From Diadema setosum (Eukaryota > Echinodermata > Echinoidea > Diadematoida > Diadematidae): DNA of 64,000 bases. This document shows, in pieces, positions 1 to 64,000 of this stretch. How positions within the stretch are numbered: position 1 is the stretch's first letter; each line of letters opens with the position of its first letter. The stretch covers positions 2,345,001 through 2,409,000 of the forward strand of contig NC_092702.1 in assembly GCF_964275005.1 (NCBI RefSeq), given 5' to 3'. The notes under the pieces were generated by a model that was given only the letters and a program-made list of their open reading frames with translations, did no database searches and was not told the DNA's origin. The position numbers and the translations under genes are program-made.

Positions 1-292
1 CCCAATATGTCGGAGAAACCTTGCAACACATTTTTCCTTCTTATATAGAGGAATTGTTTGAATTTGAAACAATTCAACGTAGAAGAGAGTCCATTGCCTA
101 AGAAATGTAGTAGCCTATAACAGTTAATCGTAACATGAGGAGCCACAACAGTGCGACAGAATATGGTACACGTATATTATAGCCAAGGTCGCCAAAATGG
201 TCGTAAGTCAATTTTGCTTCAAGAGCTGAGCGTAACATAATGTCGACATCAATATTGACCACTGAACTATCTGCAGTAATCAGCTTTATATG

Positions 293-331
<39 letters not shown>

Positions 332-891
332 ATGTGTGTGTGTAGTTCAGCCTGTGTTGCACCATTTTCATGTATAAGTTGGGTACCTTAATCATTTCCT
401 TTTTCATTTACGTATGCAGCTCACTATCATACTTCCATATTAAACATACTAGATTTACGGAAAATATATTAGTGTCCATGTTTATCTCCTATATTCACAA
501 TTTATCAATGTGTATACTGTTTTTTTAACACAACCAGAAGTACACACTCTTATGATTACTCAGATTTTGTCCGTTATCCGCAAAACGTGCATTAGGGTGA
601 TTCTTAAATCGATTTATATTGTCCCTCGTGAGCCATAAATTTCAGTATCCTATTGACATCAACTGGAAAATACATTTCAAAATGTCCAGTCTCTTCTTAA
701 AACAAAAGGAAGCCCCGTTATAATCGCCGTATTCTTTGTGAGCAGTATACGTGCTATCATATGGTATTAATCTATGTTTCACCCAGATCTTATGGAACTT
801 GATTATTGGATTCTCCATGTTCAGAGTAGAGTGTGCTTAAAATTGCCGGTAGTGATTTCCTACGTATGATTTTTTTTTTCTTTTTTTACAG
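1..891. other. Non-coding stretch, probably intron of the FAMeT-domain gene
   Basis: No exon can be supported here. The stretch ends in a long pyrimidine tract and AG that forms the acceptor of the first visible FAMeT exon, so it is probably an intron of that gene. A TA run followed by a TG run lies at about 291-345. The true 5' exons of the gene must lie here unseen or, more likely, left of the window. Confidence 0.5.
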
Positions 892-3740
892 TTATTGGTA
901 GCTCGTCCAATACAGAATCCGAAATTCGACGATGTAACAACGCTGTGGAATGCTGCCCCGCCCTTCAAACAGCTTCCACGCCCCAGATTCTTAATGAGTG
1001 GAGCCAAACGAAGTTCTTCATTAGGTACAAAACCTAAGTGCGCTCGCGAGTTATCTTACTCTGATCCATGGTATCTAAAAACAACAACAACAACAACACA
1101 ACAAAACAACAAACAACCGAACAAACAAAAACGCAAACGGAGTTTCACACATCCTCACATTTTGTCACATGTATCAACCTAGCACTCGATATGACAAATA
1201 TAATTCTTCGTGCCTATTTGAACTTTTATGACATCAACAATTGTTGGAAGACTTTCTATCTAGATAGGGTGGTAGGCCCTACATGGAATCATTCAAAATC
1301 CACATGTAGGCTGTCTTAGGGGGAACGGCGGGGGAAGGGTATAAAACCCACTCCGACTTCAGAAACAGAATGCAATATCCCTAGCCGGTAGACTCGCCTC
1401 CTCTTCACTCATCATCTCTCTTTCCGTCGCAGATACCGCCGTGGTCTCATCAAAGTGTTCACGGACGTGGAGCAAATCCCATTCTTGATCTACCAAGACC
1501 AAACGCCGATCGCCGTGCGAGCCATCGCCTACTCCAGCGGGCCACACAACGACGCCACGTTCGAGTTTCCAGTTAAGGGAATCCTTGTAGGTATGCATCG
1601 AGAAAACAAGCATCAACCACCAACGGGGCCTACTTTTAGTCGCAAATTCATTTTCCTTGCTACTTTGAAGGCAAAGAGGAGCACTAACGTATACTGAATA
1701 ATGCTCTGGGCTTTTGAATAGAATATCTCGGGTTCGAGTGCAACCAACGCCTGCATCCGTGGACCAGGGCCCCATTTTCATAAAAAGTTACTATCATAGC
1801 AGCTCTTGCTGGAATAGCAATTGTCATGGTAACGACAAGAATCAAGCTTCCTGATTGGTTGTTGCTATGTGAAGTTGCCATTCCAGCAAGAGTTGCTATT
1901 CAAACATCTTTTACATCATGTTTCATCCAGCATGTCCCCTTCAACCCAGTTATACCAGTGATGCCTGGGAATGCTGAGGTAAAATGACAAGGCCCTTTGT
2001 GAGAGCCTTACCTTACATAGGCCCTCCAGTGTATAAGGCCGTATCATGTGGTATCACTATCAGACTTTGTCAGTGGTCTATGTGTACAACCAACCTGATT
2101 TGACCAAATGCAAATGAGATCAGAGGTAGGAAAGTTAGGAAAGACTCTCAAAGAAATTCGCAGTGGGAAGTCACCTGGGGTAGATGACATTCCAATGAAT
2201 TAAGGAAAGCAGCAGGAGAAGAGGGGAAAACTTACTCTGGAAACTAGTTAGACTGGTGAATCAACATACATGTCGAGCATGATCAGATTGTTATACCCGA
2301 ATACAAAAGGGAACTGTCACAAAAAACACCGTCACAAAAAACAACAACAAACAACGTAACCCGCTTTAGTCAAGTATCTTGGCGAGGATCATTGTTTTCT
2401 TTACACTCTCATAAGTAACGGTTCGATCGAATCCCTCAAAAGCATATGCGGTATACCCCTACTGGCCCTAGGCAAAACATTATATCCCATTGCCGTTACC
2501 CTCTGAACGGAACTCACACCGTTTGTCCCATGATTACTGATTTCTGTGGCCTCCTTTCGTGGCTAGCATAATACTGTCTGCTCTATTTGACACATGTAGG
2601 GAGTTTAGAAGGTGGTATCAAGGTTTAAACCTTTTACTCAATTTGTTATCATTTTCGCAAACCAGGCAACGTAGTATTCGAGACCAAACCGAGGTACAAA
2701 TACCGCTACGACCTCCCGCTCGTTCCTGATCATAACAGTAATGACATCGATTTGGAGTTCCTGGCCCGGGCTTCCAGCAATGTCATGATCGGTCTCTCGC
2801 CTACCATCGCCAATGATGGATTAGATGGATGGTTCTATGAGATATGTAAGCCATTGTCTTAAACGAAAACTAAGGGAAACTGACCAGAAATAAATTTATT
2901 TATGAAAAGTAGAGCTAAGGAAATGGGATTCCGTCGGGATTCGAACCCTAGACTTCCGGATTGCTAGACCGGTGCTCCCGACTGAGCTTATAGAAAGCCT
3001 TTGTCCAGTGTTAGTCCCAGAAGCCCTAATTCTCAATGCTTATGTGGTAAGAAGGAATTGTGCACATTGTTTTAGTACAGAGATTTCTGCTCATGTTTCG
3101 CAATCGGTTGAAACTATATTCATAAAAGTGTATGTGTGTGTGTGTGTTTTCTCCAGCGTTGAACAAGGTATCGCTTATGGCAGCTTCAAAAGGGTGTGAT
3201 AAACTTTTGTTCCTAGCCATTCATAGGACATAGGTCGCGTGTTCTGTTCCTATTATAATTAATATCATAGAGAGGTATGTTACTGAATTATCTTCAAAAA
3301 TAATAAAATACGGAATTTCACAGCTCGAAGTAATTGTAAGTTATTCGTCCATAAGTTTTCAACGAGTTACGACCATTATCGGATTTTACAGTAAAAAAGG
3401 CTGTGAGTGTATACCATTAAGTTTTGATGTTCTTTCTTCGTGATTTACTCCAGTGATTGGCGGGCATGGCAACCGGAAGACCGTGATCCGCCGCTGCAAG
3501 CTGTGTCAAGGGGAGGTCCGACTCGACCACCATCCCCTAGACGTGCCCCTAGACGAGAACCAATTTATTTACTTCCGGATCACATATCGCGCGGGCACAA
3601 TCACCGTGCAAAGGCGGGATGATGCCTTTCCCATGATGGCGTACTCCGACCCGAATCCACTTACTATAAAAGACGTTGGCTTCACCTCAAGGCACGGCGT
3701 CTCCATGACAGTACTCTTCCCTACCTGTAACATCTACTGA
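892..3740 (+). CDS. Tandem FAMeT (Methyltransf_FA)-domain protein, 3' part
   Basis: Four exons join in phase with GT-AG introns: 892-1024, 1433-1590, 2666-2845 and 3454-3740 (TGA at 3738). They give 251 residues, open at the N-terminus. Exons 1-2 hold the second half of one farnesoic acid O-methyltransferase-type domain (IGSSSNTESEIRRCN, then TKFFIRYRRGLIKVF and PFLIYQDQTPIAVRAIAYSS). Exons 3-4 hold a whole second domain (YKYRYDLPLVP, WFYEILIGGHGNRKTVIRRC, FIYFRITYRAGTITVQ). The family is named from a crustacean protein, but its general biochemical role is unsettled; many invertebrate members are repeated-domain proteins, so no enzyme activity is claimed. The two domains share the intron placed just after the F-[WF]-I motif in the first domain, whereas the second domain has that region in one exon. 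A broken relative lies at 54110-55752. Confidence 0.85.
1768..1910. repeat. Dispersed hairpin repeat, copy 1 (intronic)
   Basis: The stretch begins GGGCCCCATTTTCATAAAAA and contains the words TTGCTGGAATAGCAATTG and its inverted partner CCATTCCAGCAAGAGTTGCT about 50 bp apart. A diverged copy in the opposite orientation lies at 14983-15080 (shared words: TTCCTGATTGG, GTCATGGTAAC). It behaves as a small non-autonomous element of unknown superfamily. Confidence 0.6.
2125..2285 (+). mobile_element. LINE reverse-transcriptase fragment
   Basis: Conceptual translation gives LKEIRSGKSPGVDDIPMN, which matches the KSPG-x-D-x-IP core of non-LTR reverse transcriptases, followed after frame changes by residues resembling the GEE/LWKLV block. 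The fragment is short (about 160 bp), broken, and lies in an intron of the FAMeT gene. The clade cannot be fixed from this much sequence. Confidence 0.55.
2925..2995 (-). repeat. tRNA-derived SINE or tRNA pseudogene
   Basis: On the minus strand there is a D-arm-like GCTCAGTCGGGAGC, an anticodon-arm-like CCGGT-CTAGCAA-TCCGG (loop would read AGC) and a T-arm-like GGGTTCGAATCCC, which are box A and box B like. The acceptor ends do not pair, and the T stem and anticodon stem each have mismatches. I therefore read it as a tRNA-derived SINE head or dead tRNA, not a working tRNA gene. Confidence 0.6.
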
Positions 3741-4244
3741 GAAGTCAGAAATTACTTCCACCTATTCTGACACTAACGAAGACTTTGATTCACCCCCGAG
3801 TTTCTTCCGCCTATAAGAAGTGTAAATACAACACAACATTCCAGGTCCCCTCACCTTTCGCTTCGAAGCTTTGACGGATTTTGAAGCTTTGATTATTTAA
3901 AGATATCAATGCAGAAAACCTACATAAAATGATGGTGATAACTTGTGACCTATCACTGATGAGGATGGATTTTCCACGAAATCCATCCGACATAGAGGCT
4001 TGACATGGTTTCTTTTTGTCGACCTATTGATGGCTTTATTTCCGTGTGCGCAGTTTCAGCAAAGTCATACATTTGTGTGTGTGTGTAAAGTGAAAAAGGG
4101 GAAAACCTGCCCATAACGATCCCATAGGAGAGACTAAACAGACCCTCACTCTCCACCCACCCCTCCCTTAGGTAAGAATTGATGTCAAAACAAGTTTCTT
4201 CACTCGGATAGCAAACATGGAAGCCATTGAATACCTTGGGTATG

Positions 4245-4448
4245 GGTCTAGGGCAATTACCCCCTGGGCAATTACCCGGACCCTTCCCCTGACCCTAATC
4301 CTAATCCTGAACCTAATCCTAACCCTAACCCAAACTCCTAACCCTAAACCTAACCCTAATCTTTACTCTAACCTTACCACTAACCAGTATTTAGCGGGGT
4401 GGGGGGGGGGGGGGGTAATTGCCTTCTGGGGGTAATTGCCCGGATACG
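4245..4448. mobile_element. Small TIR element carrying a telomere-like CCCTAA array
   Basis: The direct repeat CTTGGGTATG (4235-4244 and 4449-4458) flanks a 204-bp unit whose ends are inverted repeats containing GGGCAATTACCCCC, each end holding that word twice in degenerate form. The interior (about 4280-4385) is a degenerate array of CCTAAC/CCCTAA units followed by a run of about 16 G. The target duplication shows it moved as a unit. The superfamily is unknown. Confidence 0.75.
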
Positions 4449-4570
4449 CTTGGGTATGTACTTGTATCAGAGAAATTTGTTGGTGTAGATTCAGGAGGAA
4501 ATTGTTTAGTGGGTGTGAAACCTAATCATGATTTCGTGCCATTATAACTTGTTTTTAATTCACTCTCTGA

Positions 4571-4890
4571 AAGAGGAATTCCAGTCCAGTTATGTTAGTA
4601 AGTCTGATAAGAAAGGGTAAAATCGTACTGAAATTGTGAAGTTTTGCTAATTTCTGCAAAGCAGTTCTCCTACAGTTGATATGAATATACAAGTGATTGA
4701 GCTCAGGATGTCATCACCTCACAAATTCACATTAATCGTGTGCAGAATAAAAAAATGACATAATTCAATGTCATTAAAGTATGAAACAAAGTTATTCTTG
4801 ATTGAATAACTTCAGAATAATTATCACTTCGATATATCAGGATTTGAGACTGGAGCGTGATTGCGTTTGGAAAACGGGAAATTAAAAAAA
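4571..4890. repeat. Diverged partial copy of the 21727-22293 foldback family
   Basis: The left part (AGAGGAATTCCAGTCCAG, then GTCTGATAAGAAAGGGTAAAA) matches the terminal repeat of the foldback element at 21727-22293. Later blocks about a fall of text such as GTGATTGAGCTCAGGATGTCA and ATTTGAGACTGGAGC match the interior of that element. The far end is not recognisable, so the copy is truncated or eroded. Confidence 0.55.
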
Positions 4891-5520
4891 CAAACAAACA
4901 AACAACCTATGTACAAAGTCTATTGCAAGTTCTGAGGGGATTACACTGTCACTACACTATTGCTGCATGTATATGTACCGGTGCTCATATCGACCACGTT
5001 GATTGTTCAAGAAGTGCTCTCTGAAAATTAGCGAGACTTCAAAATTTCATAACTTCCTAATTTTTCATCTGATTTTGATCAAATTTTCATTGGTGTGCTT
5101 AACAATTTTGTAGTCCTTTTCAGACCAACTTTCAACTGCACTTGAATTGCCTTTTAGGCAATAATACTGAACAAAAAGCAAAACAAAACAAAACAACACA
5201 TGCCGTTCATAAGACAAAAATATTAGAAACCTGAAGTTAGGTCTCAACCAAAACTATAGTATCCCTTTAATCGACTGCTACTGTGTTGTGTTTTCAACTT
5301 TCATTCCCGATGTATTGACAACAGAAAATTAAATTTCTCGCTTTCTTAGCGTAGTTCTGTTTGATTAATACATAGCACTATCTTTGTGTCTTGTGTTTGT
5401 TAATGTCCGTAGAATGTATGCCAACTCCCCATGCCCATAACATCAGGAGAATCACTGTTTGACTTAAAAATCACTTAATCACAACCACCTCGTAAATAGT
5501 CTGAAAATGAACGCTCGCAG

Positions 5521-5643
5521 TCATCAGGGGCGTCGATCCTGGGGGCGGGCAGTTGCCCGAGATTATTTTGTATTGTTTTTGATGGGGTTGTTTTGTCCAA
5601 GTTTTACCCCCCCCCCCCATCCTGAAAACGGATGGACGCCCCT
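5521..5643. mobile_element. hAT-like miniature element
   Basis: The ends read CAGGGGCGTCGATCC and, inverted, GGATGGACGCCCCTG. The 8-bp direct repeat GCTCGCAG flanks it (5513-5520 and 5644-5651), which fits the hAT superfamily, whose termini often start CAGGGGCG. There is no coding capacity, and an internal C run of 13. Confidence 0.6.
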
Positions 5644-5984
5644 GCTCGCAGCTGATTGGCTCTTGCCCATCTGTCACGATAGGTGCACTATAAAGTTGCA
5701 CGTTCACGTGGCTTAAGAGACAATATAAAATAGCATACATACTTATGATACAGGCCGGCAGTGCACGACAAAAGTTATAGTGCACGCAAAATATAACGAT
5801 TGCAAACGATAACCCACTATCGATTTGATATCGGTTTTTGCTCCCTCATTTTAATCATCGAGTACTTGAATCCCGCACCTTATCAACACGATTGCGCCAC
5901 AACCACGATATGTTTTGCTCGATATTATCGTTATTCTCAATTCTCGCAGGCTGGCTATGTGATGGGACCAGACTTTCAGCGGTA

Positions 5985-6391
5985 GATTTAAACATGGAAG
6001 CTGAAATGAACAGGTTCCCTACTTTTAAAGAGACTGATCTATATAAACAGTATCTTAGACAATAAGGACACAAAGGATGCCATCAAATACGCCCTACGAA
6101 TTTTGGACTCCTACTGTTCTGAAAAAAGAATCAATCCGACGGATATTACTGAGCAAGTCAACCCAAGATTTGTGCCGCTTTCTCCGTACATTCTACGCGG
6201 AAGTGCACCGTGGAAATGGGCAGCGTGTGGTGTGTACAGTATACGCTAAGCGCTCTTTGATCACGCTACGCTATGAACTTTACTACGACATTCACAACAC
6301 ACTCTCGGAATCCGCATGTGCAGCAATGTGGCCTGGCACGAGCCTTGTGTTTAAATCCAGTAGATCCCTAATCCTACAAAACATCATCTAG
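5985..6391 (+). pseudogene. Crypton-like tyrosine recombinase N-terminal fragment
   Basis: Two overlapping frames carry recognisable blocks. The first gives DTKDAIKYALRILDSYCSEK and then INPTDITEQ; the second gives LCRFLRTFYAEVHRGNGQ and SLITLRYEL. The pattern (NTK-x-A...L...Y, then LxxFYAEVRxxNG and SLxxLRxxL) is that of the N-terminal part of Crypton-derived recombinase proteins such as the KIAA1958/ZMYM/QRICH1 group. The reading frame changes once between the blocks at about 6160. The catalytic R-H-x-x-R..Y domain is not found downstream, so this is a truncated relic. Confidence 0.5.
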
Positions 6392-6783
6392 TCCTGGTCC
6401 TGGACCCACAGTGCAGTAAGTAGGGCGTCTAACGTGTTACTGTTAGTGTTACTGTTAGATGCATGGTAGCTAGTGTTAGACCTATTGTAGGGTCAAGTGT
6501 TAACTACTGTAGCTCTGTCGCTCGTAAGTGACGTACAGTACCGTACAGTGTACGTAGATCTAGTATAAAAACGTTAGGCCAGGGCCCCTAGGGCCCTAGA
6601 CCTAACCTATCGTAGGGCCTAGAAAACGTTAGATATAACCACGTAGACCCTAGACTCTATAGTTGACTTTGGATCTTCAGGATTTTGTCTACACAGGTTC
6701 AAAGAAACTGGTATTATTGCTTGTGTAGACACGTGTAACTGTTAGAAATGATCTAGGCTTATCTTGCCTGGGTATGTATGCTA

Positions 6784-6987
6784 TTTTATATATCACATAG
6801 TGCATGACATCTTATTGCACTATAACAAGTACCAAGCACCTCCAAATTCTGAATTTGCCCTCAGGCAATTATATTCAATTCGGCCTGCGGCCTCATTGAA
6901 TATAACTGGCCTTCGGGGCAAATTCAGAATTTGTCGGTGCTTATATTGTTATAGTGCATTCAGCCTCATGCACTATATATATAAAGT
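6784..6987. repeat. Near-perfect long palindrome (hairpin element)
   Basis: Two arms of about 95 bp face each other around 6885. Paired words run outward as TATATTCAAT/ATTGAATATA, AAATTCTGAATTTGCCC/GGGGCAAATTCAGAATTT, GCACTATAACAA/TTGTTATAGTGC and TAGTGCATGA/TCATGCACTA. Such a long hairpin is typical of a foldback or MITE-type element. No coding sequence and no clear target duplication were seen. Confidence 0.8.
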
Positions 6988-8439
6988 GTCACGCTGAGAG
7001 AAGAGAAGTCGTTTTGTGAAATTTGGATTCGAGTATACCTGGTAGTTCATGTATAAGGATTACAGGCACTTAGGCCTACTTAAGTTGTTGTGTTTCGTGC
7101 TGGCAAACCGATTAGTACGAATATGATCGTCTTTGGCTGCCAAAATGGGGTTTCCCTGGGCCTGCTTCACCGAATACATTGTACCATGTACACATTATGT
7201 TTCCACGCAAATCAAAGCGTGTGTGTACCTTTGATACGTGTTGCTCATTATAGGTAGTCATACCCTTCGTAAAATTTGGAATTTGTCGATGTGTATAAAC
7301 TAAGGCATTCTTGAATTCGTTTGTTTGTACCGTGCAGTATCTTTGTATTGCATTACAACAAAATGTGTGCTGTCGACTCTGAAGCCTTGGCATGCGTGTT
7401 CCGTTCTGATAGACAAGTTCACTTCCATACAATGAATTAATACATCCGTATAATGCTACAAGTTGTACCAACTAGAGCCTAGAGGCAACAGCTATGCATG
7501 TACAGAGGTTTCTCTGAATTTCATTCATGATAAAAAGAAAAACAAGAACAAAACAAAAAACGAAAATGAAACGAATATATAAACACACACAATGCTAGCG
7601 AAATTGGTACCGGTAAACAATGATTACAATAATACTGATGATAATATATCTAATAGTGCAAACACGCTGACAAGACATTTCGAAAGGCATTTAAAATGTA
7701 CATGATTATGCCTAATTATGCATTTAGAATTTAGAAATGAATTTAGAAACTCGAGCAATCTGTACGCACATACACATTGTACACACACACGTATACATCA
7801 CGTACAAAATAATTAAGTAGTTTGGTATTAATTTTGTTTTAAAAAAAATCTAGCTAAAACATGAACAAGCTGTCATCTGGTGCTGAAGTGCACTGTTTTA
7901 AAATTATTTCCAATGATCGAGAGGTTCCCATACCTTATATCGCCCGTATCTTTGCCATTTGCATCTCGTTTGTCTGCATCTAGCCATCCTTGTTCCCCGA
8001 ATTTAGAAATTCACGCTTCGTCGCTCTACTTCCGAGTTCTCTCGCCTTTGCTCGCTCGATCGGCAGCTCCGCTGCACAACACGGACTGTGTACCGCAACG
8101 TGTACTCGTATCTCTGGAAGAGCCCCCATTGTGTACACGTTACCATGGCGAGTCTACTATTGTGACGTAGGCGTGTTTAACAAGCATACAATAAGGCGCG
8201 TGAAACCTCACTAAAAGTGTCACAGACAATGTCGAGGAGAAATCCCAGTTTGGAACAAATGATTAAGCACTGAGTCGGACTGTGTAAACAGGAATTTGCA
8301 CCAAATATTTGAAAAGTTGTTTGGTAAGTTTTGAAAGGTTCGTAGTTCGTAAAGTCTGGAAAGTTTGACGATATTATGACGAGAAACTTTGGCAGCTATT
8401 ACATGTATGTGCGGAACATCGCCGCCGCGCCACTTACCG

Positions 8440-8513
8440 GGTGTTGATAGTTGGTGCCCGGAGCTCTCGGCCAAGGCGGAGCGTTGCGGGCCGGGTTGAT
8501 GTATTGGTAGCAT
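8440..8513 (-). other. Possible first exon of a divergent minus-strand transcript
   Basis: On the minus strand an ATG at 8513 opens a short frame (MLPIHQPGPQRSALAESSGH) that runs into a strong donor, GGTAAGTGG, at about 8439. The surroundings (7980-8520) are richer in CpG than neighbouring DNA, as a promoter would be. No downstream exon was recognised, so this is a weak suggestion. The same region could serve as promoter for TEX36 on the plus strand. Confidence 0.22.
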
Positions 8514-9033
8514 CTATAAAGGAAGGGTATCTGTAGCGGATTTGTTTGCAAGAATTGATGTAGGTCTAGGTCTTCAACAACTGGAGAATATTTTGCCTAA
8601 GTGCATCTTATGCTTTTAATTCTTTTTTTCTTTTTTTCCCCCTTTTTTTTTAAAGACTAGACCTAGGCTACACAGGCACAGTTCTAACTAAGTTACTCCA
8701 TCATCGATCATGGCAATGATATGTGACTCATTGGTAGACTCAAATCCAGAACTACAGCTGCAGTCTAGAGCCAGAGCAGAGAATCTTTCTAAATGTAGAA
8801 GTGAGAACACAACTTGAAGTACAGAACTCTTCATGTCTTTGTAAATTTGTTCAAACTGATATTTGAAATGATAAATTTTTTTACAGATCTCGAAGTACAT
8901 GCAATGTATTCATGTATACGCAACAGTGCGCAGCGACCCCAAGAAGTATGTGTTACAGCGCCCCACAACGGGGTTAATGTTCATGTATTTCTTCCGACCT
9001 AATGAAAATGCTGTATCATTCTACTTTTCACAG

Positions 9034-12000
9034 CTATTTTGGCATCACTGAGCAACCTTTTGAAAAAAAAACCCTGTTGACTTGTCGCCAGAAGGATCTG
9101 TGCTTGCAAGCATGCCCAAGTCACGAGCACACGCCCCCTCCACCAGTGAAGATGGCATCTGGGTATGTATAATTTACACATTGCCTCAAATTCTCACCAG
9201 ATTCGTTAAATCTGACGGTATTTAAAAAAAAGAAAGAAAAAGTGCGGAACACTTGAAAAGCCATGTTAGAGACATTTTATTGGCAGAATTTGAATATAGC
9301 TGGAGATGTTTTTGCACTATGACACCAAAGATGAAACATTTTAAATGGATTCCAAGCAAGACTAACAACTTTTACAGGTAATACATGGAATTACTTCCTA
9401 CTGTTCTGGACTTTAGAATTGTAAAAAGGAGCCCAGTAGACAAGGATCCCAATTCATAACAAAATTGCAACTATTTGAAGCTGCAGTAATGGCAGCAACT
9501 GTGGTAGCAACTCAGGAAATAACCATTTCAATTAGTGTTGAGTTATTTAGTTCCCGTCACAGCTAACATTATCAAACAATGATTGTTAAAACTTTTCCAT
9601 TTGATGAATTATCTTATACTATAAAATCAAATTAAATCAGATTTATGAAACTCGTGCTTTTCAATGAAATAGTACACATTGATGGTTCTGTATGAAGCTG
9701 CAAGTTGTCAATTCATTTGAGCAAAATGTAAGGTAAATTCATGAAACCAAAGTAAATCTTTTATGACCTTGACAATCAACTGTTTTGTTTCGGATTATCA
9801 TTTACTTGTACTTAAGTAGAAGAAAAAAAAAAGACTTTGCAAAATATTAAATGTCATGATGGTGATCAGTACATTTTTGTCGTTTATATTAAGCGTATAC
9901 ATGTGGGGTGGATTTCTAATGGTTTTTATGTAAATCTTAAATGGCAGAAAATGTTTTAAATATTTTCTGTCTCTTCCTCAAAATTGTAATGTCCATGTGA
10001 CAGACATCGGATACTCAAATTTATGCCCTTATTGAATCTGTCTGTCACATTTGCTTGACGAATTGATCTGAAATCCAAAACAAGTGAATAGAGAAGTCAT
10101 TGATGACAGGTACCAAGTACAGTTACGACTAATGTGAATATTAAATGTTATTATTTGTTAAATTTTCCCAAACCAGTTCCAAACAAGAGGCTGGTCAGCA
10201 GTGCCCTCAATGAGAGACACCTCCACGACAACAGGATTGATGCTGAGTACCAAGTTCAATGAAGACGTCTCGCACAAACCTCAACCCCCTCCGCAGCCTT
10301 ACAATGACCTCTCTGAGGTAAATCCTCCATCAAAGGTTACTACCTCCACCAAGGAGGTTCATACGTGTTATTTTGTGTTTGTTTTTTTTTTATTTGCTGG
10401 CGTTGATTAGTCTGTCAGTTTGCAAAATAATTAAAAAATTTGTAATTGGATTTGGATGAAATTTACACAGAAATTGATAATGATACAAGAAACAGATGAG
10501 TAAAGGTAAATTTTGGTAGTAATCAAGATCATCATCTGGATACAGAAATTAGATTTTTTTGTAAGGATTCTTTATCACTGGCAAATAGGGACAACAAACC
10601 AGAGAATTCAAGCTGTGCATATTTGAGGTTTGCATATCTGCATACTCCAGGCGCAACAGAAAGCTATAGGGTAGAGACACAAAGGATTCTTTGTAGTTCG
10701 GCTCTAAGAAATTCAGTGTTGTTAACTTAAAAGGACTACAATATTTCCTTCATTATCGTCGAGTATGAAAATGGCTACAATAGAACTGCATTTACCTTGT
10801 CAGTTGCTCTGTCCTGTTGATGAATTGGAGGGATGAATTGGATTAGTGAGCTTTATGGGGGAAAGACAAATCATGCGAGTTACTGTGGATGGTTGTGATT
10901 TCCTCATGGATTCTCCATCTTGTGAATGTAATAAAATCATCATAATCATAATTTGCTGTTTTTTGTATCTCCCTCCCCCCCCCCCCCACCCCACACACAC
11001 AGCGGAGTTACTTGCATTCCAATCCATTCTCCATGCACGACAACAGGCATTCCTTCCAAAGCCACGGCGTCTACTTTGGTCATGTAAGTTCACATCATAT
11101 TATTACTTTTCCTAGAAATTCTCAACAGTGTTCCAAATGAAGATTGGGAACACATTTGCCATTCACAGTAATTATGGGTACGTGTTGTCAACCTTATTGA
11201 GTGTATAATCCATTATTTGAAGTGTACTGCCAATTGCAATAATCAAAAGAACATTTTTAACAGTCACCCTTTGTCATTTGAAGGCCACTCTAGTGGTACT
11301 ATTATTTGGGGTAAATATTGCATATGAAGGCCACTAAATCAGTCAAAGCAGTTTCATTATCCATGAAGCACTGGTGTTTTGATTTGATTAATTTTGCTCG
11401 TGTAAAAAAAGTGTCAATGCTGAGCAGTAATATGCTACATACATTGTGGAAGTTTGTATAGAGTGGAATTATCAGATGAAAAACTTCACATTTCTTGAAA
11501 AAATTTAACCCAACATTGTAATGTTTCTGATGAATCCACAAAATTTTTTCTCAAGAGCAAATTGCAGTACTCCGAAAACTACAGGACAAAAAACAAAATC
11601 AAAGCATAATTACCACATTGACAAAAGAGTGTACATTACTTAATTCATTACTTAGATATCTATCAAATAGGCACAGTTTTGTATTTAAGATCATGAGCCA
11701 ATGGTTTTATTAGTCAGCTGCATTGAGAATAAACAATCTAATGTCATATTGAAAAGAATCTTCAAAATGTTATGAAAATTTATCTTTGATGTGTTTGCAG
11801 GGGTTGGGAAAGCGCCTTGAGCATGGATCCAAGAGGCAGCACAACTCTAAGGACTTTGTGACGTGGAACTCACCGGACAGGTGTTACCAGACAGACTATC
11901 AGGCTGAGTACGAAGGCAAGCCAACCAGACACCCTCCATCCCACCGCCGGTTTCCTCGTACCTTCCCAGAGCGGGAGGAGGGTCTCATTGACGTACCCAC

Positions 12001-12130
12001 CAGCACTACCCACATGTACCAGCCACCAATGGTGCCTTATGCCACACCCACCCAAGTGTTGGTATCCAGTAAGGAGCCCCACCTCAAACCCAATCCCTGG
12101 AAATATTCTTACAAGGCGTATGTGAAATAA
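9034..12130 (+). CDS. TEX36: TEX36 homologue (testis-expressed / sperm axoneme-associated protein)
   Basis: Coding exons 9112-9162, 10177-10317, 11003-11083 and 11801-12130 join at phase 0 with GT-AG introns. They encode 200 aa; vertebrate TEX36 has about 186. The start MPKSRAHAPSTSEDGIW parallels the vertebrate N-terminus (a short basic stretch, then D-G-x-W). The diagnostic block is SNPFSMHDNRHSFQSHGVYF followed across the last intron by GLGKRLEHGSKRQHNSKDF, matching vertebrate PFSVHDNRHS...GLGRKK...KRQH-x-S-x-(D/N)-F. The ATG at 9112 is preceded by about 78 nt of 5' UTR in an exon with acceptor TTTTCACAG at 9033, so an upstream UTR exon exists, perhaps near 8100-8500. The protein is known mainly from testis; a microtubule-lumen or flagellar role is inference. 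A possible poly(A) signal AATAAA lies at 12287. Confidence 0.9.
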
Positions 12131-13400
12131 ACTCTCTCCACGTAACGTGATGTGCTGCTTAAAGACAGTTCATACACAACAGAAGCACTGTTTCATGTGC
12201 AGTTGCCTCTGTGTAAATCAGGAACAAGCGGCTACTAAAGTCCATAAGATTGCATTGATCAGTGTTGGTCCGAGCTGAGACATTGCAATAAACAGCCTTC
12301 ATTGATGTGTCCAAAGTCATAATAAGTCTTTCCTTAAGAAGGCATTCTTCAAGATCTTAAAACAACAAACAAACAAAAAGGCTTTGGCACAACAATTGAT
12401 GCAATAGCTGAATGATCTATGCAAGAAGGTACTGCTGTTGATAGCTGTAAGCCTACGTGTATGACAAAGAGAATATTAACAAATTGACATGACAATAGAA
12501 ATTACACTACTTTTAGAACAAAACTAAGTGAAGATTATACATGTTCTTTGAATTCGTGGTTTGTTATTTGGGTGTTAATCATGCATTCAAAATTATCACA
12601 TGGATAATTAATCATGTGCCTTTTAGTGATGAGCTGGTCTTTGACTGCTAGTTGAATGAAGTTAGGATTTCTGTAGGATCAGTGCCATTTCTTGCCAAGC
12701 TTGTCTTCATGTAAACACAGTGGATAACCATGTTTGTAATAATGACTAATAATGGTGATTACTTGTAAAGCTTGCATGTCAGGTTTTCTACTTTTGTGGC
12801 AATTAATTACACATGCCATCATGCAAAGGAACAGAGGAGCAAGTGAATCCCCCATGAGTGTTTGACCATTGGTATATAAAATGAAATGCAACATGAAATG
12901 TAAAGGCATCTGCTGGAGAACATCTACCCTATGTCCCCCCCCCCCCCCAAAAAAAAAAAAAAAAAAAAAAAAAAATTACAACGGGACCCTCCACAATGAT
13001 AACTCTAAGAATAGTGAATCAATCTAAAAAAAATTTCAGGGTATGAAACTACAACCTATTAAAATTGCCCACATCTCACAGAAAACCCCATCCAATTTGC
13101 TTCAATGGGCAAAGAGAAATGAGGAGTTTTGTAGAGCATTTCAGGAATCCCTTCCCTCCAAGTTCTGTCCATTGTGTTCACACCTTATGCAGTTCCAAGT
13201 GCACCCCAGTGTCTAACTTGGAAGAATTAGACCCATGACATGCGTTACAATGATCCACATATCTCTGTGACCACTCAACCAAACTGAATGGGGGTTTCTG
13301 CATAATATAGCCAAGATGTTTTATTTTAAGACCCTGAAGTAGCATTTAGATGGTTAAATCATATTGGAAGGAATCAATGCGAAAATCCTTACTTTGTTAT
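12131..13400 (+). other. TEX36 3' UTR and downstream non-coding DNA
   Basis: No coding sequence is supported. AATAAA at 12287 could end the TEX36 message. A run of about 14 C followed by about 26 A sits at 12936-12975 and looks like a retroposed tail or simple repeat. Confidence 0.4.
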
Positions 13401-13404
13401 ACAG

Positions 13405-13636
13405 GTAACTCTCAATCTATTGAAGTCCTTGGGACCAGCAGTTTTCTTTTGTTATATAGAAAATGTCATAGTATCTGAACAAATAAAGTGTTTGAACATA
13501 TCTAGATGATCATTTTTTGGCCCTGAATTGTAATCATTGAATGTATCCGAAATTTTGTTATAACTGTGTTTGTGATGGGAGTGCCTTGTAAGGAATGTTC
13601 ATTATAATCGTGTTCATCATAACAGGATTGCACTGT
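13405..13636. mobile_element. pogo/Tigger-like miniature element
   Basis: The left end (TACAGGTAACTCTCAATC) and the inverted right end (TACAGTGCAATCCTGTTATG) match imperfectly. The interior repeats the TTGTTATA / TATAATC words typical of pogo/Tigger relics in invertebrates. Two similar relics lie at 16188-16372 and 17865-18055. Confidence 0.45.
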
Positions 13637-14420
13637 AAACCAAAGTTGACTGCCAGATGAGAATTAACTCTTTAAGGACTATCATCTCAAAAGTCCATGA
13701 TATTGTATGCAGTCGGGTTGCTAATGGGAATGAGAGGCCTAGTAACCAATGTGAAGTGGGTGTTCATGTCCTTCTAGTTCTCAGTTGATGAAATCATGAG
13801 TCAATCAAAATTTGTGATGAGGTTAATGAAATTCTGTGCACCTCTTATGAATATATGAACACACTACATGTAATAACCTTCATGCTATCAAAAATACACA
13901 CATACAGGATGTGTGATGCACCCATAATATACATCTGTATGTGTTGTACAATGGTATTGTCTCAGTCATCATGCTGGGTAGATATTTTGGAACTTTCATG
14001 TACATGATTACCTGTTGAAAGTGGAATAGTTAATTTGACCGTCACAGAAACAATCGAGTATTTTTTTTTGGTACATTTATAACATACTATTCTCTTGTTC
14101 AGTGCCAACAAAGACAGTGCACCATACTGCCAAGACCTTGTGTGTAGTATCACAGGCTACATTGTATTTAGTACCTTGAGCAGCTGTTTTGTTGTTCACT
14201 TTTGTTATACACTGTACTGCTTTTGTAAAATATGTCTATTGATGAAGTAACTTTGGTATGGATATGAACTAACTTGGATATGGATATTGATTTCCTGAAG
14301 TTACATGTAAATAAATGTCCATAAAGTTATACATTCTTTTTCACCTTGAACAAGATGGAGTGGCGCTCGTATGATACAAAATTTGACAGATTCCTGTGTT
14401 CTTTCTTTTGCCAACTTTAA

Positions 14421-14505
14421 CCCGTTGAGGACGAGTCCCGAGTATACTCGGGCAGGTGTCTATGGAAAATGCGTATTGTAGCAAAATCAGTCCGTCCTCA
14501 ACGGG
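14421..14505. mobile_element. 85-bp TTAA-flanked miniature element (piggyBac-like)
   Basis: TTAA at 14417-14420 and 14506-14509 flanks inverted ends CCCGTTGAGGACG and CGTCCTCAACGGG. An internal 16-bp perfect palindrome, CCCGAGTATACTCGGG, follows the left end. A TTAA target and termini starting with CCC are the piggyBac signature. It has no coding capacity. Confidence 0.7.
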
Positions 14506-14982
14506 TTAAGTATAATCTCTGTAGCTGAATAAATCTACCAGACTAAGATTATCTCTAGGAGACAACACTCTTTCACAAGGCTACAGATTCAGACCACTTC
14601 AATTAAAGATATGTTTTTATGAACTGAAGACATTGTTTACAATAGACTGATATCACAGTTCTTGGAAGTGTGAATTATTTATTTGAAATTCAGGTCCATA
14701 GATATATCATCTGAACAAAAACAGTGGCAAAATGACATTGTATATGCATGAAATACAGTGTATGTGGAAGACAAGCGTATGTATAAATTCTTGCAATAAA
14801 TTTGTAAAAACAAAGTGGATTTCCTGGCTTCATGCTACATTGTATACTTTGGATGTTTGACCATTTTATGACTAAGAGTAAAGATTGAACGTGGAGTGGT
14901 TCCTCGATTATCTGTCCGAAAAGTCAAATGCTCACAAATTTGTATGTACAATGTATATGTCTGTACATGTACATTTACAATA

Positions 14983-15080
14983 ACAACAGCCAATCAGGAA
15001 GCTAGATTCATGTTGTTACCATGACAAATGCCATTCTACCAAGTGTTGCTCTCATATAAATTTTCGAAACAGGGCCCTGA
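14983..15080. repeat. Dispersed hairpin repeat, copy 2
   Basis: The inverted relative of 1768-1910: read on the minus strand it starts GGGCCCTGTTTCGAAAATTT and continues with GCATTTGTCATGGTAACAAC and CTTCCTGATTGG. It is more diverged than copy 1. Confidence 0.55.
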
Positions 15081-15694
15081 TCAGACTCTCCTCTTAGAGA
15101 GGCTCAGCTATACCTAGGTACTTGTTTACCTCTACAGAAATGATGGTACGGTATATGTTTGTACAATTTGCCAAGAGTATCAAATTCAAATGGATAACTT
15201 TATTTGCTCTAAATTGTATCAAAAATACTTAAAAGTACACACATCTCACAAGAAGCACCCAGGTAACAAGTCTGCATCTCTACTCGATACATTAAACACT
15301 AGCCAATGATTTTGAGTTATGGAAAAAAAGTATTTTCCTTTCTTGAGCACTCTGACATTCAAAAACTACACCTGTACACTGCTGTGCATGTGGTCATAGA
15401 AATGATAAAATATAATGTATAAGTTACATACAGACAGGGACTTCTTTCTCAATAGAAACAATCCAAATCCATTTATACTGAATAAAATCAGACAAAATTT
15501 TACTTGGTCAATTGCATAAGCCAGTTCACACATCAGGTGCTGCCATACAATTTAGCTGTTTGCACTGCGACTGCATTAGACAAGGTCACCTGCGCTGTGG
15601 AAGCTAGGTGCGGAGTACATGTACATACAAACATCATACAGCTGTACATACTAAATGACAGCAGTTTAGTACTATGGGGCGGTTTGGGTGCCAT

Positions 15695-16155
15695 GGTTAA
15701 TTATCAAATTTATATCTCTCACTTAAAGGTACAGGGTCCTGGTGGTTTAGTCAAATGCGTACGCGGGCGCACGGCGCAAGTTTCCTATAGAGACCTACGC
15801 TATCGACTCCCCTTTAGTGCTTACGCTTTGGCCCACTTCCCCCCGAGTCCGAGGAAGTCCGATCCACTGTAGCCAGTGGTCCGATCACAGTTCCGCTCAT
15901 GATTCGGCTGAGGGGATGACGGGTTTAGCAAACTTCTTTTGTGATGTCATAATAAGAAACACATATGCACGCACCCTGGCATTACTACAGACTGCGTGAT
16001 GCGCAGAGAAGACAACGAAGGCAACGTTACTCAGCAACGCCTACGCGCTTTACTCTTGAGGACAGCTCAACTTCGGCAATCTTCGTATCAACGCTAACGG
16101 TGATCGGCAGTATCATCAACAGCGCCCTCTACACTACCGGGACTATGCACCTTTA
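15695..16155. mobile_element. Non-autonomous TIR element, family a, copy 1
   Basis: About 460 bp, matched nearly throughout by 36785-37242. The ends AGGTACAGGGTCCTGGTGG and, inverted, AGGTGCATAGTCCCGGTAG abut TTAA on both sides. Internal CpG-rich words such as GCGTACGCGGGCGCACGGCG are shared by the two copies. The similarity extends about 25 bp to the left of the TIR (AAATTATCAAAT...TCTCTCAC), which is odd for a simple TIR element. Confidence 0.75.
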
Positions 16156-16187
16156 AACCAATCGAAACAGAGGATTCATCAAATGAG

Positions 16188-16372
16188 GTACAGCGGAACC
16201 TCGTTATAACAAGGTCAAATGTAGCAAAATACCCAATACAGTATAACAAGGTAATTGCAGGTCCCATTCCTGTAGCGTTCTTTATTATCCCTGATATAAC
16301 AAAATCCCCAATATAATGAAAACATTTCACAGGAACAACTCAGCTTGTTATAATGAGGTATCCTTATAATAT
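16188..16372. mobile_element. pogo/Tigger-like miniature element
   Basis: The left end CGGAACCTCGTTATAACAAG and the inverted right end GATACCTCATTATAACAAG pair well. The interior carries repeats of ATATAACAA. This is the classic layout of pogo/Tigger MITEs. No transposase is present. Confidence 0.6.
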
Positions 16373-16986
16373 AAAACTAAAGAGAATAATAATACATTGA
16401 AAAAGTTGACAGATGTATGGAGTAGAAAGCAATGGAAATATGTTTATCTAAAAAAGAATATCAGATTTATAAATGGCAGTGAGTCATCTGCTGAGGCATT
16501 TGAAAAGCAATGGGAGGGGGAGAATTATGCCCCTTGTAAATCATCCTCCCTTAGTTGGAATAGGGAGGTAGTTGGGCATGGAATGTCCCCAGTTACATGT
16601 TCTCAAGAAATTAATTTTTCATAAATTCAGTATTTTGTGACACAATCTTCTAACATATTTTGCATTAGAACAATCTAAACACAGACTAAATTTCTTCTTT
16701 CAAGCAAATTCAAGGCACATTACAAGTGCTTTTCTTGTGTACTAAGAAGATTGCAGCATGTCAAATCGTATGACAATTAGAGAACACATTAAGGTCCTGA
16801 TAATTAAAGAGAAGCTCTATTGGATGAGTTTAAGTAACATTCATACTCCCTCAATACAGTACATCCTTTCTAATACTGGTTTGACTTTGCAGTTTTGCAG
16901 ATCCAAAGCCTTGATCTTATTCATTATCCTTTGAAAATAACTTTCTCTTTACAGTAAATTCTCGTTTTATATCTGCCACATATCAT

Positions 16987-18923
16987 TCATTCCACACTGA
17001 ACTCCATCTGCAGTAACTTGTCCCCAAGTCCTGCTTCAAGCACATCCTTGCTTGTCACCGGCCCGACACCAGAGGGGGTCCCTGTGAGGATGAGGTCCCC
17101 GGCCTCAAGAGTCATGAACTGGCTGATGTAGCTGATGATGCGCGGCACTGAGAAAATCATGTCCTTGGTGCAACCATCCTGTTTCATCTCTCCATTCACC
17201 TTGAGCCACAGCCGGACATTGCCAAGGTCACTGATTGCAGCCTTGTCAACAAATCCACCCACGGGGCATGCGGTGTCGAAGCCTTTGGCAAGAGCCCATG
17301 GATGACCTTTACCCTTGAGGGCGCTCTGAAGCTTCCTGTCCGTCATGTCGAGGGCCAGAGTGTATCCCCCAATGTGGTCCATGGCAGTGGATTCTGGGAT
17401 GTGGTCTCCAGGTCGCCCAATCACCACTCCAAGCTCAACTTCATGGTGTATTTCTGTGGCGTCTGGTGGCAACTGTGTAGACAAGTCACATGATCAGCAA
17501 TTTTTACAAATGTGTGAATGTGTTGTTGCATGTGTTTATGTTTTTGGGGATCTGTCATGTGTTTTACTAGCCTTTATGTTTGCACAGTGCAGTTCTACTG
17601 AAAAAATAAAGGAATCCCATTTACTCTGCGCATGATGAAATCTCAATTCCTAATATTTTTCACAGTGACAAAATGTATAGTTTACTCAGATTCATAGTAC
17701 AAAGGAAGACCTCCATGCCTATTTATGTAGATAAATAATAAGAGCTCAAGTGTTTAATACATAAAACACATTAAAAGAGCTGAAATGAACCTAGGTAATG
17801 ATTTCCTGGAACTATGGCTGACCCTGCAGACACACATACAAAATGCACTACCGGGTACTTCAAATACAGAGCACTCCTGTTATAACAAACAAGGTTATAA
17901 TGAAATTCCGGTTACAACAAAGAAAAAATTCAGGACGCAACATTATTTGCTCTATGTTTTTTATCATTCACTTGTTCGGTTTTAATGAAATTTCGAAATA
18001 AACGAATGAAAACTGCCGATCCCGCGACTTCGTTATCACGAAAGTCCACTATATACTGATGATAACGACAGTTGATATTTTCATAGCACCTTTTCCACCT
18101 GGATTTAAAGCGCTTTCAGATGTCATCCCTGGTCGCCATCAGATAAAAGATATATTGCAGATCTGGTTGTCATCATGTCATTAATTAATTTGAGGATGAC
18201 CACTGTTGCAAATACAGCTGAATTACTGGCCATATCATACCTTAATCTTTCCTTGACCTTCCTTCAGATATGATGAAGTTGGTTTGATGAAGATCAGTGG
18301 TTTTGTGGGAACCACATTACCAAGTTCAGCAGCATGCTCTCTGTAAAAGTTAGACATGGGGACCAAAAATACAAAAACAATTATGTAATGAGTGACAAAG
18401 ACCATATGGCTGACGTAAACAGAGAGAATAAGATCTAAAGAATCATGATATCAAATAACGAAGCATATACACCCTATGCCATGTCAATTAAAGTGGAATA
18501 GACCATATCCACGTCAATATAAGTGCAATAGACCATACGCACTACGCGTAAGCAATACTCGTGAAGCTCACAGGCTCTAGGAAGATCACTTCTTTCCAAC
18601 TGATTGACAAATTGCCCATCATCAATGTTATTAAGCACCTATCATTCGGTGTTTTATTAGTACCCCCGTAACCATGATAGAAAATCATGAGCATACTACT
18701 CGGGTTGCCCATACCAATGTTTTTGTTTTTTTTTTGTTTTGTTTTTTTAATTAATGCACTACGTGTATTAAATCTACTACTGGTACTAAATCACTGAATA
18801 ATCAGATTTGTGTGTAAAGTAGGTGGGAGACACAAGGCCATGACATCAACTCCTCTACAGGTGGATTTTGTGGTAATTTACACATCAAATTCAGGGAGAT
18901 ACTTGGCTAGATGCACATCAACA

Positions 18924-18972
<49 letters not shown>

Positions 18973-19850
18973 ATTATTTTAACAGGCCGAGTAAAAAAAC
19001 AAAAATTGCTTCTTGCCCCCGTCCACATCATTTCTTTGCTGCTCATCAACAAATCTAATCTAGAGGCCAGGAGCCCTATGCGGACAGCTGTAAAAGTGGT
19101 CTTTACCAAACAAAGTAGGAAGCAGATAATTAAGACATATTCTTGTTGTTGGGTTGATGCTGATCTAGATAAGTCTATAGATCTAGATTCTAGTCTATAT
19201 CTATTAAAATCAAATGAAATCTCCACAATTCTGGCCTGGGTTTATGGGGGCTAAATTATTTCAGGCTTCTAACTTCAGAAGAAAGAACAGCAGCATGTAA
19301 TTTACCGAATTAACCCTGCTAAAATTTGAAAAAAAAAAATAAATAAGTGGTCTATGTATCGGAGAGGAATTAGTAATATTAGCCCGACCAGACGCCGTGC
19401 ATGCAGCGACTGGGCTGTGTATACAGACAGAGTACAAGTAATAATACTAATATGTTTTAATTTAGGTGCATTGACATTGCTTTAGGATTCATAGCGTTAG
19501 TAGAGTTTAGGGTTTGGGTTAGGATTAGATAAGGGGCTGAGCTGAAGTTACAGTAGAAGCCTAAAATAATTTAGCCCCCCCCCCCCCCCCCCCTTTTGCC
19601 CCCAACCCCCCAGGATAGCGGAAATTTCTCTGGCTCTCGTCACCGGAGCTCACACAGATTTTCGTGTGTGGGACCAAACATTTGAACTTTGCATTTGCCT
19701 AATGTACTAAACTACTCACGCGTAATTTCTACCAATGCAGACGATCTTCTTTCCAAAATCGGCAAATTTACTCAGTTGATCGGAGGTGATACTATTGGAA
19801 GACATTTTCCTTAGTGGCACAACAGCAATTCTCAGGTTACGGAGGAACAT
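16987..19850 (-). CDS. FAHD1: FAHD1 homologue (acylpyruvase / oxaloacetate decarboxylase)
   Basis: Minus-strand exons 19850-19720, 18340-18241 and 17472-16987 join in phase and give 238 aa; human FAHD1 is about 221-224. The first exon gives a basic leader ([15 protein letters not shown]) suited to mitochondrial import and then [13 protein letters not shown], continued in exon 2 by EHAAELGN and [15 protein letters not shown]. Exon 3 carries the metal-binding HHEVELGVV, the aspartate in LALDMT, and the fold-typical [13 protein letters not shown]. The family hydrolyses acylpyruvates and decarboxylates oxaloacetate in mitochondria. The ATG at 19850 is preferred over the upstream in-frame ATG at 19943 because it starts the leader; an internal ATG (MSSN) could make a cytosolic form. 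The gene is intact. Confidence 0.94.
17865..18055. mobile_element. pogo-like relic in FAHD1 intron
   Basis: The left end GAGCACTCCTGTTATAACAA and the inverted right end (TAGTGGACTTTCGTGATAAC) with repeated TATAA-type words fit a degraded pogo/Tigger MITE. It is more eroded than the one at 16188. Confidence 0.4.
18927..18970 (+). repeat. A-run of 44 in FAHD1 intron
   Basis: Forty-four consecutive A residues, with nothing recognisable retroposed upstream. Any open frame across it (poly-Lys or poly-Phe) is an artefact. Confidence 0.9.
19246..19590. mobile_element. TIR element with short telomere-like core (FAHD1 intron)
   Basis: The left end GGGGGCTAAATTATTTCAGG plus CTTCTAACTTCAG is mirrored by CTGAAGTTA...AGAAGCC TAAAATAATTTAGCCCCC at 19542-19580. 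Between them lies TTTAGGGTTTGGGTTAGGA, about three degenerate TTAGGG units. The right end has expanded into a C run of about 20. No clear target duplication was found. The element sits in the first intron of FAHD1. Confidence 0.55.
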
Positions 19851-19923
19851 ACTGCAAGAGGCTGACGAGTCGTCCTTTTGACTGTGACAGACGCACCACA
19901 AACTCCGCCGAGGGCGAGAAACG

Positions 19924-19981
19924 AGGGAGGTGAGTCTCACCAAGGAGGTGTTCTTTCATACCTCCTTGGTCTCACCTCCCT
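19924..19981. repeat. GGGAGGTG hairpin just upstream of FAHD1
   Basis: GGGAGGTGAG-CACCAAGGAGGT is mirrored by ACCTCCTTGG-CTCACCTCCC around a 10-nt loop. Related palindromes occur at 20803-20842 and, as a discrete insertion, at 25394-25420. Confidence 0.7.
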
Positions 19982-20482
19982 GTTCTGCCTCATTGGAAGC
20001 ATAATAATGTGTGTGCGAGTGCGTAGGCCCTATGTGTGTACCAATCACGAAGAGTCTCATCGCAAAACGTGATCCATCATGGTCCATATTATAAGAAAAA
20101 GTATTTAAGATCCCTAATTCAAAGAAAATAAGAAAATATGTGATATTTTTATCATAACTTGAATAAGGGAAGAAGTGGGACAGTGATGATGTCCCAGTTC
20201 ACCCCAGCACCCCCAAAATTAAAAATGGCAGCTAGTATATCACAATAATGCTATAATATTTGCAAAATCTTTTAATGCAAATTTTTGGAATTCATAAGGC
20301 ATTGCGTGCCAAATGCCTCCTATAAAACTGTACTATGAATTCAGAAAGCACTTCACACTGAATGCAAATATATCCAAAAAGTGTGATAAACACAAAACAA
20401 AACAAACAAACCAAAATTATACTCTAGCTAGCAGAGCTGCCAGTGTTACCATGTGCTTGTATACTCTGATGTCAAAAAATGT

Positions 20483-20587
20483 AATGCCTAATAGTGGATA
20501 AGACTTGAAAGCTGATCAGTTCAAAACTTTTTAAAAATGCCTAATAAGGGATAAGACATGGAAGCTGATTAGTTCAAAACTTTTTGA
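20483..20587 (+). repeat. Two-copy direct repeat, 54-bp period
   Basis: ATGCCTAATAGTGGATAAG and ATGCCTAATAAGGGATAAG begin two adjacent copies that each end TTCAAAACTTTTT. They differ at only a few positions. Confidence 0.8.
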
Positions 20588-21110
20588 GATGTGAGAGGCG
20601 TCTCACTTCTCCCGCGTCCCCCCAATCACCCCTTGCGATACCGAGGAATTTATACCTCCTTGTGATACCAGCGTTCACACTGTTGGGTGGACTCTCCCAC
20701 CAAAGCGGGGAGAATTCACACCCCCCTCCCCATTACGAAAGAGAAGATAAATCGGCGTCACAAGCATGCGTCACCTGAAAAGTGTCTCCTTCGAGGGAGG
20801 TGGGAGAGGGAGGTGGAATTCCCACCTCCCTGCTCCTTCTATGTGCGGGTACTGTTCTTCCTGTGGCGTGCAAACTAACCGCCTAGTGCACCTTCTGCAT
20901 GCTACTTCAGGAAAACCCTAAATCTGTCATCGTGCAAGGGTGGGGGTGGTGGGAGGCTTGCTGCACCTGTAGATACGAGGCTTTTTGGTTGCATCACCTT
21001 CACACCTCCCTGGTTGCATCACAGGGTACATGACGAGACTATAGGGTGAGGCCACACGTGCGCGCAGAAATCACAGCACCTCAGTGGAACCAAGGAGCTC
21101 CTTGGTGGAA
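20588..21110. repeat. GGAGGTGGGA/TCCCACCTCC palindrome-rich stretch
   Basis: Many short palindromes of one kind occur here: GGGAGGTGG..CCCACCTCCC at 20803-20842 (flanked by the 7-bp direct repeat CTCCTTC), TTGGGTGG..CCCACCAAAG near 20692, and the perfect CCAAGGAGCTCCTTGG near 21090. No gene is supported. Confidence 0.55.
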
Positions 21111-21726
21111 CACATCCACAGTCTGTGTTGGTGTTGGCATGGACAGGAAAAACATACTAATATATGCTACATCATGCCTGCGAAGTGGGCCAACCACTTC
21201 TGATGCATGCTCGCTTACATTGGGGAGTAATCAGGGCCCAGGAGTCATGTAAGGGCCTACACCATGCAGGAACTATAGGCCTGTATTGGTACACTTTGAT
21301 CCGTCTTCGCACCTCCTCTTCATGACCACCATTCGTGAGTTCAATGATCGAAATCCGTAACCTGATGTCATGTTTATACACGGTAGGCATATTATGGATC
21401 CTTATGTCAGGCAGTATAGGGCCTCTCCCGTGCCTTTTTATATACCTCATCGGGTGCATCACTATGCATGTCCATCTTAAATCGGAATGTTGTGCCTGTT
21501 TCAATGAAAGTGCCTTTCATTCACATGAGGGATATATACCAAGAAGTCAAAATTAAGTTTGTTAAACCATTATCGTTAATTAGTAAATTGACCTTATGCA
21601 TCATGGTTATATTAAACTGAACAATAATGCAGTGCTTATATATTTTCATATACTTCATCATGCAGTCGGGACATCCGTGAATGCTTTTTGGTCTTAATAT
21701 GTATTATTATTATTATTGCTCCTTAA

Positions 21727-22293
21727 AGGGGAAATGCAGTCCAAATATTAGTTAATCTGGTATAAAGAGTAAAATATTACGGGCACAATGATATAAATTA
21801 GATCAAAATTGGATGAAAAATAAGGAAGTTATGACACTGAAGTTTCGCTACTTTTGATGAAACAGTTCTTGAACAGTCAATATGAATGGACGAATGGCAA
21901 AGTGAGCATGTCATTCCCTCACAACTTACCATTTAGTTTGTACATTAAAATTTGAAATTTCCAGTTTTTCATTTAAACGCAGGTATTGTGCCCGAGGCTC
22001 AAATCCTCATCATATATCTAACTGATCATTATAAGTAATTTAACCAGGAATAATGTTATGTTTCAGACTTCAATGACAGAAGCATTGTATTTTCATCATT
22101 TTTTTTTTTGTACACGATCAATGGAAAATTGTGAGGGTTTAGCTCACTCATTTGCATATTCATACCTACTGTACAAGAACTGTTTTAGAGAAATTATCAA
22201 AACTTCAAAATTTCAGTCAAATTATTACCGTTGAACTCGTAAAATTTTACTCTTTGTTATCAGACTAACTTATATTTGGACTGGATTTCCTCT
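21727..22293. mobile_element. Foldback element, family b, TTAA-flanked
   Basis: The unit is bounded by TTAA (21723-21726 and 22294-22297). The long arms (AGGGGAAATGCAGTCCAAAT and, inverted, AGAGGAAATCCAGTCCAAAT, continuing through GTAAAATATTACG/CGTAAAATTTTAC) extend over most of the 567 bp. It has no coding capacity. A partial relative lies at 4571-4890. Confidence 0.75.
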
Positions 22294-22514
22294 TTAATTT
22301 CTCGCCCTATAGGCAGACTCCCACACTTTCCAGGTTTACAGCGAATCCTTTCTTTGCAGGTTTTCAATGGAGGCCTAGTTGTGAAGCGATAAATCAATAA
22401 TTGTGCGTGGCTTCAATTCACCGGCGATTTAAATCGCAAAGTGCAGATTCGAATTCAGCGGCAAATTTCGCTGTGTCAGTCAATATGAATCGATTACAAA
22501 TTTCTTTAATAAAT

Positions 22515-22643
22515 ATCGATTTTCCATAATATATATCGATATATATCGATAAATTTCCATAATATATATCGATACTTGACCAAAAGAAGAAAGGAAAAAA
22601 GCACGGACATGCGCGCGTGCGTAGAGAAGGTAGAGAATGTAGA

Positions 22644-22690
<47 letters not shown>
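22515..22690. repeat. ATATATCGAT tandem and (CA)n microsatellite
   Basis: Several ATATATCGATA units lie at 22520-22575, and a CA run of about 40 bp at 22645-22684. All open frames across them are repeat artefacts. Confidence 0.85.
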
Positions 22691-23570
22691 ATGGATCCAC
22701 CGATCCTACCATTCTTTATGATAAACGAATTTTACGGTCTTGTTCAAGTGGAGTCAACCTAATGCTTTCAAAGCCTTTCACGACTTTGAAACTAAAACAG
22801 ACCTCACGAAAGATAGGTTGGGTATAATGGACACAAAATTTAGTATACACACGTCAACAAACGAATGACCACACGAAACGAACACTTTATTGTGTACACA
22901 TTCTACTGGAATATTTAGTACAGTACTCGTAGAACTATTGCTTCTATATTTCCTATGCTTCACACCCGACAGTGCGAGGCACTATACTCAATGAAGACTG
23001 CATCGCAAAGTGCGTGCTTAAAGAACATGCCATTTGATATACTGCTTACATGTAATACATTATATCTTACAGCTTCAACGAATACGTGAACCCATATCAT
23101 GCTGTATACATTCCATTTACACAAAATGAAATTAACCGCGTCTTAAGAAGAAAATAACTGCCCGAGTGGGTCGTTAGATCAAGAAAAGAAAATGCCCGAC
23201 ATTTTCAGCATGCTGAGTGTATCGTTCCATTACAAACTTTAATTTTACTAATTTTACCCGTCTCTGTCAAGCAAGGGATCATTGACATGGTCAAAGGAGC
23301 ACAATTATATAGGCCTATTTTGCAAGAAGCAGAGCCATGAATGAATAGCGCAAGCACTATACATAATTGGGACGTGTCTGGTTGACTATCGATAGTACAG
23401 TGTAGTAGTCAGTGGTACGATATGGTGCGCACTGCGAGCACGTACGCGTTCGCTCAGGCATATCGTGAGGTCAATATTCAGAGGGTTTTATTATCATGCA
23501 AATATACAACGTGTATGGGCGATCATGTATACGAGCAAAGTGTGCTTTTTCCAAGATTTCCAGTCATTTA

Positions 23571-23769
23571 TTGGACTTTATTGCAGAATCTTGTGACGAC
23601 AGTGCGTACAAATGAATAATATTTTGAAATATCACAGACACTTACGTAATTTTCTCTCTGGTCGGCTAAGATCATACTAATTTTGAAAATATACGGTGAA
23701 ATCCACTAAGTAACTGCGACCACATATTTGTAATCGGAGTTCAATTCCGTCCATGTTCACTTTTTCGTT
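23571..23769 (+). promoter_or_regulatory. U2 gene A 5' flank (snRNA promoter)
   Basis: These 199 bp are strongly similar to 58043-58242, upstream of U2 gene C, and the match runs up to the first base of U2. Conservation right up to the start, with no TATA box, fits an RNA polymerase II snRNA promoter. The block ACCACATATTTG about 60 bp upstream is shared; in gene C it continues as an octamer-like ATTTGCAT, whereas here it reads ATTTGTAA. Confidence 0.6.
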
Positions 23770-23957
23770 ATCGCTTCTCGGCCTTTTGGCTAAGATCATG
23801 TGTAGTATCTGTTCTTTTCAGCTTAATATCTGAAACGCGACTCACCGAGTCGCTTGTATATTAAACTGATTTTTGTACCTAGGCCATGGAATAGGGGCTT
23901 GCTCCATCCTGGCCACGGGTTGGCCCGGTATTGCAGTACCTCCGGGATCGGCCCACC
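23770..23957 (+). ncRNA. U2: U2 snRNA, copy A
   Basis: This is full-length U2 spliceosomal RNA, 188 nt. It begins ATCGCTTCTCGGCC, keeps the branch-site-pairing GTGTAGTATCTGTTC, the stem II hairpin GCGACTC-ACC-GAGTCGC, the Sm-site-like GATTTTTG, and the terminal stem-loop CCCGGTATTGCAGTACC. It is followed by GGTAAAAGTGAACCAAAGAAAGA, where a 3' processing box would be expected. Nothing in the body looks broken, so it may be functional. The 3' half differs from vertebrate U2 (GTACCTAGGCCATGG in place of GGAGCAGGG). Confidence 0.95.
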
Positions 23958-24130
23958 CCTACGGGGGTAAAAGTGAACCAAAGAAAGAATCACCTAAAAA
24001 TATCCTATGCACGTTTTTCTCTCCCTTCCGTATACCTCTCTCTCTCTCTCTCTCTCTCTATTTCTCTGCACCATTCTTTCCCATGTTTTTCTTCTACTAA
24101 ATTGTTTAAGGTTACAAATTATTTTCACAG

Positions 24131-24699
24131 GGACCTAGAGACGTTGTGGGCACTATCCACCATGCAAGGTTGTCTTCCAACCAACGCAGCCAGCCACCAA
24201 GCGGTGAAAACCCTATGCCAAGGGCAGATGTTATTCAATCACGAGGAAACTCTTCCAAACATTATCAGGTGGAACCACTGTCAGCCCAACATGGTACCAA
24301 TCAGACGTCGCCACGATACTATTCAACGATAACTATTCGTATATCCCAGGTGACCCACCGTAGAAAACGCCCAGACAAAACGGTCATTAAAGGATATACA
24401 AAATCACAATGACGTTGTGGTGCCATTCGACAACGGTCCAGAGGCTTGCACAATCACCGCAAATGCCAGGGTGGAAAAGTACTCCACCATCCGCCAGGTA
24501 CCTTGAGATGATGATAACTGCGTGGAAGCACATTTCATGGCTTCATCATGCGGGCGCCTTTGAGACCTGACAATACTGGGATACTGCCAATGAACGTACA
24601 ATGGGCAGACTTGGAATCAGCCGTAGATACGGGACTCTGATGCGGAAGTTATGCTGCATTTTATGTCATTTTTGATGGACTTCAGCACTTTATAAGTGG

Positions 24700-24748
<49 letters not shown>

Positions 24749-24796
24749 GTCTTCCCGAGACATCTACTCGGAGCACCTTACGGGACACAGACGGTA
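24131..24796 (+). mobile_element. RLE-type LINE remnant A (Utopia/NeSL-like), 3' end only
   Basis: The remnant starts about 170 bp past U2 copy A. It carries broken pieces of the C-terminal zinc-finger/endonuclease region: RRKRPDKTVIKGYTK, then in another frame VPFDNGPEACTITANARVEK. The RPD...D-V-PFDN...A-x-(A/K)-K-V-E-K-Y pattern is that of the restriction-like endonuclease of the R2/NeSL group. An (ATT)n run (24703-24746) and TCTTCCCGAGACATC close the 3' UTR, matching remnant B. Several stops and frame changes are present. The RT domain is absent here. Confidence 0.75.
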
Positions 24797-24928
24797 CAAG
24801 GAGCGCTCCGCTAAAGCTACTCATGTTCGTTCATATAGCCTTGCGGCTATCTCTCTTCGCTAAGTCTTTTGACTTAGCCTCTTTGGTGTTTTCTTGCTAG
24901 CCTTTTGGCTGGATATTTTTGTGTCATA

Positions 24929-26119
24929 ATGCAGCGCTCACTTCTGCGAGACTGCTCTGTACAAGTACTACTCAAGGATGGTGAAAGTACTTTTGATTGT
25001 TTAAAGAAATACGGAATTAACCCGTCTGACCACCTGACGGCAGTGCAAACCTTGTCAGGAAGTAAATTTGATGTTACGTTTCAAAACCAGAAAATCAAGG
25101 AGGAGTATGTGACAAAGTTGCAAGGAGAGGACGTTGGAGTTAACTGTTACTCCAAACCCATGAAGGTTGTGACGGTGTTGCATGTGCCCCATGAAGTCGA
25201 CGACAACGCCGTTCGATTCGTGTATGGCAAGGTGCTGGCGGGACGCTTCCTCACCCACAAGGACTATCCTGGCCTTTTTAATGGTATTCGACAGTACAAG
25301 ATGGAGCTGACGAGCAACATACCCTCGTCGATCAGTTTCGGAGGGAGGGAGTGTTGGGTGAGGTACGAGGGACAACCTCGGACCTGCTTGAAGCAGTGAG
25401 GTGGGATCTCTTCCCACCTCCCTGCTTGAAGTGTGGACAGAACAGCCACGAAGCAAAGGAGTGCAGAGTAGTGCGATGTTTTCGCTGCAGAAAGGAGGGG
25501 CACGTCGCCGGCGGGTGCACCGAGGAGCTGGCCTGCACCACATGTGGGAAGTCGGGGCACTCTTATAAGTCCCGTCCCATCAGCTTCGCTAATAAGTTGA
25601 AGCAGTCAACCTCGTGGGTGTCCGGAGGAGGGGAGGCAGTCGAGACCGGCGCAGGGCCGTCGACGTCGGAGAACAAGGAAGAAAGAGCTTTACCCAAAGC
25701 CTGTTTGATAACTCCGACAGCGACGAAGAGTCTGGCACCGCCATGGACACCCAGCGATCATGGGCTGAGCGGGTTAATCCGGAATCGGAAGACGTAAAGC
25801 CACCGGTCCCCGAGGCAGAGGTAGAAGACTTCACTGAGGTGAAGAAACGTGCTCCGTCACCAAGCACGGAGCGAGCCCGTCCCAGCCCCGGAATAGGGTG
25901 ACGGCGGCGAGTGAAGTAATCGCGGCGACCAATATTATCACGGAGAGAAAAGAGTGGGTCGCCTGCACGGCACCCAAATGTAAGAAGACTTTCAAAGTTT
26001 TTAATGACTTTGTGGACCACGTTAAAAGCAGTCACGCAGATGTCCCACTCGAGCGTTTTCCATGCCCCTATAAGTGTGCAATGACACTTGTAACAACCCC
26101 CGATAGCGCGATAGCGTAA
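24929..26119 (+). pseudogene. Tx1-type LINE ORF1 (zinc-knuckle RNA-binding protein), broken
   Basis: The frame opens at MQRSLLRDCSVQVLLKDGES (24929) and runs to GRECWVRYEGQPRTCLKQ. It then meets a 38-bp insertion with stop (TGA at 25397). The frame resumes with three CCHC knuckles: CLKCGQNSHEAKEC, CFRCRKEGHVAGGC and CTTCGKSGHSYKSR, the last having lost its final Cys. After another frame change comes an acidic low-complexity stretch (25690-25890). At 25960 there is a C2H2-like finger (CTAPKCKKTFKVFNDFVDHV then KSSHADV). ORF1 proteins of this clade bind the element RNA as chaperones. Removing the 38 bp would put the N-terminal part and the knuckles in one frame. Confidence 0.8.
25394..25431. 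repeat. 38-bp hairpin insertion with direct-repeat flanks in LINE ORF1
   Basis: CCTGCTTGAAG occurs at 25383-25393 and again at 25421-25431. Between the copies lies CAGTGAGGTGGGA-TCTCT-TCCCACCTC, a hairpin with a perfect stem GAGGTGGGA/TCCCACCTC. The 38-bp period is not a multiple of three, and the interruption is exactly where the LINE protein breaks, so this is a true secondary insertion with an 11-bp duplicated flank. Confidence 0.8.
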
Positions 26120-26259
26120 ATCATTTGAATAGCAAGCACCCCGACTATTATTTTGCGCCAGCACGGCACGCATTTTTTTCGATGATTACTTTTTTGAGAA
26201 ATTAGTGTCCTCCAAATATAAAGCATATCATTCAACATCAAGATATGCTCACTAACTTT

Positions 26260-29200
26260 AATGTATGGGTTACGGGACACTCAAAAATGTAGAAATGTTA
26301 TTTCATGGTTGAATATTTTAAGATTTAATATTGTTCTGTTACAAGAAACATATTTAAGTGAAGATGATTTGATGAATTATAAAAAGTTTTGGAGAGGACC
26401 TGTTTTCCACTCTCCGTCACCGTCCAAACATACGTCGGGCGTGCTTATAGCCTTCTCAGATAATTTATCCAGTTCATCTACACAAATTCGAAAAGATAGC
26501 GAGGGCCGCCTTGGTTCTATATTATGTACCTTTTCAACCTATACATTTCGTGTTTGCAATAATGCACCCAACGATCCAAGAAAACGAGTGGAATTTTTTA
26601 GTAATATTTATTCTTCTATACGTGGCAATATACCACTGGTTCTTGGGGATTTTAATTGTGTAATTGACCAAAAAGATCGTTCGTGCACCTCATTAAATTC
26701 ATCTTGTTTTGCAGGAAGGAAGGAGTTGATTAATGTCGTAGAATTATATAATTTAATAGATGCGTGGACAGAAAGTAATCAGTTAGAAGCCGGCCACACC
26801 TGGGCTCACCCTGGCAAAGGCCAAAGCTCAAGGATTGATATACTATATCTTAGTTATAAATTTGATATTATAAATGTCTAAAAAATTAATTTTCCTCTGT
26901 CGGATCACGATGCTGTGAGTTCTATTATATGCTGTCCACGAGAGAAAACTGCGAAATTCCAGTCGTATTGGAAGTTTAACGTTTCAGTGTGTAAAGATGA
27001 TTTAGTTGTTGAAGATTTTATTTTTTATTACCATATGTGGCAAACTTTAAAACCTGGTTATGCATCTATCATATAGATTGGTGGGAAAATATAAAGAGTC
27101 GCATAAAAGAGTTATCTATTATTCGCATGGAGTGCGGCGGGCTCGAGAGAGACGTCAGCGCTTGGAATCACTACAAAATACGTGTCTTTATGGACATGAA
27201 GAGGAGGTTAAAAATTTACTCAGGGAGGAAAATAGAGGGGCTTTTGTTCGGTCAAGAGAGAAATTTTTTAGAAGAAAGGGAAAGGCCAGGAGGATTTTTT
27301 TTTTCATAAAGTAGAACAGGCTAACGCAGAGTCTAAATTGATAAGAGAAGTGAGAAATTCTCAAGGAAACATTATGTCGGGTGATGATAGACTTCCAGTT
27401 TTTCATGAATTTTATACTAAATTGTACACACCTGACACCACTGTTGATAAAAACATACAGGATGTATTTATTAATTCACTTTCGAAAAGTATTAATGAAG
27501 ACAAATCAAACTCAATGGACAAACCCATTGAGTTAATTGAAATCAAAAATGCACTGGCATTAATGCCAAAGAATAAATCACCAGGTATAAATGGATTGTC
27601 AGTAGAATTTTATGTTCGATTTTTTGATGTTATTGGTAGTGATTTACTCAGTATATATAATGAGGTATTTTGTAATAAGTTGATGTCACAAACACAGCGA
27701 ACGGCAGTTATCACTTTACTGCCCAAGAAAGGGGACCCTTTGGATCCTGTTAATAGACGTCCAATAAGCTTGTTGAGAGTAGATTTACAAAATAATAGCA
27801 AAGATTTTACAATTAAGACTGTCAAATGTAATTGGGGATGTTGTTAACATTCATCAAATATGTTCTGTCCCCGGTAGGTCAATTTATCAGAATCTATGCT
27901 TACTATAATACGGGATATTGTAGACTGTTCAACTCTACGAGGGAATTCGTGTGCTCTCATTTCAATTGATCAGCACAAAGCATGTGATGAGGTAAATTGG
28001 GATTTTATGCTTAAAGTTTTGACAAAAATGAATTTCGGAGAACGGTTTATTGCTTGGGTAAAGATTTTATATACAAGCATTATTAGCCGTATATTTGTCA
28101 ACGGCCAGTTTAGCGAAGAGGTGATAATTGGGCGAGGCGTCCGACAAGGGTGCCCATTATCGCCGGCACTTAACATGTTTTGTTTATAGAGCCATTAGCG
28201 CGATATATCATGTCGCACAGGGACATAAAGGGTTTCCACATTCCCGGTGGGGGTGGGGCATCCATACATTATTACAGTTCGCTGACGATGCCACCTGCGT
28301 GGCAACGTCACAGTCTGACATTGTCAATTACTTTAAGTCTTTTACTCTTGTTGAGAAAGCAACGGGTGCTTCTTTAAATCTTAGAAAGACAAAGGGATTG
28401 AAGTTGGGAGCCTTTTGGGGGCGAAAAAGGGGATATTACTTGGATGGAAGATGAAATTATGATAAATGGTGTATGTTTTGGGAAAGCCCATTGCATTCGT
28501 TGTTTTTGGAAGTCTCTCTGTACAAAGCCATAGCAAAACTCACAGCTTGGGAAAACAGAGGGCTTACAATGTTGGGGAAAGTTGGCATTGTAAATACATG
28601 TGTATATTCTTTGTTTTATTATGCATCACGGGTATACCTCCCAGAAGACGACTTTTATAAAGAAATACTCAAAAGTGTGTTTAGGTTTATTTGGCAGAAA
28701 AAGACAGAACTCGTTTCTGGTGAACCTTGTTTCCTGAGCTCAGACAAGGGTGGTCTTGGTCTTCACAATTTGAGTCACACAATGCATGCTTTGTATATAC
28801 GTGATATGTTTCCACATCTATCTGGTACAGATACTGTTTCGTATAATTTTCTGTTTACTCGATATTTCATGGGATGTAAGCTAAGAAGAATTTTTCCACG
28901 GATGTGGTCTAATCTTGTGCCGCACAGCGATGTTATGTCTATGAATTATAGGCAGGCGTGGTCAATTATATCAGTCCTGTTTCAGCTAAATCCAAACTTC
29001 GCTAGTGTTTGCGGACGATTAGACCACATCGTGAATTTGTCGAAGGATTTTACTCCGCTTGTAGAGGTCGTTGACCCCTCGTGGGACTGGTCCTCAGTGT
29101 GGCGCATGAGTCAACATTCGATATTATGTAATGCTTTGAAGTCGTTTAGCTGGCGCTCTACACACGGAGCCCTGTACACACGCGAGAAGTTATCTCGCTG

Positions 29201-29645
29201 GGGGATTGTGATGGGGTATGCCCCTATTGTACGAAGATTGAAAACAGATACGACCATGTGTTTTGGGACTGTCGGTCAACTAATCAAATAATTTATTGGG
29301 TTTCAGAGTTAACTAGGCGGTTACTAGGGCCTGGAATATCCCTAAATCGGAAACTGGTTTTGTACGGAACCCCCTTTCCGGTCAAAAACCAAAGAGTATG
29401 GGGAAGGATATGGTTTATTTACGTTGTCACTCGAAAAAATATGTGGAATCGCCGATGTTCGTTTATTTTTGAGAATAAGCCACATGTCGGACGATGCGTT
29501 GATCACAAAGATTAAAGAGGAAATCCAAATTTGTATTTTAGCTGATTTTAAAAGAATGTCCAGTGCCAAATTTAAAGAAACATGGATAGATGGGTCTTTA
29601 TTCTGTTCTGTTCAAGGACAAGAAATCAATATTAAGTTGCCATAA
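26260..29645 (+). pseudogene. Tx1-type LINE ORF2 (endonuclease-reverse transcriptase), broken
   Basis: Pieces in three frames line up in family order. The apurinic-type endonuclease lies at 26261-26880 (VLLQETYLSED, LVLGDFNCVIDQKDR, GHTWAHPGKGQSSRID). The RT finger/palm spans 27530-28450: NKSPGINGLSVEFY, TLLPKKGDPLDPVNRRPISL, VRQGCPLSP and the catalytic box LLQFADD (F in place of the usual Y). The thumb and C-terminus cover 28470-29515, with MLGKVGIVNTCVYSLFYY, KTELVSGEPC and the W-rich tail MWNRRCSFIFENKPHVG. Roughly eight or more stops and frameshifts divide it. Order and motifs place it in the L1/Tx1 group. Confidence 0.85.
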
Positions 29646-30087
29646 TGTGTTATATGAATAAATTAACAACTTTAAATAATTCAGTCTGGTATTAAAAGTG
29701 ACGATCTTTTTGTCTTCACTACCTCACAACATGCTTGCCTTAATTTGTAAATAATGTACATATATTTAAACTGTTTATGTTACTCAATAGATTTTTGTAA
29801 GAATAAGTCACGGTTATAGTCTTAACTCCATATTCCTGAACGTTTATTCAAGAAGAATATATTATGCAGTACATTAGAGTGTAAAGTTACTCAATTTCGG
29901 GCAACAAGGTATTAAAACAGGCTGAAAGTGTGCCGACATTAAAAGTTATATCGACAATGATGTTTAGTTTAAGTACTGTATGATTCTCAATAAAGGATTC
30001 ATTTTATATTCATGCATTTGCCATTTGTAATTATTGTATATATGTTCAGAGTTTTGATGAATAAAATTGAAAGAAAAGTATCTGTTT

Positions 30088-30127
30088 GTTGGCCCGGTAT
30101 TGCAGTACCTCCGGGATCGGCCCACCC
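30088..30127 (+). pseudogene. U2 snRNA 3' fragment, copy B, at LINE junction
   Basis: Forty bases, GTTGGCCCGGTATTGCAGTA... to GGCCCACCC, are identical to the 3' end of U2 copy A. They cover the last stem-loop of U2. The 5' three quarters of the gene are missing and the Tx1-type LINE takes their place. The normal U2 3' flank (GGTAAAAGTAAACCAAAGAA...) follows. Confidence 0.9.
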
Positions 30128-30288
30128 CTTCGGGGGTAAAAGTAAACCAAAGAAAGAATCGCGTAAAAAAATTAATATCCTTTGCACATTTTCCTCTTCC
30201 ATCCATATCTCTCTATTTCTCTGCTGCACCATTCTTTGACATGCTTTTCTTCTACGAAATTGTTTAAGTTTACAAATTATTTTCACCT

Positions 30289-32220
30289 AGGGACCTAGAG
30301 ACGATGTCGGCACTATCCACCGTGCAAGGCTGAACTGTTTTTTAACCAACGCAGCCAGCCAGCCACCAAACGGTGAAAACCCTGTGCCAGGAGATGTTAA
30401 TTCAATCACAAGGAAACTCTTCCAAACATTATTAGGTGTAACCATGTTAGCCCAACATGGTAGGCCTACCAATCAGACGTCGCCACGATGCCATTCAACA
30501 CTTCATTGTGGCCATCAAACACGGCGACATCTATGTCAACCAAAATGTCCCAGGTCGCATGGCAGATCGCATCAAGAGGTGGGCCTGTGACAACGATCTC
30601 CTCAGTGCTGAGCAGAAGAGCGCCCGTCCATGTGAGGGGTGCTATCTAGTATGAACACACCTTTCACCTTTCGTCAGCTCTGAAGGACTGTAGGAGAAAT
30701 CAGAAACAGGCATCCATCGCATGGCTGGATTTGAGAAACGCTTTCGGTAGCATCCCACACCAGGCAATGTACATCGTCCTTGAAACTCTCGGTGTCCCCA
30801 ACGATGTTGTTCTCCTCCTGAAGGATATCTATACGGACGCTATGACAACGTTCTCAATGCCAAGTGGGGAAACTGAAGCTGTACAGATCCAGGCAGGTGT
30901 AAAACAGGGCTGTCCCATGTGAGGGGTGCTATCTATGAACACCCACCTTTCTCCTTTCGTCAGCTCTGAAGGACTGTAGGAGATATCAGAAACAGACATC
31001 CATCGCATGGCTGGATTTGAGAAACGCTTTCAGTAGCATCCCACACCAGGCAATGTACATCGTCCTTGAAACTCTCGGTGTCCCCAACAATGTTCTCCTT
31101 CTGAAGGATGTCTATACGGACGCTATGACAACGTTCTCAATGCCAAGTGGGGAAACTGAAGCTGCACAGATCCAGGCAGGTGTGAAACAGGGCTGTCCCA
31201 TGTCGGCGGTGCTCTTCAACCTCACCATAGAACTCATTATCAGAGCCATTCAGAGGCGAGCTGCAGATGAGCATCTTGGCTTGACAGTCCACGATCAACA
31301 GCTGTCCATCCTGGCCCATACTGACGACCTCGTGCTCCTTAGCAAGTCACCTGAGGGTCTTGAAGGGCTACTGGCCACGGCTTCCGTTCAAGCTGACATC
31401 TTGAATCTCTCCTTCAAGCCAACCAATATGTGCCTCACTCTGCCTAAACTGTCGACATGGAACCACTGTCCTCCCACGGACGTTTACCATCCGAAGAAGA
31501 ACAGTACCGCTACCTGGGAGTAGCAACAGGCATGCCTCGCTTCACCAATATCACAAACCTAATCGAAAAGCTGAAACAGAATCTTGACACAATCACGACA
31601 TCGCTCATAGCTCCATGGCAGAAGATAGTTGCCAGGTCTCAACTTTGTGATGAGGGCAGCCGACTATCTGAAGTCAGATCTTCGCAAACTACGCTCCTGC
31701 ATCACGAAGAACATAAACAAGGTCTGCAAGCTTCCGACACGTGAAGTGGCTCAGTCAACCAAAATGTCCCAGGTGACCCTCCGTAGGGAACGCCCAGACA
31801 AAACGGGTCATCCAAGGATATTCAAAAACACAATCATTTTTAATTGACGTTGTGCCATTCGACAACGGTCCAGAGGATTGCACAATCAACGCAAATGCCA
31901 GGGTGGAAAAGTACTCCACCCTCCGCAAGGCACTCCGAGATGCTGGTAACGGCGTGGAAGCACATGGCTTCATCATTGGCGCCTTCAAGACCAGGCATAC
32001 TGCCAATAAACGTAAAGTGGGCGGACTTGGAGTCAGCCGTAGATACAGGACTCTGATGCGGAAGTTCAGTGCTGCATTTTATGTCATTTTTGATGGACTT
32101 TAGCACTTTTTAAGTGGCCATTATTATTATTATTATTATTGTCATCATTTTTATTATTATTAAGTCTTCCCGAGACATCTCGGAGCACCTCATCCACGGG
32201 ACGCAGTACTAGGAGTAACA
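30289..32220 (+). mobile_element. RLE-type LINE remnant B (Utopia/NeSL-like), rearranged
   Basis: The remnant starts at the same point past the U2 3' flank as remnants A and C. Order: a scrap of the C-terminal region (30310-30560); then RT pieces with LSAEQKSARPCEGCY, IAWLDLRNAFGSIPHQAMYI and QIQAGVKQGCPMS; and finally the endonuclease end (31850-32103) with VPFDNGPEDCTINANARVEK, KRKVGGLGVSRRYRTLMRKF and a TAG stop. The RT segment is tandemly duplicated (about 285-bp period; first copy 30630-30915, second from 30916). The catalytic aspartates of RT are in ILAHTDDLVLLS, with T in place of the usual A. The 3' UTR has (ATT)n and TCTTCCCGAGACATC. Confidence 0.8.
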
Positions 32221-32532
32221 CCACCCTGTGTCAAATTGAACTCTAATCGTCCAGCTTTCATCATTGATGATATGATTTTATCTCCTTCCGCTCTTCAACA
32301 CAAAGAACAACCATTTATCGTCCAGATAAATCTTATACATAAATTTTGGTGTGCAAATTCATCAACATCTTGAGTGGTCAAATCAAATTGATTCATTTCA
32401 TAGAAAACTAAAAACCGACATGTGAACATTTTGTGAGTCTGTTTTGCATGCATAGCCAATCTTAGCGAAGCAGAGATGTACATGCACTTACATACACATA
32501 ATTTTTTTTTTTTCAAAAGCAACAGTGGTTTT

Positions 32533-33140
32533 TGTCGAGCTCACCGGAGGTGAGGGGAGACTAAGGGATCACCTGCGGCGTCTGTCCGTCCGTCGTCCGT
32601 CCGTCCGTAACGCTACAAAAACTTCAATAACTCTTTATTCTGGGCTTCAACTGTATTTAAACTTCTAGGGAAGTGGGGTCATACAAAGTTTCACATTTTA
32701 CCATATATGAAGGTCACCTCAAGGTCAAAGCTCACAGGCAGGGATCAATGAACTTTTAGAGCCCAATGTTAAGTTTCTATGGCGCGTTTCTATTATGGGT
32801 CATAACTTTTGATCCATAACCCCGTTTGTGACTAAACTTGGATGGTAGATGCCCCTTGGGGAGTGGATGGTCACCACAAGGTCAAAGGTCACAGGCAGGG
32901 GTCAACGAACTTTGAGGGCCCAATGTTAAGTTTTTACAGCACGTTTCTTTTTTGCCATAAACTTTTACCCTTTTATATCTCTTTTTATCTGTTGTATCTC
33001 TTTTTGTCTTGTAGATCTCTGTACATCTTCCTTAATATTTTTTTTGCCATTTATTTTTACCCTTTTATATCTCTTTTTATGTTTTATATCGCTTTTTGTC
33101 TTTTATATCTCTTTTTATCTTCCTAAATATTCTGCATAGG
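32533..33140 (+). repeat. Composite satellite element, family S1, copy 1
   Basis: The head TGTCGAGCTCACCGGAGGTG is followed by GGGGAGACTAAGGG and a (GTCC)n run (32580-32610). Then come about two 140-bp units with AAGGTCAAAGGTCACAGGCA and the phrase AACTTTTGATCCATAAC, and finally T-rich TATATCTCTTTTTATC repeats. The same head occurs on the other strand at 45725 and 50068. Confidence 0.8.
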
Positions 33141-33239
33141 TAGATGTGACTAAAATCATGATGGATCCAGCCTTTCTCCATTTCCTCCTTGGGAACAAGG
33201 GGGCCCACTCATATCTTGGAAATATTCCTGTCACATGAC

Positions 33240-36200
33240 CAAACTGTGGAAAGGACTTTTGCCATGAAAAAAAAAAAAAATACAAGCATTCTTGCTATAT
33301 TTGCAAGTTATGTAGAAAAAAAAAAATCCCCAAAAAGGATCATCTGCAACGTCACACCTGTAAACTGCATTTAGTTTGCAATTTATGCAAAAGAATAATT
33401 TTCTTCGTCACACAATCTTCAAAAACATCTGTGTTCATTTTGTGGTATATGTTAAAAGAACTTTAGTTCTTTTCAACGCAAACAGGTACATGTTTGCCCC
33501 AAGGTTGTTAATGAAAATCCAGTTAAAAAACAACTGGCTGGAAACATGCAACTAAAATCGAAGACCATTCATGAAAATAAAACAGAACAAGAGGCAGCAA
33601 GTGTAAGTCAGCATGTAAAGAACCGGCCAAAGCAACAGTCTGTTGATAGCTGGCAAGGACTTTCCTCAAATCCTCATTTCATGCAGCGACACAAACTGCA
33701 ACTGTCAGATATTATAACACACAGCCACACCTGCAAGAAAAAGACATCTAAAAGGCAGCCTACTTAGCATTGCAACTGCATTTCAGGTCAAGTAGAGGGT
33801 TTGGTTTCATAAACACGTCCCCACCAGATGAAAGACCATTCATCGTGATGTCTGCAGAAGAATTGGAAAGGTTACCAGATGATTCAGAGGACATCAATGT
33901 GGAAACATATCACGGTATTCCTGCAGACCCAAAGAGCTGGAGCATCTATGTCTTGCAGAATTTGAGGCTAATTATGATTCAGTCAACAAATCAAAGAAGC
34001 AAAAAAAAAAAAAAAAAAAATGAAAGCACTTCAGCTGAGTTACCTGAGAGTGACTATGAACCTAACATAGAGGATGATGCTCCAGATCCTGAGCATGGCA
34101 TCCAGTGATGTCAGACTCACAGATGGATCACTTGTCAGAAGACGCAAACACCAGAGAGTAATCCGATATCGGAGGTATTCTCTAAAGAAAGATCCTGAGA
34201 ATTACTACAGAGAAATGCTCATGCTTTTTTTTTTATCCTTGGAGGAATGAAGGAAGAATCATGGATGGACAGGAATCCTATGAAGACAAATACAAACAGG
34301 TGGAAGCACAAATTCTCGCAAAGAAAGCAGAATATGAAAAAAATGTGCAGGAATTGGATGATGCAGAGGAGCAACTGGAAAAAAAAAATGAGGAAGATGA
34401 AAGCATGGAAATACACTTGCTCCATGTAATATCCATCTAAATCAGCAGGATCAAGACAATGATAGAAATGCAGAGGCTAATGCAGAGGATCTATACAAGC
34501 AAAGCGATATGGGAGAAGATCTTGGATTGGCAGCTGGTGACCAATTCCAAGAAACGCTCAGGAATCGGGTTTCTGATGAGGAATTTAGGGGAATGGCGAG
34601 ATCCCTCAACCAAAAACAAAGAGAAATATTCTATCACATCCTTCATGTAGCAAAGACGGCAAATTCTCAACAATTCATCTTTCTATAAGTGGTGGAGCAG
34701 GGGTTGGAAAAACACGTGTCCTTCATTCTCTGTATCAAGCTCTTGTCAAGCATTACAACACCAAAGAAGGTCAAAACCCAGAAGAGATCCGTGTTCTTTT
34801 GACAGCACCAAATGGAAAGGCTGCATACCTCATAAAAGGTAGTACTCTGCACGGTACTTTCCATATACCTGCTAACCAGGGGTTCAAGTATAGAATCTAC
34901 ATCATGATATGCTTAACTCACTGCGCTGCAAGTATCGTCAACTCAGATTTCTGTGCACAGATGAAATTGCTATGTGTGGGTCAAACATGTTCCAGTTCAT
35001 CAATTTGAGATTGCCAGAAATCATGGGGAATAGGTCGCCTTTTGGAGGTGTCCATGTTCTTTGTGTGGGTGACCTCTTCCAGCTACAGCCAGTCATAGAC
35101 AAATGGGTCTTCCAAGTATCAGCACAAGATTATTCTCCATTATCTCCTAATGTGTGGCTTGATCACTTCAGAATGTACGAGTTGACGGAGATAATGAGGC
35201 AGCGAGATGACAAGTCCTTTGCTGAGCGTCTCAATCGTTTGAGAGAAGGGATTCAAACAAAGGATGATGTTGCGCTGCTGAGTTCAAGGATCATTCAACC
35301 TAGCAATACTCTGTACCCTGCTGATGCCACTCACATCAAATATTTCAACAAATCAGTCCAGGAACAGAACAATCAAGCTTTGATCACAGCAACCACAGAC
35401 AGAGTAATAATCGGGGCTGCAGATATTGTCATTGGAGATGTACCCAGCAGTGTCAAGGAAAAGGTAAAAGAAAATGCTCCAACATATCCTGGCCAAGCAA
35501 TGGTTTAGGAAAATTTGTTCAAACAGCCATTGGACTAAGGATGGAAATGACAGTAAATGTGGACACATCTGATGGCTTGGCCAATGGTGCAGGTTGCATA
35601 ACAAAGCAGTATGAATACAAGCATGCAAAGACTGTTCCATCTATCATTTGGGTTCAATTTGATGATTTGGACATTGGAAAGCAGCTCCGTTCACAGTCCA
35701 AACACCTGTATCACGATGGTATAGATGAGACCATGACAACAATTTCTACTATCACGACAGAATTCCCCGTTGGAAAGTATAAACATGCAAAAATTCTAAG
35801 AAGACAGTTTCCCCTCCAGTTAGCCGTGGCAAAAATTGTCCATTGATGTCAGGGAGACTCCATGAAAAGTGCAGTTATTGAATTCCCAAATCAGAAAAAG
35901 ACCCATCTGCACTATGTTGCCTTGAGCAGAATCACAAACCTTCAGAATGTGTTCATTATCAACAGCATCCATGCAGACAAGATCCAGGTGTCAAAAGAGG
36001 TTAAACAAGAGATGACGCGTCTGCGAACAGAAGGCAAACTTGAACTGTCTTTTGTCCCACTTTACAGCATGGACGAACGTTTTACGTTTTTAAGATCTGT
36101 TTTCACAATGTTCAAAGCCTCCGCCTACACAGAGATGATGTTGAAGCAGATTACAACTTTCAGCAGGCAGACATCAACATGTTTGTTGAAACCAAGCTTT

Positions 36201-36725
36201 GTTCCAAGGATGCTGATACTGAAGTACAGCTTCCTCGGTTTAGGATGTATCGCAATGATTATGCTCAGCAAAGATCTCATTATAGAAGTGCCATTTTTTC
36301 AAAAAGAGGAGGTTTCAAGCTCCTGTACTTCACTGAATGTTGGCAATGTGGAAGGTACTCTAGCATCTGTTGCAAGTCCTGTCAACCTCTACATTGTCTG
36401 CATTTACTGCAGACCCAAGGAAACTGCATGGAACATCATGTCAGCACTGCTCAATCTGAAAGAGTATCTGTCTGAAGACAAAGACGTAGTCATAATGGGT
36501 GATTTCAATGTCAATGCAGATCCATCATCACCTCCCTACAAAGCCTTACAGAGGCAGATGAATGATCTCAACTGCAGACAACTCCTCAGCAAGCCTACAA
36601 CTAATGGAGGAACAACAATTGATCATATCTACACTTTACTGAGAGAGGATATCATCCAATAAGGTACTATGGAGTCATACTTTTCATACCACAAACCTGT
36701 CTGGATAGGAATCACCAAATCATTG
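33240..36725 (+). mobile_element. Helentron-type rolling-circle transposon, broken
   Basis: The recognisable order is: C2H2-like finger text near 33280-33480; the Helitron-linker phrase RPKELEHLCLAEFEANYD at about 33925; a Pif1-like helicase with Walker A LSGGAGVGKTRVLHSLYQAL (34690) and a DE box CTDEIAMCGSNMF (34950); the GDLFQLQPV motif; the helicase C-terminal block THLHYVALSRITNLQNVFII (35900); and then an apurinic-type endonuclease (ADINMFVETKLC, VVIMGDFNVNADPSSPPYKA, GGTTIDHIYT). Helicase followed by endonuclease marks the Helentron/Helitron2 branch. No Rep HUH motif was found, so that part is deleted or beyond recognition. Frameshifts and stops are numerous. No clean terminus was identified. 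Confidence 0.85.
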
Positions 36726-36784
36726 TAAACCAACACATATTTGCATGTTGATTTTCAAGGGTATCAAGCTGAAAGTTAAATTGC

Positions 36785-37242
36785 CAAATTATCAAATATA
36801 TATCTCTCACTTAAAGGTACATGGTCCCGGTGGTTTAGTCAAATGCGTACGCGGGCGCACGGCGCAAGTTTCCTATAGAGACCTACGCTATCGACTCCTC
36901 TTTAGCGCTTACGCTTTGGCCCACTTCCCCAAGTCCGAAGAAGTCCGATTCACTGTAGTCAGTGGTCGAATCACAGTTCTGCTCATGATTCGGCTGAGGG
37001 GGATGACAGCTTTAGCAAACTTCTTTTGTGATGTCATAATAACAAGCACATATGCACGCACCCAGGCATTACTACAGACTGCGCGATGCGAAGAGAAGAC
37101 AACGAAGGCAATGTTACTTAGCAACACCTACGCACTTTACTCTTGATGACAGCTCAACTTCGGTAATCTTCGTATCAATGCTAACTGTGATCAGCAGTAT
37201 CATCAACAGCGCCCTCTACGCTACAGGGACTATGCACCTTTA
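36785..37242. mobile_element. Non-autonomous TIR element, family a, copy 2
   Basis: Close relative of 15695-16155. The ends AGGTACATGGTCCCGGTGG and inverted AGGTGCATAGTCCCTGTAG are flanked by TTAA on both sides. It lies just past the Helentron. The left-hand shared flank AAATTATCAAATATATATCT is again present, whereas the right-hand flank differs from copy 1. Confidence 0.8.
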
Positions 37243-37249
37243 ACTTTTT

Positions 37250-38515
37250 AGAAGTTGGAAGTTATTCCTCTTTTTTGAAGCATGTTCTTTGCAGCTCAAT
37301 CATTGTTACTTTACTCTTTTTTGCATGAGCGTTTACTTCTAGTTTCAGTTTTAAGCATTGACGCTTTTGTTTCAGTCATCTTTGTTCTGACTGAATGAAT
37401 TCTAGCTTTGCTAATGCTTTCTCTTTTATTATCCTTGTATAGTTGTGTATGTTCTGTTATTTCAGCCATGTTTATCCACACAGATTGAACTCTCAACACT
37501 TTGTTGACTATGTTTACACCTAACAGAGTTTTTTTTTTCTCTCTCCCTTTTTCTTCATAACAATGAAATTGTATATGTACACCATTTTTTTTTTTTTTTT
37601 GGTAACCATATGACATTCTGACTCAAATGGACTGTCCTGTGTTCTTTTTTTCAGCCATTTCCTTTGTGAATATTTCTATCATATACAGCTTTCTTTGTAC
37701 TAACCCTTGACCCTGATTCCACTTCATAATAATTATTCACTTTACATAAAAAATGTCTTCTATGTTCATGGGCGAGACACATTTTGGCACTTGCCTTGTG
37801 TTAAAAAGAGGGATGGTGGTGTGTTAATAAACTGACTCAATGTGAGGCTTTACTCAGTAAATATTTTTGGGGCATTGTGTGTGGTACTTTGTAGTGTATA
37901 CTGTATTTGGTATTTACGCTTTATATTTCTACCCTCCACGATGCCTCCTGATATGTACTTGGACAAAATAAAAACCAAAAATAAAACCAAAAACCAAAAC
38001 AAGTAATCAAATTTGCTATTAAGAGGATGCATGAGATTTTGTCCCAAGACAATCTAATACACTGTATATCCACTGTAAACTCTCCCTTTACAAATAATAA
38101 TATACAATTTAATACAGGTCTATTCACCTACATGGATTTTTTTTTTTTTTTTTGTATTACAAATACAATTAAATGATATGTGAGACTTTGTACCGGGACA
38201 ATCCTATACCTAGCTTCACTGCAAACTCCCCCTTTCAAAAAGAAATACAGAATTTGATACATGGTAGGAACACTTTTTTTTTTTTAATACAATGTAACAA
38301 AATAATATACGGGCGATACAAAATTCACAGTATGCATTTCGTTTTACCCATATCATCAAAACCAGGCTAACAAGAAGTCACTATACACACTGTATGAATA
38401 ATAATGAGTAACAGAAGTCTGAAAATGCAAAACATATCCATTCAAGATTGTCAGTTCACTGGCAGGAATGTCCACAGAGAGTCATTGTCACAACTTGTCA
38501 CAGGTATGTCTTGGC
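37250..38515. other. AT-rich non-coding DNA 3' of the Myb/SANT-like gene
   Basis: No coding sequence is supported. On the minus strand this follows the stop of the Myb/SANT-like gene and probably includes its 3' UTR. Near-repeats occur at 37990-38110 and 38170-38290 (GTGAGACTTTGTACCGGGAC and TTTTGTCCCAAGACAATCTA). Confidence 0.35.
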
Positions 38516-38519
38516 TATA

Positions 38520-39308
38520 CTATACACAACCCACGTCCAAAGGGATGACAGGGGATGAGACTGGTGAAATGTCATCTGCATCCTGATCGTCTTGATCGAC
38601 CGGTGTTGCCTGGGAGATGACACCTGCTGTGGTACTGGCAGAGATGCCTCCGCTGAGCTGGGAGATGGAAGGAGGAGGAGGTTGGTGCAGGAGAGCATCG
38701 AGGGCCCGAGATTGAGAGCCGGTCCTGGGCTGAGAGCCGCTACGCCGAGTGGCTGGAGTTAATGTGGCAGCAGGGGGGAGATCTGGCTGCTGGATGCCCT
38801 GGCTACCACCAGATGCCGCAGAGGATGGCGCAGTCGTATGTGAGACTGCTGATAAGCTGACGGACTGCAGGTACTTCATGGATATTCCAAACACCTCTGT
38901 CTGGAAGGACCTGAAATGCTGGCTGGGGACCTGATGGACAACCGAACGTAGCCATGCAGCAAAGATTTCTCTCTCCGATGACTGCTCCGCAGACTCGCTG
39001 ATCTAAAAAAAGATAAGATTACATATCGCATTTTAACCAATCAAGGTCTGGGGAAATAGAAATTGTCATTATGTAAAGAAATTGACACTTGATCACTGTA
39101 TATTTCATTGACGAAAAATTCCATGGAATATACTTTAGATCAGACTCATTAGATCTCTGCAAAATCTGAAGAAATTTAGAAACATTTCCCAATTTGAGAG
39201 AAAATTTAAGAAGATATTTTATCACATGCAATTAAAAACATGACATTTTTTTTTTTTATTCTCAAAAAATAGAAAATCAGCAGTTCGGCTTTTTCTGGGA
39301 CACCCGGG

Positions 39309-39361
<53 letters not shown>

Positions 39362-42300
39362 TATACATATAAATACATGTATACACGTGTATATAGTATA
39401 CCCATATTATCAAATAACAAAGAATGCATCAACTTTAAATTATATCTATTTAATTATAATCATCCTCATGTATGAATTTGAAAAAATACATTACTGTATA
39501 ATGAAGAAAGCTAATAGGCATCATTGTATTTTTCATGCATCTCAGAATTCTTTATAACTGAAGAAATATTTTATAAGTACAAAGAAAGTATTACTGAAAC
39601 CAAGGCTTTTTAATGCCAGATCTCACAGAAACAATATTAATGCAAGGCAGTATGTAGATGCCGACACAGTAGAGTACAGTGAGAATATGGTGACTAGTCT
39701 GTTTGTGAGTAGGATAACTGATTTGGTGTGAATGAACAATGTTTGTGTACTCTGTAGAGAATATTACAGTGTATAGGCAAATTGTGTGGGTTCTGAGTTT
39801 AAAATCAGTGTTTAGTCATCATAACCATTGGATGAAAAACTAGAAATGGGGCTACGGCGACTGGTATGCCTCCGCCATAATGCACGATTCTCCTAATAGG
39901 TTTATAGTACATGTGGACAATGTGTGATTACATTTCCACAAAATTGACAAAATATTAAAATGACAAGTTTGTCACAAATGTGCTGAATGTTCACCTTCCT
40001 TGACCTAGGTTTAATTGGATGAATAGGAGAGCATGTATTTGGGGATTTAAGGACTTTTAAGTTGACTTTGCCCATTCATAAGTTTATGCATTGAGTAATT
40101 TTCAAGGTATGGATAAAAAGTGCAATTCCTGTAGTGAAAAGTACATTGTTACCTTTTTCATCTGGCCTTTGACCCTAAAATTCATAGGATAATCACTGTC
40201 AGGCAGAACATGCATAAATATGTAGAAAGTTTCAAGATAACTTGAGCCACTTCTGAGATATGGTAGAAAAAGTTAGTTCAGCACTCTCCCTTGATCTTTG
40301 ACCTTTTGACCTTTCAGGCGAAAGAAAAAAGAAAAAAAAAGAAAGTTTCCAGAGATTTTCTATTAGGTTATACATGCATAAACCAAGTGTAAAAAAAATA
40401 ATCCTGCTGGCATTGCATGAATATGAGGGAAGCAGTAAAATGTTGAAGTGTTGCCCTTGACCTTTGACCCCATGAACCCTAAATTCTCTTGATAATCACT
40501 GCCAGTCAGTGCATGTATATATACTATGTTCCATGAAGATACCTTGAACAATTTCCAAGTTACGGAGAAAAAAGTGATGTTTTAATATTTTTACTTGACC
40601 TTTTGACCTTTGACCTCATGATCCCAAACTTTCACCAGAGAATCTTAATTGGGTAATACTGTACATGTATACACTAAGTTTCAAGGAAATATCTTCAAGC
40701 ATTGCATAGATATGGTGGAAATAGTGAAATTTTATGTATTTGACCTTGACCTTTTGACCTTTGACCTAGAGCATGTGCACCCAAAAGTTGATAAGCACGA
40801 CTTCACCCCCTAATACACATACATGTTACGTTTCATTAGGATACCTCAAAAGGTTTTTTAGTTACGCTGTCCACAAAATTCATTACGGACGGACGGAAGG
40901 AAGGACGGACGGACAGACAACCCGAAAACATATTGCCTCCTGCACCACTTCATGGCGGAGGCATAACAAAATATATATTCACTGCATGCACATGTCCAGA
41001 TGATATGTAGACAGTTCCGGATAAGAGAAGAATACAGGATAATGGAGGTTGGACTATACTACACATCTAGCTTTCAAGCATCTGAATGCTCACCTGAACT
41101 TTAGAAATCCTAATTACAAATTCTGTTTACATGTACACTTTCTTTCACATTTATTATTTTGCATAAATATAGAGCTTGACATTTTTATTCTTTCTAATTC
41201 AATTCATTAAAATTTTGCAATTTACACCTACAATTCTTAGTCAGAGGCCCAGGGCAGCAATGTGTTTGTTATATTGGTCACCACTCTTCATGAAAAAAAG
41301 AAAAATCAACTCTTCATACTGTCTTACACATATTTCTACTCTGAAATTAAGTTGGACCAATATGAAATTCAGGGAGTATATTATCTTTCCTCTTATTTTT
41401 TTTTAATCAATCACCAACAATATCACACTCTTTGTGATATGAAGACAAAAGAACTGTTTAAAAAAGGAAAGTGTAAGGGTTAAAGAAAAAAAAATTAAAC
41501 TCACAATCTCAATGATGCACCCTGCTTTGGCCCCATTGCCCATGAAACCTCTTTTACAAGCAGACGGGATTGCTTGCAGAACCATCTCGTGTCGCTGGGA
41601 ATACCTCGGTCTTGGACCACTGCCTACAATTTAAAAAAAAAATAAATAAATAGATAAATAAACAAATAAGTAACATAGAAAATCAGAAATCTATTTTACA
41701 TTAAATTTAAGAAATATGATTTCTCAATACTAATGTGTCTTCAAGAGAGCTTGATAGTGCAAGTTGCATTTAAGAAGTCTGAATTCATTTGAATTCCAAT
41801 CTTTGAGGTCATTTATTTTGTATTGTATCTCACTCCTAGGTGATCAATTTCTTCTATATTTTTAACATGTTATAGTTGAAAAAAAGGAACCTACAAAAAA
41901 AAATAGATTTAATATAAATGTATTTGTTGATGTTACCTAGATTAAAAGAGACTTTGGCAAATATGCTTAGATTACATATTCCGTCAATGAGACATGAATC
42001 TTTCTCACACATTGATTGTGCATTGCAATGTTCAATTGTTTTTCGCTCCTGAAACATGATTTTAAAGACAGTCCTTCCCTTTTGCAAGCATTTAAAAAAA
42101 ACAAAAAACTGGTGAGAACACTTATGTATTGAAGAAAACACAATTTGGAAACCTCTTGTAAGTTTTAAAGTTTTGAATTTGATGAGTTAAATTGACCGTT
42201 TTGATTTAAATATTTTTTTCGTACTACGAAAACGTACACATTCAAACTACATTTGTACTAGTCTAGGTTTACAGACTTGTGTCATGCACTCATGTAAGTT

Positions 42301-45300
42301 ATGTATGTAGTGTGTTGATATTTGCCATAGATAATAAAGTGAAAGAAGCTAGTAAGTCTTTCTTTCTGATAGCTCTGATATTCATATCTTTCGTTAGAAC
42401 TGTCAGTATTATACTGAAACCACAGGAGGATAAATGGACACAGCTATGCCTTGTACACAGAATATGTTACGGTAATAATTTAGTGCATTATTTGGATTTT
42501 AATGGCCAAGAGCCTTCAAATAGTACATAAATGTTGTAGCTTCCTAAGTAGTCTTGCCATTCTATTGGAAGTAATCATGTTCTGTGCCATTTGGCAGGGA
42601 AGGAATGAAAAAGGGATGACCCATCTTTAAGCATCAAAATTTGGAAATCATTAAATCATTATACTGGCATGTAATTTTTTTAACTCTGGAATGAAAATTG
42701 GAATTGTTAGTAATTCATTTTTTTTTCAATTGGCTTCATATCTATGACCATACTAGTCATGTCCTTATCGCCATTAGTTCAAATCATCTCAGACTTGTAT
42801 ACCATTAAGAATTATATAGAGTTCTCACCTGTCATAGCTCGCTCATCCCTGTATTTTTTAGCTCTGGATAGCATTTTTTGCCAGAGATCCCGGAGGTGGT
42901 CCCCAGGAGATTTCTTTCCTCTTGAGAGGGGAAAGCCTTGGCTTCCCATCACCTCGGCTGCCTTGTTCCAAGCTTCATGGAGTCGTCTTTTTGTCTGAAT
43001 CAAGCATACAAATTCAAAATACATATGTGACAAAGTGCATTATACAATTTTTAAGATGAAGACCTACTCATCACTATACAGTGTGCATGAAAGCTAGAGT
43101 AGACACTCATGAGAAGTCCTATCCTATATTATGAAGTGTGATTCATCTTCATAAGTGCTAGCTTGGCTTCTAGTCAATTACATTAGGTCCTATAGTAATA
43201 ATAAAGAGAATGTTTCCCTGCTGAATGAGCACTTGCCCTTTCAGTAAAACACACTAAATTTGCTTTGCCTACAGAAAGCATATGGTCCTTCACCACTTTA
43301 GAACTTTTTAAACGATATTTCAAGACCTTACATATGAAATCAAATTATATTCATCATTTCTCAAACAGCATCCCATCTTTAAAACCTTACTTATAGGAAG
43401 GACAATTCAAGCTTCAACGCTTCTCTTCAGTAAGACTTTAAAGAATACTTACTTTGGGTTTGTCACGCTTAGGATGAAGCTCCTCATAATGCTCCTTCAC
43501 ATAGGAGCAGAGGAGCTGAACTTCAGCACCCGACAACTTAGTTCTTCCAGTTTCCTAAACAAGAAAAAAAAAAAAAGAAGTGAAGATGAAAACGTGCTCT
43601 TTCCCTCCCACCTCCCCTTGGAGCTCAAGGGGGCTATCCTAGGAATTTCCATAGACAAATTATATTTTTTTCACCTACAAAGATATCCAGATACTATATA
43701 GCTTGACTGTAAATCCACAAATCTTGATTGAAAAGCACAAATTTCTCCATATTTCCCCTTGGGGGCCCTCCCCCTGGGGGCCACATGAGCAACATTAATT
43801 TCATGAAGCACCTTAGGACCCTACCCCTAAGGATGATCCCCACCAAGTTTGATTGAAATCTGCCCACTAGTTATGAAGAAGAAGAAGATGAAAATGTGTT
43901 TTTACCCCTTGGTTCACACCTCTCAAATTTTCACCTGTTCTAGGGGCCAAATGGCATCATCTTGGGTCTTAGCATGAACAAACTATAATCTTTATAACTA
44001 AAGGTACATGTACTTACCTGTATATATAACATATCTAGACTGTACTGCTATAGGGTCTGGAGAAGAAGATTTTAAAAGTTTACCCCCTTTTCTCACCTTG
44101 GGAGCACTCCCCCTGGGCCCCTCTGGGGGCCACATGCTCCACATGAACAACTTTGGGTTCCTACCCCCTAAGGATGATCCCCACCAAGATTGGTTGAAAT
44201 CTGCCAACCAGTTCCAGAGAAGAAGAAGAAAATGCAAAAAGTTGATGCACGACGCACAACAGACGGCAGATGAAAAACAAGGTAAACTGTTATCTAAAAG
44301 GGGATGAAAGTTCTTACCTGGCCTTTGAGTGCTACCAGGTCGTTTCCACAGGTTTCATGTTTCCTGACCAGAGACAAGACTGAGTTGACGTCCTTTCCCA
44401 AGTCCTCTGGGATGATGGCATACTTCTACGAGCAAACAAATGATTTGGAACATCTCGCTCAGTCACAAATAGACTTAGGGATCAAAAGTTATGACCCATA
44501 ATCAAAATGCGCCCTAAAAACTTAACATTGGGCCCTAAAAGTTCATTGGCCCCTGTCTGTGACCTTTGACCTTGTGGTGACCATCAACTCCCCAAGGTAC
44601 ATCTACCATCCAAGTTTGGTTACAAATAGACTTACGGATCAAAAGTTATGGTCCATAATCGAAACACGCCCTTAAAACTTAACATTGGGCCCTAAAAGTT
44701 CATTGACCCCTGTCTGTGACCTTTGACCTAGTGGTGACCATCAACTCCCCAAGGTACATCTACCATCCAAGTTTGGTTACAAATAGACTTACGGATCAAA
44801 AGTTATGGTCCATAATCGAAACATGCCCTTAAAACTTAACATTGGGCCCTTAAAGTTCATTGACCCCGGCCTGTGACCTTTGACCTTGTGGTGACCATCA
44901 ACTCCCCAAGGTACATCTACCATCCAAGTTTGGTCACAAATAGACATATGGATCAAAAGTTATGACCCATTGAATCGAAACGCGCCCTAAAAACTTAACA
45001 TTTGGCCCTAAAAGTTCATTGACCCCTGCCTGTGACCTTTGACCTTGTGGTGACCATCAACTCCCCAAGGTACATCTACCATCCAAGTTTGGTCACAAAA
45101 TACACTTACGGATCAAAAGTTATGGCCCATAATCGAAACGCGCCCTAAAAACTTAACATTGGGCCCTAAAAGTTCATTGACCCCTGCCTGTGACCTTTGA
45201 CCTTGTGGTGACCATCAACTCCCCAAGGTACATCTACCATCCAAGTCTGGTCACAAAATACACTTACGGATCAAAAGTTATGGTCCATAATCGAAACATG

Positions 45301-48300
45301 CCCTTAAAACTTAACATTGGGCCCTTAAAGTTCATTGACCCCGACCTGTGACCTTTGACCTTGTGGTGACCATCAACTCCCCAAGGTACATCTACCATCC
45401 AAGTTTGGTCACAAATAGACATATGGATCAAAAGTTATGACCCATAATCGAAACGCGCCCTAAAAACTTAACATTGGGCCCTAAAAGTTCATTGACCCCT
45501 GCCTGTGACCTTTAACCTTGAGGTGACCTTCATGCTTGGTAAAAGGTAAAACTTTGTATGACCACTCTTCCCTCCAAGTTTGATTCAAATTGAAGCCCAG
45601 AGTACAGAGTTATTCAAGGTTTTATAGCATTACGGACAGACGACAGACGACGGACCGACGGACGACGGACCGACGGACGCCACAGGTGATCTCTTAGTCT
45701 CCTCTCACCTCCGGTGGGCTCGACAACAGTCACAATAGCTCACTTGAACCTTCGGCTCGGGTGAGTTAAAAATACATATTTTTGGTTGTAAAGCACGCAG
45801 TGCAACAGTGGCCTCACTGCATGCGGCCACTGTCGCAATTAGGGTGATGCTTGATGGTAGACTCTTCATTCAAGACTAAGTCTAAGACTAGGACAAAGTG
45901 TACAATAATCTAGATCTTGCCCAACATGAATACATACCTTTCTCTTTTAGTAAAGTAATAAGTAATGGTTGATTTCAATTCGGATAATTTGACAGAAACA
46001 GGGACACATCTGAAGTAATATTAGACCTAGGCCTTATTCTAAATCTACTTTGTAGACTTTGTGGTTCTACTACAAAGGACCGCATACTTCAAACTATGGG
46101 AAAACAACCTAAACAGGGAGATTTTCCTTGTGTGTATTTACTATCATACATGTATGAAACTGTCCTTTGATAAATTCCTATCCCACGGCTTGATATTCTT
46201 GATCAACAAGGCAAGTGCCATAATGTGTCTCGCCCATTCGCGTACAAGAAATTGTACGTGAATGGGATATAACAGATTTTAAAAAAGAGATATAACAGAT
46301 AAAAGGAGATAAAAAAGGGTAAAAATTTATGGCAAAAAAGAAACGTGCCATAAAAACTTAACATTGGGCCCTTTAAGTTTGTTGACCCCTGCCAGTGACC
46401 TTTGACCTTGTGGTAAACATCCAATCCCCAAGGGACATCTACAATCTAAGTTTGGTCACAAACGGACCTATGGATCAAAAGTTATGACCCATAATAGAAA
46501 CGCACCATAAAAACTTAACATTGGGCTCTAAAAAAGTTTGTTGATGTATGCCTGTGACCATTGACCTTGTGGTGACCATCCACTCCCCACGGGACATCTA
46601 CCATCCAAGTTTAGTCACAAACGGAGTTATGGATCAAAAGTTATGACCCATAATAGAAACGCGCCATAAAAACTTAAAGGGAATCTCGCACCCCCTCACA
46701 CGCCTTACCTCGCCAAGAATTATTGGGAGTTCAGACTCACGGTATGTGGCTAAGTTTAGGTCTGTTAGCTCGCCACTACCGAGGTGAGGGTCGAGTTAAC
46801 AAATAAACCACCAAAAAAAGAGAGAATAATTTGGAAAATTAATTAGTTAAATACAGTCAAATAAAACAGTTTGTGGAAATTAATTTGGGATCACAATAAT
46901 CAACTTTATTCACCCGCCACCCAGGCGTGAAATATCAATGACAGACAGGTTGGTATAAATTATTTAACAAAATGTGATCATTTCAATACAATAACCAATC
47001 GGCAGCTTATCAATTCTCACACACATCACACTCTCAAACACACTGACCTTTTAGTTGTTTCTATTCAGGGAAGGGATAGGGAAAGTTAGTGGGGAAATGA
47101 AGTTAGTATGTGTGGCCACTTACTATTATTATTGTTTGACGCGAGTGTCCAAATGTCCGAAGAAATGTGCATACAAAACATGAACGCGAAGGTCCTCCTT
47201 TGACGACACGGGTGACAGCAGGGATGGGGTGTCTCGACTCCGGGGATGGTGCGTCTACTGCAGGGATGGGGCGTCTCCAGGGATGAGGCGGCTCGGGGAG
47301 TGGGGCATCTCAGGAACAAGGCATCTACTGGGCTGGATTTCCTTTGCTCGTTGTATACAGGTTTAACACGGGCGTTGCCGATTGGGGTTCTTCTTCTTTG
47401 AATAGGTGTATTTAAATTGATGAAGGCGTGGAGTTTTGATAACATAGTCCCGTTGACAAAACTGGTATTATTTTGTTGTTCCGAATGAAATTACTGGCGT
47501 TCACAACAATCCGATTTTCGTTGCTTAGGTTTCGAAGGAAGTTACTGATGTTGATAACTACAAGTTCAATTTCCAGTCGAAACTTGGACTATATTTCAAA
47601 GATGTGCAGCTTCGGAAAAATTAGTAAGTTACAGATGAATAGTGGAGATGAACGGGAACTGGAATACGGGAGCCGAGATAGGGTTGGAGTTGGGGCTGGG
47701 ACTGGGACTTCGGCCGGGGCGGCTCTGGGACTGCTCTCTCTGCTTCTCGACTCGACTCCACACTTCTTCTTCACTCAGGATTTGGGGTAAAGGCTGGGGA
47801 TATATAGGTCATTACACATTCATTAACACACCCACTAAAACAGCTCACTTCACGCCCACATCACTCCTCATCTTAATCTTACTCTTTATATTTCCATCCC
47901 ATAATGATTATTTTTGGGGAGGTCCTGAGATTAGCCTAAAATGATTGTCATCTTGGATAAGTCATCTCATTGGTCCTAAGTATCATGATCCGCCTACAAG
48001 GGATGACAGATTAATACAAGAAATGTTCCAGGAATTAACCAAGTTGTCTTGGACATTTAAACCACGAGTCATTAGAGGGCTCCATTGGGATAGTGGTCAA
48101 GACAGATGTGTGGCAGGTTGGGAGACAGTCGACGCCATCACCACTCAATATGGAACAAAAATCTGGCAGAAGTTTCCTCCTGGAGTTTGGGATAATTTAT
48201 CTAAATATCAACACTTTGGGCTTTCAACATTGCCGCTTGCATCAGACGGTGGATGACTCACAATGGCTGTTTCTGGCTAATGTTATGATCACTCCGGCCA

Positions 48301-51300
48301 GTCCATCCGAGCTGCCTGTCTATAAATCAAAAGGGTCTTTGTTTTGGGGAGTTACGTATAAAAAGGGCAATGACTGTCGAGGGTCAAGAACCTACTGGCA
48401 GAAACTTTAACCTTGCACGTAACAGAATTGGGGAACTAGTCTACAAATTCAGACACAAGAGGGGGTGTATGTCTGTCGCCTTACAGGAAGATAAACCCCA
48501 AGAACAATGTGGATTGAGTGAAAGCAGCAACATTAGTAGAACACATCAGTGAAAGTTTGAAGAAAATCGGACAATCGATGCAAAAGTTATGAATTTTTAA
48601 AGTTTTGGTGTTGGAACCGCTGGATGAGGAGACTACTAGAGGTTATGACGTATGAGTGGACTACAATATCAAGAAAATATAAAGAAAATACTACAAAAAT
48701 CCATTTTTCATGAAAATTACAAATTCCATCAACTTGATATTGACATATGTTAAGGGTAGCAATTATTCCCCCTGCTTTCTGAAAGCGGTTGGTCCACTGC
48801 TCTTTCATAATTCTAGAAAAGTGAATTTTTGTTGAATATCCTTCATATTTTCTTTGTATTGTTGTCCACTCATACATCATATCCTCTAGTAGTCTCCTCA
48901 TCCAGCGGTTCCAACACCAAAACTTTAAAAATTCATAACTTTTGCATCGATTGTCCGATTTTTCTCAAACTTTCACTGATGTGTTCTACTAATGTTGCTG
49001 CTTTCACTCAATCCACATTGCTCTTTGGGTTTACCTTCCCTTTAACATTGCGCTCTGAAAGTTTGTTGACCCATGCTTGTGACCACTGACCTTATGGTGA
49101 CCATCCACTCCCCAAGGGACATCTACCATCCAAGTTAAGTAAATGGACTTAGGGATCAAAAGTTATGACCCATAATATAAACGTGCCATAAAAACTGAAC
49201 ATTGAGCTCTAAAAGTTCGTTGACCCCTGCTTGTGACCTTTGACCTTGTGGTGATCATCCACTCCCCAAGGGACATCTACCATCCAAATTTAGTCACAAA
49301 CGGAGTTATGGATCAAAAGTTATGACCCATAATATAAACGTGCCATAAAAACTTAACATTGGGCTCTAAAAGTTCGTTGACCCCTGCTTGTGACCTTTGA
49401 CCTTGTGGTGATCATCCACTCCCCAAGGGACATCTACCATCCTAATTTAGTCACAAACGGAGTTATGGATCAAAAGTTATGACCCATAATAGAAATATGC
49501 CATAAAAACTTAACATTGCGCTCTAACAGTTTGTTGACCCATGCTTGTGACCACTGACCTTGTGGTGACCATCCACTCCCCAAGGGACATCTACCATCCA
49601 AGTTAAGTACAAATGGACTTAGGGATCAAAAGTTATGACCCATAATAGAAACGCGCCATAAAAACTTAACATTGGGCTCTAAAAGTTTGTTGACCCATGC
49701 TTGTGACCATTGACCTTGTGGTGACCATCCACTCCTGAAGGGACATCTACCATCCAAGTTTAGTCACAAATGGAGTTATGGATCAAAAGTTATGACCCAT
49801 AATAGAAACGCACCATAAAAACTTAACATTGGGCCCTAAAGTTCATTGAACCCTGACTGTGAGCTTTGACCTTGAGGTGACCTTCATATATGATAAAATG
49901 TGAAACTTTGTATGACCCCTATTCCCTCAAGGTTTGATTGCAATTGAAGCCCAGAGTAAAGAGTTATTGAAGTTTTTGTAGCGTTACGGATGGACGACGG
50001 ACGGACGACGGATGGACAGACGCCGCAGGCAATCCCTTAGTCTCCCCTCACCTCCGGTGGGCTCGACAAAAATCACCCATACCTACAGTGCTAGATCTAT
50101 ACCTATGTCGTGATATTCTAATCTAAATCTATACGTGTAGATCTACACCTACAATGTATATTACCAAGGGAGCAAATTTGCTCACATTTTATTTTTCAAA
50201 TTCACATTTTTGCTTACAAGTTCACAAAAGTATTCTGACCTCTAGAACTAGGTCTAGGTCTATGTACATACTGTACTTAGTTCTTGTAACATTCCAATAT
50301 TGATTTTTATTACAAAAATAGTTTATCAAAATTAGAAATTTAGATGCACATTTCAGCTATTAGTGTCAAGATGCAATTTTGGTTATATCTTTTCTACGAG
50401 TTGTATGTAGATGTGGTCAGTAGGCCTATAGCTTGCTTTAACTGAGCACATAGGTTATAGGTGTGGTATTACTATTAACCACACTTACCAGTAGTAGTAC
50501 TAGCACTACATATGTCTTCAGTTAGAGTATGGCTATACAGTATACTGACCACCTAAATACAAATGAAGAGTTTGTTCACAAAAACCGATACGTCCATATT
50601 TGCCAAATGGAGATATTTGCGATTAAAGGTCAAGAAAAGTAAAGAGAATAATAAGAAAACAAGGAAAAGTAGAAATTACGCGGTGCGTAATATATGTCCC
50701 CGCCGGAAGTAGCATTTTGTAGCAAATGTACAATACAGGTCAAAAATCAAGGTCAAAGGTCAAAATTCTGTGTAGAAGTTCTGAAGCCCTCACCTAGTGC
50801 CATCACATAAAGCAAACGGAATCGAAATCGGGTTAGAAATGGCGAAGGAGTAGCATTTTGTAGTAAAATGTACAATACAGGTCAAAAATCAAGGTCAAAG
50901 GTCAAAGAAGTCAAAGGTCAAAATTCTGTGTAGAAGTTTTGAAGCCCTCACCTAGTGCCATCACATAAAGCAAACGGAATCGAAATCGGGTTAGAAATGG
51001 TGAAGGAGTAGCATTTTGTAGCAAAATGTACAATATAGGTCAAAATCAAGGTCAAAGGTCAAAGAAGTCAAAAGTCAAAATTCTGTGTAGAAGTTTTGAA
51101 GCCCTCACCTAGTGCCATCACATAAAGCAAACGGAATCGAAAACGGGTTAGAAATGGCGAAGGAGTAGCATTTTGTAGCAAAATGTACAATATAGGTCAA
51201 AGGTCGAGGTCAAAGGTCACAACTGAAATTCTGTGTAGAAGTTTCAAAGCTCCCATGTAGTGCTATCATATAAAGCAAACAGAATCAAAATCGGCTCATA

Positions 51301-53403
51301 AATGACAGAGAAGTAGCAAATTGAACATTTTGATCACACACGGACGCACACACAGACGGACGGACAGACAGACGGACGGACGGACGGACGGACACACGGA
51401 CACACACACGTACGGAGCCCGTTTCATAGTCCCCTGCTCGAACTCGTTCGGCGGGGACAAAAATTGCTTCTTTTGACCATAACTTCAAAAATGTACCTTT
51501 ACATGTAGTGACTAATATATCATTCAAAAGGTATTATTTTGTACTTTATAACAGAGACCATACTTCAAAATCTTCAAAAATGGACTTATCGGTTTTGGAA
51601 ACAAACTCTTCAAATATCTATTTTAAACCCATCTTGCCCTGCATGGGTCATTACTAGGATCCTGTCATGGGCCTTTTATTCTTTCTGGGTTTTTTTTTTA
51701 AATTGGATATATTGTTACCTCTGTCTCATTGCTCCTCTGTTCCTTTATTATAATGGGATCAATAAAGTGATGATTAAAAAACATAGAGAAACTGTATGAC
51801 CAGAGTGCAGAGACAGAGTTGCATTCTGACAGCTGAACAGTGACATGTGCATCTACATTTCACATTCTGCTAAACTATTTTGTAGTCAAAATCAATAGAC
51901 CCTAGGGTATTTGAATGATACAAGTACTTTTACATAGTACTGAGTAATAATTTTGTGAACTTGTAAGTTAACCAAATAAAAAAATAATAAAATAATAGAA
52001 ATAAAGTTCACAATTGGAAGTTGGCAGGAGCAACCGTGTCAGTTGGTAATATACATTGTACATACAAATCATGAAATAGGCCCCATCCCCACCTCAGTGC
52101 GGCTGCATGCATGGCCATGCGGTAGTAAGTAAGGTTAGGTTAGGGTTAGGGTTTAGGGTTAGGTAAGGTTGTATTTATAGTTAATTTGGCTGTTAAATTA
52201 GTCAAGGGACATTAGGGAGTCCTTCAGAGAATAAAAAGTTGAAGACCAAAGAAATAAACGGGAGAAAGAGAGGACGAAAGATGATATGCTGTGGAAATCG
52301 GCCCCACCGCTGTATCAATCTAACGTAAACGCCGTTTGGTGGGTTGTTGCTGTTGTAATCATAATTTTTTTTTTTTTTTGCCGTCGCATTCACAACTCGA
52401 ATATTTCACACTGAACAATTTATCATTATATTTCTAATACATCACTTTGGTTTTTTTTTTCACACTTATCACAAACAAAATAATGTAAAAAATAATACGT
52501 GAAATGAACATAATAAACTGTCCTTTGCACTGGTCCACTCAACCAGCCAATCGCGCGCTGTCTTGTAATGGTATATCTTGCCAACCCAGCTATGTACGCT
52601 ACGTTTCGCAGGCTTCTCAGTAATCAGCACAAAGGCCTAGGCCACTCATATACACGGAGGGCAGATGGGATCATTTTGGTGGGGCCGCATTCATGAGTAT
52701 TTGATAATTTATACTGTGGAAGAAAACCTCACCCGGCAGAGCAGAGAGCTCCACAAATCTAAAAGAACAACAACACTACACATGATCTTAGCCAAAAAGG
52801 CCAAGAAGCGAACAACAACAACAACCCACCACCGTGCTTATACTGGAACACCACAGGGTGGCCGAGAGGGTTATACTTAATAGGCGAGCCGCGCCGCCGG
52901 CCGGCCGCCGTAGTAATCTACTAGGCCCTACTAGGTCTATTGATGTACAACATATTGACTATTATTGTACTATAAACGTTAGAGTCTAGTATATGGACAC
53001 GCAGTGCAGTGCCTGGCAGTGGTGGGGTCTATTTCACGAGTAACTTATGCCGGCTGCCATTATGCCGATAGAATATCACGTTATAGGTATAGCACTGGAT
53101 CGTAGGGGTGCTGAACACGCACATATTGGTGACTGCAGGTAGCTGTAGGTATATGTGGGGGTGATTCATTTGTAAACCAGCTTCCGAAATTAGGCACGAC
53201 TAGTGGTAGTACTACCGAACGTCTTTATGAATGAGTGGGACTGAAATGCGAGAAATCTAACGTCGTCATCCAAGTCTTCTAGATCTAACACTGGATTTCA
53301 TTTCTTAAGAGGTAGGCCTACGTCAAGTCAAACTACTACATCTAAATGATAATTATTTAGTTTTAGAAGATTGACTTACAGATAACTCATCCAGTTCGCT
53401 CAT
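38520..53403 (-). CDS. Myb/SANT-like DNA-binding protein with a spectrin-repeat-like exon
   Basis: Six minus-strand exons join in phase: 53403-53380 (MSELDELS), 44425-44318, 43554-43453, 42994-42829, 41623-41505 and 39002-38520. The product has 333 aa. Exon 2 (36 aa, phase 0-0) reads DLGKDVNSVLSLVRKHETCG, which matches the D-x-G-K-D-x-x-S-V-x-x-L-x-R-K-H-E helix of a spectrin repeat. Exons 3-4 form a Myb/SANT-like trihelix: RTKLSGAEVQLLCSYVKEHY, HEAWNKAAEVMGSQGF and DHLRDLWQKMLSRAKKYRDE, as in NAIF1/Harbinger-accessory-type proteins. Exon 6 is a Ser/Pro/Gln-rich tail ending DDISPVSSPVIPLDVGCV. A nuclear DNA-binding role is inferred. Intron 1 is about 9 kb of repeats; CpG-rich DNA at 53404-53640 is the likely promoter. 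Confidence 0.8.
39300..39370. repeat. (TA)n(CA)n microsatellite
   Basis: A TA run followed by a CA run in intron 5 of the Myb/SANT-like gene; the rest of this intron up to 39860 shows nothing recognisable. Confidence 0.9.
39863..40967. repeat. Composite satellite element, family S2
   Basis: The ends TATGCCTCCGCCAT (39865) and ATGGCGGAGGCATA (40952) form inverted repeats. Inside are about five diverged units of roughly 150 bp, each holding TTGACCTTTTGACCTTTGACC-type text and a TTTCAAG/AAGTTTC phrase, and a (GGAC)n array (40886-40916) next to the right end. Confidence 0.8.
43600..44290. repeat. Tandem C-rich satellite, family S4
   Basis: Two to three units of about 300 bp repeat phrases such as GATGATCCCCACCAAG, TGAAATCTGCC and GAAGAAGAAGA. 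The array lies between exons 3 and 2 of the Myb/SANT-like gene. Its right edge (GATGCACGACGCACAACAGACGGC) resembles the decayed edge of a GACG array. Confidence 0.6.
44455..45770 (-). repeat. Composite satellite element, family S1, copy 2
   Basis: Seven or so tandem units of about 145 bp lie head to tail (AACTTAACATTGGGCCCTAA, GTGACCTTTGACCTTGTGGT, AAGTTTGGTCACAAATAGAC, GATCAAAAGTTATG). They are followed by a GGAC/GACG array (45635-45680) and the S1 head CCTCCGGTGGGCTCGACA on the minus strand. The units are very alike, so the array is young or homogenised. It starts about 30 bp upstream of exon 2 of the Myb/SANT-like gene. Confidence 0.85.
46676..49044. mobile_element. 2.4-kb TTAA-flanked insertion within the S1 satellite
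   Basis: The surrounding satellite breaks at TTAA and resumes at TTAA. The insert begins AGGGAATCTCGCACC and ends, inverted, AGGGAAGGTAAACCC. Its right part (48481-49044) is a foldback unit of its own. Its left part has, on the minus strand, a TATATATCC box near 47800, AATAAAGTTGATT near 46900 and a GGGATGGGGCGTCTC minisatellite (47220-47310). A short plus-strand frame (47945-48256) is not recognised. The left part could be a solo terminal repeat of some retroelement, but this is not established. Confidence 0.55.
48481..49044. mobile_element. Foldback element, family c
   Basis: The arms are about 180-200 bp. Left arm: ACAATGTGGATTGAGTGAAA, then AATCGGACAATCGATGCAAA, then TTGGAACCGCTGGATGAGGA. 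The right arm repeats these inverted (48850-49040). The centre near 48700-48830 is unpaired. The right terminus abuts TTAA; the left reads TTAC. Confidence 0.8.
50695..51459. repeat. Composite satellite element, family S3
   Basis: The termini TGTCCCCGCCG (50695) and CGGCGGGGACA (51449) are perfect 11-bp inverted repeats. Inside are four units of about 140-160 bp with GTAGCATTTTGTAGCAAA, ATCAAGGTCAAAGGTCA and ATAAAGCAAACGGAATC, then a (GGAC)n array (51350-51400) by the right end. The architecture is the same as S1 and S2. Confidence 0.85.
52120..52175 (+). repeat. Short TTAGGG-like tract
   Basis: GGTTAGGTTAGGGTTAGGGT followed by TTAGGGTTAGGTAAGG: about seven telomere-like units with slips. 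Unlike 4245-4448 and 56774-56973, no flanking inverted repeats were found. Confidence 0.75.
52759..52811 (-). pseudogene. U2 snRNA 5'-end fragment, antisense
   Basis: The minus strand reads TCGCTTCTTGGCCTTTTTGG, then CTAAGATCATGTGTAGTG and TTCTTTTAG. This follows the first 50 or so bases of U2 (TCGCTTCTCGGCC...GTGTAGTATCTGTTCTTTTCAG) with a handful of changes. Both sides are GTT-rich. The rest of U2 is absent, so this is a retroposed fragment or the head of a U2-derived SINE. Confidence 0.7.
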
Positions 53404-53640
53404 TTTGGACTTGGTAGGTGCAATGCAGTTGGTAACGTAGTCGTTAGTTTACAATGCAGAACTTTATAGAAGTCGTATACGGTCGGCCGGTCGGCAGTGT
53501 GAATGAAATTTGTTGACAACATTATTTCCGGCGCCTTGAGTGGTGGGCGTGGCCTAATTGGTCAGAAGGCTCGCTCGTCCAACTCGATTGATAAATGAAT
53601 ATCCACTGACTACTAAACTTGTCGGATAAGAGCTTCGTGA
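53404..53640 (-). promoter_or_regulatory. Likely promoter of the Myb/SANT-like gene
   Basis: The interval upstream of the ATG at 53403 is CpG-richer than its surroundings (CGGTCGGCCGGTCGGC at 53480) and has no TATA box near the ATG. A CpG-rich promoter is inferred from position only. Confidence 0.35.
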
Positions 53641-53762
53641 AACGGATTTTCTGACAATTTTTTCGGACAGTTGTCAGCGCCGACTACATGTATATTGATG
53701 AAACACCCCCAGATAGTGCAGCTGAATACATGGACAATCCAGCCGTTTTCTCAGATGGAAAA

Positions 53763-53828
53763 TGAAACAAACAAACAAACAAATAAACAAAGAAACAAAC
53801 AAACAAATAAACAAACAAACAAACAAAC
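53763..53828. repeat. (AAAC)n microsatellite
   Basis: About 16 AAAC units with a few AAAT or AAAG variants. The open frames across it (NKQTNKQ or FVCLF) are repeat artefacts. Confidence 0.95.
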
Positions 53829-54109
53829 CGGGTGTTTTTGTAACAATTCTGATGCAAAATTGAACAAAAGTCATGTTTGACCTCGTCTTTATCCATCTAG
53901 TTTACCCGTCTCTTCTAATTAAATGCATGGTATGGTAATGTTTTCTATGGTCTATAGTATAACTACGTACAGTTTCAGTACAAACAAGAAAAAAAAAACC
54001 TTAATGTGTAATACTGTGTTATTATTATTTATTTACCTGTACAATGCGCTGCTTTCCGCAACGCAGTCATCGATTTCGAAGATGCCGACCTGTTATTCGA
54101 TAAGGGTGA

Positions 54110-55752
54110 TCGAGTGGTCAAGCCACCGAGCAGTTCTACGTTTTGCCGCCTCTGCCGTCAGCTGCAATTGCTCAGAAATTTTACCTCAGGTTTCGGGTCA
54201 CGTCAGAGAGCGCCGCCCATCACGTCATCTTGGCTCAAGGCTCAAATCGTATCGACTCGTACCATATTGGTAAGCACAATACAATCATCTTTCAGCCGCT
54301 TTACGAAGCAGTTGTTATACATGGATTGTATTGAATTTAGTGAAATAATTTTGAAGCATGCAGTTAATAAGTATCATATTAGAATTTATGAAATTTGCAG
54401 TGATAAAAAATGAGAAACAATGGGGGGGGGGGGAAAGAGAATAGCGACGACTATGACTAAAATAGCAAAGTTCTCGGAAATCATTTTTTATTCCCTTCTT
54501 TCTTAAAAAGTAATGTTGTTCATCTTCTGCAGTATCATCTTCCAGGTGTTCTCAAATACACTCAGCAAAAAGGAAAGTAGGGGCCTGAACACTTTCAAGT
54601 TCATATTTTTCATAGAAAATTTGACTAAATGTTAATGTTTCATATACCGTGAAAGAGGTCATTTAATTGGCTATCAACCTGGTAGGTCAATAAAAAGGCA
54701 AACTTTACCCAGAGTGAACACACTTTTTTTTCTCTTCCAAAGAACAAAAGTTAAAATTGCAAAAATGGACAAGTTGTCATTCATGCGCATGTGCTCATCC
54801 ATGTAACAACGACTACAAAAGACAATTCAAAACAATAAAGAATACAAATTAAGTTTAAAAGATAATTCTATGATCTCTAGCATAATGACTTTGTAGCCCG
54901 TAATGATAAAGCAAGGTGAAAAAATAATAGAGAAAATTAAGAATCTTCTGTCAAATCAAAATTTGAATGACAAGAAAGAAGTAATATTAATAAAGATTGT
55001 GGAAATTTCAAATCAAGAACTTTACATATGATAATATGTGGTTCTTGAATTTGTCTCATGAATTCTAAAATTATTAAATCAATCGAATGAAATAAAGATA
55101 ATCTGTCCATTTTATCACCTTTGCGGCTTACCTCCTGTGTCATCTAAAGTAAGATTCGACAAAAAAAAATCATATTTTCCCTTTTAGTTTCCCAATTTGA
55201 GGATATAAAGAGATACAAGGGGACGAAAACTTATTTTTGCTATTACGTTCGTGTCTCTTATCGTGTTAAATTGGTCTTTTGTTGTCATTGCTATCTTAAA
55301 GGATGTTTGCAAAAACGACAAACTGTCAATTTCTGCAATTTTTACTTTTGTGTCTTTTAGGACAAACATCAATGTGTTCTCTCTGCATGAAATGTCCCTT
55401 TGTATTATTTCTACCAGGTTGATAGCCAATTAATTAAACTTTAATATTGTGTATAATATGACACAATGATTTGATTAAAATGTTTTATGAAAAATATGTT
55501 AGCTGAGTAAAGACGTTATGTTTGATTTGATTTGATTTTTTATTTTTTTTAATTCATTTTTTTGACGTTTTATTTAACATAATATTTGATTTTCAGTTTT
55601 CGGCGCGCACAGGAATAACTATATGTCAATCAGGAAGTGCGTTAGCGACAGTTGCACTGAGGATGGCCAGGGCTCTCATGCCGGACGCCGTCATTCTCGA
55701 CAAGGCGCACGCATTCTGGATTGCCTACGACCGCGATGACGGCCTCGTCCAA
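54110..55752 (+). pseudogene. FAMeT-domain gene copy, probably broken
   Basis: Exon-like piece 1 (54110-54269) gives EQFYVLPPLPSAAIAQKFYL and RFRVTSESAAHHVILAQGSN and ends DSYHI with donor GTAAGC at 54270. Piece 2 (acceptor TTTTCAG at 55596) continues in phase as VFGAHRNNYMSIRKCVSDSC, the counterpart of LIGGHGNRKTVIRRC in the gene at 892-3740. A one-base frame change near 55665 is then needed to reach MPDAVILDKAHAFWIAYDRD. In-frame stops precede piece 1 and the only acceptor with a good pyrimidine tract (54066) lies outside the open frame. It is either a pseudogene or a gene damaged by sequence error. Confidence 0.6.
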
Positions 55753-56289
55753 GTCAGTGACGTCATTTAATATAACAAATCATTTCAATCGACTTCGTGT
55801 TGTTGTTGTTTTGTTTTGTTTTTGGTTTATTTGTTTGTTTGTTTGATTTATTTTTCTTCCAACACAATTTCATACATAAATCGAGATTCTTTCAGTAATA
55901 TCACATGGAATATCAGTAAGCAGATTACAATGTACATGATTCAAAGAAGGAAAATCGATGTGTAAATTAATTTCATTAACAAAATATAACTCGTATTACC
56001 AAAATTCCAAATAATTATCTGAGAAATTATGCGGAAGGACTGCCACTATAAGCAAAAGCTTGAGCACGTGACAGCCCAGGGACCTATCTACATAATACAC
56101 ACAAAAAATAAATATATTGTTTGCGGAATGGAGAAATACTACAAAATATAAGGCACTGTAAATACATTATGTTTTTATATTCCTATTCCTATATCGATGT
56201 AAGCGTTTCATACTTCTTTTGAAAAGGTTAATCAAATAATGGGGAAACCCTGCGTAAGAACAGGTAGATTCAGACTATTGATATCCATG

Positions 56290-56665
56290 GTTTTAGTGGG
56301 TGCACATCACGAGACCGACACCCACGAGTCATACAGCCCACAAGTTATACAGCTCACAAGTCATACAGCCCACCAGTTATACAGCCCACGAGTTCGACAC
56401 TGAGTAAATAGGACCTAAAGCCCACGAGTTCGACGTCAAGTAAAATAAGCCCAGGAGTTATACGGCTCACGAGACCGACACTAAGTACAAAAGGCTCATG
56501 AGACCGACACTAAGCAAACAAAGCCCACGAGACCGACACTACGCTTAAAAGGTCCAGGAGACCGACGCTACGCATACAAGGCTCACGAGACCGACACTAC
56601 GCAAAAGAGATTCACGAGACCGACACTAAGCAAAGAAGGCCCACGAGACCGACAGGATGAACAGC
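56290..56665 (+). repeat. Minisatellite of CACGAGACCGACACTA units
   Basis: About eleven units of 28-36 bp. The first part is built on CCCACAAGTTATACAGC and the later part on CCCACGAGACCGACACTAAG. Unit length and spacer vary. All open frames across it are artefacts. Confidence 0.85.
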
Positions 56666-56773
56666 GCCACCTATAGACCAATAAATTGTATAGGGTGTCC
56701 TGATAATGGCATAAGAAGTATGAGAGATGGAAAAGAAGAGTTGCCAGGGTGTAACCCCATCTGTTGCCCCGGC

Positions 56774-56973
56774 AGCGTGTTTTTTTAGACGGCACAGATT
56801 AGGGACCCTAACCCTAACCCTAACCCTAACCATCAAACCCTAACCCTAAACCTAACCCTAACCCTAACCCTAGCCCTAACCCTAATCCTAGACCCTAACC
56901 CTAACCCAACGTGTTTTTCCATAGGTTTAATACGCGTCATGCCCCAATCTGTGCCGTCTAAAAAAAAAAACGC
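56774..56973. mobile_element. TIR element carrying a telomere-like array, 8-bp target duplication
   Basis: GCCCCGGC flanks the unit on both sides (56766-56773 and 56974-56981). The inverted ends share TTTTTTTAGACGGCACAGAT. The interior (56810-56905) is about fourteen CCCTAA-type units with slips. The 8-bp duplication fits hAT-like transposition. It is unrelated at the ends to the element at 4245-4448. Confidence 0.8.
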
Positions 56974-57049
56974 GCCCCGGCCACCCCCTGAAATGATCAG
57001 GATCTTTAATATGTTTGCGTGGGTGTGTGTTTGTGAAAAAATAAACAAA

Positions 57050-58010
57050 ATTCAGTGCAATAGATCAACAACAACAATGGCTATCAACCCCATATTTTGC
57101 ACATGTTTAGTTCATGTCATCCGAACATCATTTCATAAAATAACAACTACTTCCTCCGACACCATCTTGGGTAGGTAAATTAGGGTCAAAGGTCAAAAGT
57201 GTTTAATCCTGTATCTTGGTAAATACACGTCCTTTCTTTCCCACATTTTGCACACATAAGGAACATGTTGCAAGAATCATTTCACAAGATAACAACTTTT
57301 TGCTCAGATGCCATCTTGGCTGTGTAAAGTGGGGTCAAAGGTCAAATATACTTCATTCTGTAATCTCATTAGTATATAATATCACCGTCATATTTTGCAC
57401 ACACATGGACCTCGATAGATGGATCATTTTGTAAAATAACGACGCTTTGGTCGGACACCATTTTGGCTGTGCAAATGAGGTATTATCTCTACGGGAGTAC
57501 ATTTTTTTTTTTGAAATGAAGAATGATATGACTGTCTTTATCGAGCACTAGCTAATTTATCCTTCCTTGAATTTCTCCCAGATTTTAGTATGTTGTAGAT
57601 GAAACTTTAGGCTATAGTTCATGTGATCCATATTCTTATTGAAAGTCGGAATTACGTCCAAAGACCTGGTTGAAATTGACGCTTAGCTTCAATGTCGGGA
57701 GATATGCCTTTCTTTCGGTGACTTTCTTTGCAATAGCTCAAGAAAAACACGCCCTTTCACCCCCACATTTTGCACATGCTTAGTCCATGTTATGCACATC
57801 ATTTCATAAAATAACAATTAATTCATCAGACACCGTCTTTTGTAGTTACATTAGTGTCAAAGGTCATAAATGTTTCTTCGTCCTGTATCTTGGTAACTAC
57901 TTGTCCTATCTTTGAAATATTTTGCACACGTATAGACCATGTCGCATGAATCATTTAATAGATTAACAAACTTTTGCTCAGATGCCATCTCGGAATAGAT
58001 CGGATCACCT
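57050..58010. repeat. Diverged satellite with GGGTCAAAGGTCA, family S5
   Basis: About five diverged units of 130-150 bp repeat TTTTGCACACAT, CATTTCATAAAATAACAACT, GCCATCTTGG and GGGTCAAAGGTCA. There is no GACG array and no terminal inverted repeat was seen. Confidence 0.65.
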
Positions 58011-58042
58011 AATTTGTCAGTGTTGACAAATTCCAAATCTAG

Positions 58043-58242
58043 TTGGACTTTATTGCAGAATCTTGTGACGACAATGCGTACACATGAATAATATTTTGAA
58101 ATATTACAGACACCTACATGATTTTCTCTCTGGTCGGCTATGATCATACTAATATTTGAAAATATGGGGTGAAATCCACTGAGTAACTGCTACCACATAT
58201 TTGCATTTGGAGTTCAATTTCTTCCAAGAATCATATTTCGGT
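58043..58242 (+). promoter_or_regulatory. U2 gene C 5' flank (snRNA promoter)
   Basis: Homologous to 23571-23769. It contains CATATTTGCATTTGG; ATTTGCAT is the octamer word (inverse of ATGCAAAT) used in distal elements of many snRNA genes, although it lies only about 45 bp from the start here. Confidence 0.55.
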
Positions 58243-58429
58243 ATCGCTTCTCGGCCTTTTGGCTAAGATCATGTGTAGTATCTGTTCTTTTCAGCTTAAT
58301 ATCTGAAACGCGGCTCACCGAGTCGCTTGTATATTAAACTGATTTTGTACCTAGGCCATGGAATAGGGGCTTGCTCCATCCTGGCCACGGATTGGCCCGG
58401 TATTGCAGTACCTCCGGGATCGGCCCACC
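58243..58429 (+). ncRNA. U2: U2 snRNA, copy C
   Basis: Full-length, 187 nt. It differs from copy A at few positions: ACGCGGCTC in place of ACGCGACTC in stem II, GATTTTG in place of GATTTTTG at the Sm-like site (one T shorter), and CACGGATTGG in place of CACGGGTTGG. The branch-site-pairing GTAGTA and the last stem-loop are intact. The G substitution in stem II opposite GAGTCGC still allows a G-T pair. Confidence 0.93.
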
Positions 58430-58501
58430 CCTACGGGGGTAAAAGTGAATCAAAGAAAGAATCACCTAAAAAATATCCTTTGCACATTTTCCTCTCCCAT
58501 A

Positions 58502-58542
<41 letters not shown>

Positions 58543-58611
58543 TTCTCTGCATCATTCTTTCCCATGCTTTTCTTCTACTAAATTGTTTAAGTTTACAAAT
58601 TATTTTCACAG

Positions 58612-60355
58612 GGACCTAGAGACGATGTGGGCACTGTCCACCGTGCAAGGCTGAACTGTTTTCTAACCAACGCAGCCAGCCACCAAGCGGTGAAAACCCT
58701 GTGCCAAGAGCAGATGTCAATTCAATCACGAGGAAACTCTTCCAAACATTATTAGGTGTAACCATTGTCAGCCCAACATGGTACCAATCAGACGTCGCCA
58801 CGATGCTATTCAACACTTCGTTGGGGCCATCAACCACGGCGATATCTATGTCAACCAAAATGTCCCAGGTCGCATGGCAGATCGCATCACGAGGTGGGCC
58901 TGTGACAACGATCTCCTCAGTGCTGAGCAGAAGAGCGCCCGTCCATGTGAGGGGTGCTATGAACACACCTTTCTCCTTTCGTCAGCTCTGAAGGACTGTA
59001 GGACAAATCAGAAGCAGGCATCCATCGCATGGCTGGATTCGAGAAATGCTTTCGGTAACATCTCACACCAGGCAATGTACATCGTCATTGAAACTCTCGG
59101 TGTCCCCAACGACGTTTTTCTCCTCCTGAAGGATGTCTATACGGAAGCTACGACAACGTTCTCAACGTCAAGTGGGGAAACTGAAGCTGTACAGATCCAG
59201 ACAGGTTTAAAACAGGGCTGTCCCAAATCGGCGATGCTCTTCAACCTCACATAGAACTCATCAGAGGCAGAAGATAGACGTCATATAAAGACCTTCGTCC
59301 TGCCAGGTCTCAACTTTGTGATGAGGGCAGCCGACTACCTGAAGTCAGATCTTCGCAAACTACGTTCCTGCATCACGAAGAACATAAGGTCTGCAAGCTT
59401 CCGACACGTGCAGCCAACTCGTACATCTTTGCAACAAGAGAAGTTGATGGGCTGGCATTCATCGACCCCAACGTTGATGCAGACATTCTGGTCCTTACAC
59501 AGGTTGTCCGTGTGCTGTCATCTGAAGACACAACGGTCCGTTCAGTTGCAACGAAACAGCTCACATCTGTTGTTCACCGAACGATACATGCAGCACCCAC
59601 TGATAAAAGACATCGACAAGTATCTGTCCGGCAGCAGCGAGGGACCACTGGCTAACTCCGACACTTCTGGTCAAGCATCATCCCTCTGGTCCAGAGGTAG
59701 AGCTGCTGTGCGGAGACTGTAAGTGAGGATACGTGGTGCAACCAGCAGCTCAGTCGTTGTCGAGTATCGACTACCAGAAAGTGGAAGAACGACAGAAGTT
59801 GTGTCAAAAGGTGTAACAACAGCGTTGAGGCAGTTGCAAAGGATCAGATCTGCCCAAAGACTCAAATCTCTCCCTGACCAAGGAAAGGTGGCAAGGTCTT
59901 TGTCCAACGATCATTTTTGCTAACGGCTCTTCGTGGCACGCCTCCGAGAGGTTCATGAGGTTCTGCGACTGGAACTTTATCCACCGTGCCCGACTCAACT
60001 GCCTTACCACCAACGCAGCAGCAAAGAGATGGAAACCTGACTCAGACGCCAAATGCTGTCGATGATCTAGCCAAGAGACGCTTCTACATGTCCTCAATCA
60101 TTGCCACAAGAACATGGTACCGATCAGACGACGACATGACCTTGTCCAGGACAGACTGGTGCGAGCCATCAAACATGGTGACTTCTTCGTGAATCAGAAC
60201 GTACCAGGTGATCCGGACCCAAGATAGAGACCAGATATCACTGTCATCGAGGGACGCAAAATCACCATAGTTGATGTGTCGATCCGGGTATCCCCTTCGA
60301 CAACGGTCCGGACGTCTGCAGCATTGCAGCAAACGCAAAGGTTGAGAAGTACTCT
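58612..60355 (+). mobile_element. RLE-type LINE remnant C (Utopia/NeSL-like), rearranged
   Basis: Order along the sequence: a scrap of the C-terminal region (58640-58870); the RT domain (58870-59254) with LSAEQKSARPCEGCYEHTFL, IAWLDSRNAFGNISHQAMYI and QIQTGLKQGCPKSAMLFNL; the connector (59320-59910) with ANSYIFATREVDGLAFIDPN and VVRVLSSEDTTVRSVATKQL; and a second C-terminal region (59960-60345) with the zinc-finger piece ETLLHVLNHCHKNM and RPDITVIEGRKITIVDV. The first C-terminal scrap is homologous to the second, so a partial copy has been joined in front. Several stops and frame changes divide it. Confidence 0.8.
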
Positions 60356-60761
60356 TAGTACAAGTAATCTTTTCTGTAATAACAATTTTTAGAATTCATT
60401 TTATTCCATTATCATTTTTAGTGTACGCATTTCCATTTATATTTTGTATTTTGTTAATTTTTATATTGCTGGAGTTTTATACGGGTAGTTTGAAGTCATT
60501 GGTAATAAAATGTATATACGGGAAGAGAATTGCTATTTAAGTAATGTGGGGATACGTAAGTAGGTATGTGGGCTAATAGATTTATGTGTATATAGATTTT
60601 AATGTACACGTATGCTGTGTGTATGTACGTATCATAAGAAGTGTGTTAATGTGTAGAAATTGTAATTAAATTTTGAAAGTTTTTATGTTGTTGGATGGTT
60701 TAAAAATGAGTATTAGCAGTTTACATTAAATGGGAACGAGCCTCAGCAAATAATAACCCCC

Positions 60762-60798
<37 letters not shown>

Positions 60799-62900
60799 TG
60801 TATATAAAAATGTGTGTAATTTTGTATGGTTTGTATTTGTTATGTTTAGTACATTTTTGAATGTACTGAATATATTGAAGTTTAGTTAAGTTTAGTATGA
60901 TTTAACACCGAGGCTGATTTTGGTTATAATGTTGTTATTGTCATTGTAAATTTTGAAGAAGGGCAATAAGCCCGAAACCTTAATTAAAGGGGTGCTACCC
61001 AACATCACAGTCACGTCTCTGTGCAAGCTTTGCTGGCAATATTCAACAGTCTTTGCACCGCCTCGCCATGTTTTGGTTCAGTCCATTGCTGCCACTATAT
61101 AAATACACATGAGCTCCTATCTAAGCAAATACGCACCTAACTTCAGCACGCCTACCTCCACCCATCATCACTAAATGTTTCCCGCAATATTTATGTTTTA
61201 TATCATAATTATGAATAGATATGACGATGTATTTATGAATCGAATTTATGGCTTCTAATACAGTAGTATCAGTTATAATTTTTTATGTTAAAGTTTTCCT
61301 ATAATTTCTACTTCCAATAAGTCTTTTTATTACACTTGTGTGTAATTTTCAAATTTATTTTTATACACTGTACATGTATTATAGTTCTATACAAACGATT
61401 AAACATATCAACATCACACATAGTTATTATTATCGTGATTAATCCATTTGTTTCCCTTCCAAGATGTAGATAATTCTTTATGTTGCTATATTTTTATGCC
61501 ATATTTCGTTATACACTGTATATCAATTCTCAATGCTTACATGTCTGAACTGACATGCTTTCGAGCAAAAATCCATTATTATACCACTTTTGGCAACCAA
61601 GACCGCCATGCAGTACATGTAGTTTCCTTTTTCTTATATTTTAGCATGAAGTACTGTCCTTTCCGTATTTATTTCCTGCACCATCTTATGTGTAATGTAT
61701 TTGCATACAATGCATACACAATGTATTTTGTATTGTTGTACTTGTATCAGGAGATGGTGATATCTCCTTGCTCGTACTGTTTGTCTCTTTGTCAAATAAA
61801 TGAAAAATAATACAAGCCACTGCCTATACCGGAAGTTTGATCCTCAGAAGCTGTGCTCTAATATGACAGGAAACATGACGAAAATGTGTGTGTTCCACAA
61901 AGGTACAGTTTGTGCACACATCTCGTATATACATTATTTTGTAGTGCTATCGAAAGTGCTGGATCAGATCGGAGTTGATGCAGCTATTCTGCAGCAAATT
62001 AGGACGTTGGATGAGAGTTGCACATTTTCACATCTATTTTTTTTTTTCATTTAAGGATATACGCAAACAACAGCTTCAAGGGGATAGATAAGGGCTGTTA
62101 GAGGATGCCAAACTGCATTTACTGCAGACATGCCGGGAATAGAACTCCGTTCTAAAATATGAAAGACTGAAAACATCAGATAATTGAAATGCTCTAACCG
62201 AACAGAGAATCAGAAATATGTTTCTCGACGTATACAATGCATGCAGAACCATCACTCTGAAACCATTCATCACGAATGTGATATATCAGATATCGAACAC
62301 TAGATGTGTGCTATATGTTTAATATTAAATACAAAACCAAACAACGTACAGGAGTGTCTATAGGAGGTTTCTAAATCTTTGCTTGTAGTTGCTTGTAAAC
62401 ATTGTCATCCTTGGCATCACAACCATACTCTGGGAATTGACTCGACAAGAAACCATACCACTGAGCTACTGGTCTATTGTATGACGTTGGGGGAAGCAGA
62501 ATCTCCACTACAGTGGATACAAAAACAGTGATGAAAACCTTCCAATGGAAAGAATAGTCCATAGTGCACAAGTTGAGAATGCAGAATTTTTGTTTTATTA
62601 GATTATGAATTATTTACATTAAAATTATATGAAAATGGAATGTGCCCGCATTGTCCAGATATTTTTTGAATCAATTATTCACTGTTAGTGTGAATGTCCC
62701 AACTTTAAATTATTACAGAAAGATGTTATTAGTAGAAGTAGATTACTGATGTTTATCATATTCTGATATTTCTAGGAACTACTAACTCAAAGTATCTGCG
62801 TGCTCTCGTTCAATATGTTCAGAGGACGAGAATATTCACCTTAGGTGATTTTAACAAGAGAACTACAATCTGCACAATGCACATAGCCCAGATATTTTCT
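60356..62900. other. AT-rich non-coding DNA right of LINE remnant C
   Basis: No gene is supported. It contains a (CA)n run (60763-60796) and, at 60952-60977, TTGAAGAAGGGCAATAAGCC followed by CGAAA, a hammerhead-core-like word. The open frames at 61448-61810 and 61800-62054 are Tyr/Phe/Cys-rich without recognisable domains and look like chance. Confidence 0.4.
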
Positions 62901-63209
62901 TAACATCTGAATGGATTTACTTATTTTTATGTTAAGTTTATGGCTAATCACGCGATATATAGGCTGTCCCGTTTCATCTCGAGCATTGAGCTATAACCCC
63001 TTTCGTGAATTAGAGTGGTCCTATGCAGGTGGACAGCCAATCACGACCCTCCACCTTGCCGAGAAGCCTGCTCAAGGTAGCGAACCGGGCTGGCCAAAAA
63101 AAAAAAAATAAATAAAAAATAAAAATACAACATTGTCGATTGGGCAACTCGAACTGAGGCTTGTGAAGGGGACTGTTACTTAATGTACTTACGTGTACAC
63201 TCTAAGAAA

Positions 63210-63325
63210 AAAAGGTTCTCAAATGGTTCTCGTCGGCTCCAAAATGGTTCTCATCAGATGGTTCTCGCAAAATGGTTCCGATGAGCACCTATAAATGGTT
63301 CCCAATCGAAATGGTTCCGTTCGTC
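63210..63325 (+). repeat. AAATGGTTCTC short tandem repeats
   Basis: Seven copies of (A)AATGGTTC(T/C) with irregular 9-17 bp spacing. An A-rich run at 63098-63128 lies shortly upstream, after text that may be a SINE. Confidence 0.75.
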
Positions 63326-63639
63326 ACCATTTGCTAGTATGCGACCCAGTCCCCGAGTGTTATTTGTGGTACTCCTGCAGGTCAAACAATATCTTTAGGT
63401 CCACTTTCATTTTTCCCCTTGCTGTATATTCGAATGTCAGATGTAAAAATCACCAAAACTGTGGTATTGGTACAAAAATATTGTATGTGTTTCTACTGCT
63501 GTGATAATAAAAAGTACATATTGCTTTTATCCTAGACTAATGACTTCTCTTGGCTGCGTGCCAACTGACAGCTGCCACCATCCAATTTTAGCGCTCGATC
63601 AGATATGCGTACGTGTAAACGTACACATACTAGTACTGC

Positions 63640-63937
63640 ACTGTAGGACTACTAGTATGTAACCGCGGCGGCGCGCCGCCGCGGCTATGTAGCCCTGTGC
63701 TGCCTGCCTGCGCCTACGCCTATGCAAACCTACCAACACATAGCGGCAGAGTGCCAATGCAATACATGCAGCGGCAGACGGCTATACCGGTATAGTGTAG
63801 ACACTTACACAAACACATCACACCCATAACGAACGGCACCCGGTAACGTTAGACATTACTTTTGACAAAGTGGACTGGAAACGTGTCACTGTCAATTTCA
63901 TTTTCGCCATGGCAGTCATCACAATTTAGGAGAAGAG
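63640..63937 (+). other. Possible 5' UTR / first exon of a gene running off the right edge
   Basis: The stretch is CpG-rich relative to its left neighbour and ends in GGAGAAGAG with the strong donor GTAAGA at 63938. The only ATG close to the donor (63909) opens a six-codon frame that stops before the donor. If transcribed, the exon is therefore untranslated, with a short upstream frame. No product can be named. Confidence 0.3.
63663..63684. repeat. 22-bp perfect GC palindrome
   Basis: CCGCGGCGGCGC followed by GCCGCCGCGG minus overlap: positions 63663-63684 equal their own reverse complement. The flanks add ACTAGTA words on both sides (63629, 63651). Confidence 0.9.
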
Positions 63938-64000
63938 GTAAGATTTTTAGTTTTAATGTGGTTTTATCTCATTTTTAGATGACATTCGTTCGACGTTGGT

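Follow-up and report, generated by a model that had tools for sequence, protein, structure and literature searches.

Within a 64,000-nucleotide stretch of the Diadema setosum genome (the window; C18:2345001-2409000 in an assembly of 912.7 Mb and 102 contigs), U2 snRNA sequence is found at three sites with remnants of the same LINE downstream. The initial annotation had left two explanations side by side, namely, that this LINE targets the neighborhood of U2 genes or that a unit consisting of U2 and the LINE was duplicated. The persistence of several LINE families on a few-copy target is termed "not well understood" in PMC4640811, and since both kinds of U2 LINE occur in one long-contig assembly, intact and occupied sites can be counted.

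U2 genes and the three units of the window

A genome-wide search with Rfam RF00004 gave 43 matches (46 candidates scored), including 31 full-length U2 genes: 25 on contig C2, three on C14, one on C9, and two in the window. The C2 genes form a tandem array with a spacing of mostly ~1.4 kb. The remaining matches were four U2 3' parts following copies of the Keno-like LINE described below (three on C2 and one on C9), one U2 5' part ahead of such a copy (C9), three partial U2 copies (C1, C7, and C10), and four matches below the cut-off.

The window contains three units, designated A, B, and C, all on the plus strand. In unit A, a U2 5' flank (23571-23769; 87.9% identity to 58043-58242, with 24 differences in 199 columns) is followed by a full-length U2 gene (23770-23961; 189.9 bits), a 3' flank with a CT repeat (23962-24125), and a remnant of an RLE-type LINE (24126-24803), which is truncated at the 5' end, retains the RLE domain and 3' UTR, and has a 5' border uncertain by ~30 bp. 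In unit B, the U2 sequence (30078-30129) consists of nt 36-44 (30078-30086), one T, and nt 150-191 (30088-30129), nt 1-35 and 45-149 being absent; it scores below the Rfam gathering score and is therefore missing from the Rfam matches. It is followed by a 3' flank (30130-30286) and an RLE-LINE remnant comprising the RLE N-half, RT, thumb, RLE C-half, and 3' end (30287-32215). Unit C consists of a 5' flank aligned with that of unit A (58043-58242), a full-length U2 gene (58243-58433; 176.2 bits), a 3' flank (58434-58606), and an RLE-LINE remnant with the RLE N-half, RT, thumb, and a second RLE copy, from which the 3' end is missing (58607-60355). The U2 genes of A and C align with a T-run that is one T shorter in C, a run that we take to be part of the Sm site.

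The 3' flank (~165 bp) and the RLE LINE after it could be aligned colinearly and without a break across A, B, and C, with a common border between flank and LINE. The inter-unit matches extended over 117 to 858 columns with E-values of 0 to 1e-46, exceeding chance, and ~200 bp 5' of U2 are common to A and C (from 23571 and 58043). The arrangement first noticed, three U2 sites (23770, 30088, and 58243) with the same 3' flank and the same LINE, was thus confirmed, with complete U2 genes at 23770 and 58243 and a mere remnant at 30088. Except for ~25 bp after U2, the flanks of nine other U2 genes (three on C14, five on C2, and one on C9, from the 29 located elsewhere) were unlike those of the window.

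Another U2 piece beyond unit B was looked for, but a U2 search of the window (E ≤0.01) gave only 30088, 52761-52811 on the minus strand, and 58243. The minus-strand match is a solitary U2 5' piece (nt 2-49; 88% identity), and no LINE was noticed in the surrounding 600 bp. Other features of the window include long ORFs at 34894-36662 with a helicase-like and then an endonuclease-like part (read by eye), the helicase motifs being presumably of the PIF1/Helitron type, and mutually related tandem arrays with a period of ~157 bp at 44461-46677, 49042-50076, and, in reverse, 32525-32966.

Divergence of flanks and LINE

The divergence of flank and LINE was compared for each pair of units with the CT repeat excluded, so that the 3' flank samples were small (~105 columns for each pair). 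A and B differed at 9/105 flank and 54/542 LINE positions (Fisher p 0.86), B and C differed at 7/106 and 31/615 (p 0.48), and A and C, with both flanks counted, differed at 28/304 and 13/202 (p 0.32). Flank and LINE are therefore equally diverged in all pairs, a result that favors unit duplication. These values replaced a table in which the CT repeat had been kept and in which the flank of B and C appeared more diverged (16/151) than the LINE (9/201 and 22/411), with a smaller excess in the other pairs; the higher B-C value is attributed to an alignment effect of the repeat. The U2 genes of A and C differed at 2/191 sites, a low divergence that would be expected under constraint or gene conversion.

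Together with the upstream ~200 bp common to A and C, the equal divergence points to one copied insertion rather than three. As far as can be read from the sequences, the simplest reading would be that the RLE LINE inserted once and that the unit, U2 gene included, was copied afterward. Independent insertions at a single site, ~165 bp past each of the three U2 genes, would account for the identical LINE start in all units, but A, B, and C share a 5' truncation point, A and C have a common 5' flank, the divergence is equal, and the 20 kb around U2 on C14 and the 20 kb on C9 contained no RLE LINE. Such repeated insertion is most improbable and was rejected on the basis of the divergence and the common borders.

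Domains and genomic distribution of the RLE LINE

The copies of the RLE LINE found here are all broken, and in this state they show no single ORF that would join the RT and RLE in one protein, as in Utopia. The RVT_1 domain was detected in units B (64.6 bits) and C (35.1 bits; cut-off, 29.6), and a C-terminal RPDI...IVDV stretch, read by eye, was taken to be the RLE motif. In B and C (30287-32215 and 58607-60355), the element is rearranged, with the RLE N-half standing before the RT, and unit B additionally contains a 300-bp RT piece in tandem duplicate; perhaps this represents a collapsed tandem insertion.

The best PDB matches of the RT were R2 proteins. An RLE lineage specific for U2 is known in Utopia of the NeSL clade (Kojima and Jurka 2015; PMC4640811, in part). 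The element might instead be NeSL-, HERO-, or R2-like, outside Utopia, with an independently evolved association with U2, and among solved structures, its RT is indeed nearer to R2 proteins than to L1. Nevertheless, Utopia is the sole RLE lineage given for U2 genes in the excerpted text of PMC4640811, and the habits of Utopia fit (few copies, an intact upstream U2, and a missing U2 5' end); an origin outside Utopia was judged improbable.

Relatives were sought at the DNA level with 30260-32240, for which 40 of 551 candidates were scored, and with 59290-60360 (3 of 3), and at the protein level with the RT piece (150 of 2391 scored), so that all counts are lower bounds. Among the candidates scored and with an ATT repeat set aside, the only DNA relative beyond the window was a relic at C2:28014937-28015668. 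The relic has the orientation of the U2 genes, lies 1.8 kb beyond the final gene of the main U2 array, covers the LINE from the thumb to the RLE, and has no recognizable 3' end; the spacer of the last C2 U2 gene could be traced to ~460 bp before it. The other out-of-window matches among the 106 obtained with 30260-32240 fall in the (ATT)n of the query (positions 1824-1909). The protein search returned, among the 150 of 2391 candidates scored, the query itself, two window pieces (at 89% and 79%), followed by a relative at 36% on C2 (L053), of which 5 kb contained no significant U2 match. When 20 kb of C14, 20 kb of C9, and 100 kb of C2 were examined, the only trace of the RLE LINE was the relic just described, past the final C2 gene, other matches being the ATT repeat and weak similarity to RTs of other LINEs.

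All four RLE-LINE remnants found (three in the window and one on C2) adjoin U2, and no copy away from U2 was present among the candidates scored in the DNA and protein searches. As an estimated ~0.02% of the genome is taken up by U2 clusters with their surroundings, a chance landing of the second copy there is unlikely. The RLE LINE looks U2-bound. The initial annotation had held that U2 genes without the LINE and LINE copies without U2 would argue against targeting, and here the evidence was split: among the 31 full-length U2 genes, 28 have no RLE LINE adjoining them in the surrounding stretches, the exceptions being the genes of units A and C and the final one on C2, while LINE copies without U2 were not found among the candidates scored. 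Both original explanations are supported in part, duplication for the three units, through the divergence values, and targeting at the family level, since U2 adjoins every RLE-LINE copy among the candidates scored and one junction fits insertion at the site used by Keno and Utopia.

A Keno-like LINE at U2 nt 36

The element at 24804-30077, decayed and of the APE type, is probably Keno-like, a name chosen for its target and architecture. Keno was reportedly described as a U2-specific LINE by Kojima and Fujiwara in 2004. The 3' end of the element is set by its junction, while the 5' end was placed from the length of the leader (24804-24928), with ORF1 starting at 24929. In the copy on C9, ORF1 is open with three CCHC motifs (by eye), and ORF2 is open with an APE (Exo_endo_phos, 51.2 bits) and an RT (RVT_1, 91.2 bits). 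The window copy is disrupted by stops and frame changes; its Exo_endo_phos match reached 24.2 bits, slightly below the cut-off of 24.5, and the piece at 27272-27847 gave no family match. Amino acid identity between the two copies was 31-59% for the ORF1 pieces and 40-51% for the ORF2 pieces.

The 18-mer TTGAAAGAAARGTATCTG joins the Keno 3' end to U2 nt 36-42. Exact occurrences numbered five genome-wide, all within U2, and nine additional places had one mismatch; at ≤2 mismatches, there were 332 places versus 213 for a reversed control pattern. Because U2 nt 36-38 read GTA, the junction is stated as nt 36-39, in agreement with the published targets of Keno (TCTGTTC; PMC6136364, in part) and Utopia (U2 nt 39; PMC4640811, in part). 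The U2 sequence ahead of the four other Keno copies comprised nt 1-30 in three cases and nt 1-48 in one. On C2, the element occupies three U2 genes, and in each of them U2 nt 1-30 lead into TCGCGAAA-ATG at the same 5' junction. These copies are 91-97% identical to one another over the aligned parts, and the spacer around them is mostly 95-98% identical, with one 236-bp piece at 88%; in this array, Keno seems to have been multiplied by unit copying as well.

When the window copy was used as a DNA query, 23 matches were obtained, of which 13 were in the window or in the U2 clusters of C2 and C9. The 10 located elsewhere were 33 to 384 bp in length (the longest, C10:3495524, at 67%), so that no long Keno copy away from U2 was among the 23 matches; distant relatives do exist. 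Like the RLE LINE, Keno was thus found only beside U2. The 23-nt target AAGATCATGTGTAGTATCTGTTC remains in 35 exact copies, 31 of them in full-length U2 genes.

The partial U2 copies on C1, C10, and C7 were considered as target insertions and rejected. Those at C1:36818393 (L054; nt 1-61) and C10:35169727 (L055; nt 1-59) gave no Keno or RLE match and are U2 pseudogenes ending at nt 61 and 59 with an intact, unoccupied target site. At C7:28410201-28413700 (L056; minus strand), U2 nt 5-95 stand before LINE-like coding sequence of a distant LINE, in which RT matches, all weak, follow at 1.5-2 kb; this piece may be a template-jump chimera.

Leaders of the Keno copies

The leader preceding ORF1 measures 125 nt in the window, 108 nt on C9, and 8 nt in the C2 copies. 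In the C9 leader (L042:3329-3438, minus strand), two matches to U2 stem-loop I were found, the first with a Smith-Waterman score of 32, which 0/5000 dinucleotide shuffles reached, and the second with a score of 28, lower than the top shuffle score of 30. In the window leader, an 11-base match to stem-loop I is weak, 91/5000 shuffles reaching the same. Strong hairpins were predicted for the window leader (z -4.1) and weaker ones for C9 (z -1.85). In the C2 copies, U2 nt 1-30 itself serves, 8 nt before the ATG. Possibly, the U2-like stretches in the Keno leaders are relics of transcripts from the U2 promoter that carried U2 5' ends.

Proposed stacking of two LINEs at one U2 position

The window Keno copy stands between the RLE-LINE 3' end of unit A and U2 nt 36 of unit B, with no U2 5' part between the RLE-LINE 3' end and Keno, and its ORF1 begins 125 nt after that 3' end. 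The RLE-LINE 3' ends of A and B agree up to 24803 and 32215, respectively; in B, non-U2 DNA follows. Among the remnants found, no RLE-LINE 3' end directly abutted U2 nt 36.

The explanation that we favor somewhat is a Utopia-type insertion, then unit duplication, then stacking of Keno at the same position. An RLE LINE of the Utopia kind would have inserted once in the U2 cluster, at the position used by Utopia and Keno, and would have removed U2 nt 1-35 and the upstream spacer of the target gene, an outcome that places it behind the intact upstream U2. The unit of U2 promoter, U2, 3' flank, and LINE would next have been multiplied through recombination inside the cluster to yield A, B, and C, and the Keno-like APE LINE would have entered the same position afterward, between the RLE-LINE 3' end of A and the U2 of B from nt 36 onward. 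We infer the stacking from one junction; the Utopia identity, the original junction of the RLE LINE with U2 nt 36, and the order of events are inferred as well.

The non-U2 DNA after the RLE-LINE 3' end of unit B counts against stacking, and deletion of nt 1-35 is a real alternative because the same U2 also lost nt 45-149. In a passive version of events, a nonspecific RLE LINE would have happened to insert on the 3' side of a U2 gene and the unit would have been copied, with Keno and a deletion taking the U2 5' part in B. The equal divergence of flank and LINE, the non-U2 DNA after the unit B LINE, the second loss in the unit B U2, by which deletions are known to happen there, and the 28 of 31 U2 genes without an adjoining RLE LINE all agree with this version. 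It would, however, require a deletion that stopped near the ends of both elements, and among the candidates scored across the 912.7 Mb, the sole further relative at the DNA level is also beside a U2 array in the same orientation. Passive duplication was therefore considered rather unlikely, and insertion, duplication, and stacking remained the preferred reading. More tentatively, with somewhat less than even confidence, we suggest that two LINE lineages with unrelated endonucleases compete and stack at one U2 nucleotide, Utopia arriving first and Keno re-using the position at the Utopia 3' border, and that Keno is driven by the U2 promoter, its leaders recording earlier cotranscription.

With respect to target occupancy, 31 U2 genes are full length and five U2 genes carry Keno. 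The U2 clusters copy their passengers, the RLE LINE on C18 and Keno on C2, and in-array copying would thus be a possible means of persistence without new insertions.

Comparison with known U2-specific LINEs

According to PMC4640811, Utopia occurs in sea urchins, starfish, and others, and in Phytophthora, Utopia-disrupted U2 genes lack nt 1-38 and have intact U2 genes upstream. With Keno set aside, the arrangement in the window is this Phytophthora pattern. The RLE LINE resembles Utopia in its RT and RLE-like motif, in its very low copy number with all found copies beside U2, and in having an intact U2 upstream while the U2 5' part is absent. Unlike Utopia, it shows no direct U2 3' junction, Keno intervening in unit A, and all copies found here are decayed. 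The Utopia relative YURE enters a U2-derived satellite (PMC4640811, in part).

Keno is an APE LINE of the Tx1 clade and U2 specific, as cited in PMC4640811 and PMC6136364. The element described here is like Keno in the CCHC motifs of ORF1 and the APE and RT of ORF2, as seen in the C9 copy, and in its 3' junction at U2 nt 36-39, with 5/5 exact junctions in U2. It differs in that the window copy is preceded by the 3' end of another LINE rather than by U2 nt 1-35 and in that the leaders hold stretches resembling U2 stem-loop I, of which no description was met in the portion of the literature covered.

The initial proposal of two unrelated retrotransposon lineages on one snRNA locus was right, the two being the RLE LINE and the APE Keno-like LINE. 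That Keno and Utopia share one U2 site had, however, already been published (PMC4640811, in part). Their shared targeting is known, and the novelty of the nested arrangement is limited to its being a new example. The open-licence PMC papers returned by searches, as far as their listings show, do not describe Keno nested with Utopia in a single U2 gene. The nearest parallel is in Nasonia, in which U2 genes carry tandem Utopia insertions (PMC4640811, in part): there, as proposed here, a U2-specific LINE has entered a U2 position already occupied by another, but whereas both are Utopia in Nasonia, the two elements in the window belong to unrelated endonuclease classes.
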